NCBI GenBank assembly: GCA_002700095.1
Contig: PACL01000044.1
Location: forward strand, 33,555 to 97,554
Reading direction: 5' to 3'
Origin: Fulvimarina sp.
GTDB lineage: Bacteria > Pseudomonadota > Alphaproteobacteria > Rhizobiales > Rhizobiaceae
Length of the DNA: 64,000 nucleotides
A program made the position numbers and the translations under genes. This document shows, piece after piece, positions 1 through 64,000 of the stretch. The stretch's first letter is position 1. Each line of letters starts with the position of its first letter. The notes under the pieces are model-generated. The model had not been told where the DNA came from, did not search any database, and was given only the letters and a program-made list of their open reading frames with translations.

Positions 1-31
1 CCGCGGCTGGTTTCCTGCGCCCGGATCGGCA

Positions 32-733
32 TCAAGCGGCTGGGCAGGGCCGGTCTTCCGTCGCCATCGGATAGTGGAGGTTGCCACCCTCATAGGGCGG
101 GAACTCGGAGAAGTCGGCCCGCATCTCATGGCGGACCGGCGAGTGCAGCGCGGCTTCCAGCGCGGCCGGGCTGTCGAAGAGGATGCGGTTGCGCTGGAGG
201 TGCTGGACGCGGCGCCAGGGCATCGCGTCGATCCAGTCGATCCGGGTGAGGATCTCCAACTCCCGCACGCCCGGGAAACGCCGCATGATCGGCGGGTGGT
301 GGGCGATGTAGTGGGACAGCCAGGCATTGGTGTCCTTTGCCGGCCCCGGATAGTGGACGACGTAGCTGCAGGCCGTCGGCGTCGGCGGCGCCGGCTCGGG
401 AACGTCGAAGCTGCGCACCGCCATGGCCTGCTGCGTCGCCTCTGCCCCGGCAAGGCTCGGCAGGGTTCCGGGCTCGGCGAGCGGCCGCAGGACGCCGCCG
501 CTGCCGATCGCAGCCTCGAGATCGGCCAGTTCCGCGAAATAGAGCTGGATGCCGAAGGCCGGCGGATGTCCGTCGTCGTTGTAGAGGTCCGACGCGGTCT
601 CGGGCGTGTAGAGCCGCGCCCGCTCCAGTCCAGGCACCCCTGCGACGAGCGTGCGAACGCGTCCGCGGTCGTCGTCGGAGACACGGCAGGCCGCATCGTC
701 CGACGTGAAGAAGACCAGATAGGAAAACCGCAT
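32..733 (-). CDS. EthD-like dimeric alpha/beta-barrel protein
   Basis: Protein of 233 residues with no signal peptide or membrane segment. The C-terminal half (about 110-225) has the look of an EthD/antibiotic-biosynthesis-monooxygenase domain: a YVVHYPGP strand, a helix ending in HHPP, then RRFPGVRELEI. The N-terminal half (1-105) may be a degenerate second copy, because members are often built as tandem ferredoxin-like folds. The ATG at 731-733 has GAGG 6 bases upstream and sits 8 bases after the permease stop, so it is probably the last gene of the transporter operon. Proteins of this kind act in oxidation or decarboxylation of aromatic or alkyl substrates, but no catalytic residue can be named. 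Function is unassigned. Confidence 0.6.
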   Translation of the reverse strand: MRFSYLVFFTSDDAACRVSDDDRGRVRTLVAGVPGLERARLYTPETASDLYNDDGHPPAFGIQLYFAELADLEAAIGSGGVLRPLAEPGTLPSLAGAEATQQAMAVRSFDVPEPAPPTPTACSYVVHYPGPAKDTNAWLSHYIAHHPPIMRRFPGVRELEILTRIDWIDAMPWRRVQHLQRNRILFDSPAALEAALHSPVRHEMRADFSEFPPYEGGNLHYPMATEDRPCPAA

Positions 734-741
734 CGAGGGCC

Positions 742-2052
742 TCACAACAGACTTGGCAGGAACAGGGCGAGGCTCGGGAACACGATGATCAGCGCGATCA
801 GGAGCAGCGTGCAGACCATGTAGGGGGCGACGGCCAGCGCGACGGTCTTCAAGGTGGTGCCCGGCGGCGCGACGCCGATCATCACGAACAGCAGGAGGCC
901 GAAGGGCGGCGTCGTGAAGCCCACCTCGTAGGCGAGCAGCAGGATCAGCGCGAACCAGACGAGGTCGAAGCCGAAGTGGTTGGCGATCGGCAGGAAGATC
1001 GGCAGGGTGATCAGCATCATCGACACCTGGTCCATGAACATGCCGAGGACCAGGATCACCAGCACCATGATGACGAGGAAGGTGTAGGGGCCGGGATCGA
1101 AGCCGGTGACGAAGGAGATGAAGCCGAAGCTCGCGCCGGAGAAGGCGAAGACCTGGGCGAAGGTCGTCGAGGCGGAGATGATCAGGAAGGTCATGGCGGT
1201 GACCTTCATCGCATCGTCGAGGGCCGCCCAGACCGAGGCCCAGCTGAACCGGCGATAGGCAAACAGCAACCCGAAGACGCCGGCGCAGCCGAGAGCTGCC
1301 GATTCCGTCGGCGTGGCGATGCCGAGCAGGATCGTCCCGACCACCAGGAAGATGATGACGCCCATCGGCACGATGTTGACGGCGACCGCCTTTGCTTTCG
1401 CGGCGAAGCCGATGTCGTCGACCGGATAGAGCGGCGCACAGTCCGGGTCGATGCGGGTCTGGACGTAGATCAGGAGCGCGAAGATCACCGTCAACAGGAG
1501 GCCCGGCAGGACGCCGGCGATGAGGAGCGCGCCGACATTGATGTTGGCGAGCGAGCCGAGCAGGACGCCGAGCGAGGAGGGCGGGATGATCACCGCCAGG
1601 CTGCCGGCGCCCAGAATCGGCCCGTAGGCCATCTTCGGCTTGTAGTTCCGCTTCAGCATCTCGGGGACCATCAGCGATCCCATCATGCCGGTATTGGCAA
1701 GGCTCGATCCCGACAGCGCCGAGAACACCGCGCCGCCGGCGAGGACGACGTAGGACAGGCGGGCCCGCAGGTTGCCGATGCACAGGTCGAGCGCGTGCAT
1801 GACGCCGTCGCCGAGGCCGGAGCGGAAGAACAGGCTGCCCATGATCAGGAACAGCGGAAGCGGCGCCAGCGAGTAGCTGGCGATCGCGTCGGAGAAGTTC
1901 GCGATCATCTGGGTGACGCCGGCCGAGCCGCCGAAGAACAGGAACAGGCCGATGATGTTGACCAGGAAGAAGGCGAAGGCGATGGGCAGGCCGAGACCCA
2001 TGAAGAACAGGATCAGGCCGACCATCAGGGCGAAGGGAAACAGCCAGTCCAT
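742..2052 (-). CDS. dctM: TRAP transporter large permease (DctM)
   Basis: Protein of 436 residues, made almost entirely of hydrophobic segments, the normal size and character of the DctM/SiaM membrane subunit that carries the sodium-driven transport path. Recognisable stretches include GLGLPIAFAF near the N-terminus, the GSLANINVGALLIAGVLPG region, and ATPTESAALG in the middle, a family hallmark. It follows the small permease with a 3-base gap, and the binding protein lies upstream, giving the standard P-Q-M order. The substrate cannot be read from the permease. TRAP systems import organic acids, and the setting suggests an aromatic or keto acid. Confidence 0.93.
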   Translation of the reverse strand: MDWLFPFALMVGLILFFMGLGLPIAFAFFLVNIIGLFLFFGGSAGVTQMIANFSDAIASYSLAPLPLFLIMGSLFFRSGLGDGVMHALDLCIGNLRARLSYVVLAGGAVFSALSGSSLANTGMMGSLMVPEMLKRNYKPKMAYGPILGAGSLAVIIPPSSLGVLLGSLANINVGALLIAGVLPGLLLTVIFALLIYVQTRIDPDCAPLYPVDDIGFAAKAKAVAVNIVPMGVIIFLVVGTILLGIATPTESAALGCAGVFGLLFAYRRFSWASVWAALDDAMKVTAMTFLIISASTTFAQVFAFSGASFGFISFVTGFDPGPYTFLVIMVLVILVLGMFMDQVSMMLITLPIFLPIANHFGFDLVWFALILLLAYEVGFTTPPFGLLLFVMIGVAPPGTTLKTVALAVAPYMVCTLLLIALIIVFPSLALFLPSLL

Positions 2053-2055
2053 GGT

Positions 2056-2586
2056 CTAAAGCCCTTCGCGCTCGAGCGGGTCGACATTGTAGAGACTGTC
2101 GTGGCCGATCAGGTATCGCAGCCATTCCAGCGCCGAGAGGAAGAAGCCGATGGCGATCGGCAGGAAGATCAGCCATTTCGGCATGTCGAAGGTCTTGGTC
2201 TCGTAGGCGCCGGTATTCAGCGCCTCCAGGGCCGAGGCGAAGGCGAAGTAGGTGAGGTAGAGGCACAGGCCGATGCACAGGGAATAGACGAGCTTCTCGA
2301 GCACGACCCGCCCGCCCGCCGGCAGCGCGCGCCGCAGGAACTCGACGAAGACGTGGCCCTTGATCCGGACGAGCCACGGCATCGGCAGGAATGCGGCGTA
2401 GAGCAGGCCGTATTCCGTCGCCGAGACGCCCCAGGCGATCGGCCGGTAGTTCAGGTTGCGCAGGACGACATCGGCGACGACCTCGACCACGATCGCGGCC
2501 AGCATCAGCTTGACCAGCGCGGCGAGGGCGAAGCTCGCCCAGCCGACGACCTTGAAGAAATTCTGCATGCCCGGGGTGTGCTCCAT
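2056..2586 (-). CDS. dctQ: TRAP transporter small permease (DctQ)
   Basis: Protein of 176 residues with four predicted membrane helices (about 14-36, 53-70, 92-115 and 140-158), matching DctQ, which scaffolds DctM in the inner membrane. The segment MPWLVRIKGHVFVEFLRR is a typical DctQ loop (RxKGHVxV). It lies 49 bases after the binding-protein gene and 3 bases before the large permease. It runs slightly long at the N-terminus compared with minimal members. Assignment rests on topology, motif and gene order. Confidence 0.9.
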   Translation of the reverse strand: MEHTPGMQNFFKVVGWASFALAALVKLMLAAIVVEVVADVVLRNLNYRPIAWGVSATEYGLLYAAFLPMPWLVRIKGHVFVEFLRRALPAGGRVVLEKLVYSLCIGLCLYLTYFAFASALEALNTGAYETKTFDMPKWLIFLPIAIGFFLSALEWLRYLIGHDSLYNVDPLEREGL

Positions 2587-2635
2587 GGTGCCGCCGGCGC
2601 CCGGAGTGCGCGCCGGCGGTGTCGTCTTGCGGGGC

Positions 2636-3619
2636 TCAGTTCTGGAAGTGCTTGCGCAGCTCGGGAACGTAGGTCGGGTCGCGGGACTCCATGCGGTCCC
2701 AGCTCGCCTTGGCGGCCTTGGCGAGGAACTCCTCGCGGCCCTTGCCCTGAAGTTCGAAGACCTGTTGACCCTCGGCGACCATCTCGTCGGCCTGGCGCTG
2801 GTTCTCGGTCCGGATCGCCTCGAGGCTCTCCTGCTCGTAGGCGATCGCGACGTCCGTCAGGATCTTCTGCGCCTCGGGCGACAGGGAGTCCCACTTGCTC
2901 TTGTTCATCGAGATCAGGACGTCGGTCTGGAAGAAGCTCGGATCGACCCGCCACTTGGTGAACTTGTCCCAGCCGAAGGACTTGTAGCCGAACACCGGAT
3001 AGGCGTTGGCGTTGATCACGCCGCGCTCCAGCGAGGTGTAGACCTCGCCCGGCGGCAGCACGATCACCGTCATGCCCAACGTCTCGAAGAACTGCCGGTA
3101 GAGCGGCGAGGAGCGGATCTTCAGGCTGCTCCACACCATGCCGCCGTCTTCCGAGCGGGTGGGCTCGTCGACGGTGAAGATGTTGAAGCCGGTGCCGGCG
3201 TCGACATGGGCGAGGAGATGGGCATTGCCCTTCTCGCCGAAGATCTTCTGCATCAGGTCCCAGCCGCCGTTCTCGCGGACCTCCTGGGGAAGCTTGGTGG
3301 AGGCCGAGAACGCCTCGCCTTCCGGCACGATCTCCAGATACTGGCCGGCCGGCGCGTTGATCATGTCGATCAGGCCGTTCTTCTGGGCGAGACCCAGCTG
3401 GCCGGGAGGGATTACCTCCGGCCCGCCGCGCACCTGGATCTGCACGACGCCCTTGCCGGCCGCGTTGACCTTGTCGACGAACTTCAGGAAGCTCTGGGCA
3501 AAGGAGTTCTGCGCAGGCGTGAAGTGCGCCGCGTTGAGGGTGATCTCGTCGGCGCGGCCGGCGCCGGCCGAAAGGGCCAAAAGGCCGCAGGCGAGGGCAA
3601 GTCTCAGGGCAGTTCGCAT
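2636..3619 (-). CDS. dctP: TRAP transporter periplasmic binding protein (DctP)
   Basis: Protein of 327 residues from the ATG at 3617-3619. It has a Sec signal peptide (MRTALRLALACGLLALSAGAG, cleaved near residue 23), then the DctP fold opening ITLNAAHFTPAQNSF. The region NAYPVFGYKSFGWDKFTKWRVD and the C-terminal ISMNKSKWDSLSPEAQK are typical of DctP proteins. The reading frame stays open 28 codons further upstream, but those residues are arginine-rich and precede the signal peptide, so the inner ATG is chosen. It begins the P-Q-M set, 80 bases after the last ABC-importer gene, and may be co-transcribed with it. The ligand is unknown. Confidence 0.92.
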   Translation of the reverse strand: MRTALRLALACGLLALSAGAGRADEITLNAAHFTPAQNSFAQSFLKFVDKVNAAGKGVVQIQVRGGPEVIPPGQLGLAQKNGLIDMINAPAGQYLEIVPEGEAFSASTKLPQEVRENGGWDLMQKIFGEKGNAHLLAHVDAGTGFNIFTVDEPTRSEDGGMVWSSLKIRSSPLYRQFFETLGMTVIVLPPGEVYTSLERGVINANAYPVFGYKSFGWDKFTKWRVDPSFFQTDVLISMNKSKWDSLSPEAQKILTDVAIAYEQESLEAIRTENQRQADEMVAEGQQVFELQGKGREEFLAKAAKASWDRMESRDPTYVPELRKHFQN

Positions 3620-3699
3620 GAAGGATTCCCTTTCGCTTCGATGGACTTTTTGTCTCGGGAGCGTTTCTCGTCGGCGGCCGTGGAGGCCGCCGGCGCTGA

Positions 3700-4569
3700 T
3701 CATCCGGCAGCTTGCGCCGCCTCTGCCGCCCCGGGGGGCGGGCGTCCCAGCCAGTTGGGGTCGGGCACGAGGGGCGGGATCGCGTCCAGGAGCCGGCGCG
3801 TGTAGTCCGCCTTCGGATTGTCGAACAGCGCCGCGCAGGATCCCTCCTCGACGATCCGGCCGGCGCGCATGACGACCACCCGGTGGCAGAGGTTGCGGAT
3901 CACCGACAGGTCGTGGCTGATGAAGGCGAGGGCGAGTTGAAGCTCGCCGGCGAGCCGCCGCAGCAGCGCCAGCACCTGGGCCTGCGTCGAGACGTCGAGG
4001 CCGGAGACGATCTCGTCGGCGAGGACGAAGTCCGGCCGGGTGGCGATCGCGCGGGCGATCCCGACCCTTTGGCGCTGGCCGCCGGACAGTTCGTGCGGGA
4101 AGCGGTCGAGGAGGGCAGGATCGAGCCCGACGGCGACCATCAGACGCACGAGTTCGCCGTCGCGGATCTCGGCCCGTTGGCCGGCGTCCAGCGTCAGGCC
4201 GGCCGCGACGATCGACCGGATGCGCCGGCGCGGATTGAGGGACGACTGCGGATCCTGGAAGATCATCTGCATGCGCCGGCGCATTGGACGAAGCGTGTCC
4301 TGCGAGGCATGGGTGATGTCGACGCCGTCGAAGGCGAGCCGTCCGGCGGTCGGCTCGTGCAGGCGAAGCAGGAGGCGGCCCAGCGAACTCTTGCCGGACC
4401 CGGATTCGCCGACGATCCCGACGATCTCGCCCCGGCGGATCGAAAGTGTGACCGGATGCAGGATGCGCGTCAACGGTCGCCGACCGAAGGCGCGGGCCGC
4501 ATTCATGTCCGGCAGTTCGAGTTCGACGCCTTTGGCCTCGACCAGGATGGGGGCGTTCGGATCAAGCAT
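3700..4569 (-). CDS. Oligopeptide/opine-type ABC importer ATPase (DppF-like)
   Basis: Protein of 289 residues with the full ABC set: Walker A GESGSGKS at about 54-61, FQDPQSSLNP after the Q-loop, signature LSGGQRQRVGIARA, Walker B FVLADEIVSGLDVS and the switch histidine in FISHDLSV. DEI instead of DEP after Walker B is usual in this subfamily. The C-terminus has the oligopeptide-type tail (YTRRLLDAIP). The gene overlaps the end of the preceding ATPase gene by 8 bases. It would pair with that subunit to power the two DppB/DppC-like permeases. The substrate (peptide, opine or other organonitrogen compound) cannot be told from the ATPase. Confidence 0.93.
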   Translation of the reverse strand: MLDPNAPILVEAKGVELELPDMNAARAFGRRPLTRILHPVTLSIRRGEIVGIVGESGSGKSSLGRLLLRLHEPTAGRLAFDGVDITHASQDTLRPMRRRMQMIFQDPQSSLNPRRRIRSIVAAGLTLDAGQRAEIRDGELVRLMVAVGLDPALLDRFPHELSGGQRQRVGIARAIATRPDFVLADEIVSGLDVSTQAQVLALLRRLAGELQLALAFISHDLSVIRNLCHRVVVMRAGRIVEEGSCAALFDNPKADYTRRLLDAIPPLVPDPNWLGRPPPGAAEAAQAAG

Positions 4570-5446
4570 GGGTCACCCGCTCCAGCCCATGGCGGGCGAG
4601 CTCGCCCTGAAGCGCCGCGGTGAGACTGGCGGGGATTGGCTGCATGCCGCTGCCTGTCTGATCATGGCGCGGACTGGCTGCCATCAGGGCGGCCGTATAG
4701 GGATGCGACGGGGCGGCAAGGACGTCGGCCGTCGCGCCCTGTTCGACGATCATGCCGCCATAAAGCACCGTCACGCGGTCGCAGATCTGCGCGACGACGC
4801 CGAGGTCGTGGGTGACGAAGAGGACGCCGGTGCCGTGGCTCGCCTGCATTGACCGGATCAGCCGCAGCACCTCCTTCTGGACCGTCACGTCGAGGGCCGT
4901 GGTCGGCTCGTCGGCGATGATCAGCTTCGGGTCCATCGAAAAGGCGGCGGCGATCAGGATCCGCTGCCGCATGCCGCCCGACAGCTCGTGCGGATAGCGC
5001 CGGAGCACCGCTTCCGGATCGTTGATCTGGACGTCCCGCAACAGCGATACCGCCTTGTCCTCGAGCGCCTTGCCGTTCAGCCCGCGCTTCAGCCGCAGCC
5101 CGTCGGTCAGCTGATCGCCGATCCGCCGCGACGGGTTGAGCGAGGTCATCGGATCCTGCGGGATGAGGGCGATCTGCGAGCCGAGGATTTCCCGTCGGCG
5201 GCCGGCCGGCATGGCGAGGAGGTCCTCGCCGCAGAACCGGATCGTGCCGCCGGCAAGTTCGATCGCGCCGGGCAGGATGCCGAGGATCGCCTTGCCGATC
5301 GTCGACTTGCCGGCGCCGCTCTCGCCGACCAGCCCGTGTACCTCGCCGGGAGCGACCTCGAGATCGACCGAGCGCAGGAGCGGCGTGTGCGGCGGCCGCT
5401 TCAGCCGTGCCGACAGGCCGGCGATCGAGAGCAGCGCGGGGCTCAT
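4562..5446 (-). CDS. Oligopeptide/opine-type ABC importer ATPase (DppD-like)
   Basis: Protein of 294 residues from the ATG at 5444-5446, which overlaps the upstream permease stop as ATGA. Walker [10 protein letters not shown] lies at 41-49. [11 protein letters not shown], the signature LSGGMRQRI, Walker [15 protein letters not shown] and the switch VTHDLGVV follow in order. The tail [13 protein letters not shown] is the oligopeptide-family C-terminus. A longer frame extends 34 codons upstream, but it runs inside the permease gene and lacks family similarity. It partners the DppF-like ATPase encoded next. Confidence 0.93.
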
Positions 5447-6351
5447 CGCCGCATCACCGGGTCGGTCAGCCGGCGCAGACCGTCGCCGAGCTGGTTGAAG
5501 GCGAGCACCGTCAGGACGAGCAGGGAGAGCGGAAACACCATGACCCACCAGCCGTGGTAGATGATCTGCCGCCCTTCGGCGATCATCCCGCCCCAGGTCG
5601 GCATGTCGGAGGAGACCGACAGCCCGACGAAGGACAGCACCGCCTCGACGATCACCGCGATGCCCATTTCCAGGCTGAGGAGCACCAGGACGACGGGCAG
5701 GACGTTGGGCAGCACCTCCCGCGTCAGGATCGTCCAGCGGCTGCGGCCTAGGACGACGGCGGCGTCGACATAGTCCATCCGGGTCTGCTGCAGGGTCTCG
5801 GAGCGTACGACGCGGCAGAACCGCGTCCAGTCGATGATCACGATGGCGAGGATGACCGAGGTGAGGCCGGTCCCGATCATCGCGACGAGGAGGATCGACA
5901 GGAGGACGGGGGGAAACGCCATCCAGATGTCGATCAGCCGGGAGACGACCGCATCGACCCAGCCGCCGTAATAGCCCGCGAGAAGGCCCAGCACCGTGCC
6001 GAACGCACCGGCGGCGAGCGCCGCGACGATGGCCACGGTGAGGGCGACGCGGGCGCCGTGGATCAGCCGGGAGGCGATGTCGCGCCCCAGGCTGTCGGTG
6101 CCGAGGACATAGCCGGGGTCGGCACCGGCGCTGAAGGCCGGTGGCAGCGTGTTGAGCATCAGATCCTGCTCCAGCGGATCGTGGGGCGAGACCAGCGGCG
6201 CGAAGATCGCGGCGAGAAGCAGGAGCAGGAGATAACCGCCCGCCACCACGACCCGCGGCTCGCGGCGAAGGCCCTTCAGCCAGGACGGCATGCCCCGGTG
6301 CGCCACCGAGCCGCCGAGACGCGGGATTTCGGGAAGCGCCCGCTCAACCAT
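5443..6351 (-). CDS. ABC importer permease (DppC-like)
   Basis: Protein of 302 residues with about six membrane helices. It has the DppC N-terminal cue [15 protein letters not shown] after the first helix, the [19 protein letters not shown] segment, and an EAA coupling loop ([11 protein letters not shown]). These mark the second permease of the peptide/nickel ABC family. It overlaps the upstream permease gene by 8 bases and the downstream ATPase gene by 4, so the operon is translationally coupled. Confidence 0.92.
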
Positions 6352-7351
6352 GCCGCAGCCTCGGATTGAGGAGGGCGAAGCTCGCCTCGACGGCGAGATT
6401 GATCAGGATGAAGATCAGCCCGAAGGTCAGGATCAGGCCCTGGACCAGCGGCAGGTCGCGGTTGATCACCGCGTCGATGGCGAGGTTGCCGATGCCGGGA
6501 TACGCGAAGATCCGCTCGACGATCACCGTGCCGCCGAACATGAAGGTGAACTGCACGCCGGTGAGCGCCAGCGTCGGGATCATGGCGTTGCGCAGCGTCT
6601 CGCGAAGCGTCACCCGCAGGCGCGAGGCGCCGCGGATGCGGGCCAGCAGCGCATAGTCCCGGAGCGCCTCGCTCTCCAGCGCGCCCTTCAGCACCCGCAG
6701 GATCACCGCCGCCAGCGGCAGCGCCAGGGCCATGGCCGGCATGATCATGTGGGCGAGGACGTCCCGTGCGATGTCGAGGCGCAGGCGGAGCAGGCTTTCG
6801 ATCAGAAGGAAGGAGGTCGTAAAATCGATCGCCAGGCGCGGGTCGACACGCCCCGAGATCGGCAGGATGGGCCAGGCGACGCCGAACAGGAGGACGAAGG
6901 CGAGGGCCCAGACGAAGTCCGGCACGGCGAGGAGGATGCCGTTGGCGTTGTCGACGGTGCTGCCGATCAGCCGCCGCGTCCCGAGCGTCGAGGCGACGGC
7001 GGCGCCGATCCCCAGCGCGAGCCCGACGGCGAGCGCCGTCAGCGTCAGCTCAATGGTTGCGGGGAGGCGGCCGGCGATCAGATGCACCACGTTCTGGCGC
7101 ATGGAGATCGAGGTTCCGAAGTCGCCGGTGAGGGCATGGCCGAGCCAGATGACGAACTGGGCGACAAGGCCCTTGTCGAGGCCGTAGGCGGCCCGGAGCC
7201 GGGCGATGTCCTCGGCGCTCGCCCCCGGCGCGATCATCATGGCGATGGGATCGCCGGGAACGACCCGCAGCAGGACGAACGACACGACCGCAACGCCGAA
7301 CAGCGTGACGATGGCGAAGACGACCTGCCGAAGGGCGCGGGATGAGAGCAT
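6344..7351 (-). CDS. ABC importer permease (DppB-like)
   Basis: Protein of 335 residues from the ATG at 7349-7351. It opens with the DppB helix (RQVVFAIVTLFGVAVVSFVLLR) followed by VVPGDPIAMM, a strong family hallmark. The EAA loop (RETLRNAMIPTLALTG) and VERIFAYPGIG near the C-terminus are also typical. A frame extends much further upstream, but it would run back into the binding-protein gene and gives no family match. It forms the membrane channel with the DppC-like subunit. Confidence 0.92.
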   Translation of the reverse strand: MLSSRALRQVVFAIVTLFGVAVVSFVLLRVVPGDPIAMMIAPGASAEDIARLRAAYGLDKGLVAQFVIWLGHALTGDFGTSISMRQNVVHLIAGRLPATIELTLTALAVGLALGIGAAVASTLGTRRLIGSTVDNANGILLAVPDFVWALAFVLLFGVAWPILPISGRVDPRLAIDFTTSFLLIESLLRLRLDIARDVLAHMIMPAMALALPLAAVILRVLKGALESEALRDYALLARIRGASRLRVTLRETLRNAMIPTLALTGVQFTFMFGGTVIVERIFAYPGIGNLAIDAVINRDLPLVQGLILTFGLIFILINLAVEASFALLNPRLRHG

Positions 7352-7400
7352 GGGCGTCGTCAGCTCGACCGTTCTTCCTGGCGGGGTTTGAGCGTGCCGC

Positions 7401-8945
7401 TCACGCCTTGGCAGGTGCGACCAGCGTCGCCTGCAGGGCGCCGGATCCGTTCGGCACCACCGACAGGCCGTCGCGGAAGACGATCGGCTGGACGTATTGC
7501 AAGAGCGGGATGACATAGCCGTTGTCGGCGATGGTGCGGCTGACGGCCTTCCAGCCGGCGATGCGCTTGTCCTCGTCCTTCTCGTTCCACAGCGGGCCGA
7601 TCTGAGCATCGAGGTCGTCGGTGTCCCAGACCGAGTGGGGCGAGGGGCCGAACATGGCGAAGCCCGTCGAAGTGGTGGGATCGCCGATGGCGTTGCCCCA
7701 GTTGTAGAAGGCGAAGGGCGCCAGCTGATCGTTGGCGCGCAGCTCGTAGTGCTTGGCGATCTCGTAGACCTCGATCTCCGCCTCGATGCCGACCTTGCGC
7801 CACATGCCGACGATCGCCTGGATCATCTCGTAGTCCTTGGGCTTGAACCCGCGGGTGGTCTGGATCGTCACCTTGACCGGATTGTCGGGCGAGAAGCCGC
7901 TGTCGGCGAGGAGCTTGATCGCCATGTCCGGATCGTAGGCAACCGTGATGGAGGGGTCGTAGGCGAGGTATTCCGGGGCTTCCAGCGTGTCGATCGGCAC
8001 ACCGTAGCCGGACAGCAGACGGTCGATGATCGCCTGCTTGTTGATGGCGTGATGGGCGGCGAGGCGCACGTTCTTGTCGAGCAGCGGCTCGACGTCGTTG
8101 ATGAAGATCATGCCGATGTCGGAGATCGGCTCGGCCGTCCCCGAGAAGCCGCCAGCCTTGGTCAGCCGGTCGTATTCCTCGTAGGGGATCTCGAGGGTGA
8201 CGTCCGAGCCGCCGCTCTCGATCTCGGCGACGCGGCTCGAGGCGTCGGGCACGAACTTGAAGATCACCGTGTCGAAGGCCGGCTTGCCGCCCCAGTAGGC
8301 CTCGTTGGCCTTCAGCCGCAGGAAGCCGTTCGACTGGAACTCGTCGACCTTGTAGGGGCCGGTGCCGATCGGCGCGCGCTCGAAGCCTTCCGCGCCGACT
8401 TTCTCGAAATAGGCCTTCGGCATGACGTAGCCGGTGAGAAACGCCATCCACTTGAACAGCGTCGGCTCGTAGGACTTCACGTCCGCCTCAATGCGGTTGC
8501 CGTCGATCGTGAAGTTGCCGATGGTCGACCAGACGAACTGGATCGGATTGCCCGTGGCGGGGTCGCCCGCACGCTCCAGCGACCACACCACGTCTTCCGC
8601 GGTGAAGGGCGAGCCGTCATGCCAGCTGACGTCCTCGCGAACCTCCATCCAGACCTTGGTCTTGTCGTCGTTCCAGCCCCAGCCGGTCAGAAGGCCCGGC
8701 TCGAAGGACAGATCCGGCTTCTGGCCGACATACTGGTCGAAGACCGACCGGTAGATGGCCTGGATCGTCGGGTTGACCGCCGACGGGCCGACGGTCGGGT
8801 CCCAGGCCGGAAGGTTGACGTTGTAGGCGATCGTCACTGTGTCCGCATCGGCGGCGCTGGCGGCGGTGCCCTTCAGGAAGCTCGCCAGCACGATGCCCGT
8901 GCCTGCCAGCTTGAGGATGTCTCGTCTCGTGGAATTCATGGTCAT
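7401..8945 (-). CDS. ABC importer solute-binding protein, family 5, Tat-exported
   Basis: Protein of 514 residues of the SBP_bac_5 family, which binds peptides, opines and other nitrogenous compounds in the periplasm. The N-terminus STRRDILKLAGTGIVLASF is a twin-arginine signal. EDVSWHDGSPFTAEDVVWSLERA is the family signature. The ATG at 8943-8945 has GGGAAG 7 bases upstream; a second ATG two codons later is possible. It is the first gene of a minus-strand run reaching to position 32, and operator site A lies about 90 bases upstream. That placement ties this importer to the same regulon as the catabolic units. Confidence 0.92.
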   Translation of the reverse strand: MTMNSTRRDILKLAGTGIVLASFLKGTAASAADADTVTIAYNVNLPAWDPTVGPSAVNPTIQAIYRSVFDQYVGQKPDLSFEPGLLTGWGWNDDKTKVWMEVREDVSWHDGSPFTAEDVVWSLERAGDPATGNPIQFVWSTIGNFTIDGNRIEADVKSYEPTLFKWMAFLTGYVMPKAYFEKVGAEGFERAPIGTGPYKVDEFQSNGFLRLKANEAYWGGKPAFDTVIFKFVPDASSRVAEIESGGSDVTLEIPYEEYDRLTKAGGFSGTAEPISDIGMIFINDVEPLLDKNVRLAAHHAINKQAIIDRLLSGYGVPIDTLEAPEYLAYDPSITVAYDPDMAIKLLADSGFSPDNPVKVTIQTTRGFKPKDYEMIQAIVGMWRKVGIEAEIEVYEIAKHYELRANDQLAPFAFYNWGNAIGDPTTSTGFAMFGPSPHSVWDTDDLDAQIGPLWNEKDEDKRIAGWKAVSRTIADNGYVIPLLQYVQPIVFRDGLSVVPNGSGALQATLVAPAKA

Positions 8946-9033
8946 CCGATCGCTTCCCAGGGTGCGGATTGGACATCGGGGCGCTGGCACAGAGGCGCCC
9001 ATCGACCGGGCCGCAAGCAGAAGGCGAAGCTGC

Positions 9034-9061
9034 CAGACTGCTTTAGGCTTAAAATTATTTC
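9034..9061 (-). promoter_or_regulatory. Operator site A, core TTTA-N4-TAAA
   Basis: Read on the minus strand the site is GAAATAAT, then TTTA AGCC TAAA, then GCAGTCTG. The core is at 9042-9053. It lies 97 bases upstream of the family-5 binding-protein start. It is one of nine sites sharing the core, spacing and flanks. The repressor is inferred to be the MarR protein at 39504-40046. Confidence 0.7.
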
Positions 9062-9573
9062 ACCATTAAAGGACCAAGTGCGCGGCTTTGCCAAGGGGGG
9101 TTCCTAGGCATTTTCGCCGGAGCATATTTTTTGTGCAGAGCGGGATGAATTGCGGCAGTGCGAGAGGGTCGGTGGCCGCGCATTTTTGGGCTTGAATGTT
9201 TTAAGATTAAAGCATTCAATCGGAGCCCGACCCCAGCCGTTTCGATCGAGCGAACGGAGAGTGCCGCCATGCCGCGCCACGCCAGAGATCCGCAAGCCTT
9301 GAGGGCGCCGGGGCGCCCGGCCATGCTGCATGGCGGCTGTGGCTCCGTCCGGTTCGAGCTCTGCCACTTCGTCGCCGGTTCGTCGTGGGGCCCGACTGCC
9401 CGGCCGGATGCGGAGCGAGGAAATGCCGCGCGAGGATCGGCCAGGGCTGTTTGCCGCCGTCGGGTCTTGCCGGCGACCGGGCGAGTGGCGTTTTACCCTT
9501 GGCGGGAAGCGCTGGGCCGCGTCGATGTCGAACCGGCCTGCGGCGATCTTCAGCTATCCGTGCGAGCAGGATC
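9062..9573. other. Long divergent control region without a convincing gene
   Basis: The 628 bases between the starts at 8945 and 9574 hold operators A and B and, at 9128-9143, a T-rich 16-mer that recurs at 48156-48171. From B onward there are about 355 bases before the CoA-ligase start. Short frames exist there in several phases, but none has a good start with a ribosome site or a protein I recognise. It may be a long 5-prime leader or the remains of a small gene. Confidence 0.5.
9192..9219 (+). promoter_or_regulatory. Operator site B, core TTTA-N4-TAAA
   Basis: This is the most symmetrical of the nine sites: GAATG, T, TTTA AGAT TAAA, G, CATTC, so the arms extend to 24 bases (9194-9217) with few mismatches. 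The core is at 9200-9211. A plausible promoter overlaps it: TTGGGC, 16 bases, TAAAGC. It points toward the CoA-ligase operon starting at 9574. Confidence 0.72.
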
Positions 9574-11220
9574 ATGACGATGCACCCGGCAGGCGAGGCG
9601 AGCGGCACCGTCTTCGCCCGGTTCGAGGCGGTGGCGAAGCAGTTTCCCAGCCGCCCCTTCCAGGTGGTCCTCCCCGAGACGGCGGCGGCCTACGGGATCG
9701 CCGCCGAAGAGATCACCTATGGCGAGATGCTGGCGCGCGTGCGCAGCCGCCGCGACGCCTATCGACGGGCTGGCTACGGGCCCGGCCACAGGGTCGGCCT
9801 CCTGCTGCGCAACCGGCCGGATTTCCTGATCCACTGGTTCGCGCTGAACGGCCTCGGGGCCTCGATCGTGCCGATCAATCCGGACCTTCGCGCCGCCGAA
9901 CTCGAATATCTCATCGGCCATTCCGGGATGGTCCTGGCCGTTTCCCTCGAAGAGCGGATCGGCGAACTCGAACGGGCCGGTGACGCGATCGGCGCGTCGA
10001 TCGACGTCGTTGCGCCGGATGCGGACTGTCCGGCCGCGCCGCGCCCTTTCTTCACGGCGGCTCCCCCGGATGAGAGCGAATGCGCGCTGCTCTACACCTC
10101 CGGCACCACCGGGCGGCCGAAGGGCTGCGTCCTCACCAACGCCTATTTCCTCGGCGCCGGCGACTGGTATGCAGGGATCGGCGGCCTTTGCTCGCTGCGC
10201 CGCGATCCGCCCGAGCGCATGCTGACGCCGCTGCCGCTGTTCCACATGAACGCACTGGCCTATTCGGTGATGGCGATGGTGACCGTCGGCGGCGCGATCG
10301 CCGTTCTTGACCGGTTCCATCCGAAGAGCTGGTGGTCGAGCGTGCGCGCCTTCGAGGCGAGTGTCGTCCACTATCTGGGTGTGATGCCGGCGATGCTGAT
10401 GACCGCCGACCCGTCGCCGTCCGACCGCGATCATTATGTGCGCTTCGGCTTCGGGGCGGGCGTTCCGGCGGCCCTGCACGCGCCCTTCGAAGAGCGGTTC
10501 GGCTTTCCGCTCCTGGAGGCCTGGGCAATGACCGAAACGGGCGCCGGCGCGGTGGTGATCGCCAACGAGGAGCCCCGCAGGATCGGCACGAGCTGCTTCG
10601 GGCGGCCGGCGCCGGCCGTCGAGGTGGCGATCCGCCGCGACGACGGGGCGGATGCCGGGATCGGCGGGCCCGGCGAACTCCTGGTGCGCGCGGCGGGCGA
10701 GGATCCGAGGCGCGGCTTCTTCCAAGCCTATCTCAAGGATCCCGACGCGACCGATGCCGCCTGGGAGGGCGGCTGGTTCCATACCGGCGACGTCGTCAGC
10801 CGGGACGCTGACGGACAGCTGCATTTCGTCGACCGCAAGAAGAACGTCATCCGCCGCTCCGGCGAGAACATCTCCGCCGTCGAGGTGGAAAGCGTCCTCG
10901 GCGAGCATCCGGCCGTTGCGCAGGTCGCCGTCGCCGCGACGCCCGATCCGATCCGCGGCGACGAGGTGGCGGCTCTCGTCGTCGCCCGCGAAAAGATCGA
11001 CGATGCGCAGGCGGCCCAGCGGCTCGCAGCGGAGATCGTCCGCCATGCCCTGTCGCGGCTCGCCTATTACAAGGCGCCGGGCTATGTCGCCTTCGTGTCG
11101 GCGCTGCCGCTCACCTCGACGGAAAAGATCCAGCGCGGCGCGCTGAAGCAGGATGTGGCGCGGATCATGGCCGGCGGCGAGGCGATCGACACCCGGGCCA
11201 TGAAGAAGCGGTCGGTCTGA
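9574..11220 (+). CDS. AMP-forming acyl/aryl-CoA ligase (CaiC-like)
   Basis: Protein of 548 residues of the ANL adenylating family. It has the phosphate loop YTSGTTGRPKG at about 173-183, the hinge region WFHTGD near 402, the RKK..RSGENISAVEVE segment near 430-445, and the C-terminal TSTEKIQRG with the catalytic lysine near 518. It would activate a carboxylic acid as a CoA thioester. Overall it resembles crotonobetaine/carnitine-CoA ligase annotations, but no substrate is implied. The start may be this ATG or the one two codons later, which is better spaced from AGG. It overlaps the next gene by one base. It probably supplies the CoA ester used by the thiolase-like/DUF35 pair downstream. Confidence 0.88.
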   Translation: MTMHPAGEASGTVFARFEAVAKQFPSRPFQVVLPETAAAYGIAAEEITYGEMLARVRSRRDAYRRAGYGPGHRVGLLLRNRPDFLIHWFALNGLGASIVPINPDLRAAELEYLIGHSGMVLAVSLEERIGELERAGDAIGASIDVVAPDADCPAAPRPFFTAAPPDESECALLYTSGTTGRPKGCVLTNAYFLGAGDWYAGIGGLCSLRRDPPERMLTPLPLFHMNALAYSVMAMVTVGGAIAVLDRFHPKSWWSSVRAFEASVVHYLGVMPAMLMTADPSPSDRDHYVRFGFGAGVPAALHAPFEERFGFPLLEAWAMTETGAGAVVIANEEPRRIGTSCFGRPAPAVEVAIRRDDGADAGIGGPGELLVRAAGEDPRRGFFQAYLKDPDATDAAWEGGWFHTGDVVSRDADGQLHFVDRKKNVIRRSGENISAVEVESVLGEHPAVAQVAVAATPDPIRGDEVAALVVAREKIDDAQAAQRLAAEIVRHALSRLAYYKAPGYVAFVSALPLTSTEKIQRGALKQDVARIMAGGEAIDTRAMKKRSV

Positions 11221-12407
11221 TGCCGCAGATCCGGCACAAGCCCCGGCGGGGCTACGAGGATGTCGCGGTCTGCGTGCCGGTGACGATCCCCTATGAGCGC
11301 TATGCGACGAAGACGGCGCATTGGTGGATTGCGCGCGCGCTCTCCGAACTCGCCGGCCGGGCGGGGATTTCCCATCGCGACTTCGACGGGCTCTCGGTGT
11401 CGAGCTTTTCGCTCGCCCCTGATAGCGCCGTCGGCCTCACCCAGCATCTCGGCCTCAGCCCGCGCTGGCTGGATGCCGTTCCGATGGGCGGCGCCAGCGC
11501 CGTCGTCGCCCTGCGCCGGGCGGCGCGGGCCGTCGAGGCGGGAGACGCCAGCATCGTCGCCTGCGTCGCCGGGGACGCCAACGAGGTGGACAGCTTCCGC
11601 AAGCTGCTGTCGTCCTTCTCGCGCTTCGCTCAGGATGCGAGCTACCCCTATGGCTATGGTGGGCCGAACGGCTCCTTCGCGCTTCTCACCGACCACTACA
11701 TGCGCAGCTACGGCGCGACCCGCGAGGATTTCGGCAAGCTCTGCGTCGCCCAGCGCGACAATGCTCTGACCAATCCCCACGCGATCATGAAGAAGCCGCT
11801 CACCCTCGACGCCTATCTGGAGGCCCGGCCGATCGCCGATCCGATCCATCTCTTCGACTGCGTGATGCCTTGCGCGGGGGCCGAGGCCTTCCTCGTCACC
11901 ACCGTCGACATCGCCCGCGACCTCGGTCTCGCCTTCGCGCGGCCGCTGGCGACCATCGAGCGGCACAATCCCTTTCCGGACGACCCGGTCCAGTTTCGCG
12001 GCGGCTGGGCGATGGACATCGACGAACTCTACGCGGTGGCCGGCGTTGCGCCGGACGCGATCGACCTGGTCGAGACCTATGACGACTATCCGGTGATCGT
12101 GATGATGCAGTTCGAGGATCTCGGTTTTTGCCGAAAGGGCGAGGGGCCGGACTTCGTGCGCAGCCATAGCTTCACCAATGACGGCAGCTTTCCCCACAAC
12201 ACCTGCGGCGGCCAGCTTTCGGCCGGCCAGGCCGGCGCGGCCGGAGGCTATCTCGGCCTCGTCGAGGCCCTGCGCCAGGTGACCGGGCAGTCGCTCAGCC
12301 AGCCCGTTCCAGATGCCAAGCGCGCGCTGGTTTCGGGCTTCGGCATGATCAATTACGACCGGGGCCTCTGCTCCGGCGCCGTGATCCTCGAAGGCGACGC
12401 GCCATGA
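11220..12407 (+). CDS. Thiolase-fold protein lacking thiolase catalytic residues (Ltp2-like)
   Basis: Protein of 395 residues with the fold of SCP-x/lipid-transfer thiolases. The nucleophile-cysteine position reads MGGASAVVAL, with no cysteine, and the usual GHP histidine position reads SAGQAGAAGGY. Only the C-terminal cysteine region (GLCSGAVIL) remains. In steroid side-chain degradation, Ltp2-type proteins of this kind pair with a DUF35 partner and act as retro-aldolases rather than thiolases. A DUF35 protein is encoded next, overlapping by 4 bases. I infer an aldolase-type carbon-carbon cleavage or formation on a CoA ester made by the upstream ligase. Structural or regulatory pairing is also possible. 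Confidence 0.8.
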   Translation: MPQIRHKPRRGYEDVAVCVPVTIPYERYATKTAHWWIARALSELAGRAGISHRDFDGLSVSSFSLAPDSAVGLTQHLGLSPRWLDAVPMGGASAVVALRRAARAVEAGDASIVACVAGDANEVDSFRKLLSSFSRFAQDASYPYGYGGPNGSFALLTDHYMRSYGATREDFGKLCVAQRDNALTNPHAIMKKPLTLDAYLEARPIADPIHLFDCVMPCAGAEAFLVTTVDIARDLGLAFARPLATIERHNPFPDDPVQFRGGWAMDIDELYAVAGVAPDAIDLVETYDDYPVIVMMQFEDLGFCRKGEGPDFVRSHSFTNDGSFPHNTCGGQLSAGQAGAAGGYLGLVEALRQVTGQSLSQPVPDAKRALVSGFGMINYDRGLCSGAVILEGDAP

Positions 12408-13645
12408 GCGAGCCGCTGCGTCCGCCGCCGAGGAAGGATCCCCAGGCGCCGACCCGCCCACCGCAGCTTCCGCCGCAAGAGCGCAGCCGCGCCGCGCTCG
12501 GCCTCGTCGGCGCCGCGGCGCGCGGTGTCTTCGCGCTGCAGCGCTGCGGGAACTGCGGCACCGTCGCCTATCCGCCCCGCGACGCCTGCGCCGCCTGCCT
12601 GTCGGTCGATCTCGCCGTGGAACCGGTGCCGGATGCGGGCGAGGCGATTGCCGAGACGACGATCCGCACCACCACCGACCTCTATTTCCGCGAGCGCGCG
12701 CCCTGGCGGGTCGGCCTCGTCCGGCTCGACTGCGGGCCATCCGTGGTCACCCATCTCCACCGCGACGTGGCGGTGCCCGGCCGGGTACGGATGGTGCTGA
12801 AACTCGACAGGAGCGGCAATGCCGTGATGATGGCGCTGCCGACCACATGGAGCGCGCCGATGGCCGACGATCCCGAATTGCGCGAACTGACGGCGAGCCC
12901 GAAGTTCCGCCGCGTGCTCGTCACCGATGCGAGGACGCCAACGGGGCAGGCGGTGGTCGAGGCGCTGGTGAAGGCCGAGGCGAGCCTGGTCTTTGCCGGC
13001 ATCGCCGAGCCCTTCAAGCCCTTCGCCGGCCGCGAGAAACTGGAGGCCACGGAGCGCGTCCAGATCGTGCCGCTCGATCTGACCGACACGAGTTCGGTGG
13101 AGTCGCTCGCCGGCGAGATCGGCGGCAAGACGGACATCATCGTCAACACGGCCGACCATGTGCGGCCGGGCGGGCTGATCGACGGTCCAGGCGTAGCTAC
13201 CGCCCGGGTCTCGTTCGAACTCAACGTCTTCGGCCTGCAGCGGCTTGCTTCGAGCTTCGGTCCGGCGATGCGCGGGCGCGGCGCCGACGGGACGAACTCG
13301 GCCGCCGCCTTCGTCGACGTCCTGCCGGTGCATGCGCTGGCAAACTGGCCGGGCTTCGGCGTGCACTCGGCCACGGCGGCCGCGCGGCTCTCGATGCTGC
13401 AATGCCTGCGCGCCGAACTGCGGCCGGGCGGCGTGCGCGTCCTCTCCGTCTTCACCGGACCGGTGGAGGACGACTGGCGCCAGAGCGTGCCGCCGCCGAA
13501 GGTCGCGCCCCGGCAGATCGCGAGCGCTGTCGTCAGGGCGCTTCAGGAGGGGATCGAGGAGAGCTTCGTCGGCGACGTGGCGGCGGATGTCGCCGCGCGC
13601 TTCGCCGAGGATGCCAAGACGCTGGAGCGGGAGCTCGGATCATGA
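12404..13645 (+). CDS. DUF35 zinc-ribbon/OB protein fused to a degenerate SDR domain
   Basis: Protein of 413 residues. Cysteines 48, 51, 62 and 65 (CGNC...CAAC) form a zinc ribbon, and residues about 70-150 look like the DUF35 OB fold. Residues from about 165 form a Rossmann domain (RRVLVTDARTPTGQAVVE). In that domain the SDR active site YxxxK is replaced by HSATA, so both tyrosine and lysine are missing, and the glycine-rich turn is altered. DUF35 proteins normally stand alone and partner thiolase-fold proteins. The fusion is unusual. The SDR part may bind a nucleotide or CoA, or be structural. It overlaps both neighbouring genes by ATGA. Confidence 0.8.
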   Translation: MSEPLRPPPRKDPQAPTRPPQLPPQERSRAALGLVGAAARGVFALQRCGNCGTVAYPPRDACAACLSVDLAVEPVPDAGEAIAETTIRTTTDLYFRERAPWRVGLVRLDCGPSVVTHLHRDVAVPGRVRMVLKLDRSGNAVMMALPTTWSAPMADDPELRELTASPKFRRVLVTDARTPTGQAVVEALVKAEASLVFAGIAEPFKPFAGREKLEATERVQIVPLDLTDTSSVESLAGEIGGKTDIIVNTADHVRPGGLIDGPGVATARVSFELNVFGLQRLASSFGPAMRGRGADGTNSAAAFVDVLPVHALANWPGFGVHSATAAARLSMLQCLRAELRPGGVRVLSVFTGPVEDDWRQSVPPPKVAPRQIASAVVRALQEGIEESFVGDVAADVAARFAEDAKTLERELGS

Positions 13646-14448
13646 CGGATGGGCTTGGCAATGCAGGCGACCTGCTCGCCCGGCTGGCGGCGAACCTTGC
13701 GTCGGGCGGCGTCGAGATCGTCGACCTCACCCATACGCTGACGCCGGAGTTCCCGGTGATCGTCCTGCCGGCGGAGTTCGGCCAGTGCCAGCCCTTCCGA
13801 ATGGAGGAGGTCTCGCGCTACGACGCGCGCGGACCCGGCTGGTACTGGAACACCATCACCGTCAGCGAGCATGCCGGCACCCATTTCGATGCCCCGGCGC
13901 ACTGGATCTCGGGCCGCAACCTGCCCAACGCCACCGTCGACGCTCTCGACCCGCAGACGCTGGTGGCGCCTGCCGTGGTGCTCGACTTTTCGGCAGAGAG
14001 CGCCGCCGACGAGGACTTCCTCTTGACCCGCGCGCATGTCGAGGCGTGGGAAGCCGAGCACGGCGCGATCCCGCCTCGCAGCTGGGTGCTGCTTCGCACC
14101 GACTGGTCGAGGCATGTCGGCACCCCCCGCTACCTGAACCTTCGCGAGGACGGCGCCCATTCGCCCGGCCCCGATGCCGATGCGGTGCGGTTCCTGGTCG
14201 AGGAGCGCAACATCCTCGGCTTCGGCACGGAGACGGTCGGCACCGATGCCGGGCAGGGCGGCCATCTGGATCCGCCCTATCCGGCGCATTTCATCCTGCA
14301 CGGGGCGGGACGCTGCGGCCTGCAGTGCCTCGCCAATCTCGACCGGCTGCCGCCGCGCGGCGCGCTGGTCTTCGCCGCGCCGCTGAAGATCCGCCACGGC
14401 TCCGGCAGTCCGTTGCGGGGGCTCGCGCTGGTGCCGGGCGGCAGCTGA
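13642..14448 (+). CDS. Cyclase-family metal hydrolase (isatin hydrolase/KynB fold)
   Basis: Protein of 268 residues with the family metal motif HAGTHFDAPAHW at 77-88, and GTDAGQGG and LQCLANLDRLP later. The family (PF04199) includes kynurenine formamidase KynB, isatin hydrolase and other amide or lactone hydrolases. KynB proteins are around 210 residues; this one is nearer isatin hydrolases in length. Since an arylformamidase of another fold is encoded at 34478-35359, I do not call this KynB. It ends the ligase/thiolase-like/DUF35 operon. A paralogue with the same motifs is encoded at 54834-55640. The substrate is unknown; ring-opening or hydrolysis of a cyclic product is plausible. Confidence 0.8.
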   Translation: MTDGLGNAGDLLARLAANLASGGVEIVDLTHTLTPEFPVIVLPAEFGQCQPFRMEEVSRYDARGPGWYWNTITVSEHAGTHFDAPAHWISGRNLPNATVDALDPQTLVAPAVVLDFSAESAADEDFLLTRAHVEAWEAEHGAIPPRSWVLLRTDWSRHVGTPRYLNLREDGAHSPGPDADAVRFLVEERNILGFGTETVGTDAGQGGHLDPPYPAHFILHGAGRCGLQCLANLDRLPPRGALVFAAPLKIRHGSGSPLRGLALVPGGS

Positions 14449-14542
14449 GCAAGCCGGAATGCCGCGCCGTCCGGCGGCGGTGGAACCGGTCCGCGGGGCT
14501 CTTCGCCATGGCTGCGGCGCCTTGCCGCGTGGCGCTGCACCC

Positions 14543-14571
14543 TTGCACGGCGCGCCCGAAAATAGTTTAAT
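14543..14571 (+). promoter_or_regulatory. Sigma-70-type promoter for the anthraniloyl-CoA unit
   Basis: TTGCAC at 14543-14548, a 17-base spacer, and TTTAAT at 14566-14571 make a near-ideal housekeeping promoter. The minus-10 box is the left half of operator C, so a bound repressor would block it. Confidence 0.6.
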
Positions 14572-14585
14572 CCTAAAATAATTCA
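14558..14585 (+). promoter_or_regulatory. Operator site C, core TTTA-N4-TAAA
   Basis: GAAAATAG, then TTTA ATCC TAAA, then ATAATTCA, with the core at 14566-14577. It lies 38 bases before the start of the monooxygenase/reductase gene and overlaps the minus-10 box. Confidence 0.72.
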
Positions 14586-14615
14586 TCCCCGAATCCTCGA
14601 CTGGAGGCTCATGCG

Positions 14616-16994
14616 ATGCGCATCACGGTGATCGGCGGCGGACCCGGCGGGCTCTACTTCGCGCTCCTGACCAAGAAGGCGCGGCCGGAGTGGCAGATCG
14701 CCATCTACGAGCAGAACCAGGCGGACGACACCTTCGGCTTCGGCGTCGTCTTTTCGGATGAGACGCTGCACGAGTTCCTGTCGCGCGACCGCAAGTCCTT
14801 CGACAGGATCCGGGGCGAGTTCGCCTATTGGGACGACGTGGCGGTCCACAAGCAGGGCAAGGAGATGCGCTGCGCCGGCAACGGCTTTGCCGGCATCTCG
14901 CGCAAGAAGCTGCTCCAGATCCTGCAGCAGCGCTGCCGGGAAGAGGGCATCGAGATGCATTTCGGCGTCACGATCCCGCCGGAGGAGATCGCGACAAGGT
15001 TCGCGGACAGCGACATCGTCGTCGCTTCGGACGGCGTCAACTCCCGTATCCGCGAGGCCTTCCGCGAGAGCTTCCAGCCGGAGGTGCAGATCAAGTCGAA
15101 CCGCTTCTGCTGGATGGGCTCCTCCCGTCCGATGGACGAGTTCAACTACTTCTTCCGGGAGACCGAGCACGGCATCATCTGTGCCCATACCTATCAGTAT
15201 GAAGAGGGTCGCTCGACCTGGATCTTCGAGATGGACGACGCCTGCTGGCGCGGCCATGGCTTCGACGGCATGGACGAGGAGCAGTCGAAGGCGGTTCTCG
15301 AGACGCTTTACGAAGAGGAGCTGCAGGGCCATCCGCTGCTGCTCAACCGCTCGAACTGGCGGCAGTTCCCGCGCATCTTCTGCAACAGGTGGTGGCACGA
15401 CAACATCGTGCTCCTCGGCGACGCCAAGGCCTCGGCGCACTACTCGATCGGGTCGGGCACCAAGCTGGCGATGGAATGCGCGATCTCGCTGTCGGATTCG
15501 GTTCTGGCCCACGGCGAGACCAGCGCCGAGGCGGCGTTCAAGGCCTATGAAGACGAGCGGCGGACGCCCTGCCAGATCATCCAGCACAATGCCGACGTTT
15601 CGCTGGCCTGGTTCGAGCACATGAACCGCTCCTGGGACATGGATCCGGAGCAGTTCGCCATGGTCGTCATGTGCCGGGCGAAATCGATCACCTACGACAA
15701 TCTGATCGTGCGCGATCCGGCCTTCGTCGAAAAGGTCGACACGGCCTTCTACGAGCGACTCCTCGCCGAGACCGGCGAGGACTACCGCAAGAGCCGGCCG
15801 ACGCCGATGTTCACGAAGTTCCGGCTGCGCGACATGGAGGTCGCCAACCGGGTCGTCATGTCGCCGATGGCGCAGTATTCCGCCGACGAGAACGGTAACC
15901 TCACCGACTGGCACTTCGTCCACTACACCTCCCACGCCCTCGGCGGCGCCGGCATGGTGTTCATCGAGATGACCTGCCCCTCAGCCGATGCCCGCATCAC
16001 GCCGGGCTGTCCTGGGCTGTGGACCGACGAGCACGAGGCCCAGTTCAAGCGCATCACCAGCTTCGTCCACGCGCATTCGGCGACGAAGATGGTGCTGCAG
16101 CTCGGCCATGCCGGGCGCAAGGGATCGACCCAGCTCGGCTGGCAGAAGATGGACATGCCACTCGAGGAAAAGGCGCAGAACTGGCCGCTCTTCTCGGCTT
16201 CGCCGCTCGCCTATCATGACGGCGTCAGCCAGCAGCCGAAGGCCATGGATCGGGCCGACATGGACCGCATCAAGGCCGATTTCGTCCAGGCGACCGAGCG
16301 GGCCGATCGGGCCGGCTTCGACATGATCGAGCTCCACTGCGCCCATGGCTATCTGCTGGCGTCCTTCCTGTCGCCGCTGACCAACAAGCGGACCGACGAC
16401 TATGGCGGCCCGATCGAGAACCGCCTGCGCTATCCGCTGGAGGTGTTCGAGGCGATGCGGGCGGTCTGGCCGCGCGAGAAGCCGATGTCGGTCCGAGTCT
16501 CGGCGTCGGACTGGGCGGAGGACGGGATCAGCGAGGAAGACACCTTCGCCATCGCCGAGGCCTTCGCGGCGGCGGGCTGCGACCTGATCGACGTCTCCGC
16601 CGGCCAGACGGTCGCCGAGCAGAAGCCGGTCTACGGGCGGATGTTCCAGGTGCAGTTCGCGGAAGCCATCCGCAACGTGCCGAAGATGGCCGTGATGGCC
16701 GTCGGCGCGATCACCGAGCCGGCGCAGGTCAACACCATCCTCCACACCCGCCGCGCCGACCTCGTGGCGCTCGGCCGCCCGCACATGTGGAACCCGTATT
16801 TCACCCGCGAGGCTTCCGCCTGGTACGACACCCGCAACCAGCATTGGCCCGAGCAGTATCTCTCCGGTCGCGACCAGGCGCATCGCGAGCTGTCCAAGAA
16901 GCGCGAGCAGGAGATCGAGCTGAAGCGCAAGGCGAGGCCGCGGCCCCATGACCTCGAGGCCGAGGCGCAGGACCAGCGCAAGGCGGCCGAGTGA
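14616..16994 (+). CDS. 2-aminobenzoyl-CoA monooxygenase/reductase (anthraniloyl-CoA monooxygenase)
   Basis: Protein of 792 residues that fuses two flavoenzymes. The N-terminal part (1-385) is an FAD monooxygenase, with the dinucleotide motif VIGGGPGGLYF at 4-14 and the second FAD motif LLGDAKASAHYSIGSG near 267. The C-terminal part (from about 395) is an old-yellow-enzyme reductase, with LQLGHAGRKG near 492 and HGYLLASFLSPLTNKRTDDYGG near 577. This order defines the enzyme first studied in Azoarcus evansii. It hydroxylates and then reduces anthraniloyl-CoA to 2-amino-5-oxocyclohex-1-ene carboxyl-CoA, removing aromaticity. Its substrate would come from the CoA ligase at 35858-37501. The next gene overlaps its stop by one base. 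Confidence 0.93.
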   Translation: MRITVIGGGPGGLYFALLTKKARPEWQIAIYEQNQADDTFGFGVVFSDETLHEFLSRDRKSFDRIRGEFAYWDDVAVHKQGKEMRCAGNGFAGISRKKLLQILQQRCREEGIEMHFGVTIPPEEIATRFADSDIVVASDGVNSRIREAFRESFQPEVQIKSNRFCWMGSSRPMDEFNYFFRETEHGIICAHTYQYEEGRSTWIFEMDDACWRGHGFDGMDEEQSKAVLETLYEEELQGHPLLLNRSNWRQFPRIFCNRWWHDNIVLLGDAKASAHYSIGSGTKLAMECAISLSDSVLAHGETSAEAAFKAYEDERRTPCQIIQHNADVSLAWFEHMNRSWDMDPEQFAMVVMCRAKSITYDNLIVRDPAFVEKVDTAFYERLLAETGEDYRKSRPTPMFTKFRLRDMEVANRVVMSPMAQYSADENGNLTDWHFVHYTSHALGGAGMVFIEMTCPSADARITPGCPGLWTDEHEAQFKRITSFVHAHSATKMVLQLGHAGRKGSTQLGWQKMDMPLEEKAQNWPLFSASPLAYHDGVSQQPKAMDRADMDRIKADFVQATERADRAGFDMIELHCAHGYLLASFLSPLTNKRTDDYGGPIENRLRYPLEVFEAMRAVWPREKPMSVRVSASDWAEDGISEEDTFAIAEAFAAAGCDLIDVSAGQTVAEQKPVYGRMFQVQFAEAIRNVPKMAVMAVGAITEPAQVNTILHTRRADLVALGRPHMWNPYFTREASAWYDTRNQHWPEQYLSGRDQAHRELSKKREQEIELKRKARPRPHDLEAEAQDQRKAAE

Positions 16995-17485
16995 TGTCGG
17001 TTACGAAATGCGGCGAGGCCGGAAACAAGGCAGCCTGCGAGGCCGGGCGTCCGGTCGGCGGTGAGGTCTTCCGGTCGGTCTACAAGCTCCGCTTCGGACA
17101 GTGCGACCCGGCCGGCATCGCCTTCTTCCCGCGGCTCGTCGAGATGGTGAACTGGACGGTCGAGGACTGGTTCGACAGCCTGCGTGGAGCCACCTTCCAG
17201 CAGATCCACATCGATCGCAAGGAAGGCGTCCCGGCCGTCTCGATCAACGTCGACTTCGTCGGCCCGGCCGAACTCGGCGACCGGATCCGCTTCGACCTCC
17301 GCGTCGAGGCGGTCGGCCGCAGCTCGATCACGCTGCGCATCGCGGCGGAGAAGGGCGACGGCGACGCCGTTTTGAAGGTTGTGCACACCATCGTCTATTG
17401 CGATCTCTCCGGTGCCAAGCCCAAGGCCATGCCGATCCCGAACGATCTCCGGCTGCAGATCGAGCGGTATGTGACAGGCGAATAG
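16994..17485 (+). CDS. Hotdog-fold acyl-CoA thioesterase (4-hydroxybenzoyl-CoA thioesterase type)
   Basis: Protein of 163 residues from the ATG that overlaps the preceding stop (TGATG). After about 25 variable residues it has the family motif CDPAGIAFFPRLVEMVNWTVEDWF, in which Asp37 or thereabouts is the catalytic acid of Pseudomonas-type 4-hydroxybenzoyl-CoA thioesterases. It hydrolyses aryl or acyl CoA esters. Next to the anthraniloyl-CoA monooxygenase/reductase it may recycle CoA by hydrolysing stalled thioesters, or carry out a pathway step. The frame opens three bases earlier with GTG, which is less likely. Confidence 0.87.
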   Translation: MSVTKCGEAGNKAACEAGRPVGGEVFRSVYKLRFGQCDPAGIAFFPRLVEMVNWTVEDWFDSLRGATFQQIHIDRKEGVPAVSINVDFVGPAELGDRIRFDLRVEAVGRSSITLRIAAEKGDGDAVLKVVHTIVYCDLSGAKPKAMPIPNDLRLQIERYVTGE

Positions 17486-17519
17486 GCCGGCGGGACGCGG
17501 CCGGCGGAAAGGGTTCCAG

Positions 17520-19121
17520 ATGACGGCTTCGGACTTCGGACAGCGTTTTCCCTTCGCCGATCGGGCGCTGCCCCGGCTTCTGGAACGCCAGGCGGCTCAC
17601 CTCGGCGAGGCGGCGTTCGTCAGCTTCCCGGACGGGCCGACCTGGTCCTTCGAAGCCGCCACCGACATCGCGGCTACCCATGCCGGCGCACTGGCCGCGG
17701 CGGGCGTTGCGGCCGGCGACCGGGTCGCGCTGATCGTCTCCAACCGCGCCGAGTTTCTCCAGGCGTTCTTCGGCTGCGCCTGGCTCGGCGCGATCGCGGT
17801 GCCGATCAACACCGCGTCCCGCGGCCTGCAGCTGCGCCATATCCTGGAGAACTGCGGCGCGAAGCTACTCGTCGTCGAGGCTACCTTCCTGCCCTCGCTG
17901 GACAGCATCACGCTGCGGGAGGTCGGGGTCGAGACGGTCTGGCTTGTCGGCGGGGAGCCCGGGGCCCCGCCGCGCCTCGACTGCGACCTGGGCCCCTGGC
18001 CGGAACCGGGCGACCGCCTTCCCGCTGTGGAGGTGAAGCCCGGCGATACCGCCGCGATCATCTACACGTCGGGAACGACCGGTCCGTCGAAGGGCGTCTG
18101 CTGCCCGCACGCCAACCTCTTCTGGTGGGGCGCCAACACCGCCGACCTGTTGTCGCTCCACACAGGCGACCGGCTCTACACGACGCTGCCGCTGTTCCAC
18201 GTGAACGCGCTCAACACCGTCTACCAAGGACTGCTGACCGCCTCGACGGTGATCGTCGGCAAGCGGTTCTCCGTCTCCGGTCTCTGGCCGGCGCTGATCG
18301 AGAGCCAGGCGACCGTGACCTATCTCCTCGGCGCGATGGCGCCGATGCTGCTGTCGCGGCCACCGACACCCCTCGACCTAGCGCACAAGGTCCGCATCGC
18401 CCTCGGCCCCGGCGTCCCGGCGCAGTTCCACGAGCCGTTCCAGGAGCGCTTCGGCTTCGGCCTCGTCGAGGGCTACGGCTCCACCGAGACGAACTTCGTC
18501 ATCGGGGCGAAGCCCGGCGAGGCCAGGCCGGCGACGATGGGGACGGTCCGACCCGGCTTTGCCGCCCGCGTCGTCGATGCCGACGACACCGAGGTGGCGG
18601 ACGGAGAGGCGGGCGAGCTGGTCCTGCGGGCGGACGAGCCCTTCGCGTTCTCGAGCGGCTATTACCGCATGGCCGACAAGACCGTCGAAGCCTGGCGGAA
18701 CCTCTGGTTCCACACCGGCGACCGGGTGGTACGGGACGCCGACGGCTTCTTCCGCTTCGTCGACCGCCTGAAGGACGCGATCCGGCGGCGCGGGGAGAAC
18801 ATCTCTTCCTTCGAGGTCGAGCAGGTGTTGTCCGCCCATCCCGCCGTCGCGGCGGCCGCGGCCTTCCCGGTCCGCTCGGATCTGGCCGAAGACGAGGTGA
18901 TGGCCGCGGTGGTCCTGAAGGAGGGCGCCAGCCTCGGTGCCGCCGAGCTCATCGGCTTTGCGGCGCCGAACCTGCCCTACTATGCGGTGCCGCGTTACCT
19001 GGACTTCGTCGAGGCGCTGCCGACAACCGAGAACGGCAAGGTGCAGAAGTTCAAGCTCACCGAGCGCGGCGTGACGCCGACGACCTTCGACCGCGAGGCG
19101 GCCGGCATCAAGGTGCGGTGA
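17520..19121 (+). CDS. AMP-forming acyl-CoA ligase (CaiC-like), second copy
   Basis: Protein of 533 residues of the ANL family. IIYTSGTTGPSKG lies near 178-190, FHTGDRVVRDADGFFRFVDR near 396-412, RRGENISSFEVEQVL follows, and the C-terminal lysine is in ENGKVQKFK near 505. The ATG at 17520 follows GGAAAGGG. It resembles the ligase at 9574-11220 in type but not closely in sequence. As third gene of the anthraniloyl-CoA unit it may reactivate an open-chain acid made from the ring product, such as one released by the thioesterase upstream. It is not the benzoate-type ligase expected for anthranilate, which is encoded at 35858-37501. Confidence 0.87.
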   Translation: MTASDFGQRFPFADRALPRLLERQAAHLGEAAFVSFPDGPTWSFEAATDIAATHAGALAAAGVAAGDRVALIVSNRAEFLQAFFGCAWLGAIAVPINTASRGLQLRHILENCGAKLLVVEATFLPSLDSITLREVGVETVWLVGGEPGAPPRLDCDLGPWPEPGDRLPAVEVKPGDTAAIIYTSGTTGPSKGVCCPHANLFWWGANTADLLSLHTGDRLYTTLPLFHVNALNTVYQGLLTASTVIVGKRFSVSGLWPALIESQATVTYLLGAMAPMLLSRPPTPLDLAHKVRIALGPGVPAQFHEPFQERFGFGLVEGYGSTETNFVIGAKPGEARPATMGTVRPGFAARVVDADDTEVADGEAGELVLRADEPFAFSSGYYRMADKTVEAWRNLWFHTGDRVVRDADGFFRFVDRLKDAIRRRGENISSFEVEQVLSAHPAVAAAAAFPVRSDLAEDEVMAAVVLKEGASLGAAELIGFAAPNLPYYAVPRYLDFVEALPTTENGKVQKFKLTERGVTPTTFDREAAGIKVR

Positions 19122-19150
19122 GGCTGTACGGCGGTCTCACGCGGACGACG

Positions 19151-19933
19151 TCAGGGCCGGCCCCTGGCGACGAGGCTGCGAAAGTCCGCCTTGGCCCGCT
19201 CGGGCGCCAGCGCGAAGCTGGGGCCCCGGCTCGGCTCGATGCCGTCCAGCCGATGTATCTGCACCCACATCTCGGCGCTCTTCAGGCCGATGGCGGCACA
19301 GTTGATCACCGGGGCGTGGCCGACCTTGAAGCCGCGCTCGCTGCCGCACAGAAGCCCCGGCAGGACGCCGGCCGGCACGATCACGTCGGCGCCGGCTTCG
19401 ACGAGCGGCGCCGCGCAGCGGGTGAAGTCCCCGAGCATGCGCTGCCGGGCCGTCTCGTCCCCGGCGAAGGCCGCGGAGAAATCCTCCGGCCGGCAGGCCA
19501 TCGCCGTCACGTGGCGGATGCGGTCGGCGAGACCATAGCGCTCGGCCTGCTCCAGGTGCCAGACCTCGAAGACCGGATCGAGCGTCACCAGGCCGAGCCT
19601 GCGGCCGAGCTGCGCTGCGGCGTGCAGCGTCGCCTCGCCGACGCCGACCACCGGGATCCGCACCGCCGAGCGCAGCTCGAAGAGGCCGGGATCCTGGAAA
19701 TGGCCCATGACATAGGCGTCGAACCCGTCCTCCTCGGCCTTGAGGCCGTTGTCGACGGCCACCATGGCGCAGCGCATTTCGGCGAGCCGGCCGAAGTCGC
19801 GGTCGGGGGGCGAGATGCCGGCGACATGGACGCTGGTGCCGGGAGCGGCGATGGCGTTCAGATAGGCCGAAAGCCGCTCCATGTAGGGGCGGCTCGCCGT
19901 CGCATCGATGAAGCTCTGCCAGAAGATCCTCAT
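19151..19933 (-). CDS. Asp/Glu/hydantoin racemase-fold protein without catalytic cysteines
   Basis: Protein of 260 residues. FDAYVMGHFQDPGLFELR followed by IPVVGVGEATLHAAAQLG and LGLVTLD is the hydantoin-racemase framework. The first catalytic cysteine, which normally sits before the FxDPG turn, is His78 here. The second, normally in a LGCAG-type turn, falls in VIVPAGVLPG, with none present. Cysteines elsewhere (137, 202) are not at these places. Racemisation by the two-cysteine route is therefore unlikely. The fold also serves isomerases and decarboxylases. The start codon overlaps the upstream stop (ATGA), so it is co-translated with the 141-residue protein. The substrate is unknown. Confidence 0.75.
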   Translation of the reverse strand: MRIFWQSFIDATASRPYMERLSAYLNAIAAPGTSVHVAGISPPDRDFGRLAEMRCAMVAVDNGLKAEEDGFDAYVMGHFQDPGLFELRSAVRIPVVGVGEATLHAAAQLGRRLGLVTLDPVFEVWHLEQAERYGLADRIRHVTAMACRPEDFSAAFAGDETARQRMLGDFTRCAAPLVEAGADVIVPAGVLPGLLCGSERGFKVGHAPVINCAAIGLKSAEMWVQIHRLDGIEPSRGPSFALAPERAKADFRSLVARGRP

Positions 19934-20355
19934 CGCTCCAAAAGCCCCTTGATCAGAAACATTTCCGCTTCGTGGGAGGTGGAGGTCTGCATCCAGGCCG
20001 CCTCGCTCTGGTCGGCGAGGCGCCAGGACAGGAGTGTGACGACGCACTGATCCGGGTCCATGTTCAGGACCGGCCCGGGGATGACCCGCGACATGTTGCG
20101 GAACCGCAGGGCATCGACGCTCGGGCCGACGTCGTAGTCGACGAGCAGACTGTCACGGTCGACCTTGAGGCGGACATAGGTCTGCCGGCCCGAAAACAGC
20201 GACGTGCCGACGACGAGGCCCGGCTCGATCTCCCGGCGCTCGTAGCTGCCGAGCGTCCAGCGGCCCTGGCTGAGGCCGTCGGCCATGATCTCGAAGGCGG
20301 TCTCCGCCGGCCGCTCGACCATGATGCTCGAGGAGTGGCAATGGGGGTCCTGCAT
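19930..20355 (-). CDS. Conserved hypothetical, possibly SRPBCC-like
   Basis: Protein of 141 residues, soluble. It begins with MQDPHCHSSSIMVERPAETAFEIMADG, and the stretch VERPAETAFEIMAD resembles the first strand and helix of START/SRPBCC ligand-binding proteins. The beta-rich middle (YVRLKVDRDSLLVDYDV) fits that too. It is divergent from the crotonase gene at 20524 and would be controlled through operator D. It is coupled to the racemase-fold gene. No function is assigned. Confidence 0.6.
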   Translation of the reverse strand: MQDPHCHSSSIMVERPAETAFEIMADGLSQGRWTLGSYERREIEPGLVVGTSLFSGRQTYVRLKVDRDSLLVDYDVGPSVDALRFRNMSRVIPGPVLNMDPDQCVVTLLSWRLADQSEAAWMQTSTSHEAEMFLIKGLLER

Positions 20356-20442
20356 AAGAAAGATCCGACGACGTTGGAGGGGACGCAGGGCGGAGCAAGG
20401 CCGGAGAAGCCGGCGAACGGGTGGCGCGGGGTTCCGTCGTCG

Positions 20443-20470
20443 GTATATAGTTTAAGTTTAAAGTGACTAA
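20443..20470. promoter_or_regulatory. Operator site D, core TTTA-N4-TAAA
   Basis: GTATATAG, then TTTA AGTT TAAA, then GTGACTAA, with the core at 20451-20462. It lies between divergent starts, 61 bases from the crotonase start and 95 from the 141-residue protein, so one site could control both directions. Confidence 0.7.
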
Positions 20471-20523
20471 CGTGGCGAGCCGTGTCAACGACGGCGCGCC
20501 GCAGGGCGTGAAGGAGACGGGCA

Positions 20524-21294
20524 TTGGCCGCGACGGAGCTCGAACGACACGAGGACGGCGTTGCGCTGCTGCGCATGAACCGACCCGAGACGCGCAACGC
20601 GCTGACCGCCGAACTGCGCGATGAACTGGCAGTCCATTTTAACGGGCTCGCCGCTGACGGGGACGTCAGAGCCGTCGTCCTTACCGGCGGCCCCAAGGCG
20701 TTCGCCGCGGGTGCCGATCTCAAGGCGATGGCCGAGGCGTCGGCGTCCGAGATGATGTTGCGCGGGCTCGAACGGCTCTGGGCGCCGATCAAGGGCTTCC
20801 CGAAGCCGCTGATCGCGGCGGTGGAAGGCTGGGCGCTCGGCGGCGGGGCCGAACTCGCCATGCATGCCGACATCATCGTCGCCGGCGAGAGCGCGAAGTT
20901 CGGCCAGCCCGAGATCAAGGTCGGCATCATGCCGGGGGCGGGCGGCACCCAGCGGCTGACCCGGGCCGTCGGCAAGTTCAAGGCGATGAAGATCCTCCTG
21001 ACCGGCGAACCCTTCGGTGCGGCCGAGGCCGAGGCGATGGGGCTTGTTTCCGAGGTCGTTCCGGATGGCACCGCGCTGGACCGTGCGCTGGAACTCGCTC
21101 GTGCCATCGCCGCCATGCCGCCGATCGCCGCCCGCAAAATCAAGGAGACGGTGCTCGCTGGCGCCGATCAGTCGCTGGATTCCGCGCTCCTGATGGAGCG
21201 GCAGGCCTTCCAGCTGCTCTTCGATACGGCCGACCAGAAGGAGGGCATGCGGGCCTTCCTCGAGAAGCGCAAGCCGGGCTTTACCGGGCGCTGA
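20524..21294 (+). CDS. Enoyl-CoA hydratase (crotonase family, PaaF-like)
   Basis: Protein of 256 residues. It has the oxyanion loop AFAAGADLK and both catalytic glutamates of true hydratases: one in LGGGAELAM and one in FGQPEIKVGIMPGAGGTQRL. It should hydrate an enoyl-CoA in a beta-oxidation-like route. The start is a TTG at 20524-20526, backed by GGAG 7 bases upstream; no better ATG is nearby. The dehydrogenase gene follows 109 bases on. By contrast the crotonase at 38674-39507 lacks both glutamates. Confidence 0.92.
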   Translation: MAATELERHEDGVALLRMNRPETRNALTAELRDELAVHFNGLAADGDVRAVVLTGGPKAFAAGADLKAMAEASASEMMLRGLERLWAPIKGFPKPLIAAVEGWALGGGAELAMHADIIVAGESAKFGQPEIKVGIMPGAGGTQRLTRAVGKFKAMKILLTGEPFGAAEAEAMGLVSEVVPDGTALDRALELARAIAAMPPIAARKIKETVLAGADQSLDSALLMERQAFQLLFDTADQKEGMRAFLEKRKPGFTGR

Positions 21295-21403
21295 CGCGGG
21301 GCGGCTGGATCGGGAGACCCGGTCATGGGGATTCGATCTGGAGCCCGAATGAGGGTGCCCGATCAAGAACGGGACCGAACAAGGCGGCCCGAACGAGAGG
21401 AAA

Positions 21404-22987
21404 ATGCGCATGAATGACCGTATCGCCGCCTTTGGCGACCGCGACGCGCCGCTGACGCTCGGCATCGTCGGGGCCGGCACCATGGGACGCGGCATCGCGC
21501 AGATCGCCGCGGAGGCCGGCGTCGCGGTGATCCTCGCCGACGTCGCACCCGAGGCTGGACAGGCAGGCCGCGACTTCGTCGAGGGCATGCTGACGCGCAA
21601 GGCCGAGAAGGGCCGGATGAGCGCGGCCGAGGCCGAGGCCGCGATCGCCCGCGTCCGGCCGCTGGTCCTTTCCGACGCCGATGCCTATCGCGGCTTTGCC
21701 TCCTGCGACGTGGTCATCGAGGCGGTCGTCGAGCGCATGGAGGTCAAGCACGCGGTGCTGAAGGCGCTCGAGGCCGCCGTCGGTCCGCATTGCATCCTCG
21801 CCACCAACACCTCCTCGCTCTCCGTCACCGGCTTTGCCGCCGCCGCCGGCCGGCCGGAGCGAGTGGCGGGCTATCACTTCTTCAACCCGGTTCCCCTGAT
21901 GCGGGTCGTCGAGGTGATCGCCGGGGCGCGCACGGCGCCCGGCACTGTGGCCTGCCTCGAGTCACTGGCGAGACGGATGGGACACCGGCCGGCCCGCGCC
22001 ACCGACACGCCGGGCTTCCTGGTCAATCATGCCGGACGGGCCTTCACCTCGGAAGGCCTGCGCATCGTCGGCGAGGGCATCTGCGGCTTTGCCGACGTCG
22101 ACCGGGTCATGGTGGAGGCTGCAGGCTTCAACATGGGGCCGTTCCAGCTGATGGACCTCGTCGGGATGGACGTCGTCCAGGCGGTGAGCGAGTCCCTCTA
22201 CCGGCAGTATTACGACGAGCCGCGCTTTCGTCCGTCGCCGCTCGGCGCCCAGCGCAAAGCGGCGGGGCTGCTCGGACGCAAGAGCGGCGAGGGCTTTTAC
22301 ACCTATCGCAGCGGCAAGGCCAAGCCCGTCGACGAGGCACCGGTGCCGGCCGTCACCTCCCCGCAGCGTCCGGTCTGGGTGAGCGGCCGCGACGCCGCTG
22401 CGGCGGGTGTGTTGCGGCAGATCCTGGCAAGCGCCGGGGCCGACATCGAAACCGGCACTGCCCCATCGGCCGATGCGCTGTGCCTCGTCGCGCCATGGGG
22501 TATGGACGCCAGCATGGCGGCGCTGGAGGAGGGGCTCGATCCGTCTCGCACTGTCGCCCTCGACATGCTGTTCGCCGGCAAAGGCAGGCGCAGCCTGATG
22601 ACGGGCGTCGTCACCGATCAGGCCTGCCGCGATCAGGCCCATGCACTTCTGGCCGCCGATGGAACGCCGGTGACGGTGATCCGCGACAGCCCCGGCTTCA
22701 TTGCCCAGCGGATCGTGGCGAGCATCGTCAATCTCGGCTGCGACATGGCCCAGCAGCGCGTGGCGGCCCCGGACGACATCGACGCCGCCGTCACGCTCGG
22801 CCTCGGCTATCCGAGGGGCCCGCTCGCTTTCGGCGATGCCATCGGGCCGCAGCGGATCCTAGCGATCCTTGCGACGATGCACGATTTCTACGGCGATCCG
22901 CGCTATCGCCCCAGCCCCTGGCTGGTGCGCCGCGCCCGTCTCGGCGTGCCGCTGACCACGCCGGAGGGAGCGGGCGTCGTCTCCTGA
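21404..22987 (+). CDS. 3-hydroxyacyl-CoA dehydrogenase (PaaH-like, two C-terminal domains)
   Basis: Protein of 527 residues. The NAD motif GIVGAGTMGRGIAQ is near residue 20, and the catalytic histidine is in HFFNPVPLMRVVEV. Two 3HCDH domains follow, shown by GFNMGPFQLMDLVGMD and GLGYPRGPLAFGDAIG. This long form is typical of PaaH, which oxidises 3-hydroxyadipyl-CoA. Here it likely oxidises the product of the hydratase encoded before it. ATG codons at 21404 and 21410 both follow GAGAGGAAA; the first is chosen. A strong hairpin ends the unit. Confidence 0.9.
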   Translation: MRMNDRIAAFGDRDAPLTLGIVGAGTMGRGIAQIAAEAGVAVILADVAPEAGQAGRDFVEGMLTRKAEKGRMSAAEAEAAIARVRPLVLSDADAYRGFASCDVVIEAVVERMEVKHAVLKALEAAVGPHCILATNTSSLSVTGFAAAAGRPERVAGYHFFNPVPLMRVVEVIAGARTAPGTVACLESLARRMGHRPARATDTPGFLVNHAGRAFTSEGLRIVGEGICGFADVDRVMVEAAGFNMGPFQLMDLVGMDVVQAVSESLYRQYYDEPRFRPSPLGAQRKAAGLLGRKSGEGFYTYRSGKAKPVDEAPVPAVTSPQRPVWVSGRDAAAAGVLRQILASAGADIETGTAPSADALCLVAPWGMDASMAALEEGLDPSRTVALDMLFAGKGRRSLMTGVVTDQACRDQAHALLAADGTPVTVIRDSPGFIAQRIVASIVNLGCDMAQQRVAAPDDIDAAVTLGLGYPRGPLAFGDAIGPQRILAILATMHDFYGDPRYRPSPWLVRRARLGVPLTTPEGAGVVS

Positions 22988-22994
22988 GAGGGCC

Positions 22995-23033
22995 AGACGG
23001 GGGCACTCCGTGACCTGCTGAGTGTCCCCGTCT
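22995..23033. terminator. Hairpin terminator between convergent units
   Basis: Arms 22995-23008 and 23020-23033 pair over 14 bases (AGACGGGGGCACTC with GAGTGTCCCCGTCT, one G-U pair) around an 11-base loop. It begins 7 bases after the dehydrogenase stop and faces the convergent binding-protein gene. There is no long T run, so it may serve both strands or act with Rho. Confidence 0.65.
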
Positions 23034-23111
23034 GCGATGTGCCGGCCGATGAGCTGTCAGGTGACGAAACTCATGTAAGGCACTGTTCGATCGGAATGAT
23101 CGATCAGCGCA

Positions 23112-24386
23112 TCACTGGCCCAGCTGGTCCTTCAGCGCGGTGACGTCGTCGGCCGACATCTCGCCGGTGGTGACGACCGCGCCGTCGGTGATCTTCCACA
23201 GGCGGAACGGACCGGTGATGTCGCCATACTGGTCGAAATTGACCGGCCCGATCACGCCTTCGTAGCGGATCGGCTTGCCCTCCTTGATCAGCGCCAGCGC
23301 CTTCTTGAACTCCTCCGGCCCGGCGAAGACCGTCTCGCCTTTCGGATCGACCACCTGCGGGATCGCGGCCTTGATCGCCGCTGGCTCGGCCTTGCCGGCC
23401 TTGGCGATGGCGAGGCCGACGATCGCTCCGGCGTCGTAGGAGCGGTCGGCGGCCGGAGCGTCCGGCTTGATGCCGCCGGAAAACGCCTCGTAGTTGTCGT
23501 AGAAGTACTGGCTGGACTTGGTCGGGCTGGTGCCGGACGAGGTGCCATAGGCGTTGTCGAGATAGCGCGCGCCCACCGCCTCGATGAAGTCGGTGGAGTT
23601 CATGCCGTCGTTCAGGAGGAACGTCGCAGGGCCGCCCTGGCTGATCCAGGCGCGGGCGATGGTCGCCCCGTCGACCGGGTAGCTGATCAGGTAGAGGCCC
23701 TCCGGCTCTCCGTCCATCGCCGCGGTGGCCTCGGAGGTATAGCTCGCCTGCTTCTCGTTATAGGGCGTCACCGAGGTGATCTTGCCGCCCAGCGACTCGT
23801 AGGCCTTCTGGAACTCGCGCATCATGTTGACGCCGAAGTCGTTGTTGACGTGGATGATCGCCAGCTTGTCGAGGCCCTGATCCATGGCGTATTTCGCCGC
23901 CGCCGTGCCTTGCAGCGCATCGGAGGTGATGGTGCGGAAGAACACGCCGTTGGTCTTGCCCTCGCGGGCGAGCTCGGTCAGCGTCGGCGAGGAGGAGGCC
24001 GGCGAGACCTGCGGCACTCCGGCGGAGGCCGTGACGGAGGTGAGGATCGGGATCGACACCGACGAGATGATGCCGCCGATCAGCACCGGCACCTTCTGGA
24101 CGTTGACGAGCTGGGTGGCCTGGTCGACGGCGACATTGCCCTGGCTCTGGCTGTCGCGGGTCTCGGTCGCCAGCTTGCAGCCGTTCACGCCGCCGGCCTC
24201 GTTGAGGTCGCGGAAGGCCATGTCGACTGACTTGGCGCCGGCCTGGCCGTACTGGCCGGCGGGACCGGTCAGCTCCATGACCATGCCGACGGTCACCGTG
24301 CAGTCCTGGGCAAGGGCGGTGCCGGTGGCGAAGTGGAGCGATGCCGCGCAGAGGGCCGAGGATAGAAGAAGCGTCCTAGTCGTCAT
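23112..24386 (-). CDS. Liv-type ABC importer substrate-binding protein
   Basis: Protein of 424 residues with a signal peptide (about 1-26, cut after TALA) and the Peripla_BP_6 fold: VGMVMELTGPAGQYGQAG at the mature N-terminus and VPVLIGGIISSVSIPI in the first lobe. This family binds branched-chain amino acids, amides or aromatic acids. No permease or ATPase adjoins it on this strand. The matching LivG/F/H/M genes lie across the divergent promoter at 27212-30730, so the importer is split between two operons. Its ligand may be tryptophan or a derivative, given kynureninase and tryptophan dioxygenase next to those permeases. Confidence 0.9.
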   Translation of the reverse strand: MTTRTLLLSSALCAASLHFATGTALAQDCTVTVGMVMELTGPAGQYGQAGAKSVDMAFRDLNEAGGVNGCKLATETRDSQSQGNVAVDQATQLVNVQKVPVLIGGIISSVSIPILTSVTASAGVPQVSPASSSPTLTELAREGKTNGVFFRTITSDALQGTAAAKYAMDQGLDKLAIIHVNNDFGVNMMREFQKAYESLGGKITSVTPYNEKQASYTSEATAAMDGEPEGLYLISYPVDGATIARAWISQGGPATFLLNDGMNSTDFIEAVGARYLDNAYGTSSGTSPTKSSQYFYDNYEAFSGGIKPDAPAADRSYDAGAIVGLAIAKAGKAEPAAIKAAIPQVVDPKGETVFAGPEEFKKALALIKEGKPIRYEGVIGPVNFDQYGDITGPFRLWKITDGAVVTTGEMSADDVTALKDQLGQ

Positions 24387-24396
24387 GGCATTTCCC

Positions 24397-24852
24397 TCAG
24401 GTTGACCGGCCGCCGATCGGCGCGGGTTGGGTTGAAACCATCATGGTTTCCTGCAGATGCCGCCACACGACGCCGTTCGGCGCCGTCGGCGAAGCCAAAA
24501 ACAACGTTGTCGCCCGGCGCCGGCTTTCGGCGCCCCTGGAGACTTGCCGCTCGACATAGGTGACCAGCGCCGCATCGCTTCCCTCGAAGACGATGCGGCC
24601 ATTTTCGATGGTGATCGAGAACGCCGCGTCCTCATCGAGCCGCCGCCGGTCGAGCAGCGCGGCGAGGTCGGCGGCGGTGACGATCCTGCCCTCGGGCGAA
24701 ATGCGGACGAAGGCAGGGTCGAAGGCGGAGAGCCGCGCTTCGAGCACGGCCCGGTCGCGGATCCGGCCGGTGAACCAGTCGGCGAAGAAGGCGTGCGCCG
24801 CCTTGACCTCCGACAGGGCCTTCTCGCCGAGGGTGCGGGTTGCCGTCGTCAT
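24397..24852 (-). CDS. NTF2-like (SnoaL/DUF4440-type) small protein
   Basis: Protein of 151 residues. A helical N-terminus (ALSEVKAAHAFFADWFTG) is followed by beta strands (AAFSITIENGRIVFEG, ATTLFLASPTAPNGVVWRHLQETMM), the pattern of NTF2-like cone-fold proteins that bind small molecules. No catalytic residues can be named. It overlaps the aldo/keto-reductase gene upstream by 4 bases and is followed by the importer's binding-protein gene. Confidence 0.65.
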   Translation of the reverse strand: MTTATRTLGEKALSEVKAAHAFFADWFTGRIRDRAVLEARLSAFDPAFVRISPEGRIVTAADLAALLDRRRLDEDAAFSITIENGRIVFEGSDAALVTYVERQVSRGAESRRRATTLFLASPTAPNGVVWRHLQETMMVSTQPAPIGGRST

Positions 24853-25904
24853 GCCGCCGAACCGTTCAGGCCGTATTTCATGATCGACCCGTGCGGGCCG
24901 TCACGGTCGCGCTCCAGCGCGTAGACGTCGCCGGGCGGCACCCGCATCGCCGAGCGCACGGCCTCGATCGCGTGGTGGTCGTCCGCGTCGAGCCTCAGAT
25001 CGGCGATGGCGAGATTGGCCGGGAGATGGCTGCGGTTGCGGGCGCCGACGATCGTCGCCGCGACCCCCGGCCGGTCCAGCGCCCAGCGGCTCGCGACGGT
25101 GGCGATGTCGGTGCCGTGCCGGTCGGCGACGCGGCGCAGCGTCGCCAGGAGGTCCTGGAAGACGCCCCAGCCGCCGGCCTCGTCGATGATCAGCTTGTAT
25201 TTGACGAGCGAACGGTTCTCCAGCGGGGAGGCGGGCTCCGACTCGCCCAGCCAGCGATCCGACAGGAAGCCGCCGGCGACCGTCCCGTAGCACAGGAGCT
25301 GGACGCCGTTGGCGCGGGCCGCCGCCGCCATGTCCCGCTCGGGCCTCGTATCGAGCAGCGAATACTGTACCTGCATCGAGACCAGCGGCACGCTGGCGCG
25401 GCGGAACGCCAGGAGATGCTCGGTGTCGAAATTCGTGCCGCCGATGTTGCGGATCTTGCCGGCCTGGCGCAATTGCGTCAGCCAGCCGCCGACCTCCAGC
25501 CAGCCATCCGCCGCATAGTCCCACCAGTGGAACTGCACGAGGTCGAGCCGGTCAGTCTGCAGCCGCCGCAGCGAGGTGTCGATCGCCGCCGTCACCGAGG
25601 CCCGCGTCATCTCCCCGAGCGCGCCGAGATCCGGCACGAACTTGGTGTGAACGCGGACGGCGTCGAGCGCGGCCTGCCCGCGGCGATCGGCATAGGCCTG
25701 GCGGAACGCGCCGATGATCTCTTCGACGCCGGTGTAGATGTCGGCGCAGTCGAAGGTGACGATTCCGGCATCGGCGAAGGCGATCAGATCCTCGACGCTC
25801 TCCTTCGCGTCGATGGTGCCATGGCCGCCGGCGAGCTGCCAGTTGCCGCGGATGACGCGGGAGATGCGGTGATCGGCTGAGAGCTCGGCGTATTCCATCG
25901 TCAT
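24849..25904 (-). CDS. Aldo/keto reductase
   Basis: Protein of 351 residues from the ATG that overlaps the upstream stop (ATGA). The catalytic tetrad is visible: Asp52 and Tyr57 in DCADIY, the lysine in VHTKF, and the histidine in LVQFHWWDY. The beta-barrel then carries the NADPH-site loop TIVGARNRSHL. It is related to the N-terminal domain of the fusion protein at 32927-34393, which has the same HWW step and the GGFLSDRWLG stretch. It probably reduces a ketone or aldehyde intermediate. The substrate is unknown. Confidence 0.88.
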   Translation of the reverse strand: MTMEYAELSADHRISRVIRGNWQLAGGHGTIDAKESVEDLIAFADAGIVTFDCADIYTGVEEIIGAFRQAYADRRGQAALDAVRVHTKFVPDLGALGEMTRASVTAAIDTSLRRLQTDRLDLVQFHWWDYAADGWLEVGGWLTQLRQAGKIRNIGGTNFDTEHLLAFRRASVPLVSMQVQYSLLDTRPERDMAAAARANGVQLLCYGTVAGGFLSDRWLGESEPASPLENRSLVKYKLIIDEAGGWGVFQDLLATLRRVADRHGTDIATVASRWALDRPGVAATIVGARNRSHLPANLAIADLRLDADDHHAIEAVRSAMRVPPGDVYALERDRDGPHGSIMKYGLNGSAA

Positions 25905-26284
25905 TCCTCGTCGGCGTCCGGCAAAGCGGGCGGTGCATCCGGCTGATGCAGGGGGACCGCGGTGGTCTCGCCATGGCTGAAGCGGCGCAGGCCGAGCCGC
26001 GTGATACGCAGGCGGCTCGGGCAGTTGGGATCGGGGCAGGCGACCTCCGCGTCGGTGCTCATCCAGTCGTTCGAATGGGTCGGGCGCTGCTTGGCGGCAA
26101 GCAGCGGCAGGACCGCGGCGAGAGAATAGATCGAGAAGCCCTGGCCCTCCGGCAGGTGCAGCATCTCGCCCCGAAGCTCGAAGAAGTCGCCGGGTTTGGC
26201 CCCGCAATAGATGGTCCGGCCCGGCGGGCAGATCGCCTCGACCCGGAGGTCATGGAGGAAGAAGCCGTCGTCCGCATCGCTCAT
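25901..26284 (-). CDS. TIGR04076-type small protein
   Basis: Protein of 127 residues. The N-terminal part (EAICPPGRTIYCGAKPGDFFELRGEML) and the next segment, with PEGQGFSIYSLAAVLPLLAAKQR, match the conserved TIGR04076 pattern, whose role is unknown. Later cysteines in the stretch CPDPNCPSRLR and the RLGLRRF tail could bind a metal. The gene overlaps its neighbours on both sides by 4 bases, which places it firmly in the GntR operon. Confidence 0.7.
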   Translation of the reverse strand: MSDADDGFFLHDLRVEAICPPGRTIYCGAKPGDFFELRGEMLHLPEGQGFSIYSLAAVLPLLAAKQRPTHSNDWMSTDAEVACPDPNCPSRLRITRLGLRRFSHGETTAVPLHQPDAPPALPDADEE

Positions 26285-27036
26285 GTCGGCGTCTCCGCTT
26301 CGTCGTGGGCGAGCCGGTCGCGCAGCAACTCGAAGGCGCGCTCGACGTCCTCGCCGAGCGCTGCGGCCGCCGCCTCGCCGTCGCGCTCTTCCAGCGCGGC
26401 GATGATCCGCCAGTGATGGTGGGTCGCCGACAGCCCGTCGGCGCCGTCATAGAGGCTGGCCGACGCGCGGATGAACGGGCCGGTCTGCAGCCACAGGCTC
26501 TCGATGATCGGCAGCAGGACCTTCGATCCCGCGGCTCGGTAGATGCCGAAATGGAAGGCGTGGTTGTAGATGGCGCGGTGGCCGTGATCCTCTTCGCCGG
26601 CCGTCAGCTCGTCATAGCCCCGGGTGATCCGGCGCAGCTTGGCGATGTCGTCCGCGGTCAGCCGCCGCACCGCCAGCCGGACGGCCTCGCCCTCGATCAG
26701 GCGCCGCGCCGCGGCGAGGTCGTCGAGGCGTTCGCGCGTCAGCAGCGGAACCCGGATCGAGCGGTTCGGCAGCGGCTCCAGCGCCTGTTCCGAGACCAGC
26801 CGGCCGAGCGCCTCGCGCACCGGCATCGTGCTCGTGCCCAGCCGCGAGGCAACGTCCTGGATGCGCATCACCTCGCCCGCCGCGAACTGGCCCTCGATCA
26901 GGGAGCGCCGCAGTTCCAGATAGACCCGCTGCTGGACGGTGTGCCGCTCCACCGGCGCGAGCATGGACAGGGCGTTCCTGCGCCCCGGCTGGGGGCGGCG
27001 GGTCGGCTCGCCGGGATCGCTTGAGAGTTCGGCCAT
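26281..27036 (-). CDS. GntR-family transcriptional regulator, FCD type
   Basis: Protein of 251 residues from the ATG at 27034-27036. The winged-helix domain (about 27-95) contains QRVYLELRRSLIEGQFAAGE and SRLGTSTMPVREALGRLVSEQALE. The FCD ligand domain follows, with histidines in HRAIYNHAFHFGIY and THHHWRIIAALEERD that bind metal and an organic acid in this family. It heads a minus-strand operon and is divergent from the Liv/kynureninase operon. It probably controls both through the TTTGATCAAA palindrome between them. The effector may be a tryptophan catabolite, by position only. A longer start at 27129 is possible. Confidence 0.9.
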   Translation of the reverse strand: MAELSSDPGEPTRRPQPGRRNALSMLAPVERHTVQQRVYLELRRSLIEGQFAAGEVMRIQDVASRLGTSTMPVREALGRLVSEQALEPLPNRSIRVPLLTRERLDDLAAARRLIEGEAVRLAVRRLTADDIAKLRRITRGYDELTAGEEDHGHRAIYNHAFHFGIYRAAGSKVLLPIIESLWLQTGPFIRASASLYDGADGLSATHHHWRIIAALEERDGEAAAAALGEDVERAFELLRDRLAHDEAETPT

Positions 27037-27171
27037 GGCAGTCGGGTCATCGTCCCATAAAGGCCGCCGACCGTCATGGCCGGGCGGGTCGCAGGGACGA
27101 CGACGCATCCTCCCTGCCTCGTTTCGCATCTTGTCAAACGGATGCTAGCGAAATAGGCTTCGGCTGTAAAG

Positions 27172-27181
27172 TTTGATCAAA
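27172..27181. promoter_or_regulatory. Candidate GntR operator TTTGATCAAA
   Basis: A perfect 10-base palindrome lies in the 175-base gap between the GntR start and the LivG start. FCD-type GntR proteins commonly bind short palindromes with a TTG...CAA pattern. The region around it (27130-27185) is the AT-richer part of the gap, as expected for the divergent promoters. Confidence 0.5.
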
Positions 27182-27211
27182 GATCAGAAGTGCGGTGAGC
27201 GAAAGCTGGTG

Positions 27212-28093
27212 ATGACGGCCGAGAATGGACCCCGACGCAATGATGGCCAGGCGGCGGCTGCCGGCCCCGCCTCGTCGCGTGTGGCCGGATGGCCCGGCGC
27301 GAACGGGCAGGGAACCCGGCAGAATTCGGTCCCGGCGCTCGCCGTAACCGACGCGTCGATCGCCTTCGGGCCGCTCAGGGCCGTCGACCGCATGTCGTTT
27401 CAGCTAGACCCCGGCGGCATGCTCGGCCTGATCGGGCCGAACGGCGCCGGCAAGACGACGATGTTCAACCTGATCGCCGGCAGCCTCAAGCCCGACTCCG
27501 GGACCATCGCGATAGGCGGCGTGCCGGTGCAGTCCGAGGCCGCGTCCCGGCGGATCTCGCGGGGTCTCGCCCGTACCTTCCAGATCCCGCGCCCCTTTGC
27601 CGGGATGACGGTGCTCGAGAACATGCTGACGGCGCCGCAGGGCCAGACCGGCGAGAGGCTTCTCGGCAATCTCGTCCGGCTGAAGGACGTGCGCCGGCAG
27701 GAGCGCGCCGCCGTCGAGCGCGCCGAGGAACTGCTCGAATTCCTTCAGCTGTCGCGGCTCGCCGGCGAGGAGGCGCGGGTGCTGTCGGGCGGCCAGCGCA
27801 AGCTCCTGGAGCTCGGCCGGGCGATGATGGCAGAGCCGCAGATCATCCTTCTCGACGAGCCGGCGGCCGGCGTGAATCCGTCGCTGCTCGACTTCATCAT
27901 CGACCGGATCGCGGCGATCAACGCGCGCGGCATCACCGTGCTCCTGATCGAGCACAACATGGACATGATCAAGCGGCTGTGCGGGCGGGTGTTGGTGATG
28001 GCGTCGGGACGGCTTCTGGCCGAAGGCGCGCCGCAGGACGTCTCGCGCGATCCGGCGGTGATCGAGGCCTATCTCGGCGGGGCGCCCGCATGA
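27212..28093 (+). CDS. livG: Liv-type ABC importer ATPase (LivG-like)
   Basis: Protein of 293 residues from the ATG at 27212. The first 45 residues are a low-complexity extension not found in typical LivG. The ABC core then shows Walker A GPNGAGKTTM, the LivG-type ARTFQIPRPFAGMTVLENML, signature LSGGQRKLLELGRA, Walker B IILLDEPAAGVNP and IEHNMDMI. It begins the tryptophan-catabolic operon. The frame is open upstream to a TTG at 27173, but that would overlap the palindrome. It overlaps the next ATPase gene by ATGA. Confidence 0.9.
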   Translation: MTAENGPRRNDGQAAAAGPASSRVAGWPGANGQGTRQNSVPALAVTDASIAFGPLRAVDRMSFQLDPGGMLGLIGPNGAGKTTMFNLIAGSLKPDSGTIAIGGVPVQSEAASRRISRGLARTFQIPRPFAGMTVLENMLTAPQGQTGERLLGNLVRLKDVRRQERAAVERAEELLEFLQLSRLAGEEARVLSGGQRKLLELGRAMMAEPQIILLDEPAAGVNPSLLDFIIDRIAAINARGITVLLIEHNMDMIKRLCGRVLVMASGRLLAEGAPQDVSRDPAVIEAYLGGAPA

Positions 28094-28842
28094 GTGTCGC
28101 CGAGGCCTCACCTGCGCTTGCCGTCGAGGCGCTGGTCGCCGGCTACGAGCCGGACCTGCCGATCGTCAAGGGCATCGATGCGAGCATCGGGCAGGGCGAC
28201 TTCGTCGCGATCCTCGGGCCGAACGGGGCCGGAAAGTCCACCTTCGTCAAGGCGATCGCCGGGCTGGTGCCGATCCATGCCGGGGCGGTGACGCTCGCCG
28301 GCAGGCCGATCACAGGACTTGCCGCGCATCTGCTCGTGCGGGCCGGCCTCGCCTTCGTACCGCAGACGGAGAACATCTTCGCCAGCCTCACGATCGACGA
28401 GAACCTGAAGCTCTGCGCCGGCGTCATGCCGGCGGGCAAGCGCTCAGAGCGCATCGCGGCGATGTACGACCTCTTTCCCGATCTCGCCGCCCGTCCGACG
28501 ACCCCGGCCGGTGCGCTGTCGGGCGGCCAGCGGCAGATGCTGGCGACGGCGCGGGCGCTGCTGGTCGAGCCGACGGTGATCATCCTCGACGAGCCGTCGG
28601 CGGGCCTCTCGCCGAAGCTCGTCGGCGAGGTGTTCGAGACGCTGGCGCGGGTGAACGCGCTCGGCGTCACCATCGTCCTCGTCGAGCAGAACGTCCGGGC
28701 CGCGCTCGGCGTCGCGCGGACGGCCATGGTGCTCGCCGACGGGCGGATCGTCCACCGGGGGCCGGCCAAAGGTCTCGCGGAGGATCCCCGCCTCGGCGAG
28801 ATGTTCCTCGGCCATCACGCCGCGGCGGGAGAGACGGCATGA
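28090..28842 (+). CDS. livF: Liv-type ABC importer ATPase (LivF-like)
   Basis: Protein of 250 residues with Walker A GPNGAGKST, the Q-loop region FVPQTENIFASLTIDENL (a LivF mark), signature LSGGQRQMLATARA, Walker B VIILDEPSAGLSP and VEQNVRAAL. It is the second ATPase of the importer and overlaps the genes on both sides by 4 bases. Confidence 0.92.
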   Translation: MSVAEASPALAVEALVAGYEPDLPIVKGIDASIGQGDFVAILGPNGAGKSTFVKAIAGLVPIHAGAVTLAGRPITGLAAHLLVRAGLAFVPQTENIFASLTIDENLKLCAGVMPAGKRSERIAAMYDLFPDLAARPTTPAGALSGGQRQMLATARALLVEPTVIILDEPSAGLSPKLVGEVFETLARVNALGVTIVLVEQNVRAALGVARTAMVLADGRIVHRGPAKGLAEDPRLGEMFLGHHAAAGETA

Positions 28843-29741
28843 ACGCGCAATTCATCGTCGACGGGTTGATCGCCGGCTCGATGATCGGTCTCGGCGCGAT
28901 CGGCGTCACGCTGACCTACGCCATCCTGCGCTTTGCCAATTTCGCCCATGGCGAGTTCATCGCCTGGGGCGCCTATCTGGCGCTGGCCGTCGTCGCGGCC
29001 GTGCCGTTCGGGATGGTGCCGATCGGGCCGTTCTCCTTTGGCTGGATGCTGCCCATCGCCGCGATCGCCGCCGCCCTCCTGACCGGCGGGCTCGCCATCC
29101 TCATCGACTGGCTGCTCTTCGCCTCGTTCCGCCGCCGCGGCTCGGCGACGATCATCATGGTCATCGCGAGCTTCGGCGCGTCCCTGGCCCTTCGCAGCTT
29201 GCTCGAATTCGTCTTCACCTCCAAGCCCGTCTACTTCACCCGAGAACTGCAGATCGCGATGCCGCTCGGCGGCGGACTGCGCGCCACCCCGGACCAGCTC
29301 CTGATGCTCGGCGTCACCGCCATCCTGGTGATCGCGGTGCATCTGCTTCTGACCCGGACGGCGATCGGCCGGCAGATGCGGGCGGTCAGCGAGAACCCGG
29401 TGCTGGCGCGGCTGGCCGGCGTCGACGTCCGGCGGGTGATCCGCACCGTCTGGTGCCTCGGCGGCGCACTGGCCGCCGGTGCCGGCGTCATGGCCGGGCT
29501 TCTGGTCCAGATCCGGCCCTATATGGGCTTCGACCTCCTCCTGCCGCTGTTCGCCGCGGCGATCCTCGGCGGCATCGGCAGCGTTCCCGGCGCGATCCTC
29601 GGCGGCCTGCTGGTCGGCCTTTGCGAGGCACTCGCGGTGCAGACGGTCGGGGCCGAATGGCGCGCCGCCGTCGGCTTCGTCATCCTGACGCTGGTCCTTT
29701 TGCTGCGTCCTCAAGGCATTCTGGGAAAGGCGGCGACATGA
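28839..29741 (+). CDS. livH: Liv-type ABC importer permease (LivH-like)
   Basis: Protein of 300 residues with about eight hydrophobic segments. The start FIVDGLIAGSMIGLGAIGVTLTYAILRFANFAHGEF is the LivH signature, and the AAAILGGIGSVPGAILGG loop near the C-terminus is the coupling region. It forms half of the inner-membrane channel. It overlaps the flanking genes by 4 bases. Confidence 0.93.
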   Translation: MNAQFIVDGLIAGSMIGLGAIGVTLTYAILRFANFAHGEFIAWGAYLALAVVAAVPFGMVPIGPFSFGWMLPIAAIAAALLTGGLAILIDWLLFASFRRRGSATIIMVIASFGASLALRSLLEFVFTSKPVYFTRELQIAMPLGGGLRATPDQLLMLGVTAILVIAVHLLLTRTAIGRQMRAVSENPVLARLAGVDVRRVIRTVWCLGGALAAGAGVMAGLLVQIRPYMGFDLLLPLFAAAILGGIGSVPGAILGGLLVGLCEALAVQTVGAEWRAAVGFVILTLVLLLRPQGILGKAAT

Positions 29742-30730
29742 TCGACCTCGTCGGCTACGGCGCCTTCTTCCTGACCATCGCGCTGTCCTATGCGATCATT
29801 GCCGTCGGCCTGAACGTCCAATGGGGCCAGACCGGCCTGTTCAACGTCGGGGTCGCCGGCTTCGTCGCGGTCGGCGCCTATGTGTCCGCGATCCTCACGA
29901 CGCCCGACGCTGCCGGCCGGCTGGGCGGCTTCGGCCTGCCGATCGTCGTCGGCTGGATCGCCGCCGGCATCGCGGGGGCGATCCTCTCCTACGGCCTCGG
30001 CTGGCTGACGATCCGGCTCCGCTCGGACTATCTGGCCATCACCACCTTCGGCTTCGCGGTCACGGTGCAGCTCGCGGCGCTCAATCTCGAATGGATCACC
30101 GGCGGCCCCTTCGGCATGGGCTTCATCCCGCGGCCCTTCGCGGTGAGCGCCGACGATCCCTTCCGCTTCGGCCTCCTCAATCTCGGTCTCACCGCAGCGG
30201 TTCTCCTTGCGGCCTATCTCGTCGTCGAACATCTGAGCGCGTCGCCTTGGGGCCGGGTGCTGCGGGCGATCCGGGAGGACGAGACGGCCGCCGTCTCGCT
30301 CGGCAAGAACGCGTCCGGCTTCCGGCTCCAGGCCTTTGCCGTCGGCGGCGCCCTGATGGCGCTGGGCGGCGCCGTGCAGGCGCATTTCATCGGCTTCATC
30401 GCGCCGGAGAACTATCTGCCGCTGATGACCTTCCAGGTATGGGCGATGCTGATCGTCGGCGGCTCGGGCAACCATCGCGGCGCGATCGTCGGAGCGGTGC
30501 TGGTCTGGGCGATCTGGGCGGCCTCCGCCTCGGTCATCGGCACGGTGCTTCCCGCCGGGGAGCAGGCGCGGGGCGCTTCCCTGCAGATCGTCCTGATCGG
30601 CGTCGCCCTCTGTGCGATCCTGCTGCTGCGGCCGAAAGGCATCCTCGGCGAGAAGCGGGTGGTGTCGCGATATCTCGGGAAATCGGCGGCAGAGCCGGCC
30701 CGTCAGCGAGAAGGAACGCTTGCGCCATGA
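29738..30730 (+). CDS. livM: Liv-type ABC importer permease (LivM-like)
   Basis: Protein of 330 residues with about ten hydrophobic segments. [24 protein letters not shown] and [20 protein letters not shown] are LivM hallmarks, the second being the cytoplasmic coupling helix. The [15 protein letters not shown] loop follows. It overlaps the kynureninase gene by ATGA, so uptake and breakdown are made from one message. Confidence 0.92.
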
Positions 30731-31992
30731 CCGTCAGCAGCCACAGCCCTGCCGTCTCGGAACGAGCCGACGCCGAGGCGCTCGATCGGGCCGACCCGCT
30801 CGCCTCCCACCGCGATCGGTTCCACGTGCCGGAGGGGCTGATCTATCTCGACGGCAATTCCCTCGGCGTCCTCGCCCATTCGGTGCGCGAGCGCGTGCGG
30901 GCCGTTACCGAGCGGGAATGGGGCGAGGGGCTCATCGGTTCGTGGAACACCGCCGGGTGGATCGACCTGCCGATGACGGTGGGCGCGAAGATCGCCCGCC
31001 TGATCGGCGCGCCCGGCGACAGCGTCGTCGCCACCGATTCCACCTCCGTCAACCTCTTCAAGGTGCTGGCCGCCGCGCTGGCGATGCGGCCGGATCGCCG
31101 CGTCATCGTCTCAGAGCGGGCGAACTTCCCGACCGACCTCTACATGGCCGAGGGACTCGCGGCACTTCTGGGCAAGGGCCACGAACTGCGCCTGATCGAC
31201 GGTCCCGACGAGGTCGAGGCGGCCCTTGGCGACGATGTCGCGGTGCTGATGCTCACCCATGTGAACTACCGCACCGGCCGGATCCACGACATGGCGCGCC
31301 TCACCGGTCTGGCGCATCGCCACGGCGCCCTGACGATCTGGGATCTCGCCCATTCGGCTGGCGCGGTGCCGGTGGACCTTGCGGCGAGCCGTGCCGATTT
31401 TGCCATCGGCTGCGGCTACAAGTATCTGAATGGCGGGCCGGGCGCGCCGGCCTTCGTGTTCGTCGCGCCAAGCCTCCAGAACGCCGCCGTGCAGCCGCTG
31501 TCGGGCTGGTTCGGGCATGCCTCGCCCTTCGCCTTCGACCCCGGCTATGCGCCCGCTCCGGGCATCGCGCGGTTTCTCACGGGCACGCCGCCGGTGATCT
31601 CGCTCAGCGCCCTCGACGCCGCGCTCGACCTCTTCGCGGACACCGACATGGCCGCGATCCGCGGCAAATCGGTGGCCCTGTGCGAGGTCTTCCTCGCCCG
31701 CGTCGAGACCCTCTGCGGCGATCTCGGCGTCAGTCTTGCCAGCCCGCGGGACGCGGCGATGCGCGGCAGCCAGGTATCGTTCCGCCACGACGACGCCTAC
31801 GCCGTCATGCAGGCGCTGATCGCGCGCGGCGTCGTCGGCGACTTCCGGGCGCCCGACATCCTGCGCTTCGGCTTCACGCCGCTCTACACCCGCTTCGTCG
31901 ACGCCTTCGACGCCGCCGGGCATCTCTTCGAGGTTCTGCAAACGCAGGAATGGCGCGAGCCAAGGTTCAACGTCAGGAGGGCCGTGACATGA
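30727..31992 (+). CDS. kynU: Kynureninase
   Basis: Protein of 421 residues, the normal length for this PLP enzyme. [12 protein letters not shown] near the N-terminus and [15 protein letters not shown] around Lys232, the PLP lysine, are diagnostic. [12 protein letters not shown] and [13 protein letters not shown] also match. It cleaves kynurenine to anthranilate and alanine in the cytoplasm. Its gene overlaps the permease gene before it and the tryptophan dioxygenase gene after it, each by 4 bases. Its product anthranilate is the substrate of the CoA ligase encoded at 35858-37501. Confidence 0.95.
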
Positions 31993-32861
31993 GCGGCGAC
32001 GCGGGGACGGCCGGAACGCTCGGCTTCGGGCACCAGCGCACCGCCGAAGCGGACGGCGCGCATCTGTCGATGGCCGGCGAGATGTCCTATGGCGACTATC
32101 TCGCCCTCGACCAGGTGCTGTCGGCCCAGCACCCCTTGAGCGATCATCACGACGAGCCGCTGTTCATCATCCAGCATCAGACCAGCGAGCTCTGGATGAA
32201 GCTGATCCTGCACGAATTGCGCGGCGCGCGGGCCGCCATCGCGCGGGACGAGCTCGGCCGGGCCGAGAAGATGATGGCCCGCGTCGCCCGGATCTTCGTG
32301 CAGCTGATCCAGGCCTGGGACGTCCTTGCGACCCTGACGCCGGCCGAATACATGGAGTTCCGCGACGTCCTCGGGAAGTCCTCGGGCTTCCAGTCGCACC
32401 AGTACCGGGCGGTCGAGTTCATCCTCGGCAACAAGAACGCCGCCATGCTGCGGCCCCACGAGCACCGGCCGGCGATCCACGCCGATCTTCAGACGCTGCT
32501 GAAGGAGCCGAGCCTCTACGACGCCGCACTCGAACTCCTGAAGCGCCGGGGCCTCGCCCCGGACGAGGCGCATCTGACGCGCGACCTGACCCAGCCCTAC
32601 CGGCAGCACGCCTCGGTCGAGGAGGCCTGGCTGGCGGTCTATCGCGACGTCGGCACCTATTGGGACCTTTATCAGCTGGCGGAGAAGCTGGTGGATTTCG
32701 AGGATGCGTTCCGCAAGTGGCGCTTTGCCCATGTGACCACCGTCGCCCGCATCATCGGCTACCGGCGCGGCACCGGCGGCACCAGTGGCGTTTCCTATCT
32801 CGAGGCGATGCTGAAGGTCCGCCTGTTCCCCGAGCTCTGGGACATCCGCACCCGCATCTAA
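31989..32861 (+). CDS. kynA: Tryptophan 2,3-dioxygenase
   Basis: Protein of 290 residues. [18 protein letters not shown] holds the distal active-site histidine (His63 here). The C-terminal [19 protein letters not shown] holds the heme-ligating histidine near 248. [10 protein letters not shown] and the [11 protein letters not shown] end are also typical. It opens the indole ring of tryptophan to give N-formylkynurenine, the first step of the pathway. It overlaps kynureninase by ATGA. Confidence 0.96.
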
Positions 32862-32926
32862 GCCGTCAAGGCGCGGCAGAGAGCCCGCGCGCGCCCCGCA
32901 CGATGCCCTTTCCATCGGAGACCACG

Positions 32927-34393
32927 ATGACCGACCGTCCCGAGCGCTTCGCGCTCACGCCCGAATTGTCCATCAGCCGCGTCCTCACCGGCCTGTGGCA
33001 GGTGGCCGACATCGAGCGGAGCGGCACGCCGCTGGATCTCGACGCGGCGGCCGATGCGCTCCGCTCCTACGCCGATGCCGGCTTCGACACCTTCGACATG
33101 GCCGATCACTACGGCAGCGCCGAGCTGATCGCCGGACGGCTGCTCGCCCGTCATGAGGGAGCGCCGAGGCCGCTCGCCTTCACAAAATGGTGCCCGGAGC
33201 CCGGGCCGATGACGCCGGAGATCGTGCGGGCGGGGGTGGAGCAGCGGCTGAGCCGCCTCGGCGTCGAGCGGGTCGATCTGCTGCAACTGCACTGGTGGAC
33301 CTTCGAGCACCCCGCCTGGCTCGACGCGCTGCACGCGTTCAAGGCGCTGCAGGCGGAGGGCCTGATCGGCGCGATCGGCCTGACCAATGTCGACGCGGCG
33401 CATCTCGCCCTGGCGGTCGCAGACGGCATCCCGGTGGTCTCGAACCAGGTGTCCTTCTCGCTCATCGACCGCCGCGCCGCCGGCCCCTTGTCCAAGGTCT
33501 GCGCCGCTCAGGGCCCGCGCCTTTTCGCCTATGGCACGCTCTGCGGCGGCTTCCTGTCGGATCGCTGGCTGGGCCGGGCCGAGCCGGAGGCGATCGCCGA
33601 CTGGAGCCGGATGAAGTACAAGCGCTTCATCGACGCGGCGGGCGGCTGGGACGTCTTCCAGGCAATCCTGGCCGCAGCAGCCGAGATCGGCCGGCGCCAC
33701 GGCGTCTCGATCGCCAATGTCGCAAGCCGCTGGGTGCTGGAGCAGCCGGCGGTGGCGGGCGTAATCATCGGCGCCCGGCTCGGCGAGAGCGAGCACCGGG
33801 CCGACAATCTGAAGCTGTTCGACTTCGCCCTCGACGCCGAGGACCGCGAACGGCTGGACGCCGCGCTCGCCGCCGCCCGGCCGATCCCCGGCGATTGCGG
33901 CGACGAGTACCGCCGCCCGCCTTATCTCACGGCGTCGGGCGATCTCAGCCATCATCTCGACGCGGTGCCCTCGGTCTACAGTGCCGAACTGGTGCCCAAC
34001 AGGCCAGGCCGCACACGGGTGTCGTCGGGCAGCGTCTGGGAGCCGCTCGCCGGTTACAGCCGCGCGGTGCGCGAGGGGAACCGCGTCTTCGTGTCCGGCA
34101 CCACCGCGACCCATGGCAGCGACCGCGTGGTCGCGCCGGGGGATGCCGGCGCCCAGGCCACCTACATCCTCGACAAGATCGGCGCGAGCCTCCACGCCCT
34201 CGGTGCCTCGATGGAGGACGTCGTTCGCACCCGCGTCTATCTGCGGTCCATTGACGACTGGGAGCCGGTGTCGCGGGCGCATGGCCGGGCGTTTGGCGAG
34301 ATTCGCCCGGCGAACACGCTGCTGGCGGCAGGGGCGCTGGTCGGCGACTATGCCGTCGAGATCGAAGCCGAGGCCGTCGTGCGGGAAGGCTGA
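32927..34393 (+). CDS. Aldo/keto reductase fused to a RidA-like domain
   Basis: Protein of 488 residues from the ATG at 32927, with GGAG 8 bases upstream. Residues 1 to about 325 are an aldo/keto reductase with Asp57, Tyr62, the lysine in FTKWCPEPG and the histidine in LQLHWWTF, so the tetrad is intact. Residues about 360-488 are a Rid (YjgF/YER057c/UK114) domain, with NRVFVSGTTATHG and VEIEAEAVV. The position of the deaminase arginine reads IRPANT in place of PARS, so classical imine-deaminase activity is doubtful. I know no named enzyme with this layout. It ends the kynurenine operon, 65 bases after the dioxygenase, and may handle a reactive amino-ketone side product. Confidence 0.85.
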   Translation: MTDRPERFALTPELSISRVLTGLWQVADIERSGTPLDLDAAADALRSYADAGFDTFDMADHYGSAELIAGRLLARHEGAPRPLAFTKWCPEPGPMTPEIVRAGVEQRLSRLGVERVDLLQLHWWTFEHPAWLDALHAFKALQAEGLIGAIGLTNVDAAHLALAVADGIPVVSNQVSFSLIDRRAAGPLSKVCAAQGPRLFAYGTLCGGFLSDRWLGRAEPEAIADWSRMKYKRFIDAAGGWDVFQAILAAAAEIGRRHGVSIANVASRWVLEQPAVAGVIIGARLGESEHRADNLKLFDFALDAEDRERLDAALAAARPIPGDCGDEYRRPPYLTASGDLSHHLDAVPSVYSAELVPNRPGRTRVSSGSVWEPLAGYSRAVREGNRVFVSGTTATHGSDRVVAPGDAGAQATYILDKIGASLHALGASMEDVVRTRVYLRSIDDWEPVSRAHGRAFGEIRPANTLLAAGALVGDYAVEIEAEAVVREG

Positions 34394-34402
34394 GGCTGGA
34401 GG

Positions 34403-34423
34403 GCCGGAACTGTCAGTTCCGGC
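34403..34423. terminator. Hairpin between convergent units
   Basis: GCCGGAACTG and CAGTTCCGGC are perfect inverted repeats separated by one base, so a stem of 7 to 8 pairs with a small loop can form. It lies 9 bases after the fusion-gene stop and 54 bases from the convergent arylformamidase stop. Confidence 0.6.
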
Positions 34424-34477
34424 GCCGACATGGCAGCGTCGTCATGGCGCTTCCGCCGCCGCTCCGGGGACGAGGCG

Positions 34478-35359
34478 TCAGGCTGGTCGCCCGGCCGTTC
34501 CGCCGGCTTCGATATCCGTGAGCATTGCGACGAGCTCGCTCGCCGGGTCGATGAGGTCGTCGACGACGTCGAAATGGTGGCGCCCCGGCGTCTCGATCGC
34601 CCGCGTCCTGCCGCCGAAGCCGTGCCAGACATTGGCGAGGAGCGTATTCTGGCGGCGGAACTCGGCGAGTTCGTCGCCGCCGGCGACGCAGAGGAGGTCG
34701 ATGCCGGGGCGGGGCTCCAGAAGCGCCGGGCTCTCGGCGCGGGCCGTGGCCGGATCGAGCTTCAGGACGGCGTTCATGCCCGAGCGCATGATCGGGCGAA
34801 GGTCATGGCAGCCGCTGATCGAGGCCACACGGTCGATGCGGTTGGCGGTCTCAGGGGTGATCGGCGCATCGACGCAGAGCATGCGGGTCACCAGATGGCC
34901 GCCGGCGGAATGGCCGCAGAGCCGGATCGGGCCATCCGTCCGCCCGGCGACGTGGTCGAGGAAGGCGCCGATTTCCCGTGTGATCTCGGGGATCGTCGCT
35001 TCGGGGCAGAGCGTATATTCCGGCAGCGCCACCGCGAAGCCCCGCTCGACGCCGCCCGTTGCGAAGTGCGACCAGGTGCCGATCTCCTGGCTCTTCCAGT
35101 AGCCGCCATGGATGAAGACCATCAGGCCGGCGGGCGCGCCCTCAGGCTGGAAGAGGTCGTAATGCTGGCGCGGCCTGTCGCCGTAGGGGACGCCGGTTTC
35201 GGCCCGGCCTCCCGCCGCCATCCGTTCGCGAAACGCTGCGGCGTCGGCCTTCCAGCGCGGCACGAAGGTGCTCGATCCGGGGATGGCGCCGCCATTGTCG
35301 TAGGCGACGTCGTAGTCGGTGATCGGCTCGCCGCCGGTCCAGATAAGTGAGGAAGTCAT
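34478..35359 (-). CDS. Arylformamidase (alpha/beta-hydrolase type kynurenine formamidase)
   Basis: Protein of 293 residues. HGGYW at 84-88 is the oxyanion motif of animal-type kynurenine formamidases. GHSAGGH at 149-155 gives nucleophile Ser151. GGDELAEF and the GRHHFDVV histidine complete the triad. It would hydrolyse N-formylkynurenine to kynurenine and formate, the step between tryptophan dioxygenase and kynureninase. It is encoded on the opposite strand, at the end of the MarR-controlled anthranilate unit, 46 bases after the RidA-like gene. Other aryl-amide or ester substrates remain possible, but the setting makes this the best formamidase candidate in the window. Confidence 0.85.
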   Translation of the reverse strand: MTSSLIWTGGEPITDYDVAYDNGGAIPGSSTFVPRWKADAAAFRERMAAGGRAETGVPYGDRPRQHYDLFQPEGAPAGLMVFIHGGYWKSQEIGTWSHFATGGVERGFAVALPEYTLCPEATIPEITREIGAFLDHVAGRTDGPIRLCGHSAGGHLVTRMLCVDAPITPETANRIDRVASISGCHDLRPIMRSGMNAVLKLDPATARAESPALLEPRPGIDLLCVAGGDELAEFRRQNTLLANVWHGFGGRTRAIETPGRHHFDVVDDLIDPASELVAMLTDIEAGGTAGRPA

Positions 35360-35405
35360 GGCCGTCCGTTCAACCTGAAAGGCGGGATGCCGCCAGTAAA
35401 CCCGC

Positions 35406-35861
35406 TCAGTCGGGGATGATCGCCGTCGCCTCGATCTCCACCAGCGCCTCGCGCTCCACCAGATCCGCGACGGCGAGCAGCGCCATCGCCGGATAGTGCC
35501 GGCCGAACAGGTTGCGATAGACGGGGCCGAGTTCGCCGAGCGCGTTGCGGTAGGTGTCGATGTCCTTCACGTACCAGGTCAGCCGGGCGACGTGCTCCGG
35601 GCTGCCGCCGGCCTCCGCCACGATGGCGAGGACGTTCTTCAGGGTCTGCTCGACCTGCGCGACGAAGCCGTCGGCGAAGACCTCGTTCTCGTCCCAGCCG
35701 ATCAGGCCGCCGGTCAGGACGAGGCGGCCGCGCCCGGAGAGGCCGTTGGCGTAGCCCCTCGGCTTCTTCCAGCTGGCCGGCTGGAGAACCGTCAGGCCCT
35801 CCGTTGCATCCATCTCGCCGCGGGCGGTCTTGCCGGCCGCCGAGGTCCGGGTGACACTCAC
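35406..35861 (-). CDS. RidA-family protein lacking the deaminase arginine
   Basis: Protein of 151 residues from a GTG at 35859-35861 whose last bases overlap the upstream stop (GTGA), the same coupling seen at the MarR gene. LVLTGGLIGWDENEVF and the C-terminal LVEIEATAII are Rid-family. At the usual PARS motif it reads YPAMALLAV, so the substrate-binding arginine is methionine. It probably belongs to a Rid subgroup without standard enamine or imine deaminase activity. It sits directly after the 2-aminobenzoate-CoA ligase. The dearomatised product of the pathway is an enamine-type amino acid thioester, so a role in that chemistry is tempting but unproven. Confidence 0.82.
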   Translation of the reverse strand: MSVTRTSAAGKTARGEMDATEGLTVLQPASWKKPRGYANGLSGRGRLVLTGGLIGWDENEVFADGFVAQVEQTLKNVLAIVAEAGGSPEHVARLTWYVKDIDTYRNALGELGPVYRNLFGRHYPAMALLAVADLVEREALVEIEATAIIPD

Positions 35862-37501
35862 GGGCGATCTCCCTGATCTTGCATTTCGTTTTCCGCCTGT
35901 CTGCGCAACGCGAAGCGCTGCAGCTTCCCGGTCTCCGTCTTCGGCAAGGCATCCACGAAGATGACGGATCGCGGGTATTTGTAGGGTGCGAGCTCGCGTT
36001 TGACATGCTCCTGCAGGTCCTTGGCGAGGGGCGCGTCCGGCTCGTGGCCTTCGGCGAGGACGACATAGGCCCGCACGATCCGGCCCCGGTCGGGATCGGG
36101 CGCGCCGACGACGCCGGCTTCGGCGACCGCCGGATGGGCGAGGAGGGCCGCCTCCACCTCGGGGCCGGCGATGTTGTAGCCGGAGGAGACGATCATGTCG
36201 TCGTTGCGGGCCTGGAACCAGAAATAGCCGTCCTCGTCCTCGATGTAGGTGTCGCCGGTGACGTTCCAGCCGTTCTCGACGTAGACGGACTGGCGCTCAT
36301 CGGCGAGATAGCGGCAGCCGATCGGGCCGCGCACGGCGAGCCGCCCGGGCGTGCCCCGCGGCACCTCGTTGCCCCACGTGTCGATCACCTTCGCCTCGTA
36401 GCCGGGAACCGGCTTGCCGGTGGCGCCCGGCCGGATCTCGTCCTCGCCCGCGGCGATGAAGATGTGCAGCATCTCCGTCGCGCCGATGCCGTCCATCAGC
36501 CTGATGCCGGTGGCTTCGAGCCAGGCGTCGTAAGTGGGTTTCGGCAGGGTCTCGCCGGCCGAGACGCATTTGCGCAGGGAGGACAGGTCGTATTCGTCGA
36601 TCTTTCCGAGGATCGCGCGATAGGCCGTCGGCGCGGTGAAGCAGATCGTCGCCCGGTATTGCCCGATAGCCTTGGCGAGATCGGGCGGCGAGGCCCGCTC
36701 GAGAAGCACGGCCGAAGCGCCGACCCGGAACGGAAACAGCACGAGGCCGCCGAGCCCGAAGGTGAAGGCGAGGGGCGGCGAGCCGATGAAGACGTCGCTC
36801 TCCGTCGCCTTCAGGACCTTGGCGGCATAGCAGTCGCAGATGACGAGGAGGTCGCGCTGGTAGTGGATCGTCGCCTTGGGCGTGCCCGTGGTGCCGGAGG
36901 TGAAGCCGAGGAGGCACGGATCGTCCGCCCGGGTCGGGGCGGCGGTGAATTCGTCGCTCGCCCCATCGAGGAGTTCGCCGAGTTCGCCGCCGGCCGTGCC
37001 CGACCAGGTGACGACGCGGTGCAGCGTCTTCGACGTGCCCGCCGCCTTCGACATCTCCTCGGCGAGGGAGGCGTCGCACAAGGCGAGGCCGATCTCGGCC
37101 TTGTCGATGATCTGGGTGAGTTCGCGCGCCCGCAGCAGCGGCATGGTGGCGACGACGATCCCGCCCGCCTTGATGATCGCCAGGTAGAGCGCGACCTTGG
37201 TCGGGTTGTTGGCCGAGCGCAGCAGCACCCGGTTGCCGGGAACCATGCCGAGCTGGCCGGTCAGGACGTTGGCCATCCGGTCGATGGTCGCGCTGAGCTC
37301 GCCATAGGTCCAGCGGAGCCCCGGCGCGATCAGGGCAGGGCGATCGCCCCGGCCCTCGGCGACATGCCGGTCGACCAGCTCGACGGCGGCGTTCAGCATC
37401 TCCGGATAGCCGAGCTCTTCCAGATTGACGAAATCCGGCATCGCGTTGGCAGCCGGGAGGTTGTCGAGAACGAAGGTGTCGGTATGGCACGTGCCGGGCA
37501 T
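35858..37501 (-). CDS. abmG: 2-aminobenzoate-CoA ligase (benzoate-CoA ligase family)
   Basis: Protein of 547 residues from the ATG at 37499-37501. The beginning (CHTDTFVLDNLP, FVNLEELGYPEMLNAAVELVD) matches 2-aminobenzoate-CoA ligases. The ANL motifs are FTSGTTGTPKA at 200-210, GIGATEMLH, NVTGDTYIEDEDGYFWFQARNDDMIVSSGYNI and the lysine in TETGKLQRF. GIGATEMLHIF in particular marks the benzoate-CoA ligase group. It makes anthraniloyl-CoA from anthranilate, CoA and ATP, linking kynureninase to the monooxygenase/reductase. It follows the acyl-CoA dehydrogenase by 14 bases. Confidence 0.92.
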   Translation of the reverse strand: MPGTCHTDTFVLDNLPAANAMPDFVNLEELGYPEMLNAAVELVDRHVAEGRGDRPALIAPGLRWTYGELSATIDRMANVLTGQLGMVPGNRVLLRSANNPTKVALYLAIIKAGGIVVATMPLLRARELTQIIDKAEIGLALCDASLAEEMSKAAGTSKTLHRVVTWSGTAGGELGELLDGASDEFTAAPTRADDPCLLGFTSGTTGTPKATIHYQRDLLVICDCYAAKVLKATESDVFIGSPPLAFTFGLGGLVLFPFRVGASAVLLERASPPDLAKAIGQYRATICFTAPTAYRAILGKIDEYDLSSLRKCVSAGETLPKPTYDAWLEATGIRLMDGIGATEMLHIFIAAGEDEIRPGATGKPVPGYEAKVIDTWGNEVPRGTPGRLAVRGPIGCRYLADERQSVYVENGWNVTGDTYIEDEDGYFWFQARNDDMIVSSGYNIAGPEVEAALLAHPAVAEAGVVGAPDPDRGRIVRAYVVLAEGHEPDAPLAKDLQEHVKRELAPYKYPRSVIFVDALPKTETGKLQRFALRRQAENEMQDQGDRP

Positions 37502-37515
37502 GTCGGGCGTCCCCT

Positions 37516-38670
37516 TCAACGGGTCTCGGACAGGAGCTGTCGGGCGATGATGAGTTTCTGCACCTCGGTGGCGCCCTCGTAGATCCGCAGCGCGCGGATC
37601 TCGCGGTAGAGCGTTTCCGGGACGGAGCCCGAGCGCACGCCCTCGCCACCATGCAGCTGCACGGCGCGGTCGATGACGCCCTGGGCGCTCTCGGTCGCGA
37701 CCATCTTGGCCATCGCCGCCTCGCGGGTGATGCGGGGGGCGCCGGCGTCGCGGGTCCAGGCGGCGCGGTAGACCAGCAGCGCCGAGGTGTCGATCGCCGT
37801 CGCCATCTCGGCGAGCGCCGTCTGGGTCAGCTGCATGTCGGCCAGCGGCGCGCCGAACAGCCGCCGTGTACGGGACCGCTCCAGCGTCACGTCGAGCGCC
37901 CGGCGGGCGAGGCCGAGGGCCGCCGCACCGACGGTCGAGCGGAAGACGTCGAGGGTGGCCATGGCCACCTTGAAGCCGGCTCCGGCCTCGCCGATCCGGT
38001 TTTCGATCGGGATGCGGCAATCATCGAACCTTAGCCGGGCGAGCGGATGCGGCGCGATCGTCTCCAGCCGCTCGGCGATCGACAGGCCCGGCGTGTCGGC
38101 CGGAACCGAGAACGCCGAGATGCCGCGGGCGCCGGGTGCCTCGCCGGTGCGGGCGAAGACGACGTAGTGGTGGGCGATGCCGCCGTTGGAGATCCAGGTC
38201 TTCTCGCCGTCGAGCCGAATCGTGCCGTCGCCGGCGGGGTTCGCGGACAGGGCGATCTCGGCGACGTCGGAACCGGCTTCCGGCTCGGTGAGTGCGAAGG
38301 CTGCGATCGTGCGGCCGGCGCGCACGCCCGGCAGCACGGCCTCCCTCAGCGCGTCGCTTCCCGACAGCGTCAGGGCGCCGGTGCCGAGCCCCTGCATGGC
38401 GAAGGCGAAATCGGCGAGCCCTTCATGGCGCGCGAAGGTCTCGCGCAGGATGCAGAGGCTGCGCAGGTCGAAGCGGCCGTCGTCGGGCGCGGCGTAGGCG
38501 AGAAACCCGGCCTCGCCCATGGCGGCGACCAGCCGGCGGCAGCTGGCGTCGACGTCGTGGTGGTCGACGAGGCGGGCGACATGCTCGCTCGCCCAGCGAT
38601 CCGCCTCGTCGGCGAGCGCCGCGTGGCGGGCCTCGAAGAACGGCCAGGACAGGAAGCTCTTGTCGGCCAC
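37516..38670 (-). CDS. Acyl-CoA dehydrogenase
   Basis: Protein of 384 residues with the family segments [31 protein letters not shown] and [11 protein letters not shown]. The C-terminal [15 protein letters not shown] holds the catalytic glutamate. It oxidises an acyl-CoA to an enoyl-CoA and passes electrons to ETF. The start is a GTG, with GGAAACTGAG upstream inside the preceding gene's end. In this operon it may desaturate the partly reduced ring or its open-chain product. Confidence 0.92.
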
Positions 38671-38673
38671 GTC

Positions 38674-39507
38674 TCAGTTTCCCTCGAAAACGGGCTTGCG
38701 CTTTGCCGCGAAGGCTTCGAAGGCGCGGCGGAAATCGCCGGTCTTCATGCACAGCGCCTGGGCCAGCGCCTCGGCATCGATGGCTTCCTCGATGCCCATC
38801 GCCCATTCCATCTGCAGCATGCGCTTGGTGACGGAGTTGGCGTAGGTCGGTCCCGCATTCAGCGTGCGTGCCAGCTCGGTGGCGGCCTCGAGCGCGCTGC
38901 CGGCCTCCGTCAGCCGGTTGAAGAAGCCCCAGCGCTCGCCCTCCTCGGCGGTCATGGTGCGGCCGGTATAGAGCAGCTCCGAGGTGCGCCCCTGGCCGAT
39001 GATGCGCGGCAGGATCGCGCAGGCGCCCATGTCGCAGCCGGCAAGGCCCACGCGGTTGAACAGGAAGGCGACCTTCGCCCCGGCGCCGGCGACGCGCATG
39101 TCGGACGCCATGGCGATGATCGCGCCCGCACCCGCGCACACCCCCTCGACGGCCGCGACGATCGGCTGCGGACAGGCGCGCATCTCCTTGACGAGGTCGC
39201 CGGTCATCGTGGTGAAGGCGTGGAGTTCGGGGACGTTCATCCGCGTCAGCGGCTCGATGATCTCGAAGACGTCGCCGCCGGACGAGAAATTGCCGCCGGC
39301 GCCGGTGATCACCACCGCCGTCACCTGGTCGTCGAAGCGCAGAGCCCGGAAGGTGTCGCGCAGCTCGGCATAGCTTTCGAAGGTCAGCGGGTTCTTCTTC
39401 TCCGGCCGGTTGAGCGTGACGGTGGCGATCCCTTCGGCAATCGCGAGGCCGAAATGATCCGGTCGGAAATCGGCCAGCGGTGCCGTGACTTGGCTCTGGA
39501 GCTTCAT
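38674..39507 (-). CDS. Crotonase-fold enzyme without the hydratase glutamates
   Basis: Protein of 277 residues. The oxyanion loop GNFSSGGDV (72-80) and [10 protein letters not shown] (124-133) show the crotonase fold. The two catalytic glutamates of enoyl-CoA hydratase are replaced: GGGxELAM reads GAGAIIAM, and the PEI site reads [15 protein letters not shown]. Asp159 in GCDMGA is a likely active-site residue, reminiscent of crotonases that use aspartate, such as dehalogenases and ring hydrolases. It is more likely a hydrolase, isomerase or C-C hydrolase on a cyclic CoA ester than a simple hydratase. Its ATG overlaps the MarR stop (ATGA). Confidence 0.85.
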
Positions 39508-40046
39508 GTCTTGCCTCTGCGTCTGGGTTCCGGAATGGCCCCGCCGGTGGCCGACTGGACCGAGGATTTGAGTGAGCCGAGACGCTGCAGCAGCACGTCC
39601 TGGTCGCGGGCCGGCATGTCGGCCAGAAGCTCGGCGATCCAGTCGCTGTGCGCCTTCGCCATCTTGGCGAAGGTCGCGCGACCGTCCTCGGTGAGCCGCA
39701 CCCGGGCGGCGCGGCGGTCGGTCGGCGAGATCTGCCGGTCGATCAGCCCCTCCTGGACCAGCCGGTCGACGAGGCCGGTGACGTTGCCGTTGGAGACCAT
39801 CATGCGCCGCGACAACTCGCCGAGGAGCAGGCCGTCCGGCGAGCGTTCGAGCTGGGCCATCATGTCGAAGCGCGGCAGGGTCGTGTCGAAGCAGGCGCGC
39901 ATCCGCCGGCGGATCTCGGTCTCAATCATGTTGGCGCAGGTCAGGAGCCGCAGCCACAGGCGCAGCTCCATCCGGTGGTCCTGGGGGCTCTCCTCGACCT
40001 TGGATTCGGCGTCGACCGTCTCGACCTTGCGTCCGGCGATGCTCAC
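39504..40046 (-). CDS. MarR-family regulator, likely master repressor of the TTTA-N4-TAAA regulon
   Basis: Protein of 180 residues from the GTG at 40044-40046, which overlaps the SDR stop (GTGA). The winged helix is clear: [30 protein letters not shown], then the wing [13 protein letters not shown] (110-122). The flanking helices are of MarR dimerisation type. It is the second gene of the SDR to arylformamidase operon, and operator E overlaps that operon's promoter, so it is probably autoregulated. MarR relatives in aromatic catabolism (BadR, CouR) respond to aryl-CoA esters. By analogy anthraniloyl-CoA is the likely effector, which is an inference. Confidence 0.88.
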
Positions 40047-40816
40047 AACTCGCCTCCTGCTACGGCGATCGCCTGGCCGGTCACGGCGGAGGCGCCGGCG
40101 CTCGCCAGCCACAGGACGGTGGCCGCAACCTCGTCGGGACGGATCAGCCGCCCCATGGGATTGGTCCTGGTGAAGGTCTCCAGCAGCGCCTCGCGGTCGC
40201 GGCCGGTCTTTTCCCGCAGCTTGTCGATCGAACCGGAGACGAGGTCGGTGTCGGTATAGCCGGGGCAGACCGCGTTGACGGTGATCCCGGTCGTCGCCAG
40301 CTCGGCGGCGAGCGCCCGGGTGAGACCGACGGCGGCATGCTTGGCGGCGCAATAGGCGCCGACATAGGCATAGCCCTTCAGTCCGGCGGTCGACGCGACG
40401 GTGACGATCCGGCCGTGGCCGCGCTCCTTCATGGCCGGCACGACGGCGCGCATGGCCACCAGCATCGGCTCGAGGTTCAGCGCCATCATGCGCCGCAGCT
40501 GGTCGACGTCCGTCCGCGACAAGGGTGCGGTTTCGGCGCCGCCGGCATTGTTGACGAGGACGTCGATCGGGCCGCACCTGTCGGCTGCCGCTGCCAGCGC
40601 CGCCGCGAGAGCGTCCTGATCGGCAACGTCGGCGGCGACCGCGTTGGCCGCGCCGAGTTCGGCGCGGCAGCGCTCGGCACTCTCCGGGCTGCGGCCGTGC
40701 ACCGTGACGGTGTCGCCCGCCGCGACGAAGGCGGCCGCCACGGCCCGGCCGATGCCGCGGGTGCTGCCGGTCACGAGGATATGGCGGGGGCGGGGTTCCT
40801 TGGACAAAGACGGCAT
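40043..40816 (-). CDS. Short-chain dehydrogenase/reductase (3-oxoacyl reductase type)
   Basis: Protein of 257 residues with the cofactor motif VTGSTRGIGRAV, NNAGGAET, and the active site VASTAG...YCAAK with tyrosine and lysine intact. It is of the FabG/PhbB kind and should use NAD(P) to interconvert a hydroxyl and a ketone, perhaps on the alicyclic CoA ester. It is the first gene of the MarR operon. Operator E ends its promoter about 20 bases upstream. Confidence 0.9.
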   Translation of the reverse strand: MPSLSKEPRPRHILVTGSTRGIGRAVAAAFVAAGDTVTVHGRSPESAERCRAELGAANAVAADVADQDALAAALAAAADRCGPIDVLVNNAGGAETAPLSRTDVDQLRRMMALNLEPMLVAMRAVVPAMKERGHGRIVTVASTAGLKGYAYVGAYCAAKHAAVGLTRALAAELATTGITVNAVCPGYTDTDLVSGSIDKLREKTGRDREALLETFTRTNPMGRLIRPDEVAATVLWLASAGASAVTGQAIAVAGGEL

Positions 40817-40828
40817 CCGGACGTGATG

Positions 40829-40856
40829 GAAGATGTTTTAGCCTTAAACTATTTTC
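40829..40856 (-). promoter_or_regulatory. Operator site E, core TTTA-N4-TAAA
   Basis: On the minus strand: GAAAATAG, then TTTA AGGC TAAA, then ACATCTTC, with the core at 40837-40848. It shares its left flank exactly with site C. Confidence 0.72.
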
Positions 40857-40870
40857 CCGGCCCTTCGCAA
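40843..40870 (-). promoter_or_regulatory. Promoter of the SDR/MarR operon
   Basis: On the minus strand TTGCGA (40870-40865), a 16-base spacer, and TTTAAG (40848-40843) form a sigma-70-type promoter. Its minus-10 box is inside operator E, the same layout as at site C. Confidence 0.55.
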
Positions 40871-40946
40871 CGTTGTCGTGCCGGTCTCGTCGTGCAGGCC
40901 CGGCCGGCCGACGGGGCGCGCCGAGCCGGCAGGCCGAGCAGAATGC

Positions 40947-42212
40947 TCAGGCGTTGGCGGCCCGGCGCTCCGGCTCGGCCCGTTCGGCCTCGGTGGCAAA
41001 GCCCGCCTTGCCGGCATAGCCGCCGACGATGGCCTTCAATTCGGCCCGGTGGATGACGTCCTCGACATTGGCAAAGCCCGCCGGCGCACGTTTTTCGACC
41101 TCGTCGATCACCCGCTCCGGACCGCCCTTGCGGTTCATCCTGACGACCTCGGCGGTGATCGGCAGGCGCTCCTTCTCGTAGGCGAACAGCGCCTGGCAGG
41201 GATGTTCGGCGCGCACGAGATTGTCCGCGAGGCAGCGGGCGTCGAGGATCGCCTGGGAGGCGCCGTTGGAGCCGACGGGATACATCGGATGGGCCGCGTC
41301 GCCGAGCAGCGTCACCCGGCCGAAGGTCCAGCGGGGCAGGGGATCGCGGTCGCACATGGGATATTCGAAGGCCTGGGGCGTCGCCTCGACCAGGGCCGAG
41401 ACATCGAAATCCGGGATCTTGAAGCGGCTGGCATAGGGCAGCACGAGGGCGCGCTGGGCGACGCGGGACCAACTCTCCTTGGGCGGCGGCGACTTCGCCC
41501 CGTCGGCCATCTTGATGTTGACGACCCAGTTCATCAGCTGCTTGCCGTTTTCGGCCTCGGCGATGGGATAGAGCACGAATTTCGCCCCCATGCCGCCGCC
41601 GATCGCCATGGTCCGGCCGTCGCGCCAGGGCGTCCACTCGGTGGCGCCGCGCCACATCAGGACGCCGTTCCAGGAGGGCGCGCCCTCGTCCGGATAGAAC
41701 AGCCGCCGCGCCGCCGAATGGATGCCGTCGGCGCAGATCAGGACATCGCCGCGCACCGTCATGCCGGCGCCGCCTTTGACGCTGTCGGTGAAGTGGGCGG
41801 TGACGCCGCCCTCGTCCTGGATGAAGCCGGCAAGGGCAAGCCCGGTCTTCACCGCCTCTGGCCCGAGCCGTGCGATCACCGCGTCGTGGATCAGCTTCTG
41901 CAGCCGGCCGCGATGGATCGAGAACTGCGGCACCGAATGGCCGGCGTCGATGCCGCGCAGCTCGCGCCACACCTCCTGGCCCTGGCGGTTGAAGTAGTAG
42001 AGTTCGCGGGTGCGGATGCCGGCATTGTCGAGGGCCGGGAGAAGGCCGATCTCGGCGAGTTCACGGATCGCATGGGGGAGCGTGTTGATGCCGACCCCGA
42101 CCTCGCGCACCGCCGGCGACTGCTCGTAGACCTCGGCGCGGATGCCGCGCTGGTGGAGCATCAGCGCGGTGGTGAGGCCGCCGATGCCGGCGCCGACGAT
42201 GATGACCTTCAT
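40947..42212 (-). CDS. FAD-dependent aromatic monooxygenase (PhzS/salicylate-hydroxylase type)
   Basis: Protein of 421 residues of the group A flavoprotein monooxygenases. It has VIIVGAGIGGLTTAL at the N-terminus, the middle DG motif in VLICADGIHSAARR, and GRVTLLGDAAHPMYPVGSNGA near 290. Proteins annotated as flavin-dependent oxidoreductases of this type hydroxylate small aromatic acids. It is not a clear kynurenine 3-monooxygenase. It follows the cupin gene by 89 bases and precedes operator E. The pair may form a side route, for instance hydroxylation followed by ring cleavage by the cupin. Confidence 0.88.
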   Translation of the reverse strand: MKVIIVGAGIGGLTTALMLHQRGIRAEVYEQSPAVREVGVGINTLPHAIRELAEIGLLPALDNAGIRTRELYYFNRQGQEVWRELRGIDAGHSVPQFSIHRGRLQKLIHDAVIARLGPEAVKTGLALAGFIQDEGGVTAHFTDSVKGGAGMTVRGDVLICADGIHSAARRLFYPDEGAPSWNGVLMWRGATEWTPWRDGRTMAIGGGMGAKFVLYPIAEAENGKQLMNWVVNIKMADGAKSPPPKESWSRVAQRALVLPYASRFKIPDFDVSALVEATPQAFEYPMCDRDPLPRWTFGRVTLLGDAAHPMYPVGSNGASQAILDARCLADNLVRAEHPCQALFAYEKERLPITAEVVRMNRKGGPERVIDEVEKRAPAGFANVEDVIHRAELKAIVGGYAGKAGFATEAERAEPERRAANA

Positions 42213-42301
42213 GGTTCGTCTCCTTCAATCCCCGCTGCCGCGGATGAATGACCGCCGGCTCGGCCCCTTCGGCCGGATACGCTACGCTGCTTCAGGCCGG
42301 C

Positions 42302-42760
42302 TCAGGCCGCGTCCGGCGGCGGCAGGAAGTCCACCTCGTGCCGTGCGGCGACGGCGACCACCTCGGCCGGATCGGCCTGCGGCCCGAGATTGTGCAGCGC
42401 CCAGAAAAGATCGTAGAGCCGCTGGGCCGGCGAGACCCAGAACAGGCACTTCACGTCCGAATCGGTCTTGTTGAAGAGGCCGTGGGGAATGCCCTTCGGC
42501 AGCCGCACCAGGTCGCCCGGCTCGGCGAAGCCCTCCTTGCCGTCGAGGAGGACGTCCAGCCGGCCCGACAGGATGTAGACGAACTCCTCCTGGGTCGGAT
42601 GGATGTGCGGCGGCACGAAGGTGCCGACATGGAACGTCGCATGCCAGGAGAAGGAATCGTGCGAATGCTGCTTCGGCACGTAGGTCTGGCCGAGGATGTT
42701 CCAGCTGATGCCGTCCATCCCCTCATTGGCCTTGGAAACGCCGATGGTCATCACTGGCAT
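42302..42760 (-). CDS. Single-domain cupin, candidate metal dioxygenase
   Basis: Protein of 152 residues from the ATG at 42758-42760, with AAGGA about 10 bases upstream. Metal ligands are visible as His52, His54 and Glu58 in HIHPTQEE, and His93 in IPHGLF. This is the full 3-His-1-Glu set of a catalytic cupin. It lacks the family look of 3-hydroxyanthranilate dioxygenase. The neighbouring FAD monooxygenase suggests it could cleave or bind a hydroxylated aromatic. A sensing or isomerase role is also possible. Confidence 0.82.
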   Translation of the reverse strand: MPVMTIGVSKANEGMDGISWNILGQTYVPKQHSHDSFSWHATFHVGTFVPPHIHPTQEEFVYILSGRLDVLLDGKEGFAEPGDLVRLPKGIPHGLFNKTDSDVKCLFWVSPAQRLYDLFWALHNLGPQADPAEVVAVAARHEVDFLPPPDAA

Positions 42761-42824
42761 GGGGTGCGGTCCTTGTGTGCGTGCTACGAGCGGTGTGTTC
42801 ATTCGAGTGGGTTGGGCGCGACCC

Positions 42825-42921
42825 CTTCACCCTCATGGTGAGCTTGTCGAACCACGAGGGTGAAGGCTCCGGCTGGTGGTGCCAAGCGCCCCTCGCCCTT
42901 CGACAGGCTCAGGGTGAGGGG
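42825..42921. repeat. Tandem palindromic intergenic repeats
   Basis: Two imperfectly related palindromes. The first (42825-42865) has 10-base arms CTTCACCCTC and GAGGGTGAAG. The second (42889-42921) has 11-base arms CCCCTCGCCCT and AGGGTGAGGGG with one G-U pair. Both contain GTCGA or TCGAC in the loop. Such elements are common between genes in alphaproteobacteria. Here they separate the Liv operon end from the cupin gene and may act as terminators or mRNA stabilisers. Confidence 0.7.
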
Positions 42922-42968
42922 CTACTGCTTTGTCAGCGTGCCATTGCAGGCGTCGGACATCGTCTTCC

Positions 42969-43670
42969 TCACACATGCAGGAACCGCTCCTTCACCGCCG
43001 GCGTCGTCCGCAGCTCCGCCGTCGTGCCCGACCAGGCGACGCGGCCCTTTTCGATCACCACGTGGCGGTCGGCGAAACGGGTCAGCGCATCGACATTCTT
43101 GTCGATGACGAGGATCGCCTCGCCGGCGTTCTTGATCTCGGTCAGGCAGGCCCAGATCTCCTCGCGGATCAGCGGCGCGAGGCCCTCCGTCGCCTCGTCG
43201 AGGACGACGAGCCGGGGATTGGTCATCAGCGCCCGGCCGACGGCGAGCATCTGCTGCTCGCCGCCGGAGAGCTGGTTGCCCATGTTGCGGCGGCGTTCCT
43301 TCAGCCGGGGAAACAGCCTGTAAACGGCGTCGAGCGTCCATTTCGGCGCGCCCGGCCCGTCGGAGCGGTGGGTCGCGACGAGGTTCTCCTCGACCGACAG
43401 CGTCGGGAAGATCTGCCGGCCTTCCGGCACCAGCCCGAGCCCGCGCTTGGCGACAACGTGGGGCGGCCGGCCGGTGACGTCCTCGCCGTCGATCGACACG
43501 CGACCGCCGCGCGGCTTCAACAGGCCGAAGATCGAGTTGACCGTCGTCGTCTTGCCCATGCCGTTGCGCCCCAAAAGGGTCACGACCTCGCCGGCGCCGA
43601 CGAAGAGATCGATGCCAAACAGGATCCGGCTGTCGCCGTAAGCGCTTTCGAGGCCTTCGACTTTCAGCAT
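42969..43670 (-). CDS. livF: Liv-type ABC importer ATPase (LivF-like), second system
   Basis: Protein of 233 residues with Walker A GRNGMGKTT, GLVPEGRQIFPTLSVEENL, signature LSGGEQQMLAVGRA, Walker B LVVLDEATEGLAP and VIDKNVDAL. GRNGMGKTT and the DEATEGLAP step are typical of LivF proteins in aromatic-acid or amide importers. It is the last gene of the second Liv operon and overlaps the LivG-like gene by 7 bases. Confidence 0.92.
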   Translation of the reverse strand: MLKVEGLESAYGDSRILFGIDLFVGAGEVVTLLGRNGMGKTTTVNSIFGLLKPRGGRVSIDGEDVTGRPPHVVAKRGLGLVPEGRQIFPTLSVEENLVATHRSDGPGAPKWTLDAVYRLFPRLKERRRNMGNQLSGGEQQMLAVGRALMTNPRLVVLDEATEGLAPLIREEIWACLTEIKNAGEAILVIDKNVDALTRFADRHVVIEKGRVAWSGTTAELRTTPAVKERFLHV

Positions 43671-44428
43671 CGCACGGCCTCCTCTTCCTCACCCAGATAG
43701 GCGGCTCGCACGTCCGGGTGGCTGCGCACTTCGGCAGCCGAGCCGGTGGCGATGAGCCGGCCGTAGACGAGGACGCTGACCCGGTCGGCCAGCGCGAAGA
43801 CCGCATCCATGTCGTGCTCGATGAGGACGATGGTGTGGGTGGTCTTCAGCTCGCGCATCAGCTCGACGAGGACGGCGGATTCTTCGTGGCCGGTTCCGGC
43901 GAGAGGCTCGTCGAGCAGGAGGAGCTTCGCGCCCGTCGCCAGAGCGATGGCGATCTCCAGCTGGCGCTTCTCGCCATGGGAGAGGCTGCCGGCGCGGCGC
44001 TGCGCCCGGTCGTCGAGTTTCACGCGGGCGAGCGCGGCCATGGCTTCGTCGTTGAGGCGGCGCTCCTTCGAGGCCGGGCGCAGGAAACGGAAGCTCGAGC
44101 CGGACCGCGCCTGCACCGCCATAGCGGCGTTCTCGATGACGGTGAAGCCGTCGAGGATCGAGGTGATCTGGAAGGAGCGGGCGAGGCCGAGCCGCACCCG
44201 GTCGACCATGGAATGCCGGGTGATGTCCCCGCCGGCGAGGCGGACGGTGCCGGAATCGCATCCGAGACTGCCGGACAGCTGGTGGATCAGCGTGGTCTTG
44301 CCGGCGCCGTTCGGTCCGATGATGGCGTGGAGCTCGTTGTCGTGAACGTCGAAGCTGACCCCGTCGGTGACGGCGAGGGCGCCGAAGGACTTGCGCAGGT
44401 CGGTGACGGTAAGGAGGGGCTGGCTCAA
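43664..44428 (-). CDS. livG: Liv-type ABC importer ATPase (LivG-like), second system
   Basis: Protein of 254 residues with Walker A GPNGAGKTT, ARSFQITSILDGFTVIENAAM, signature LSHGEKRQLEIA (LSHGE replaces LSGGQ, as is normal for this subgroup), Walker B LLLLDEPLAGTGHEES and IEHDMDAVF. It pairs with the LivF-like ATPase encoded next. Confidence 0.92.
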   Translation of the reverse strand: MSQPLLTVTDLRKSFGALAVTDGVSFDVHDNELHAIIGPNGAGKTTLIHQLSGSLGCDSGTVRLAGGDITRHSMVDRVRLGLARSFQITSILDGFTVIENAAMAVQARSGSSFRFLRPASKERRLNDEAMAALARVKLDDRAQRRAGSLSHGEKRQLEIAIALATGAKLLLLDEPLAGTGHEESAVLVELMRELKTTHTIVLIEHDMDAVFALADRVSVLVYGRLIATGSAAEVRSHPDVRAAYLGEEEEAVRC

Positions 44429-45447
44429 CTCCGCGGCCTCCCGAACAGCCGCGCGACTCCGCCGACGATGCCGCCGCGGGTGAAGAGGACGAGCAGGACG
44501 AGCAGGACGCCGAGGCCGAGCTTCCAGTGCTCGGAGAAATGCGCCAGCCAGTCTTCCAGCAGCAGCAGGGCGATGGCGCCGCCGATCGCGCCGACGAGAG
44601 TTCCCATGCCGCCGAGGACGACCATGACGATGAGTTCGCCCGAGCGCTGCCAGCTCATATAGGCCGGCGAGACGAACTCGGCCTGGTTGGCGAGCAGCAC
44701 GCCGGCGATGCCGGCGAGGGCGCCGGCGATGACATAGGCGGTCAGCTGGAACGCGAAGGGCTGGAAGCCGATCGCCTGCATGCGGACCGGGTTTTCCTTG
44801 GTGCCCCGCAGCACTCGGCCGAAGCGCGACAAAGTGAGGGCGCGAAGACCGACGAAGGCGAGGACTAGGACGCCGAGGCTCAGATAGAACAGGGCGAAAT
44901 CGCTCTTGAGGATCGGCAGTCCGAACAGCGTCGATCGGCCGCCCAGAGTGAGCCCGTCGTCGCCGCCATAGGCCGACAGCGAGACCATGAAGAAATACGC
45001 CATCTGGCCGAAGGCCAGCGTGATCATGATGAAATAGACGCCCTTGGTGCGGAGCGAGATCGCCCCGGTGACGAGGGCGAAGAGGGCCGAGGCCGCCACT
45101 GCGACGACGCCCTGAACGAGGATGTCGGAGATCCCGTGCGACGACAGGATCGCCACCGCATAGGCGCCGAGGCCGAGAAAGGCGGCATGGCCGAAGGACA
45201 CCATGGCGCCGTAGCCGAGGACGAGGTCGAGGGAGAGGGCGGCAATGGCGAAGACGATGATCCGCGTCGCGGTGACGACGAGGAACGGGTCGTTCACGGC
45301 GACCGCGACCGGCGGCAGAACGGCCAGCACCAGGAAGATCAGAAGGGCGGCGAGTGCGGTGCCGCGCCCGGCGAGCCTGCCGCCGCGCGGTGCCGCGACG
45401 TCCGGCACGGCACCGGTGATCGCAAGGTCGGAGGTCCGGGCGCTCAT
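44425..45447 (-). CDS. livM: Liv-type ABC importer permease (LivM-like), second system
   Basis: Protein of 340 residues with about ten membrane helices. LGYGAMVSFGHAAFLGLGAYA and GRVLRGTKENPVRMQAIGF are the LivM hallmarks, and VVLGGMGTLVGAIGGA is the C-terminal coupling region. It overlaps the genes on both sides by 4 bases. Confidence 0.93.
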   Translation of the reverse strand: MSARTSDLAITGAVPDVAAPRGGRLAGRGTALAALLIFLVLAVLPPVAVAVNDPFLVVTATRIIVFAIAALSLDLVLGYGAMVSFGHAAFLGLGAYAVAILSSHGISDILVQGVVAVAASALFALVTGAISLRTKGVYFIMITLAFGQMAYFFMVSLSAYGGDDGLTLGGRSTLFGLPILKSDFALFYLSLGVLVLAFVGLRALTLSRFGRVLRGTKENPVRMQAIGFQPFAFQLTAYVIAGALAGIAGVLLANQAEFVSPAYMSWQRSGELIVMVVLGGMGTLVGAIGGAIALLLLEDWLAHFSEHWKLGLGVLLVLLVLFTRGGIVGGVARLFGRPRS

Positions 45448-46370
45448 GCCGCCGCGCCTTTCGCCGGGAACAGCCCGGAGGGCCGGAAGAACAGCACCGC
45501 CGCCATCAGGATGTAGATCAGCATCGGCGCCAGCGTCTGGCCGGTCTGCGAGGCGGCGGAGGGTTCCATGACGGCCCGGAGCACGATCGGTCCGAATGTC
45601 CGACCCAAGGTGTCGACGAGGCCGACGAGGATCGCCGCGACGAAGGCACCGCGCACCGAGCCGACGCCGCCGATGACGATGACGACGAAGGTTAGGATGA
45701 GGATGCCGTCGCCCATGCCCGGCTCGACCGACAGGATCGGCGCGACCATCGCGCCCGCAAAGCCGGCCAGCATCGCGCCGAAGCCGAAGACCAGCATGAA
45801 CAGCCGGCGGATGTCGACGCCGAGCGCCGAGACCATCGGCGCGTTGACCGCCCCGGCTCTGAGCAGCATGCCGATCCGCGTGTGGTTGACGAGGAGCCAG
45901 AGGCCGACGGCGGTGAGAAGGCCAGCGGCGATGATGGCGACCCGGTAAAAAGGGTATTTCAGCGGCCCGATCAGCGGGATCGCGCCGGAGAGGATCTCAG
46001 GGATCGGCACGCTCATCGGCGCCGCGCCCCAGACGATCTTGACGCCCTCGTTGAGGATCAGGATCAGCCCGAAGGTCGCCAGCACCTGGTCGAGATGGTC
46101 GCGCTCGTAGAGATGCCGGAAGATCAGGACTTCGAGGACGAGACCGAACAGCAGCGCGGCGGGCAGCGCGATGGCGATGCCGAGAAGGAAGTCGCCGGTG
46201 AGCGCCGTGAAGGTCGCGGTGAAATAGGCCCCGACCATGTAGAGGACGCCATGGGCGAGGTTGATCAGGTCCATGATGCCGAAGATCAGCGTCAGCCCCG
46301 CCGCGACGAGGAACAACAGGATCCCGAACTGGACGCCGTTCAGCGTCTGGAGGAGGAAGAGGTTGAACAT
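45444..46370 (-). CDS. livH: Liv-type ABC importer permease (LivH-like), second system
   Basis: Protein of 308 residues from the ATG at 46368-46370. It opens with LQTLNGVQFGILLFLVAAGLTLIFGIMDLINLAHG, the LivH signature, and has VIVIGGVGSVRGAFVAA near the C-terminus. An upstream in-frame start would add 35 hydrophilic residues with no family match and is rejected. Confidence 0.93.
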   Translation of the reverse strand: MFNLFLLQTLNGVQFGILLFLVAAGLTLIFGIMDLINLAHGVLYMVGAYFTATFTALTGDFLLGIAIALPAALLFGLVLEVLIFRHLYERDHLDQVLATFGLILILNEGVKIVWGAAPMSVPIPEILSGAIPLIGPLKYPFYRVAIIAAGLLTAVGLWLLVNHTRIGMLLRAGAVNAPMVSALGVDIRRLFMLVFGFGAMLAGFAGAMVAPILSVEPGMGDGILILTFVVIVIGGVGSVRGAFVAAILVGLVDTLGRTFGPIVLRAVMEPSAASQTGQTLAPMLIYILMAAVLFFRPSGLFPAKGAAA

Positions 46371-46798
46371 ACCTTGCGCGTCATCATCCTCGAGGCCCGG
46401 TCCCGAAAAGTCCGGGAGGGAGATGGGATTCGATTGCGGGTGCCAGAGCGAAGCTCGCGCGCCCGTTCTCGGCATGCCGCCTCTTCAAGACGACGTCCTC
46501 GAAACGGAACCCCACGATCATGCCCGGCGCTGTCGCCCGACGGCGACGAACGGGGGATCATCATCCCCGCTTCGTCATCCCGGACTTGACCCGGGATCCA
46601 TGCCAAATTGCCGCGACCGCCAAGCCGGTTCTGAACGGAGTCCCATTCTGCCGCCGATCCATTCATGTTAGACAGCTTGGAATGGATCCCGGGTCAAGCC
46701 CGGGATGACGAGAGCCGCGACCCAACTGAAAGGCGGCATGCAGCGTTGCCGGATCCTTGCCGGTGAGATGGGCCGGCGAAAGGCTGACCCGCTTCGCC
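46371..46798. other. Intergenic stretch between LivH-like and LivK-like genes
   Basis: These 428 bases carry the inverted repeat pair at 46574-46710 and otherwise no gene I can support. Short frames on both strands lack ribosome sites and family resemblance. Two separate transcription units, or processing that raises binding-protein output, are both possible. Confidence 0.5.
46574..46710. repeat. Inverted pair of palindromic repeats
   Basis: GTCATCCCGGACTTGACCCGGGATCCA-type copies lie at 46574-46600 and, inverted, at 46683-46710, differing at one base over 27. Each copy is itself partly palindromic (CCCGG...CCGGG). This element is frequent in alphaproteobacterial intergenic DNA. The pair could fold into a long hairpin in the Liv transcript. 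Confidence 0.75.
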
Positions 46799-47980
46799 TC
46801 AGTTCATCTTGCAGTCCTTGGCGTAGTTGTCGGCGTAGTCGTCGAAGATCTTCTTTTCGATCTGCGTCTGGTACTTGCCGTCGTCGCGCTTGGCGACCTT
46901 GACGAGGTAGAAGTCCTGGATCGGATAGTGGTTCGGGCCGATCTTGAAGTCGCCGCGCAGCGAGGTGAAGTCGGCGGCCTGGAGCCCGTCACGCAGGGCT
47001 TCCGTCGCGGAGAGATCGCCATCCGCCGCCTTGATCGCCGCGTCGATCATCTGCGCCGCGTCATAGGCCTGCATGGCGTAGGTGCCGGGAACGCTGCCGT
47101 ATTTCGCCTCATAGGCGGCGACGAAGGCCTTGGACTTCTCGTTGTCCATGTCCGGCGCCCAGTTGGCGCCGCCGAAGAAGCCGACCGCCGCATCCTTTTG
47201 GGCCGGCAGCGTCGTCTCGTCGACGGTGAAGGCGGAGAGGAAGGGGATCGTCTCGAGCCCGGCCTGGCGATACTGCTTGACGAGGTTCACGCCCATGCCG
47301 CCCGGCATGAAGGTGTAGACCGCGTCCGGCTGCATCGCGGCGATCTGGGCGAGCTCGCCCGAGAAGTCGAGCTGCCCGAGCGGGGTATAGAGCTCGCCGA
47401 CGACCTCGCCCTTGTAGGAATGCTTGAAGCCGGCGAGCGCGTCCTTGCCGGCCTGGTAGTTCGGCGCCATCAGGAAGACCCGGCCGTAGCCCTCATCCTG
47501 GGCGTATTTGCCGAGCACCTCGTGCACCTGATCGTTCTGGTAGGAGGCGACGAAAAGGTTCTTGTTGCACTCGGCGCCGGCGAAGTTCGACGTGCCGGCA
47601 TTGGGGGAGATGAGAAAGGCGCCGCCGTCGGTGACGGGCTTGGCGATCGCCTGCAGGATGTTGGAGAAGATCGGGCCGACGACGAAGTCCGCTCCGTCGC
47701 GCTCGACCAGTTCGCGCGCCTTGTTGGCGGCGACGTCGGGCTTCAGCTCGTCGTCGACCGTGACCACCTCGGTCTCGAGCCCGCCGAGCTTGCCGCCCAT
47801 GTCCTCGACCGCCAGCATGAAGCCGTCCCGGGCCTGCTCGCCGAGAACCGCGGCGGGGCCGGAGAGGGTCAGGATCACGCCGACCTTCAGCTTGTCGGAG
47901 GAATTGTCCTGGGCCAGGGCCGGGGCGGCCAGGGCGCTCGCCGCCAGCAGGCCGATGGCGACGGTGCGGATCGTGGTCAT
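46799..47980 (-). CDS. livK: Liv-type ABC importer substrate-binding protein, second system
   Basis: Protein of 393 residues from the ATG at 47978-47980, with AGGGAGATGCAGGA upstream. The signal peptide ends in APALAQ near residue 24. The Peripla_BP_6 fold follows with KVGVILTLSGPAAVLGEQARDG and ADFVVGPIFSNILQAIAKPV. This variety is often found with aromatic-acid importers. It heads the second Liv operon, and operator F lies about 118 bases upstream, so uptake is probably induced with the catabolic genes. Confidence 0.92.
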   Translation of the reverse strand: MTTIRTVAIGLLAASALAAPALAQDNSSDKLKVGVILTLSGPAAVLGEQARDGFMLAVEDMGGKLGGLETEVVTVDDELKPDVAANKARELVERDGADFVVGPIFSNILQAIAKPVTDGGAFLISPNAGTSNFAGAECNKNLFVASYQNDQVHEVLGKYAQDEGYGRVFLMAPNYQAGKDALAGFKHSYKGEVVGELYTPLGQLDFSGELAQIAAMQPDAVYTFMPGGMGVNLVKQYRQAGLETIPFLSAFTVDETTLPAQKDAAVGFFGGANWAPDMDNEKSKAFVAAYEAKYGSVPGTYAMQAYDAAQMIDAAIKAADGDLSATEALRDGLQAADFTSLRGDFKIGPNHYPIQDFYLVKVAKRDDGKYQTQIEKKIFDDYADNYAKDCKMN

Positions 47981-48090
47981 TCCTGCATCTCCCTCATGAA
48001 AATCGACGATGGCCCCAGGCTCGAACAGACCCGTGTCAGGGCAGCCGGCAAGGCCCGGACGGGACGCGGCTTGGCAGCGCATCCATCCTG

Positions 48091-48118
48091 AAAATTAGTT
48101 TACACATAAAATAATCCG
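48091..48118 (-). promoter_or_regulatory. Operator site F, core TTTA-N4-TAAA
   Basis: On the plus strand: AAAATTAG, then TTTA CACA TAAA, then ATAATCCG, with the core at 48099-48110. The central four bases differ from the other sites, but the half-sites and flanks agree. Confidence 0.65.
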
Positions 48119-48124
48119 CCGCAA
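48097..48124 (-). promoter_or_regulatory. Promoter of the second Liv operon
   Basis: On the minus strand TTGCGG (48124-48119), a 16-base spacer, and TAAACT (48102-48097). Operator F fills most of the spacer and the minus-10 box. The same hexamers and spacing recur at site I. Confidence 0.55.
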
Positions 48125-48474
48125 CATCATCCGCCGCTCTTTTGAGCCGGCCCAATTTTTGTGCAGTGCGGCAGGGCCGGCGGATGCCGCAACCTCAGGA
48201 TCCGCCCAGGACGGCCTTCGAAACCCGGTGAAATCCGGGCACTCGTCAAGACGATGCCGCATCGCGGAAAAGCCGACTCTTCCGGATGCAGCGCCGCTGC
48301 CGACCGCCTTGTGCGGACACAGTAGCCGTCTGAGGGGTCGGTGCAAGCCCGGCATCCGGCCCGATCGGATTCGGCCGCTGCAAGGCGTTTCGGGTGGAGG
48401 AAGGTTCCGTCGCAGATCGATCAGGAGCGGGGCTGGTCGGAAGCGAGGCTCTCCTGCCTAAGACCGCCGCATCG

Positions 48475-49146
48475 TCAGCGCGGGGCCTCGGAATAGCGCT
48501 TCTCCAGCATCGCCACCAGCCGGACCGCCGGCCACAGGATGATGAGGTAGAGGAGCGCGGCGGCGATCAGCGGCGAGGGGTTCGCCGTCAGGGCCTGGGC
48601 GTCGGTCGCTTGTTTCAGGAGATCGGGCATGGCGACGACCGAGGCCAGCGAGGTGTCCTTGGCGATGGCGACGCAGTTGGAGGTGTGCGGCGGGATTGCG
48701 ATCCGCAGCGCCTGCGGCAGGATCACCTTCCACAGGATGGCCGGGAAATGCAGGCCGAGCGCCCGCGCCGCCTCGGTCTGGCCGTTCGGGATCGCCTGGA
48801 TGCCGGAGCGGAAGACTTCCGCGGTGAAGGAGGAAAGCACCAGCGACAGCGCGAGGACAGCGGAGGCGAAGGAGGACAGGCGGATGCCGACGAAGGGCAG
48901 GGCGTAGTAGACCAGGACGAGCACGACGAGGATCGGCAGGGCCCGGAAGATGTCGATGAAGCCCACGGCCAGATAACCGATCGGCTTCGGAGCGTAGAGC
49001 CTGAGGATGCAGAGCCCGATCCCGCAGAGCGAGCCGATGAGAAGCGTGCAGACCGCCAGGAGCGCGGTGTTCTTCAGCCCGGCGATGAGCATCGGGAAGA
49101 CCCGCAGCATGACGTCGATGTTGAAGAAGGTGTCGATGAAACCCAT
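48475..49146 (-). CDS. Polar amino acid ABC importer permease
   Basis: Protein of 223 residues with about five membrane helices. The HisM/GlnP segments are GLKNTALLAVCTLLIGSL near the N-terminus, VGFIDIFRALPILVVLVLVYYALP in the middle, and the coupling loop EAARALGLHFPAILWKVILPQALR. It lies 132 bases after the matching binding-protein gene. No second permease or ATPase gene adjoins it, so it may form a homodimer and borrow an ATPase encoded elsewhere. Confidence 0.9.
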   Translation of the reverse strand: MGFIDTFFNIDVMLRVFPMLIAGLKNTALLAVCTLLIGSLCGIGLCILRLYAPKPIGYLAVGFIDIFRALPILVVLVLVYYALPFVGIRLSSFASAVLALSLVLSSFTAEVFRSGIQAIPNGQTEAARALGLHFPAILWKVILPQALRIAIPPHTSNCVAIAKDTSLASVVAMPDLLKQATDAQALTANPSPLIAAALLYLIILWPAVRLVAMLEKRYSEAPR

Positions 49147-49278
49147 GGGGTGCTCCGCGGGGCGCGTCGGTGTCGTTGGGGAGGGCGCTCGGCGAGACGG
49201 GGCGCGGCGGTCATGGCCGCGCCCGCATTCCTTCGTCCGGCGGATGATCCGCGGCGTCGTGCGGGAGAGCGCGACGGC

Positions 49279-50097
49279 CTATTCGGCCGCAGGGATCGGC
49301 AGGACCTCGACCGTCGAGGTGCCGGCGTCAGGAGCGACGCCGAGCCACTTCTCGTGAAGCTTCGCCATGGTGCCGTCCTGCTTGATGGCGCTGATCGCGT
49401 CGTTGATCTCGCCGAGCAGCGGCGAGTTCTTCGCCATCATGATCGCGAAGCGGTCGCCGGTCTGGATGCGTTCGGCGATCTCGAGCTGCGGCATCTGCTT
49501 CATGGCGTACTGGAAGCCGCCGATGTCGCTGATCCCGCCGGCGACCCGGCCGTTCTGCACGTCGAGCAACAGGTTCTGGAAGGTGTCGTAGCCCTTGTAG
49601 TCGCCGAAGCCGTATTTTTCCTGGTTCTCCTTGATCCAGGTCTCGCCGGTGGAGGTGGAGAGCGCGCCGACCGGCTGGCCTTTCATGTCCGCCAGCGACT
49701 TCACGGGCGAGCCGATCTGGGTCACCAGCGCCAGGTCGCTGTCGTAGTAGCCCTGGGTAAAGGACTGGTTCTGCAGGCGCTCGTTGGTGATCGAGATGGT
49801 CGAGATCGCCATGTCGATGCGCCCCGAGGCGGTGGCGGCGAACAGCGCCTGGAAGCCGAGATCCTGGAACTCCACCTCGTCGCCCATGCGTTTGGCGATC
49901 TCGTTGGCGAGGTCGACCTCGAAGCCTTCGAACGAGCCGGTCTCGGTCTTCACCTCCCAGGGCGGGTTGGCCGGATAGGCGCCGACGGTCAGCGTGTCGG
50001 CAGCCGCGACCTGCGGCATGGCCAAAATCCCCGCCGCGGCGAGCCCGAGCCACGCCAGGGTCGTCATCTTGTTGGTCGTCTTTCTCGTCGTCGTCAT
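49279..50097 (-). CDS. Polar amino acid ABC importer binding protein
   Basis: Protein of 272 residues with a signal peptide (WLGLAAAGILAMPQVAAAD, cut near residue 33) and the SBP_bac_3 fold: LTVGAYPANPPWEVK, FEGFEVDLANEIAKRMG, RIDMAISTISITNERLQ and GTMAKLHEKWLG. These proteins bind amino acids or related cations. The ATG at 50095-50097 is preferred to a start 18 codons upstream. It follows IorB by 234 bases in the same direction. Confidence 0.92.
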   Translation of the reverse strand: MTTTRKTTNKMTTLAWLGLAAAGILAMPQVAAADTLTVGAYPANPPWEVKTETGSFEGFEVDLANEIAKRMGDEVEFQDLGFQALFAATASGRIDMAISTISITNERLQNQSFTQGYYDSDLALVTQIGSPVKSLADMKGQPVGALSTSTGETWIKENQEKYGFGDYKGYDTFQNLLLDVQNGRVAGGISDIGGFQYAMKQMPQLEIAERIQTGDRFAIMMAKNSPLLGEINDAISAIKQDGTMAKLHEKWLGVAPDAGTSTVEVLPIPAAE

Positions 50098-50331
50098 GTG
50101 AGCCTCATTTTCCCAATCGCGGTTTGCCGGGTCCGGCCGGTGCGGAGGCAAGCTCCTCCGCGAGCATCAGACGTCCTCGCCGCATCCTTCGCAAGCGCTC
50201 CGGTGCGGCGGTTGTCAGTCTCGTTGCAGGCGTCGCTCCCCGACCCTCGATGGGGCGCCTTCCGAAGTCCGACGTTCGCGCTTCGCAGTTCGACATCCGG
50301 CCTGGCTGCGATGCTGGCCGGTCATCGCCGG

Positions 50332-52023
50332 TCAGGCGGCAGGTGCCGAACCCGCCGTTCCCTCCGGAGGCTGGGTCGGGCCGGTGAAAGAGGGGCCGGC
50401 GAAGGAGGCGACCGTCTGCAGCGCTCCGTCCAGCATCGTGCCCTGCTCGTCCTTCAGCGCCGCCTCGCGCAGGCGTCGCAGCCAGCCGGCCGCGTCGTCC
50501 TGGGCTTCCAGCAGCGGCAGCGCCGATAGCACCCGGTCGAACTTCGACAGGCCGCGCGCATGAGTGTCGCTGTACCCCTTGATCAGGCGCCGGCATTTCA
50601 GGATCTCGACGGCGAGGTCGTAGTCCCTGGCGACGGTGCCCAGCGCCAAGCGGTACCATCGGTCGATGTGCTCGGCCTCCACGGCGTGGCGCAGCAGCGA
50701 GCGGCGCCAGCGCCGCATGCCGCCGATCACCCAGAGCATGCCGAAGCCGAAGACCCCGTCGGTGCGGATGTGGCGCCCCTTGTTCACCCGCTTGTCGAGC
50801 CATGTTGCAAGGCCCGGTCGGGCCTCGATCCAGCGGCCGAGCCGGGCCGGCATCGCGCCACAGATTTCCTCGATCCGCGGGTGGAAGTATTCCGTCACCT
50901 TGAGGACGTCGTCGTCCCTGACCCCGATCTCGCGTCGCAGCCGTGCCGACCGGCTGGAGCGGGTCTTCAGGTCGGCGACGCGGATGACGTCGTCGTAGCA
51001 GAAGGCGTTGGCGAGATACTTCGCCGCGGTGTGCGACAGGACGAAGCCATGGGCGGCGTCGTCTTTGGTGAGGGCTTCGTCGAGACGGTCCAGATACTCG
51101 GCGCCATAGGCCGGATCCTGATAGTCGACGACCTTGCGCAGCCCCGGCTCGGCCATCTCCCGCACGACTTCGGGCAGCGCCGCGATGCGCCGGTCGAGCT
51201 CGCGCCATTGCGCGAGGAGGCGCTCGTCGCCGACGGGTTCGCCGGCGCGGGTCGCAGCCGGACCGTCGGTGCGCGAATCCTCGCTTTCCGGCTGCCCCCC
51301 AAGCGGCAGCGGCGCCGCGGAGGCATGCTCGACGCGCGGCGGCTGCGGCGCGCCCATCTTATCGCCGCCCTGCCGCCGGGCAGCCTCGTCGCAGGCGAGG
51401 GCGAAGGCGCGGAGGCTGGCCTCGACGCCGCGTCCCGATTCCCGGATCGTCGCCTCGAAGCTCTCGCGCGGAAACGGCAGGACGCCGGCACCGGCGAGGG
51501 CGCCGAACAGGCTGGAGGAAATGACGCTGCCCGCCTCGACGGCCATCTTCTCCATGTCGAAGCCGATGAAGGTCTTGGCCGCCTTCTGCGCGGCGATCTC
51601 GACCTCGTGGGAAGACGCGCGCCCGTCGCCGGGCGCGATCTTTTCCGACACCGCGGCGATCCGGTGGGACGAGGCGATCAGCGTCGTCCGGTTCGGCGTG
51701 ACGAAGCCCCGGATGATGGCGCGGCCCGCCTCCATCAGCTCCGCCGCGATCATCACGTCGACGTCGCCCGGCGACGGCGACAGCGAGAACACCGGCTGGC
51801 GGCCGCGGTCGGGGCACATCTCGACATAGTAGATGGTGGCGCCGGTCCGCTGGGCGACGCCGGCGACCGAGGTCGACTGCGCCCGGTAGCCGTTGCGCTC
51901 GGCGACATCGACGACCCAGTTGGTCAGAACGCCGCCGCCCTGGCCGCCGACGGCGAGGATCGCGACCCGGAGGATCCTGTCGCCGAGCACCGAGTCCGGC
52001 CCGTGGTCGAGGGCGACGGTCAT
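50332..52023 (-). CDS. iorB: Indolepyruvate ferredoxin oxidoreductase, beta subunit (long form)
   Basis: Protein of 563 residues. Residues 15-210 form the 2-oxoacid oxidoreductase gamma-type domain (RVAILAVGGQGGGVLTNWVVDVAE, YRAQSTSVAGVAQRTGATIYYVE). A variable linker (about 220-260) leads to a helical C-terminal domain, with FCYDDVIRVADLKTRSSR and YHPR-like segments, seen in the long form of the subunit. With IorA it would convert indolepyruvate or another arylpyruvate to the arylacetyl-CoA with ferredoxin as acceptor. It overlaps the IorA stop by ATGA. It offers a second way to break down tryptophan, through transamination. Confidence 0.9.
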   Translation of the reverse strand: MTVALDHGPDSVLGDRILRVAILAVGGQGGGVLTNWVVDVAERNGYRAQSTSVAGVAQRTGATIYYVEMCPDRGRQPVFSLSPSPGDVDVMIAAELMEAGRAIIRGFVTPNRTTLIASSHRIAAVSEKIAPGDGRASSHEVEIAAQKAAKTFIGFDMEKMAVEAGSVISSSLFGALAGAGVLPFPRESFEATIRESGRGVEASLRAFALACDEAARRQGGDKMGAPQPPRVEHASAAPLPLGGQPESEDSRTDGPAATRAGEPVGDERLLAQWRELDRRIAALPEVVREMAEPGLRKVVDYQDPAYGAEYLDRLDEALTKDDAAHGFVLSHTAAKYLANAFCYDDVIRVADLKTRSSRSARLRREIGVRDDDVLKVTEYFHPRIEEICGAMPARLGRWIEARPGLATWLDKRVNKGRHIRTDGVFGFGMLWVIGGMRRWRRSLLRHAVEAEHIDRWYRLALGTVARDYDLAVEILKCRRLIKGYSDTHARGLSKFDRVLSALPLLEAQDDAAGWLRRLREAALKDEQGTMLDGALQTVASFAGPSFTGPTQPPEGTAGSAPAA

Positions 52024-54182
52024 GCGGAGGCTCCCGAAAAGACCAGCCGCCGGCTCTCGCGTCGCCGCTGCAGCCAGGCGATCACCCGGCGGCTCAGCCG
52101 CGCCGAGACGCGCTCGGCGCCGGTCGGGTTATGCACCGTGTCGGCCCGGTAGAAGGAAGGACACAGCACCGCGGCGTCGGCGACCTCGCCGCAATTGCCG
52201 CAGCCGACGCAGGTGTGGTCGACATGCGCCACCGGGTCGTCGCGCAGCGGGTCGTCCAGCGTCTTCACCGACAGCGACGGGCAGCCCGACAGCCGCATGC
52301 AGGCGTGATCGCCGGTGCAGACGTCCTCGTCGACGCCGAAGCGCGGCTTGACCACCCGCTCGCCGCCCTTGATGGCCTTGCTCGCCAGCGGCTTCTCGCG
52401 GCGTTGCTTGTTGAGCATGCATTCCGAGGAGGCGACGATGACCTTCGGCCCCTTCTCCTCGGTGGTCAGCGCTTCCCGCAGCGTGTCGCGGACCTTGGTG
52501 ACGTCGTAGGTCCGGTCGATGTGGCGGACCCACTTCACGCCGATCCCCTTCACCGCCTCGGTGATCGGGTGCTTGGTCGACTTCGACTTGTTGGCGGCCC
52601 GCGAGGACAGGATGTCCTGGCCGCCGGTCGCGGCTGAATAGTAGTTGTCGACGATGACGATGACGCCGTCGCTCTGGTTGAACACGGCGTTGCCGATCGA
52701 GGAGGTCAGGCCGTTGTGCCAGAAGCCGCCGTCGCCGACGAAGGAGATCGAGCGCCGGGTGGCGTCCGGCGAATTGAAGGCCGAGGCGGAGGCCGGCCCG
52801 AGGCCGTAGCCCATGGTGGTCGCGCCGAGATCGAAGGGCGGCATGATGGAAAACAGGTGGCAGCCGATGTCCGAGGCGATGTGGTGCGGCCCGAGTTCCT
52901 GCTCGACGAGCTTGGTCGCCGCGAAGATCGGCCGCTCCGGGCAGCCGGTGCAGAAGCCGGGCGGGCGGCCGGGCACCACCTTGGCGAGGTCGATCGCCGG
53001 GTCCGGCTCCTCCTCGGCGCGGTTCGGCGCGCGGATCTGGTCGGGCAGCAGCTCCGGCGCCTGGTCGCGCAGGAAGTCGCCGATCCCTTCCAGCATCACC
53101 TGGCCGGTATATTCACCGGCCACCGGAAGGTAGCCCTTGCCGAGTAGGCGCGTCGTGCCGCCGTTGCGGTAGAGCAGGGAGCCGAAGGCCTGCTCGATGT
53201 AGTTCGGCTGGCCTTCCTCGATGATCAGGACCGCGTCCTTGCCCTCGCAGAAGTCCAGGAACTCGTCGTCGATCAGCGGATAGACGGCGTTGAGGACGTA
53301 GAGCGGTACCTCGGTGTCGCCGTAGATGTCGGCAAGGCCGAGGCGCTGCAGGGCGCGGATGACGCCGTTGTACATGCCGCCTTGCAGGACGAGGCCGATC
53401 CTGCCGGTCGCGGCACCGAAGAACTCGTTGATCTGCCGCGAGCGGATGAAGTCGACGGCGGCCGGCCAGCGCTTCTCGACCTTTTCCTTCTCGTGGAGGA
53501 AGGAGGCGGGCGGCAGGACGATGCGGCCGGTGTCACGCCGCGGGTTCGACAGGGCGTCGGCGACGGTGGTCGGCGGCCGCTTGTTGTCCTTGGCGACGAA
53601 CTTGCCGTGGACGTGGCAGCACTTGATGCGGACCTGCAGCATGACCGGCGTGTTGGAGGCCTCCGACAGCTCGAAGCCGTCCTCGACGGACTTGACGATG
53701 GAGGGCAGGTTCGGCCGCGGGTCGAGCAGCCAGACCTGGCTCTTCATCGCGAAGGCGTGGCTGCGCTCCTGCATGATCGAGGAGCCCTCGCCATAGTCCT
53801 CTCCGACGATGATCAGCGCCCCGCCGGTCACTCCGCCCGAGGCGAGGTTGGCGAGGGCGTCGGAGGCGACGTTGGTGCCGACGGTCGACTTGAAGGTGCA
53901 GGCGCCGCGGATCGGATAATGCACCGAGGCGGCGAGCATCGCGGTGGCGGTCGCCTCGGAGGCCGAGGCTTCGAAATGGACGCCGAGTTCGCCGAGGATG
54001 TCCTGCGCGTCGGCGAGGACGTCCATCAGGTGGCTGATCGGCGCGCCCTGATAGCCGCCCACATAGCCGACGCCGCACTGGAGCAGCGCCTTGGTGATGG
54101 CGAGGATGCCTTCGCCGGAGAATTCCTCGCCCGCGCCCATGCGCAGCTTCTGGACCTCTTTTGCAAAAGACCGTTCGGCCAT
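52020..54182 (-). CDS. iorA: Indolepyruvate ferredoxin oxidoreductase, alpha subunit
   Basis: Protein of 720 residues. The N-terminal pyrimidine-type domain starts with EGILAITKALLQCGVGYVGGYQGAP. CTGCPERP lies near 411, and the TPP motif GDGGFWHNGL near 480 ends with VDNYYSAATGGQ. At the C-terminus two iron-sulfur motifs appear: CTGDHACMRLSGCPS near 621 and CVGCGNC...CPSF near 659. It oxidatively decarboxylates arylpyruvates with IorB. The ATG is at 54180-54182, 53 bases after the MarR stop, and its activity probably falls under that regulator. Confidence 0.94.
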   Translation of the reverse strand: MAERSFAKEVQKLRMGAGEEFSGEGILAITKALLQCGVGYVGGYQGAPISHLMDVLADAQDILGELGVHFEASASEATATAMLAASVHYPIRGACTFKSTVGTNVASDALANLASGGVTGGALIIVGEDYGEGSSIMQERSHAFAMKSQVWLLDPRPNLPSIVKSVEDGFELSEASNTPVMLQVRIKCCHVHGKFVAKDNKRPPTTVADALSNPRRDTGRIVLPPASFLHEKEKVEKRWPAAVDFIRSRQINEFFGAATGRIGLVLQGGMYNGVIRALQRLGLADIYGDTEVPLYVLNAVYPLIDDEFLDFCEGKDAVLIIEEGQPNYIEQAFGSLLYRNGGTTRLLGKGYLPVAGEYTGQVMLEGIGDFLRDQAPELLPDQIRAPNRAEEEPDPAIDLAKVVPGRPPGFCTGCPERPIFAATKLVEQELGPHHIASDIGCHLFSIMPPFDLGATTMGYGLGPASASAFNSPDATRRSISFVGDGGFWHNGLTSSIGNAVFNQSDGVIVIVDNYYSAATGGQDILSSRAANKSKSTKHPITEAVKGIGVKWVRHIDRTYDVTKVRDTLREALTTEEKGPKVIVASSECMLNKQRREKPLASKAIKGGERVVKPRFGVDEDVCTGDHACMRLSGCPSLSVKTLDDPLRDDPVAHVDHTCVGCGNCGEVADAAVLCPSFYRADTVHNPTGAERVSARLSRRVIAWLQRRRESRRLVFSGASA

Positions 54183-54235
54183 GCCGCGTCTCCTTTCGAG
54201 ATATCCCGAGCCCGCGCCGCGGCTGGGCCGTCATG

Positions 54236-54718
54236 TCAGAAATCGTGCTTGCGGACGTTGCGCAGAACCTTCTGCAGCACCGCGACGAAGCCCGCATAGT
54301 CCGCCTCGTCGACGCCCTCGAACATCTGGCGATAGATGCCCCGCATCACCGGCCAGACCTCGTCGAACAGCGCGCGGCCCTGGTCGGTCAGGAAGATCCT
54401 CCGCGCCCGGTTGTCGCCGGCGTCGGTCTCGCGCCGCAGCAGTCCCTGCGCCTCCATGGCGTCGAGGGTGCGGCTCATGGTCGACTGCTCCATGACGGCG
54501 TAGACCGCGACCTCGTTGATCGTGAGCCCCTCGGCCACCGCCAGGATCGCCAGGGTGCGGACCTGCGCCGTGGTGAGGCTGCGGGCCTTCAGTTCGTCCC
54601 GCAGCGTCGCGTTGTAGCGACCCATGATCCGGTTCATCAGGTAGGGTGCGAACTGCTGGAGGCCGATCACGCCGAGGGAGAGGGCGCGCTCGTCCGCCCC
54701 TGTCGGATCGTCACTCAT
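54236..54718 (-). CDS. MarR-family regulator, second copy
   Basis: Protein of 160 residues from the ATG at 54716-54718. The winged helix reads LTTAQVRTLAILAVAEGLTINEVAVYAVMEQSTMSRTLDAMEAQGLLRRE, and the wing is DNRARRIFLTDQG. It is clearly different from the MarR at 39504-40046. It lies between the cyclase-family gene and IorA in one minus-strand run. The GCAAA-N6-TTTGC palindrome 58 bases upstream of that run is its likely site. The effector is unknown. Confidence 0.88.
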   Translation of the reverse strand: MSDDPTGADERALSLGVIGLQQFAPYLMNRIMGRYNATLRDELKARSLTTAQVRTLAILAVAEGLTINEVAVYAVMEQSTMSRTLDAMEAQGLLRRETDAGDNRARRIFLTDQGRALFDEVWPVMRGIYRQMFEGVDEADYAGFVAVLQKVLRNVRKHDF

Positions 54719-54833
54719 CGGCCCGCCCGACCGCTTGCCTCGGCCCGGCACGCGGGCGAGGCAGCCTGCTCCCGTCGCCGGCCGTCCGGCCCCGCCATGT
54801 TCCGGATCGCGGGCCCTGCCGTCATGCTTCGCC

Positions 54834-55640
54834 CTATTGCTTCGGCACCAGCGCCAAAGCGCGGATGGGGCTGCCGGTGCCGTGCTCGATCTTCAGCGGG
54901 GCGGCGATCAGGATCGCGCCCTTGGCCGGCAGCTTGTCGAGATTGCAGAGGCTGGCGAGGCCGTAGCGGTTGTTCTTGTGCATCAGGTTATGGGCGGGGA
55001 AGGGGATCTCCATGCCGCCAGCCTGGCCGGCATCGGTTCCGATGCACTCGGTGCCCCAGCCGACGACGCCCTTGTCGACCAGATACTGGATGCACTCAGC
55101 GGTCGGCCCGGGGGAATGCGGACCCGTCTCGTCGGCGTTGAGGAAGGCGTCCTCGGACTTGTTGCGCTTGTACCAGTCGGTGCGCATCACGACCCACTCG
55201 CCGGGCTTGATCTCGCCGTGGTCGGCCTCCCAGGCCTTCACGGCATCCGCCGTCAGCAGGAAGTCGTTGTCCGCGGCGGCCTCGGCCGAACAGTCGATGA
55301 CGTTGACCGGCGCCACGAAGTTCTGCGGGACGATAGTGTCGGTGGCGCCGTCGGGATGATCGCGGCCGGTGATCCAGTGATGCGGCGCGTCGAAATGCGT
55401 GCCCGAGTGCTCGCCGACCTTCAGCCAGTTCCAGGCCCACCACGGACCGTTCTCGTCATAGGCCGAGATCTTGTGGATCTCGATCTTCGGTGTGTCGACC
55501 GCGAGTTCCGGCGGCAGCTTCAGAAGCGGCGTGTTCGGACCCAGCACCGCGCTGAGGTCGACGACCTCCACCGCACCGCTGAGAAGCATGTTCGCCAGAC
55601 CTGCCAGTGCCTGCGTATCGGCTGCCTGCGTATCGGCCAT
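54834..55640 (-). CDS. Cyclase-family metal hydrolase, second copy
   Basis: Protein of 268 residues from the ATG at 55638-55640, with GGAGG 5 bases upstream. The metal motif is HSGTHFDAPHHW at 78-89. GTDAGQAGGMEIPFPAH and GLASLCNLDKLPAKGA follow, as in the copy at 13642-14448, and the two proteins have identical length. Possible activities include isatin hydrolysis or hydrolysis of a formamide or lactone. It is placed first in the unit with the second MarR and indolepyruvate oxidoreductase. An isatin-type step would fit an indole-acetate route to anthranilate, but this is an inference. Confidence 0.82.
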   Translation of the reverse strand: MADTQAADTQALAGLANMLLSGAVEVVDLSAVLGPNTPLLKLPPELAVDTPKIEIHKISAYDENGPWWAWNWLKVGEHSGTHFDAPHHWITGRDHPDGATDTIVPQNFVAPVNVIDCSAEAAADNDFLLTADAVKAWEADHGEIKPGEWVVMRTDWYKRNKSEDAFLNADETGPHSPGPTAECIQYLVDKGVVGWGTECIGTDAGQAGGMEIPFPAHNLMHKNNRYGLASLCNLDKLPAKGAILIAAPLKIEHGTGSPIRALALVPKQ

Positions 55641-55989
55641 CGCCACCTCCTGTCGCTGCCCGGTTCAGGGCAATGTTGGGAGCTGTACGCTATCGTCGCA
55701 AATATGCGTTTGCAAGTATCTTTTCGGAATCTTTCCAGGCTGCGAAAACTCTGTGCTTTGCGCCGTAGAAACAGGCAACATCTGCTCAGAACCCGAGCAA
55801 AACTCTTCGCAGTTGCGAAATACCATCGCTCCTGAGCAGCTGCAGCATGGTCGGGCCTGAGCTAGATGATGGACCAAGGCCACCGATCGCGCGGCATCGC
55901 TTGGGAATCGTATGAAAATGGATATAGACTGATGCTGCAATGCGAGGCTCCGGGCGACGTGCGCCGCGGCCTGCCGGAGGGAGTGACAG
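55641..55989. other. Divergent control region
   Basis: These 349 bases separate the cyclase-family gene from the FAD oxidase gene. They hold the GCAAA-N6-TTTGC palindrome and an AT-richer stretch (55695-55935) expected to carry the divergent promoters. I see no gene in it. Confidence 0.55.
55698..55713. promoter_or_regulatory. Candidate operator GCAAA-N6-TTTGC
   Basis: GCAAA TATGCG TTTGC is an inverted repeat 58 bases upstream of the cyclase-family start. Its form differs from the TTTA-N4-TAAA sites, which fits a separate regulator, most likely the MarR protein at 54236-54718. Confidence 0.5.
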
Positions 55990-57381
55990 ATGGACATGCA
56001 ACCCGAACGGCTTCTCGGCCAGCGCCTCGATCCCGCCATCGTCACGCTGGCGGAGGCGATCCCCGAGCGCGCCTGGCATGACTGGAGCGGCGCGCCGCCA
56101 GTGCGCCCGCTGGCCTGGATCAGGCCGCGAAGCACCGAAGAAGTCGCGGCGGTCCTGACGCTGTGCAGCGAGGCCGGGATCGGCGTCGTGCCCCAGGGCG
56201 GACTGACTGGCCTCGCCGGTGGCGCGCATCCGGTCGCGGGCGCGGTCGCCCTGTCGCTGGAGCGGATGAACCGGATCGAGGAGATCGATCCCGCCATGGC
56301 GACGATGACAGTGGGGTCGGGGGTGGTGCTGCAGGCTGCCCAGTCGGCTGCGGAGGAGGCGGGTCTGTTCCTCGCCGTCGATCTCGGCGCCCGCGGCTCC
56401 TGCACGATCGGCGGCGTCCTGTCGACCAATGCCGGCGGCAACCGCGTCATCCGCTACGGCATGGCGCGCGAGCATGTGCTGGGCCTCGAGGTCGTGCTGG
56501 CCGACGGAACCATCGTCACCTCGCTGAACAAGATGCTGAAGAACAACGCCGGATACGATTCCAAGCAGCTGTTCATCGGCTCGGAAGGCACGCTCGGCGT
56601 CGTCACCCGGGCGGTCCTGCGCCTGCAGCCGCGGCCGACCTTCTCAACCAGCGCCCTTTGCGGCTGCCGCGACTTCGACGCCGCCCTGGCACTGTTGCGG
56701 GCGGCGCGGGCGGGGCTTGGGCCCTCGCTCACCTCCTTCGAGGTGATGTGGCCGAGCTTCTACGAGTTCATGGCCGGCAGCCTGCCGTCCCTGCCGCGTC
56801 CGCTGTCCGGCCGGCACGCCATCACCGTCCTGATCGAGGTCAGCGGCTTCGACGCCGAACACGAGGCCGCGCGGCTGGAGGCGGTCCTCGGCGCCATGCT
56901 GGAGGAGGGCCATGTCGAGGACGCGTTGCTCGCGGCCTCCGGCAAGGACGTCGCCGACTTCTGGGCCATTCGCGAGAGCGTCGCCGAATATTCGAAGATC
57001 ATGGGGCCGATCACGGCCTTCGACGTCGGCGTGCCCGCCCATGTCACCGGCCCGGTGGTCGAACGGCTGGAGGCCGGCCTGAAGAGCCGCTGGCCGGACG
57101 TCATCGCCCTGTCCTACGGCCATATCGGCGACAGCAACCTGCACCTCGTGGTCAACGTCCCCTCGGCCGGCCAGGAGCAGCCGGCCGCCGAGATCTCCGC
57201 CTTCGTCTACGACACGGTGCGCGAGGCGGGCGGCACCATCTCCGCCGAACACGGCATCGGCACGCTCAAACGCAAGTACCTGCCCTATACCCGCTCCCCG
57301 CAGGAACTGGACCTGATGCGCCGGATGAAGCTCGCGCTCGACCCGAAGGGGATCCTCAACCCGGGCAAGGTGCTGGGCTGA
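55990..57381 (+). CDS. FAD-linked oxidase (GlcD / D-2-hydroxyacid dehydrogenase type)
   Basis: Protein of 463 residues. The FAD-binding part has IGVVPQGGLTGLAGGAHP and STNAGGNRVIRYGMAREHVLGLEVVLADGTIV (about 60-170). The substrate domain ends with AEHGIGTLKRKYLPYTRS and LDPKGILNPGKVLG, the family C-terminus. Members oxidise D-lactate, D-2-hydroxyglutarate or other 2-hydroxy acids. GGAGGGAG precedes the ATG. A 2-hydroxy acid derived from an aromatic amino acid, such as indolelactate, is a reasonable guess, given the divergent indolepyruvate genes. Confidence 0.9.
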   Translation: MDMQPERLLGQRLDPAIVTLAEAIPERAWHDWSGAPPVRPLAWIRPRSTEEVAAVLTLCSEAGIGVVPQGGLTGLAGGAHPVAGAVALSLERMNRIEEIDPAMATMTVGSGVVLQAAQSAAEEAGLFLAVDLGARGSCTIGGVLSTNAGGNRVIRYGMAREHVLGLEVVLADGTIVTSLNKMLKNNAGYDSKQLFIGSEGTLGVVTRAVLRLQPRPTFSTSALCGCRDFDAALALLRAARAGLGPSLTSFEVMWPSFYEFMAGSLPSLPRPLSGRHAITVLIEVSGFDAEHEAARLEAVLGAMLEEGHVEDALLAASGKDVADFWAIRESVAEYSKIMGPITAFDVGVPAHVTGPVVERLEAGLKSRWPDVIALSYGHIGDSNLHLVVNVPSAGQEQPAAEISAFVYDTVREAGGTISAEHGIGTLKRKYLPYTRSPQELDLMRRMKLALDPKGILNPGKVLG

Positions 57382-57400
57382 GGCGCTTGCGGGATGCGGC

Positions 57401-58978
57401 TCACCGGCGGCCAAGTTCCTGCGCCAGCATGTAGCCGGAACCGGCGCCGAGGCCGCCCCCCGGCCAGGTGGAGGCGCCGATCAGATAGAGCTTCTCCACC
57501 GGCGTGCGGTAGCGCGCCCAACCCGGCATCGGCCGGAACAGGAAGTTCTGCGACAGGTGGTGGCTGCCGGAGACGCTGTCGCCGCCAACGAGGTTGGGGT
57601 TGCGCCGCTCCAGATCAGCCGGCGTCTCGACATGGCGGCCGAGGATCTTCGCTTTCGTGCCGGGGGCGTAGCGCTCGATGATGTCGACGACGCGGTCGGC
57701 ATAGGCCTCGCCGGCCTCGGCCCAGTCCCGTGACGTGATGATGCCGGCGGCATCGCCCCGGATTTCGCCGGGCACCATGCGGACCTGGACCCACAGCGTA
57801 TGCCTGCCCTCCGGCGCGCGGGACGGATCGACCGCCGTCTGCTGGCCGACGACGATCAGCGGCTCGACGGGCAGGAGCCCCGCCACCGCCTCGCCATAGG
57901 CCTTCGCCATCATGTCGAGATCGGGCGCGAGGTGGACATAGAGGAAGCGCTTCAGCTCGTCCCCCGCGCTCCAGTCGGGCAGATCCGACAGCGCCAGATG
58001 CACCATCATCGTTCCCGGCCCGTGGCGGAACCTGCGCGCGCCCGCATCGAAGCCGACATCGCCGCTGTCCCCGCCGAGCAGCCGCTCGACCAGCGCACCG
58101 GGCGTCACGCCGGCGACGACTGCGCGCCTTGCGGTCACCTCGCGCCCGTCGGCAAGGCGGATGCCGTCGGCCCCGCCGGTGCCGTGACGGATGCCGGTGA
58201 CCTCGCAGCCGGTCTGGACGACGCCGCCGAGCTCGCCGATCCGCGCCACCATCGCCCTGACGATCGTGTCGGCGCCGCCCTTGCCGACGACCATGCCCAT
58301 GGCCTGGTCGACCATGCTCTCGAGATAGGGAAACAGCGCGCCGCCCGCGATGTCCGGCGCGAAGTCGAGATGCATGCCCCAGGCCCCCATCGCGGCCCGG
58401 ATTTCGGGCGACACGAAGTTCTGCTCGAGGAACTCGCGCGGCGAGGAGGCGAGCAGCCGAGCGAGCTCGAGGGTCCCGGCGGTGCCCTTGGCGCGCCAGG
58501 TCCTCCAGCCGATGCCGGCGAGCGCGCGCCAGCTCATCGGCGAGCCGAGGATGGCGAAGAGATGCGGCGCGTTGCCGCCGAACTCCGCCACCATCTCCCG
58601 CCAGCGCCGGGCGTCCTGCGGCGACAGCGCCTCGGCCCGCGCCGCGGTCTGCTCCAGATCCCTGGAGACGCCGAACCAGCGGCCGGAGGGTGTCGGCGTG
58701 GCGAAGCAGTCCTCCGCCGGGACGAGGGCGAGACCATGCCGGGCCAGGGCCTCGCCGTGCTCCTTGAAGAAGGCCGAGCCGGCGAACAGGCCGAGATTGG
58801 TCGCGTAGAGGTCGTGGCGGAAGCCCGGGAGCGTCGCTTCCTCCGTCCGCACCGCACCGCCCGGCGTCTCGTTGCGCTCGAAGACGCCGACCGACCAGCC
58901 GCGGCTCGCCAGATGCACGGCCGCGGCCAGGGCATTGTGGCCCGCCCCGACGAAGACGGCATCATATTCCTGCGCCAT
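57401..58978 (-). CDS. Phytoene-desaturase-like FAD oxidoreductase
   Basis: Protein of 525 residues with the N-terminal dinucleotide fold FVGAGHNALAAAVHLASRGWSV, then ERNETPGGAVRTEE. The C-terminal end has LIGASTWPGGGLGAGSGYMLA. This is the NAD(P)/FAD amine-oxidase or phytoene-desaturase-like group, whose real substrates are rarely known. It follows AGGAGGAGC before the ATG at 58976-58978. A paralogue of nearly the same length is encoded divergently at 59162-60736, and operator G lies between. The two may act on successive or related substrates. Confidence 0.88.
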   Translation of the reverse strand: MAQEYDAVFVGAGHNALAAAVHLASRGWSVGVFERNETPGGAVRTEEATLPGFRHDLYATNLGLFAGSAFFKEHGEALARHGLALVPAEDCFATPTPSGRWFGVSRDLEQTAARAEALSPQDARRWREMVAEFGGNAPHLFAILGSPMSWRALAGIGWRTWRAKGTAGTLELARLLASSPREFLEQNFVSPEIRAAMGAWGMHLDFAPDIAGGALFPYLESMVDQAMGMVVGKGGADTIVRAMVARIGELGGVVQTGCEVTGIRHGTGGADGIRLADGREVTARRAVVAGVTPGALVERLLGGDSGDVGFDAGARRFRHGPGTMMVHLALSDLPDWSAGDELKRFLYVHLAPDLDMMAKAYGEAVAGLLPVEPLIVVGQQTAVDPSRAPEGRHTLWVQVRMVPGEIRGDAAGIITSRDWAEAGEAYADRVVDIIERYAPGTKAKILGRHVETPADLERRNPNLVGGDSVSGSHHLSQNFLFRPMPGWARYRTPVEKLYLIGASTWPGGGLGAGSGYMLAQELGRR

Positions 58979-59031
58979 GCGCTCCTCCTGCCGATCGGCC
59001 AACGGGCATATGCCCGAAGGCTCCGTCCCGC

Positions 59032-59059
59032 GAGATTATTTTAAGCTTAGACATTTGCA
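59032..59059. promoter_or_regulatory. Operator site G, core TTTA-N4-TAGA
   Basis: GAGATTAT, then TTTA AGCT TAGA, then CATTTGCA, with the core at 59040-59051 (one mismatch in the right half). It overlaps the start of CATTTGCAAATG at 59052-59063, a perfect 12-base palindrome. It lies between divergent starts at 58978 and 59162. Confidence 0.62.
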
Positions 59060-59161
59060 AATGCAGTGACTGGCCATAGGCTGCCCGAAAAGCGGGGCGC
59101 GCGCATCTTGCTGGCGGTCGGCCTCCGCGCGGATCCTCCATCTGAGAGTCGGGAGCATGTC

Positions 59162-60736
59162 ATGGCCGTGGATTATGTCGTCGTCGGTTCGGGCATCAAC
59201 GGGCTGACCTGCGCCGCCCTCCTGGCGAGGCGCGGCAAGCGCGTCCTCGTCCTCGAGCGCGAGAGCGTCGCCGGCGGCTGCATGCGCACCGCCGAGATCA
59301 CCGCGCCGGGCTATCTCCACGACGTCATGGCGACGACCTTCGTGCTCTTCATCACCTCGCCGGCCTTCGCCGAGCTGGGAGCGGAGCTGACCGCGCACGG
59401 CCTCGAATTCGCCCCGACGTCCCATCCGACGGCCGTTCTCATGCCGGATGGCCGCAACCTCGTGCTCACCACCGACCGGCAGGCCAACGTCGCCCGCTTC
59501 GAGGCCCTCAGCCCCGGCGACGGCGCGGCCCATGCCCGGGAGGTCGGCACGGTGGAGCGCGACGCCGAGCTGGTCTTCGGTCTTCTCGGCGGCTCCCTGT
59601 GGAGCCGGCCGACCGCGCAACTCCTCATGCGCGAGGCCTGGCGGCGGCGGCCGCGCGCGCTGGCGGCGCGCCTCGGCGAGGCGATGCGGTCCGGGCGCAC
59701 GTGGCTCGAGACGAGCTATCAGTCGGAGCTGACGCGGGCGCTTTTCGCCCCCTGGGTGCTGCATGCGGGGCTCGGCCCCGAAAGCGCCTTTTCCGGCGAG
59801 ATGGCGCGGGTGATCGCCTTCGCGCTGGAGGCTGCCGGGGCACCCATCGTCAAGGGCGGGGCGGCCAACGCGGTCAAGGCCTTCGAAAGCCTGATCAAGG
59901 CCCATGGCGGCGAGATCCGCACCGCCTGCGACGTTGCCGAGGTGCTCGTCGAGGGCGGCCGTGCGACGGGTGTCAGGCTTGCCGACGGGACCAGGATCGA
60001 AGCTGGGGAGGGGGTCGTCTGCTCGGTGACGCCGACCCAGCTCTACGAGCGGCTGGTGCCGGCCTCGAACATCGACGCGGCCACGCGCTCCCGCACCGCG
60101 GCCTATCGCTACGGCAAGGGCAACATGCAGATGCACTATGCCCTGAAGCACCCGCCGCGCTGGAAGGCGGGCGGCCTCGACAAGGTTGCGCTGATCCATC
60201 TCACACCGGGCCTCGACGGCGTCTCCAAGGCGGTCAACGAATGCGAGCGCGGCATGCTGCCTGAGACCCCGACGATTTGCGTCGGCCAGCCTCATGCCCT
60301 CGATCCCTCCCGCTGCCCGGAAGGCGCCGGCATCCTGTGGCTGCAGCTCCCCGAGACGCCGCGCATCCTGAAAGGCGACGCGGCCGACACGATCGAAACC
60401 CCGGCCGACGGACGCTGGACGGAGCCGCTCAGGGAGGCCTATGCCGACCGGGTGGAGGCGATCCTGTCGAACCATATCGACGGCTTTGCCGAGAGCATCG
60501 TCGCCCGCACATCCTATTCGCCAGCCGATCTGGAGGCGATGAACATGAACCTCGTCGGCGGCGATCCCTATGGCGGCTCCGCGGCGCTCGACCAGTTCTT
60601 CATCTGGCGGCCCTTCGCCACCTCGCGCAACCACACGACCGCCATCCGCGGCCTCTACCAGATCGGCGCGTCGACGCATCCGGGCCCCGGCCTCGGCGGC
60701 GGCTCGGGCTTCGCGCTGGCGAAGGCGCTGCGGTAA
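59162..60736 (+). CDS. Phytoene-desaturase-like FAD oxidoreductase, paralogue
   Basis: Protein of 524 residues from the ATG at 59162. The FAD motif is VVGSGINGLTCAALLARRGKRV, then ERESVAGGCMRTAE. The C-terminus is QIGASTHPGPGLGGGSGFALAKAL. It is clearly homologous to the protein at 57401-58978 but has diverged through most of its length. The function is not known beyond redox chemistry with bound FAD. It ends before a hairpin terminator at 60750. Confidence 0.88.
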   Translation: MAVDYVVVGSGINGLTCAALLARRGKRVLVLERESVAGGCMRTAEITAPGYLHDVMATTFVLFITSPAFAELGAELTAHGLEFAPTSHPTAVLMPDGRNLVLTTDRQANVARFEALSPGDGAAHAREVGTVERDAELVFGLLGGSLWSRPTAQLLMREAWRRRPRALAARLGEAMRSGRTWLETSYQSELTRALFAPWVLHAGLGPESAFSGEMARVIAFALEAAGAPIVKGGAANAVKAFESLIKAHGGEIRTACDVAEVLVEGGRATGVRLADGTRIEAGEGVVCSVTPTQLYERLVPASNIDAATRSRTAAYRYGKGNMQMHYALKHPPRWKAGGLDKVALIHLTPGLDGVSKAVNECERGMLPETPTICVGQPHALDPSRCPEGAGILWLQLPETPRILKGDAADTIETPADGRWTEPLREAYADRVEAILSNHIDGFAESIVARTSYSPADLEAMNMNLVGGDPYGGSAALDQFFIWRPFATSRNHTTAIRGLYQIGASTHPGPGLGGGSGFALAKALR

Positions 60737-60749
60737 GGCAGGCGCCTCG

Positions 60750-60770
60750 CAGACCGGCGTGATGCCGGTC
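60750..60770. terminator. Hairpin between convergent units
   Basis: AGACCGGC and GCCGGTCT pair over 8 bases around a 5-base loop, followed by TT. It sits between the FAD oxidoreductase stop (60736) and the convergent LLM stop (60801). Confidence 0.6.
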
Positions 60771-60800
60771 TTGCCGGTGCCACCCGCAGCAGCAGCGACG

Positions 60801-61892
60801 CTACCGCAGCCCCTTTTCCGCCAGGATCGGCAGGACGGTGTCGCGGAAATAGGGAAACTCCGCGACATAGTCGACGAAGGAGAGGGTGGTGCCGCGAAAG
60901 CCGGTTTCCGCGATCTTCACGATCCCGTCTGCCACCTGCTTGGGCGTGCCGATCAGCGGATAGCCGCCATGGCCCATGGCGAAGCGGTCGCGGATCAGCA
61001 TCAACAGGTCGTGGGGGAAGGACTGGGCGTGGGCGAACTGCAGGTTCACCAGGTTGTCGACCGCCTCCCAGTCGGCGTTCTCGCGGGCGGTGTGCTCCAG
61101 ATAGGCCTTCGCCTCTTCCTCGGTAGGCCGGCAGATGACATGGGCGAAGGTGAGGACATCGACCTCGCGGCCCTTCTCCTGCGCCCTGGTCTTCAGCTCG
61201 GCGATCTCGCTCTTAGAGCGTTCGAGGTCGATCGCCGGGGTAAACAGGAAGTTCGCGTTGCGGGTGGCGAAGTCGCGGCCCTGGGGGGAGCCCGCCGCAT
61301 TGATGATCGGCACCTCGGCCACCGGGCGCGGATCGCCCTTCACATGCTTGAGCTTGAAATACGCGCCGTCCCAATCGAAATGGTCGGTCTCCGTCCACAG
61401 CTTGCGGACGATGTCGAACCATTCCTGGGCGTAGCCGTAGCGGGTCTCGTGGTCGTCGGGCAGCGTCAGGCCGAGCGCCTCGTATTCCGGCTTGTTCCAG
61501 CCGGCGACGACGTTGAGGCCGGCCCGGCCCTGGCCGATCTGGTCGATGGTGGCGATCTGCTTGGCCGCGACGACGGGATTGTTGGCGGCGGTGTGGATAG
61601 TGGCAAAGACCGCAATCTTCTTGGTCTGGGCCAGCAGCCCGGCCGCCCAGGTGACCGTCTCCAGCACCGAGCCGTGGAAGTCCGTCTCGCCGCCATAGCC
61701 GATCCAGCGGGCGATCGGCAGCATGAAGTCGATGTCGGCGTCGTCGAGCAGCCTGGCGAGCTTCAGGTTGTTCTCGAAGGAGTTGACCCAGCGCTCCGGC
61801 ACCTTGGTGACCGACATGCCGCTCGAACAGTTCGAGGAAAAGGTGCCGAGAAGGAAACGATCCTTGGCGAACATCGGATTCGTCTGGCTCAA
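60801..61892 (-). CDS. LLM-class flavin-dependent monooxygenase (RutA/SfnG-like)
   Basis: Protein of 363 residues with the luciferase-like TIM-barrel pattern: FMLPIARWIGYGGET, KIAVFATIHTAANNPVVAAKQIATIDQIGQGRAGLNVVAGWN and GGYPLIGTPKQVADGIVKI. Members use reduced FMN to oxygenate uracil (RutA), sulfones (SfnG) and other small molecules. The start is a TTG at 61890-61892, with GGGAGG 5 bases upstream; an ATG six codons in is less likely. Operator H is 23 bases upstream. It is a paralogue of the next gene. The substrate could be a heterocyclic nitrogen compound, by context only. Confidence 0.87.
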   Translation of the reverse strand: MSQTNPMFAKDRFLLGTFSSNCSSGMSVTKVPERWVNSFENNLKLARLLDDADIDFMLPIARWIGYGGETDFHGSVLETVTWAAGLLAQTKKIAVFATIHTAANNPVVAAKQIATIDQIGQGRAGLNVVAGWNKPEYEALGLTLPDDHETRYGYAQEWFDIVRKLWTETDHFDWDGAYFKLKHVKGDPRPVAEVPIINAAGSPQGRDFATRNANFLFTPAIDLERSKSEIAELKTRAQEKGREVDVLTFAHVICRPTEEEAKAYLEHTARENADWEAVDNLVNLQFAHAQSFPHDLLMLIRDRFAMGHGGYPLIGTPKQVADGIVKIAETGFRGTTLSFVDYVAEFPYFRDTVLPILAEKGLR

Positions 61893-61906
61893 CGCGGCCT
61901 CCCTGC

Positions 61907-61934
61907 AGGGTTATTTTAAACCTGAACCATTAGA
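61907..61934 (-). promoter_or_regulatory. Operator site H, core TTTA-N4-TGAA
   Basis: AGGGTTAT, then TTTA AACC TGAA, then CCATTAGA, with the core at 61915-61926. The right half has one mismatch to TAAA, the same as at site I. It is just upstream of the TTG start at 61892. Confidence 0.6.
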
Positions 61935-62024
61935 GCGTATGCCCGGCGCAGCGGGTCCACAAGCGCCGGATCGCTGTTTTTCTGGCCATGCCTCGAGAAT
62001 GAGCTGGCAGGCTCTGGAGTCCCC

Positions 62025-63119
62025 TTAGCTCCGCAGTCCCGCCTCCTTCAGCAGCGGCAGCACCCGGTCGCAGAAGAAGGGCAGCTCGTAGGTATAGTTC
62101 ACGAAGGTCAGCGCGATGCCGGCATAGCCGAGCTCGGCGATCCGAAGCATGTCCTCGGCGATCTTCTCCGGCGTGCCGACCAGCGGATAGCTGCCGGCCC
62201 CGCCGGCGAAGCGCTGGCGGTAGCGATCGTAGGCTTCGGGGTCATGGGAGGCGGAGAACTGCTTCTTGCCGGCCATGTGCGTCTCGACCGCCTCGTGGTC
62301 GGCCTCGGTGAGGGCGTAGCGTTCGTAATAGGCCTCCGCCTCGCCCTGGGTCTCGCGGCAGACCACGTGGCAGACCGTATAGAGGCCGACGTCGCGGCCG
62401 GCTTTTGCGCCGCGCTCGCGGACATCGGCGACATGCTGGGCCGCTCCGTCGAACTCGGAAAAGGTCGTGAAGATGAAGTCGCAATGCTGCGCCGCGAAGT
62501 CCCGGCCCGGGCCGCCGAAGGCGGCATTCATCGTCACCGGGCGCGGCGCCTGCAGGCTCGCCGGGCGGCTGACGACCTGCTTCAAATGATAGTAGGTCCC
62601 GTCGTAGTCGAACGGCTCCTCGGCGGCATAGGCCCGTTCCACGATCTCCAGCCATTCGGCCGCCTGGTCGTAGCCCTTCTCGCCGAGCGCCACGCCGAAC
62701 ATGGCGAACTCCGCCGGATTCCAGCCGCAGACGATGTTGAGCCCGGCACGTCCCTTGGAGATGTGGTCCACGGTTGCCAGGGCCTTGGCGGCATAGAGCG
62801 GGTGCATCACCGGCACGTGCACCGTCATGAAGAGGCCGATCTGCTCGGTCGCCGCCGCCAGCCCCGCCGCCCAGGTGAAAGTCTCGAAGGACCATTCGCG
62901 GGCCTTGGTCTGTCCGCCGAAGCCCTTCCACCGGGCGATCGGCAGCACGAATTCCAGCCCCGCCCGGTCGGCGATCTGGGCGGCATTGAGATTGTCGTCC
63001 CAGCGCGCCTGCCAGCGTTCGGGAACGGTGGTGATCGCGAGGCCGCCATCGGCATTGCAGGAGAAGATCCCGAGCTTGAGCCGGTTCGAGCCCTTGAGGG
63101 GATGCGGCTTGATCGTCAC
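62025..63119 (-). CDS. LLM-class flavin-dependent monooxygenase, paralogue
   Basis: Protein of 364 residues from the GTG at 63117-63119, with GAGAGG 8 bases upstream. FVLPIARWKGFGGQTKA, QIGLFMTVHVPVMHP, GRAGLNIVCGWNPAEFAMFG and GGAGSYPLVGTPEKIAEDML show the same family as the preceding protein. A TTG at 63152 would start inside operator I and is not favoured. The two paralogues run in the same direction but have separate operators, so they may be needed for separate steps or substrates. Confidence 0.87.
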   Translation of the reverse strand: MTIKPHPLKGSNRLKLGIFSCNADGGLAITTVPERWQARWDDNLNAAQIADRAGLEFVLPIARWKGFGGQTKAREWSFETFTWAAGLAAATEQIGLFMTVHVPVMHPLYAAKALATVDHISKGRAGLNIVCGWNPAEFAMFGVALGEKGYDQAAEWLEIVERAYAAEEPFDYDGTYYHLKQVVSRPASLQAPRPVTMNAAFGGPGRDFAAQHCDFIFTTFSEFDGAAQHVADVRERGAKAGRDVGLYTVCHVVCRETQGEAEAYYERYALTEADHEAVETHMAGKKQFSASHDPEAYDRYRQRFAGGAGSYPLVGTPEKIAEDMLRIAELGYAGIALTFVNYTYELPFFCDRVLPLLKEAGLRS

Positions 63120-63149
63120 GGCAGGGGCCTCTCTCGGAAAATTCGCGCG

Positions 63150-63177
63150 CAAAATAGTTTAAGCCTGAAATAGCTTG
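63150..63177. promoter_or_regulatory. Operator site I, core TTTA-N4-TGAA
   Basis: CAAAATAG, then TTTA AGCC TGAA, then ATAGCTTG, with the core at 63158-63169. It lies between the divergent LLM and aldolase genes, 38 and 80 bases from their starts. Confidence 0.68.
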
Positions 63178-63183
63178 CCGCAA
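63156..63183 (-). promoter_or_regulatory. Promoter of the second LLM gene
   Basis: On the minus strand TTGCGG (63183-63178), a 16-base spacer, and TAAACT (63161-63156), identical in hexamers and spacing to the promoter at operator F. Operator I spans most of it. Confidence 0.55.
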
Positions 63184-63249
63184 AGCCTGCGATACGGAAA
63201 ACTGCAGGCAAGGATCGCGGCCTCTCGCAGGCCGATGCAGGAGGAAGAC

Positions 63250-64000
63250 ATGACCGAGCCGACATTCCGCGAGCGCGGGCGCTCCGGCGCGCAACTGCTG
63301 GGAACGTTCTGCGCGATCCCGCATCCCGTCGCCGTCGAGGTGATGGCGCGGGCTGGGTTCGATCTCGTCTGCATCGACTGGGAGCATTCGCAGATCGACC
63401 GGGGCGAGATCGAGAACCTCGTGCGGGCGGCCGAGAGCGGCGGCGCCGTCGCCATGGTCCGCGTGCCCGGCAACAATTCCGAAGCGATCGCAGCTACCCT
63501 CGACGCCGGCGCCGAAGGCGTCTTGGTGCCGCGGGTCTCGAGCGCGGAGGAAGCCGAAGCCGCCGTCAGGGCCACCCGCTATCCGCCGGACGGCGAGCGC
63601 GGGGCAGGGCCCGGCCGCGCCTCGCGCTACGGCTACGACATCGCCCCCTATGTCGCCGCGGCCAACGGAAAGATTCTCCTCGCCGTGCAGGTCGAGACGG
63701 CGCGGGCGGTGGAGAACATCGACGCCATCGCGGCGGTCGAGGGCGTCGACCTCATCTTCATCGGGCCCGGCGATCTCGCCGTCTCCCTCGGCGCCTTCGG
63801 GCCGGATGGCGCCGAGCGCCTCGACGCGGCGATCCGGCGCGTGATCGCTGCGTGCAAGAAGGTGGGGCGTGCCACCGGGCTGTTCCGCCCGAGCGAGGCC
63901 GATGTCGGGGTCTGGCGCGAGGCCGGCGTCAGTTTCTTCCTCGTCGCCTCCGACACGATGTTCCTCGGCGCAAGCGCGGCTGCCGCGGCCAAGGCCGCGG
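63250..64000 (+). CDS. HpcH/HpaI-type class II aldolase, runs off the window
   Basis: At least 250 residues; no stop before the window end, but the length is close to the family norm. Active-site residues are visible: His46 in WEHSQID, Arg71 in MVRVPG, Glu149 in VQVET and Asp175 in IGPGDLA, near the positions used by the E. coli HpaI aldolase. It would cleave a 4-hydroxy-2-oxo acid into pyruvate or a relative and an aldehyde, a typical last step in aromatic ring breakdown. The ATG follows GGAGGAAG. It is divergent from the LLM gene and shares operator I. Confidence 0.88.
   Translation, partial: MTEPTFRERGRSGAQLLGTFCAIPHPVAVEVMARAGFDLVCIDWEHSQIDRGEIENLVRAAESGGAVAMVRVPGNNSEAIAATLDAGAEGVLVPRVSSAEEAEAAVRATRYPPDGERGAGPGRASRYGYDIAPYVAAANGKILLAVQVETARAVENIDAIAAVEGVDLIFIGPGDLAVSLGAFGPDGAERLDAAIRRVIAACKKVGRATGLFRPSEADVGVWREAGVSFFLVASDTMFLGASAAAAAKAA

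Follow-up and report, generated by a model that had tools for sequence, protein, structure and literature searches.

Palindromes preceding predicted anthraniloyl-CoA catabolic genes in Fulvimarina sp. are probable operators of a conserved MarR-type regulator

MarR-family repressors of CoA-thioester and auxin catabolic pathways have been described previously. BadR represses cyclohexanecarboxylate degradation in R. palustris and Aromatoleum sp. CIB. It resembles the system proposed here in that it controls a CoA-thioester pathway, detects the first CoA intermediate of that pathway, and is found conserved together with its operator among Gram-negative bacteria, but it serves another pathway and has its own operator, CAATnnATTG (CAAN4TTG) (PMC9795900). 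CouR, the repressor of p-hydroxycinnamate catabolism in Rhodococcus jostii RHA1, is released by an aryl-CoA (p-coumaroyl-CoA) and acts at several promoters with one box apiece, whereas its operator is cATTGA-N5-TCAATg (PMC4737184). IadR, IadR2, and IacR are MarR repressors of an auxin route that ends, in the iad type, in anthranilic acid, but their ligand is free indole-3-acetate (PMC9613470). PMC5343134 names HmgS, a MarR for tyrosine degradation, and does not contain the string "anthranil." A described regulator of the anthraniloyl-CoA pathway was not found in a literature search whose coverage excluded most subscription journals, which makes this negative result weak.

The window analyzed here is a 64,000-nucleotide stretch of Fulvimarina sp. 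(contig PACL01000044.1). The initial annotation had located nine palindromes in it, at positions 9042, 9200, 14566, 20451, 40837, 48099, 59040, 61915, and 63158, and all nine were confirmed. The proposed core, TTTA-N4-TAAA, is exact in six of them; the others carry TAGA (59040) or TGAA (61915 and 63158). The fuller operator is a dyad of 20 to 24 bp, approximately aATAgTTTA-N4-TAAAcTATt. Neither the BadR motif (CAATnnATTG or CAAN4TTG) nor the CouR motif (ATTGA-N5-TCAAT, also with spacers of 2 to 6) occurs in the nine sites or within 10 bp on each side.

Table 1. Coordinates of the palindromic sites and of the genes discussed, numbered from the first base of the window
Feature	Position	Strand	Description
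Operator A	9034..9061	.	Centre 46 bp before SBP5/Opp importer (-)
Operator B	9192..9219	.	Lies 179 bp upstream of CoA ligase 1 (+), in a divergent gap
Operator C	14558..14585	.	44 bp before ACMR (+); most conserved target
Operator D	20443..20470	.	Upstream of ECH1-3HCDH (+), 76 bp from site centre to match start
Operator E	40829..40856	.	Precedes SDR-MarR1 operon (-)
Operator F	48091..48118	.	Precedes LivK2 importer unit (-)
Operator G	59032..59059	.	Divergent gap AmOx1 (-) / AmOx2 (+)
Operator H	61907..61934	.	Precedes LLM1 (-)
Operator I	63150..63177	.	Gap LLM2 (-) / HpcH/HpaI aldolase (+)
ACMR	14616..16994	+	FAD monooxygenase fused to old-yellow-enzyme type reductase; predicted 2-aminobenzoyl-CoA monooxygenase/reductase
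Rest of MarR1 operon	34478..39507	-	Enoyl-CoA hydratase, acyl-CoA dehydrogenase, benzoate-CoA-ligase-family ligase, RidA, alpha/beta hydrolase
MarR1	39504..40046	-	180 aa; would bind all nine operators
SDR	40043..40816	-	First gene of MarR1 operon
Importer unit	40947..48082	-	Follows operator F; LivKHMGF importer of the branched-chain type, with cupin and FAD monooxygenase
MarR2	54236..54751	-	Second MarR in the window; not the general binder

The sites were said to be exclusively intergenic, and this holds: with the gene bounds set in this analysis, all eight sites inside positions 742 to 63152 fall in intergenic DNA, which makes up 6.2% of that span, and the ninth lies just past it, between LLM2 and the aldolase. 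The aldolase itself is of the HpcH/HpaI family, as had been proposed, and its gene runs off the contig end. The size of the regulon, previously put at 54 kb, was too large; the units behind sites total about 36 kb (36.3 kb with assumed operon bounds), and they include three AMP-forming CoA ligases rather than two. Units without a site occupy positions 23112 to 34393 (a second branched-chain-type importer, aldo/keto reductases, a GntR, kynureninase, and tryptophan dioxygenase) and 48475 to 57381 (indolepyruvate-oxidoreductase type genes, the second MarR, a cyclase, and an FAD oxidase).

With one mismatch allowed at most, the core matched the window 10 times, at the nine sites and at position 9059, against 0.38 expected; none of 100 window shuffles reached 10. 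A matrix built from the nine sites gave leave-one-out scores of 21.8 to 41.9 bits, and the maximum over 20 Markov-shuffled versions of the window was 14.0 bits. When the whole 5.6-Mb assembly was scanned with a sequence-only covariance model of the nine sites, the 18 matches at an E value of ≤10 all came from the nine sites, each matched on both strands. Chance, which had been ruled out by the initial annotation, is a very improbable cause of their placement. Against this, the bare core shows no genome-wide enrichment, with 9 exact copies in the assembly (6 of them inside the window) versus 13 for a reversed control, and 84 versus 265 when one mismatch is allowed. The three exact cores outside the window, on contigs C11, C15, and C67, score <6, 12.5, and 12.9 bits, respectively, by the matrix. 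The simple matrix also gave one match of 21.5 bits on the AT-rich contig C67 (L016:2368), as high as the weakest leave-one-out score. The core at C67:692 was rejected as a continuation of the cluster because it reaches only 12.9 bits on an AT-rich contig with other matrix matches of up to 21.5 bits. A second matrix, made from 158 sites outside the genus that had themselves been found using the window matrix, ranked the nine sites first to ninth in the window (24.8 to 37.7 bits), followed by 14.6 bits (position 9059) and then 7.1 bits.

Relatives keep the sites ahead of the corresponding genes. Of 80 loci surrounding MarR1 relatives, 78 had sites and two (L108 and L141) had none, and these loci, 1.48 Mb in all, contained 176 sites of at least 16 bits compared with 2 in shuffles of the same DNA. 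When window proteins were used to label genes, none of the 176 sites fell inside a labelled gene, and 167 lay no more than 450 bp from the start of one. In these pairings ACMR was the most frequent target, and 29 pairings involved the start of MarR1 itself. Gene order varies among relatives, yet the sites stay with their genes at homologous promoters. Among 83 listed sites, 28 were >40 kb from the best MarR1 match, on another contig, or in a genome without MarR1.

ACMR is predicted, from its fusion architecture, to be a 2-aminobenzoyl-CoA enzyme. In a search blind to MarR1, 109 of 116 ACMR copies had a site of at least 16 bits within 1.5 kb upstream (pooled from 46 of 48, 36 of 40, 18 of 18, and 9 of 10), and one of 30 downstream stretches, used as a control, had a site. 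De novo ranking of 3,328 gapped palindromes upstream of ACMR placed TTTA-N4-TAAA first; it occurred in 40 of 109 upstream stretches versus 0.4 in shuffled sequences. Four of the 109 copies with a site passed only narrowly (16.4 to 17.6 bits). The seven copies without a 16-bit site include G181 and G442, the latter with a MarR1-clade gene directly behind ACMR nevertheless. Across the phylum, the MarR1 clade and ACMR were both present in 46 of 101 relatives, one alone in 3, and neither in 52, and within the genus, seven genomes carry MarR1, ACMR, and sites and three carry none of these. G149 was rejected as a case of ACMR with a site and without MarR1, since its contig stops 81 bases past ACMR, in the place that MarR1 occupies in sister genomes.

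The MarR1 product has the domain and the predicted fold of a MarR protein. The longer open reading frame at 39504-40577, which contains MarR1, was used for the domain scan and matched the MarR winged-helix families PF12802 (47.0 bits; cutoff, 27) and PF01047 (46.1 bits; cutoff, 24.6). An AlphaFold2 model (mean pLDDT, 80.6; ends, <50) shows a MarR fold with a recognition helix (residues 86 to 98) and a wing (strands 102 to 106 and 114 to 118), and Foldseek places MarR proteins at the top of its PDB matches (E value, 3e-8). The closest solved sequence, and the second-ranked fold, is 3boq, a MarR from Silicibacter pomeroyi (97 bits), whose entry title gives no function and for which neither operator nor ligand was found. 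The CouR-named chain 6c28 scores 32 bits, and MarR1 is not close to IadR (Variovorax chain 7kfo, 27.3 bits).

The palindrome precedes most of the ACMR copies surveyed in the Proteobacteria, nearly always in genomes with one kind of MarR, so this MarR probably binds it. As the initial annotation proposed, MarR1 is the prime candidate, strongly supported by the sequence comparisons and the best by a wide margin. We suggest, with a probability of about 0.85, that the nine palindromes are MarR1 operators. Bound directly to them, MarR1 would hold its own operon, the predicted ACMR gene, and the importer off and, in the present lineage, would also repress a peripheral catabolic module by binding at its extra sites, until a CoA thioester of the pathway, most likely anthraniloyl-CoA, frees it from DNA. 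Repression is favored over activation because most sites lie 30 to 100 bp before start codons and because of MarR precedent. BadR and CouR support the presumed aryl-CoA effector in kind, as an analogy only.

One alternative concerns the effector. MarR1 might bind the sites but respond to a compound other than anthraniloyl-CoA, such as salicylyl-CoA, benzoyl-CoA, an intermediate formed further along the pathway, or anthranilate in its free form, a possibility that we hold to be the less probable one but take seriously. The nearest NCBIfam equivalog of ACMR is salicylyl-CoA 5-hydroxylase/oxidoreductase, with a score just below the cutoff (1043.7 versus 1078), and auxin MarRs have free acids as ligands (PMC9613470). 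However, the effectors of BadR and CouR are CoA thioesters (PMC9795900, PMC4737184), and tblastn labels in the 80 MarR1 loci (69 with RidA, 49 with a benzoate-type CoA ligase) are in keeping with a CoA substrate that bears an amino group.

A different binder is improbable. The initial annotation overlooked MarR2. MarR2 is a MarR whose nearest solved relatives are 3cjn and 7kym (99.5 bits for 7kym, one of the structures of the auxin-MarR paper, PMC9613470), and it, rather than MarR1, is nearer to the auxin-MarR group. It might bind some or all of the sites, chiefly those of the peripheral module, leaving MarR1 a mere neighbor or a sharer, and the compared genomes that carry MarR2 do have more sites. 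However, MarR2 was labelled by tblastn in just 6 of the 80 MarR1 loci, and it was rejected as the general binder because four congeners (G001, G003, G005, and G007) without it at an E value of 1e-20 retain MarR1, ACMR, and sites. Still less probable is a regulator encoded elsewhere in the same genomes, with MarR1 only traveling with the pathway. Linkage and co-occurrence alone do not prove binding, but the sites are dyads, the form bound by MarR dimers, the site-gene pairings include MarR1's own start, and G389 and G409, the two genomes that have ACMR but no MarR1-clade match, show weak sites or none. The GntR at 26281-27129 was likewise rejected, since none of the 80 MarR1 loci contains a relative of it. 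A reading of the palindromes as promoter elements rich in AT, or as products of chance, can practically be dismissed: promoters are AT rich in GC-rich genomes and the bare core does not outnumber its reversed control genome-wide, but the shuffles, the downstream control, the de novo ranking, the lack of other full-model matches at an E value of 10, and the lack of any match in three congeners without MarR1 contradict it, unless many equally good sites elsewhere escape the model's first look.

MarR control of CoA pathways is a known kind of system; this widespread regulon, for which no earlier description was found in the papers searched, is here extended to a peripheral module. In a broader reading, for and against which we see the odds as even, one MarR with its own operator code would be a phylum-wide switch of aerobic anthraniloyl-CoA catabolism that captured the module here by operator seeding, so that the central intermediate would open feeder routes and a second, auxin-type MarR would gate module entry. 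If the proposed regulation is correct, it would supply an operator and a regulator for a pathway through which many Proteobacteria would degrade anthranilate (from tryptophan, kynurenine, or auxin). Regulon membership could be read directly from sequence, an aromatic-CoA sensor part could be put to the test, and the cluster would illustrate regulon growth through operator gain around a new module. The peripheral module, in the broader reading, consists of a peptide-type importer, CoA ligases, a thiolase, luciferase-like monooxygenases, flavin oxidases, and an aldolase.

All nine palindromes with the core TTTA-N4-TAAA (operators A to I) were confirmed at the positions reported in the initial annotation. 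If at most one mismatch is tolerated, the 64-kb window contains 10 copies of the core, compared with an expectation of 0.38; this number was not reached in any of 100 shuffles. With a 28-column matrix built from the nine sites in both orientations, leave-one-out scores ranged from 21.8 to 41.9 bits, against a maximum of 14.0 in 20 Markov shuffles. A sequence-only site model scanned across the assembly (5,621,037 bases, 100 contigs) gave 18 matches at an E value of 10 or better, i.e., the nine sites on both strands. The claim that every copy is intergenic also held: eight sites lie within 742-63152 (6.2% intergenic), all between genes, and the ninth separates a luciferase-like monooxygenase gene (LLM2) from an aldolase gene that continues past the contig end, the window being the end of contig C76. 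The site evidence is tempered by the bare core, which was not enriched genome-wide either exactly (9 versus 13 for the reversed control) or with one mismatch (84 versus 265), and by a 21.5-bit match to the simple matrix on AT-rich contig C67; much of the site signal is carried by the flanks. Contig C67 (L016; 8.7 kb, with AT-rich stretches) has a chance core at 692 and the matrix match at 2368, and no sign was found that it continues the cluster.

Operators and related features of the window (gene families behind operators assigned by Pfam scans)
Feature	Position (strand)	Genes behind the operator, or description
Operator A	9042	Peptide-type importer
Operator B	9200	CoA ligase 1, thiolase, ChsH2-SDR fusion, cyclase
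Operator C	14566	ACMR (monooxygenase/reductase fusion), thioesterase, CoA ligase 2
Operator D	20451	Enoyl-CoA hydratase, 3-hydroxyacyl-CoA dehydrogenase
Operator E	40837	SDR, MarR1, enoyl-CoA hydratase, acyl-CoA dehydrogenase, CoA ligase 3 (benzoate type), RidA, hydrolase
Operator F	48099	Branched-chain-type importer, cupin, FAD monooxygenase
Operator G	59040	Two flavin amine oxidase family genes
Operators H, I	61915, 63158	Two luciferase-like monooxygenases, HpcH/HpaI aldolase
ACMR	14616-16994 (+)	Predicted anthraniloyl-CoA enzyme
MarR1	39504-40046 (-)	MarR family
SDR	40043-40816 (-)	First gene of MarR1 operon
MarR2	54236-54751 (-)	MarR family, in front of indolepyruvate-oxidoreductase-type genes
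Kynureninase/tryptophan dioxygenase stretch	23112-34393	No site in front
Indolepyruvate-oxidoreductase-type/MarR2 stretch	48475-57381	No site in front
Kynureninase segment	29821-34393 (+)	Kynureninase, tryptophan 2,3-dioxygenase, aldo/keto reductase frame continuing into RidA; own importer
Putative cyclases (PF04199)	13642-14448 (+), 54834-55646 (-)	First behind an operator, second not

Three tests (one starting from the protein, one from the target without reference to MarR1, and one on presence and absence) favor MarR1 as the regulator; on these comparisons, its role as the putative binder of the sites is well supported. The first test covered 80 listed loci out of 585 stretches encoding MarR1 relatives. 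A site of at least 16 bits was present in 78 of the 80 listed loci (all except L108 and L141), and their 176 sites in total compare with 2 in Markov-shuffled versions of these 1.48 Mb. When genes were labelled by tblastn searches with the window proteins (labels cover only genes matching these proteins), no site fell within a labelled gene, and for 167 of the 176 the distance to the start of one was at most 450 bp. ACMR was the commonest neighbor in these loci, with 78 site-gene pairings, followed by SDR (56), LivK2, the importer unit behind operator F (40), MarR1 (29), CoA ligase 3 (19), and others (at most 3 each); one site may have two neighbors. MarR1 was accompanied by RidA in 69 listed loci, the hydratase in 64, the dehydrogenase in 54, and CoA ligase 3 in 49.

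The target-side test used ACMR copies (E value of 1e-100 or better), 48 from 101 relatives and 73 rows from 398 phylum genomes; 5 of these rows duplicated members of the first set. A site (at least 16 bits, within 1.5 kb upstream) preceded 109 of 116 copies (46/48, 36/40, 18/18, and 9/10), compared with 1 of 30 control stretches of 1.5 kb behind ACMR. A reference-free ranking outside the genus covered 3,328 palindromes with four-base arms in the 300 bp preceding ACMR. TTTA-N4-TAAA came first by excess, occurring in 40 of 109 upstream stretches (shuffled mean, 0.4). The seven copies below 16 bits were two second copies (G057 C132 and G321 C29), G080 (14.3 bits), G409, G181, G468, and G442; the last is a plain exception, because a MarR1-clade gene lies directly behind its ACMR. 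Four sites passed at just 16.4 to 17.6 bits (G341, G415, G271, and G389).

Of the 101 relatives, 46 have both the MarR1 clade (E value of 1e-30 or better) and ACMR, 3 have one without the other, and 52 lack both. G012 and G083 have MarR1 without ACMR, and G051 has ACMR with just a contig-edge scrap of MarR1. Within the genus, the site model matched in all seven genomes with MarR1 and in none of the three without. A MarR1 match at 1e-12, sometimes at only 34 to 45% identity, was found in 47 of 50 further ACMR genomes. In G149, one of the three without a match, the sequence breaks off at a contig end; the other two, G389 and G409, lack any MarR1-clade member and score 17.6 and 15.1 bits, respectively, before ACMR. 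Among 83 sites listed, 55 had the best MarR1 match of their genome no more than 40 kb away, 20 were farther from it or on another contig, and 8 belonged to genomes lacking a MarR1 match. The comparative evidence is unusually clean and widespread, for a finding ordinary in kind. In one congener, MarR1 is in two pieces (G001:C1:753320-753809), by assembly error or recent loss, and ACMR and sites are kept.

The second MarR of the window, MarR2, has 3cjn and 7kym as its closest solved relatives; the auxin-MarR paper has 7KYM among its structure entries and 3CJN as search model (PMC9613470). In four genomes with MarR2 (G008, G035, G045, and G004, the nearest relative in the set, with MarR1 at 98%), sites also precede peripheral-module genes, e.g., SBP5, CoA ligase 1 or racemase, and amine oxidases, in differing gene orders. 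MarR2 was absent at an E value of 1e-20 from G001, G003, G005, and G007, all of which keep MarR1, ACMR, and sites, so the common operator does not stand for MarR2. G001 shows 4 sites and G005 shows 2 in the stretches analyzed, mostly at core genes. We infer that the peripheral module was put under MarR1 through gain of operators.

MarR1, predicted to adopt a MarR fold (mean pLDDT, 80.6), would act as an autorepressor on its operators, which lie mostly 30 to 100 bp before start codons. A CoA thioester from the pathway would release it, and anthraniloyl-CoA is the likeliest candidate effector. The nearest NCBIfam equivalog of ACMR, slightly below cutoff, is salicylyl-CoA 5-hydroxylase/oxidoreductase; the ACMR substrate is predicted, and the RidA gene favors an amino-substituted one. 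MarR1 would work like BadR and CouR, yet it is neither one by operator motif and sequence: the published motifs, CAATnnATTG for BadR (PMC9795900) and cATTGA-N5-TCAATg for CouR (PMC4737184), are both missing from the nine sites, and a PDB chain named CouR scored 32 bits against MarR1. A literature search, with subscription journals mostly outside its coverage, found no MarR of an anthraniloyl-CoA pathway.

The regulon size of 54 kb in the initial annotation was overstated: the span stands, but the target units total only 36.3 kb (operon bounds assumed), and two stretches within it have no sites. The kynureninase segment, with no operator of the MarR1 type, is a possible second route to anthranilate under other control. 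The window also encodes two putative cyclase family members, only one of them behind an operator.
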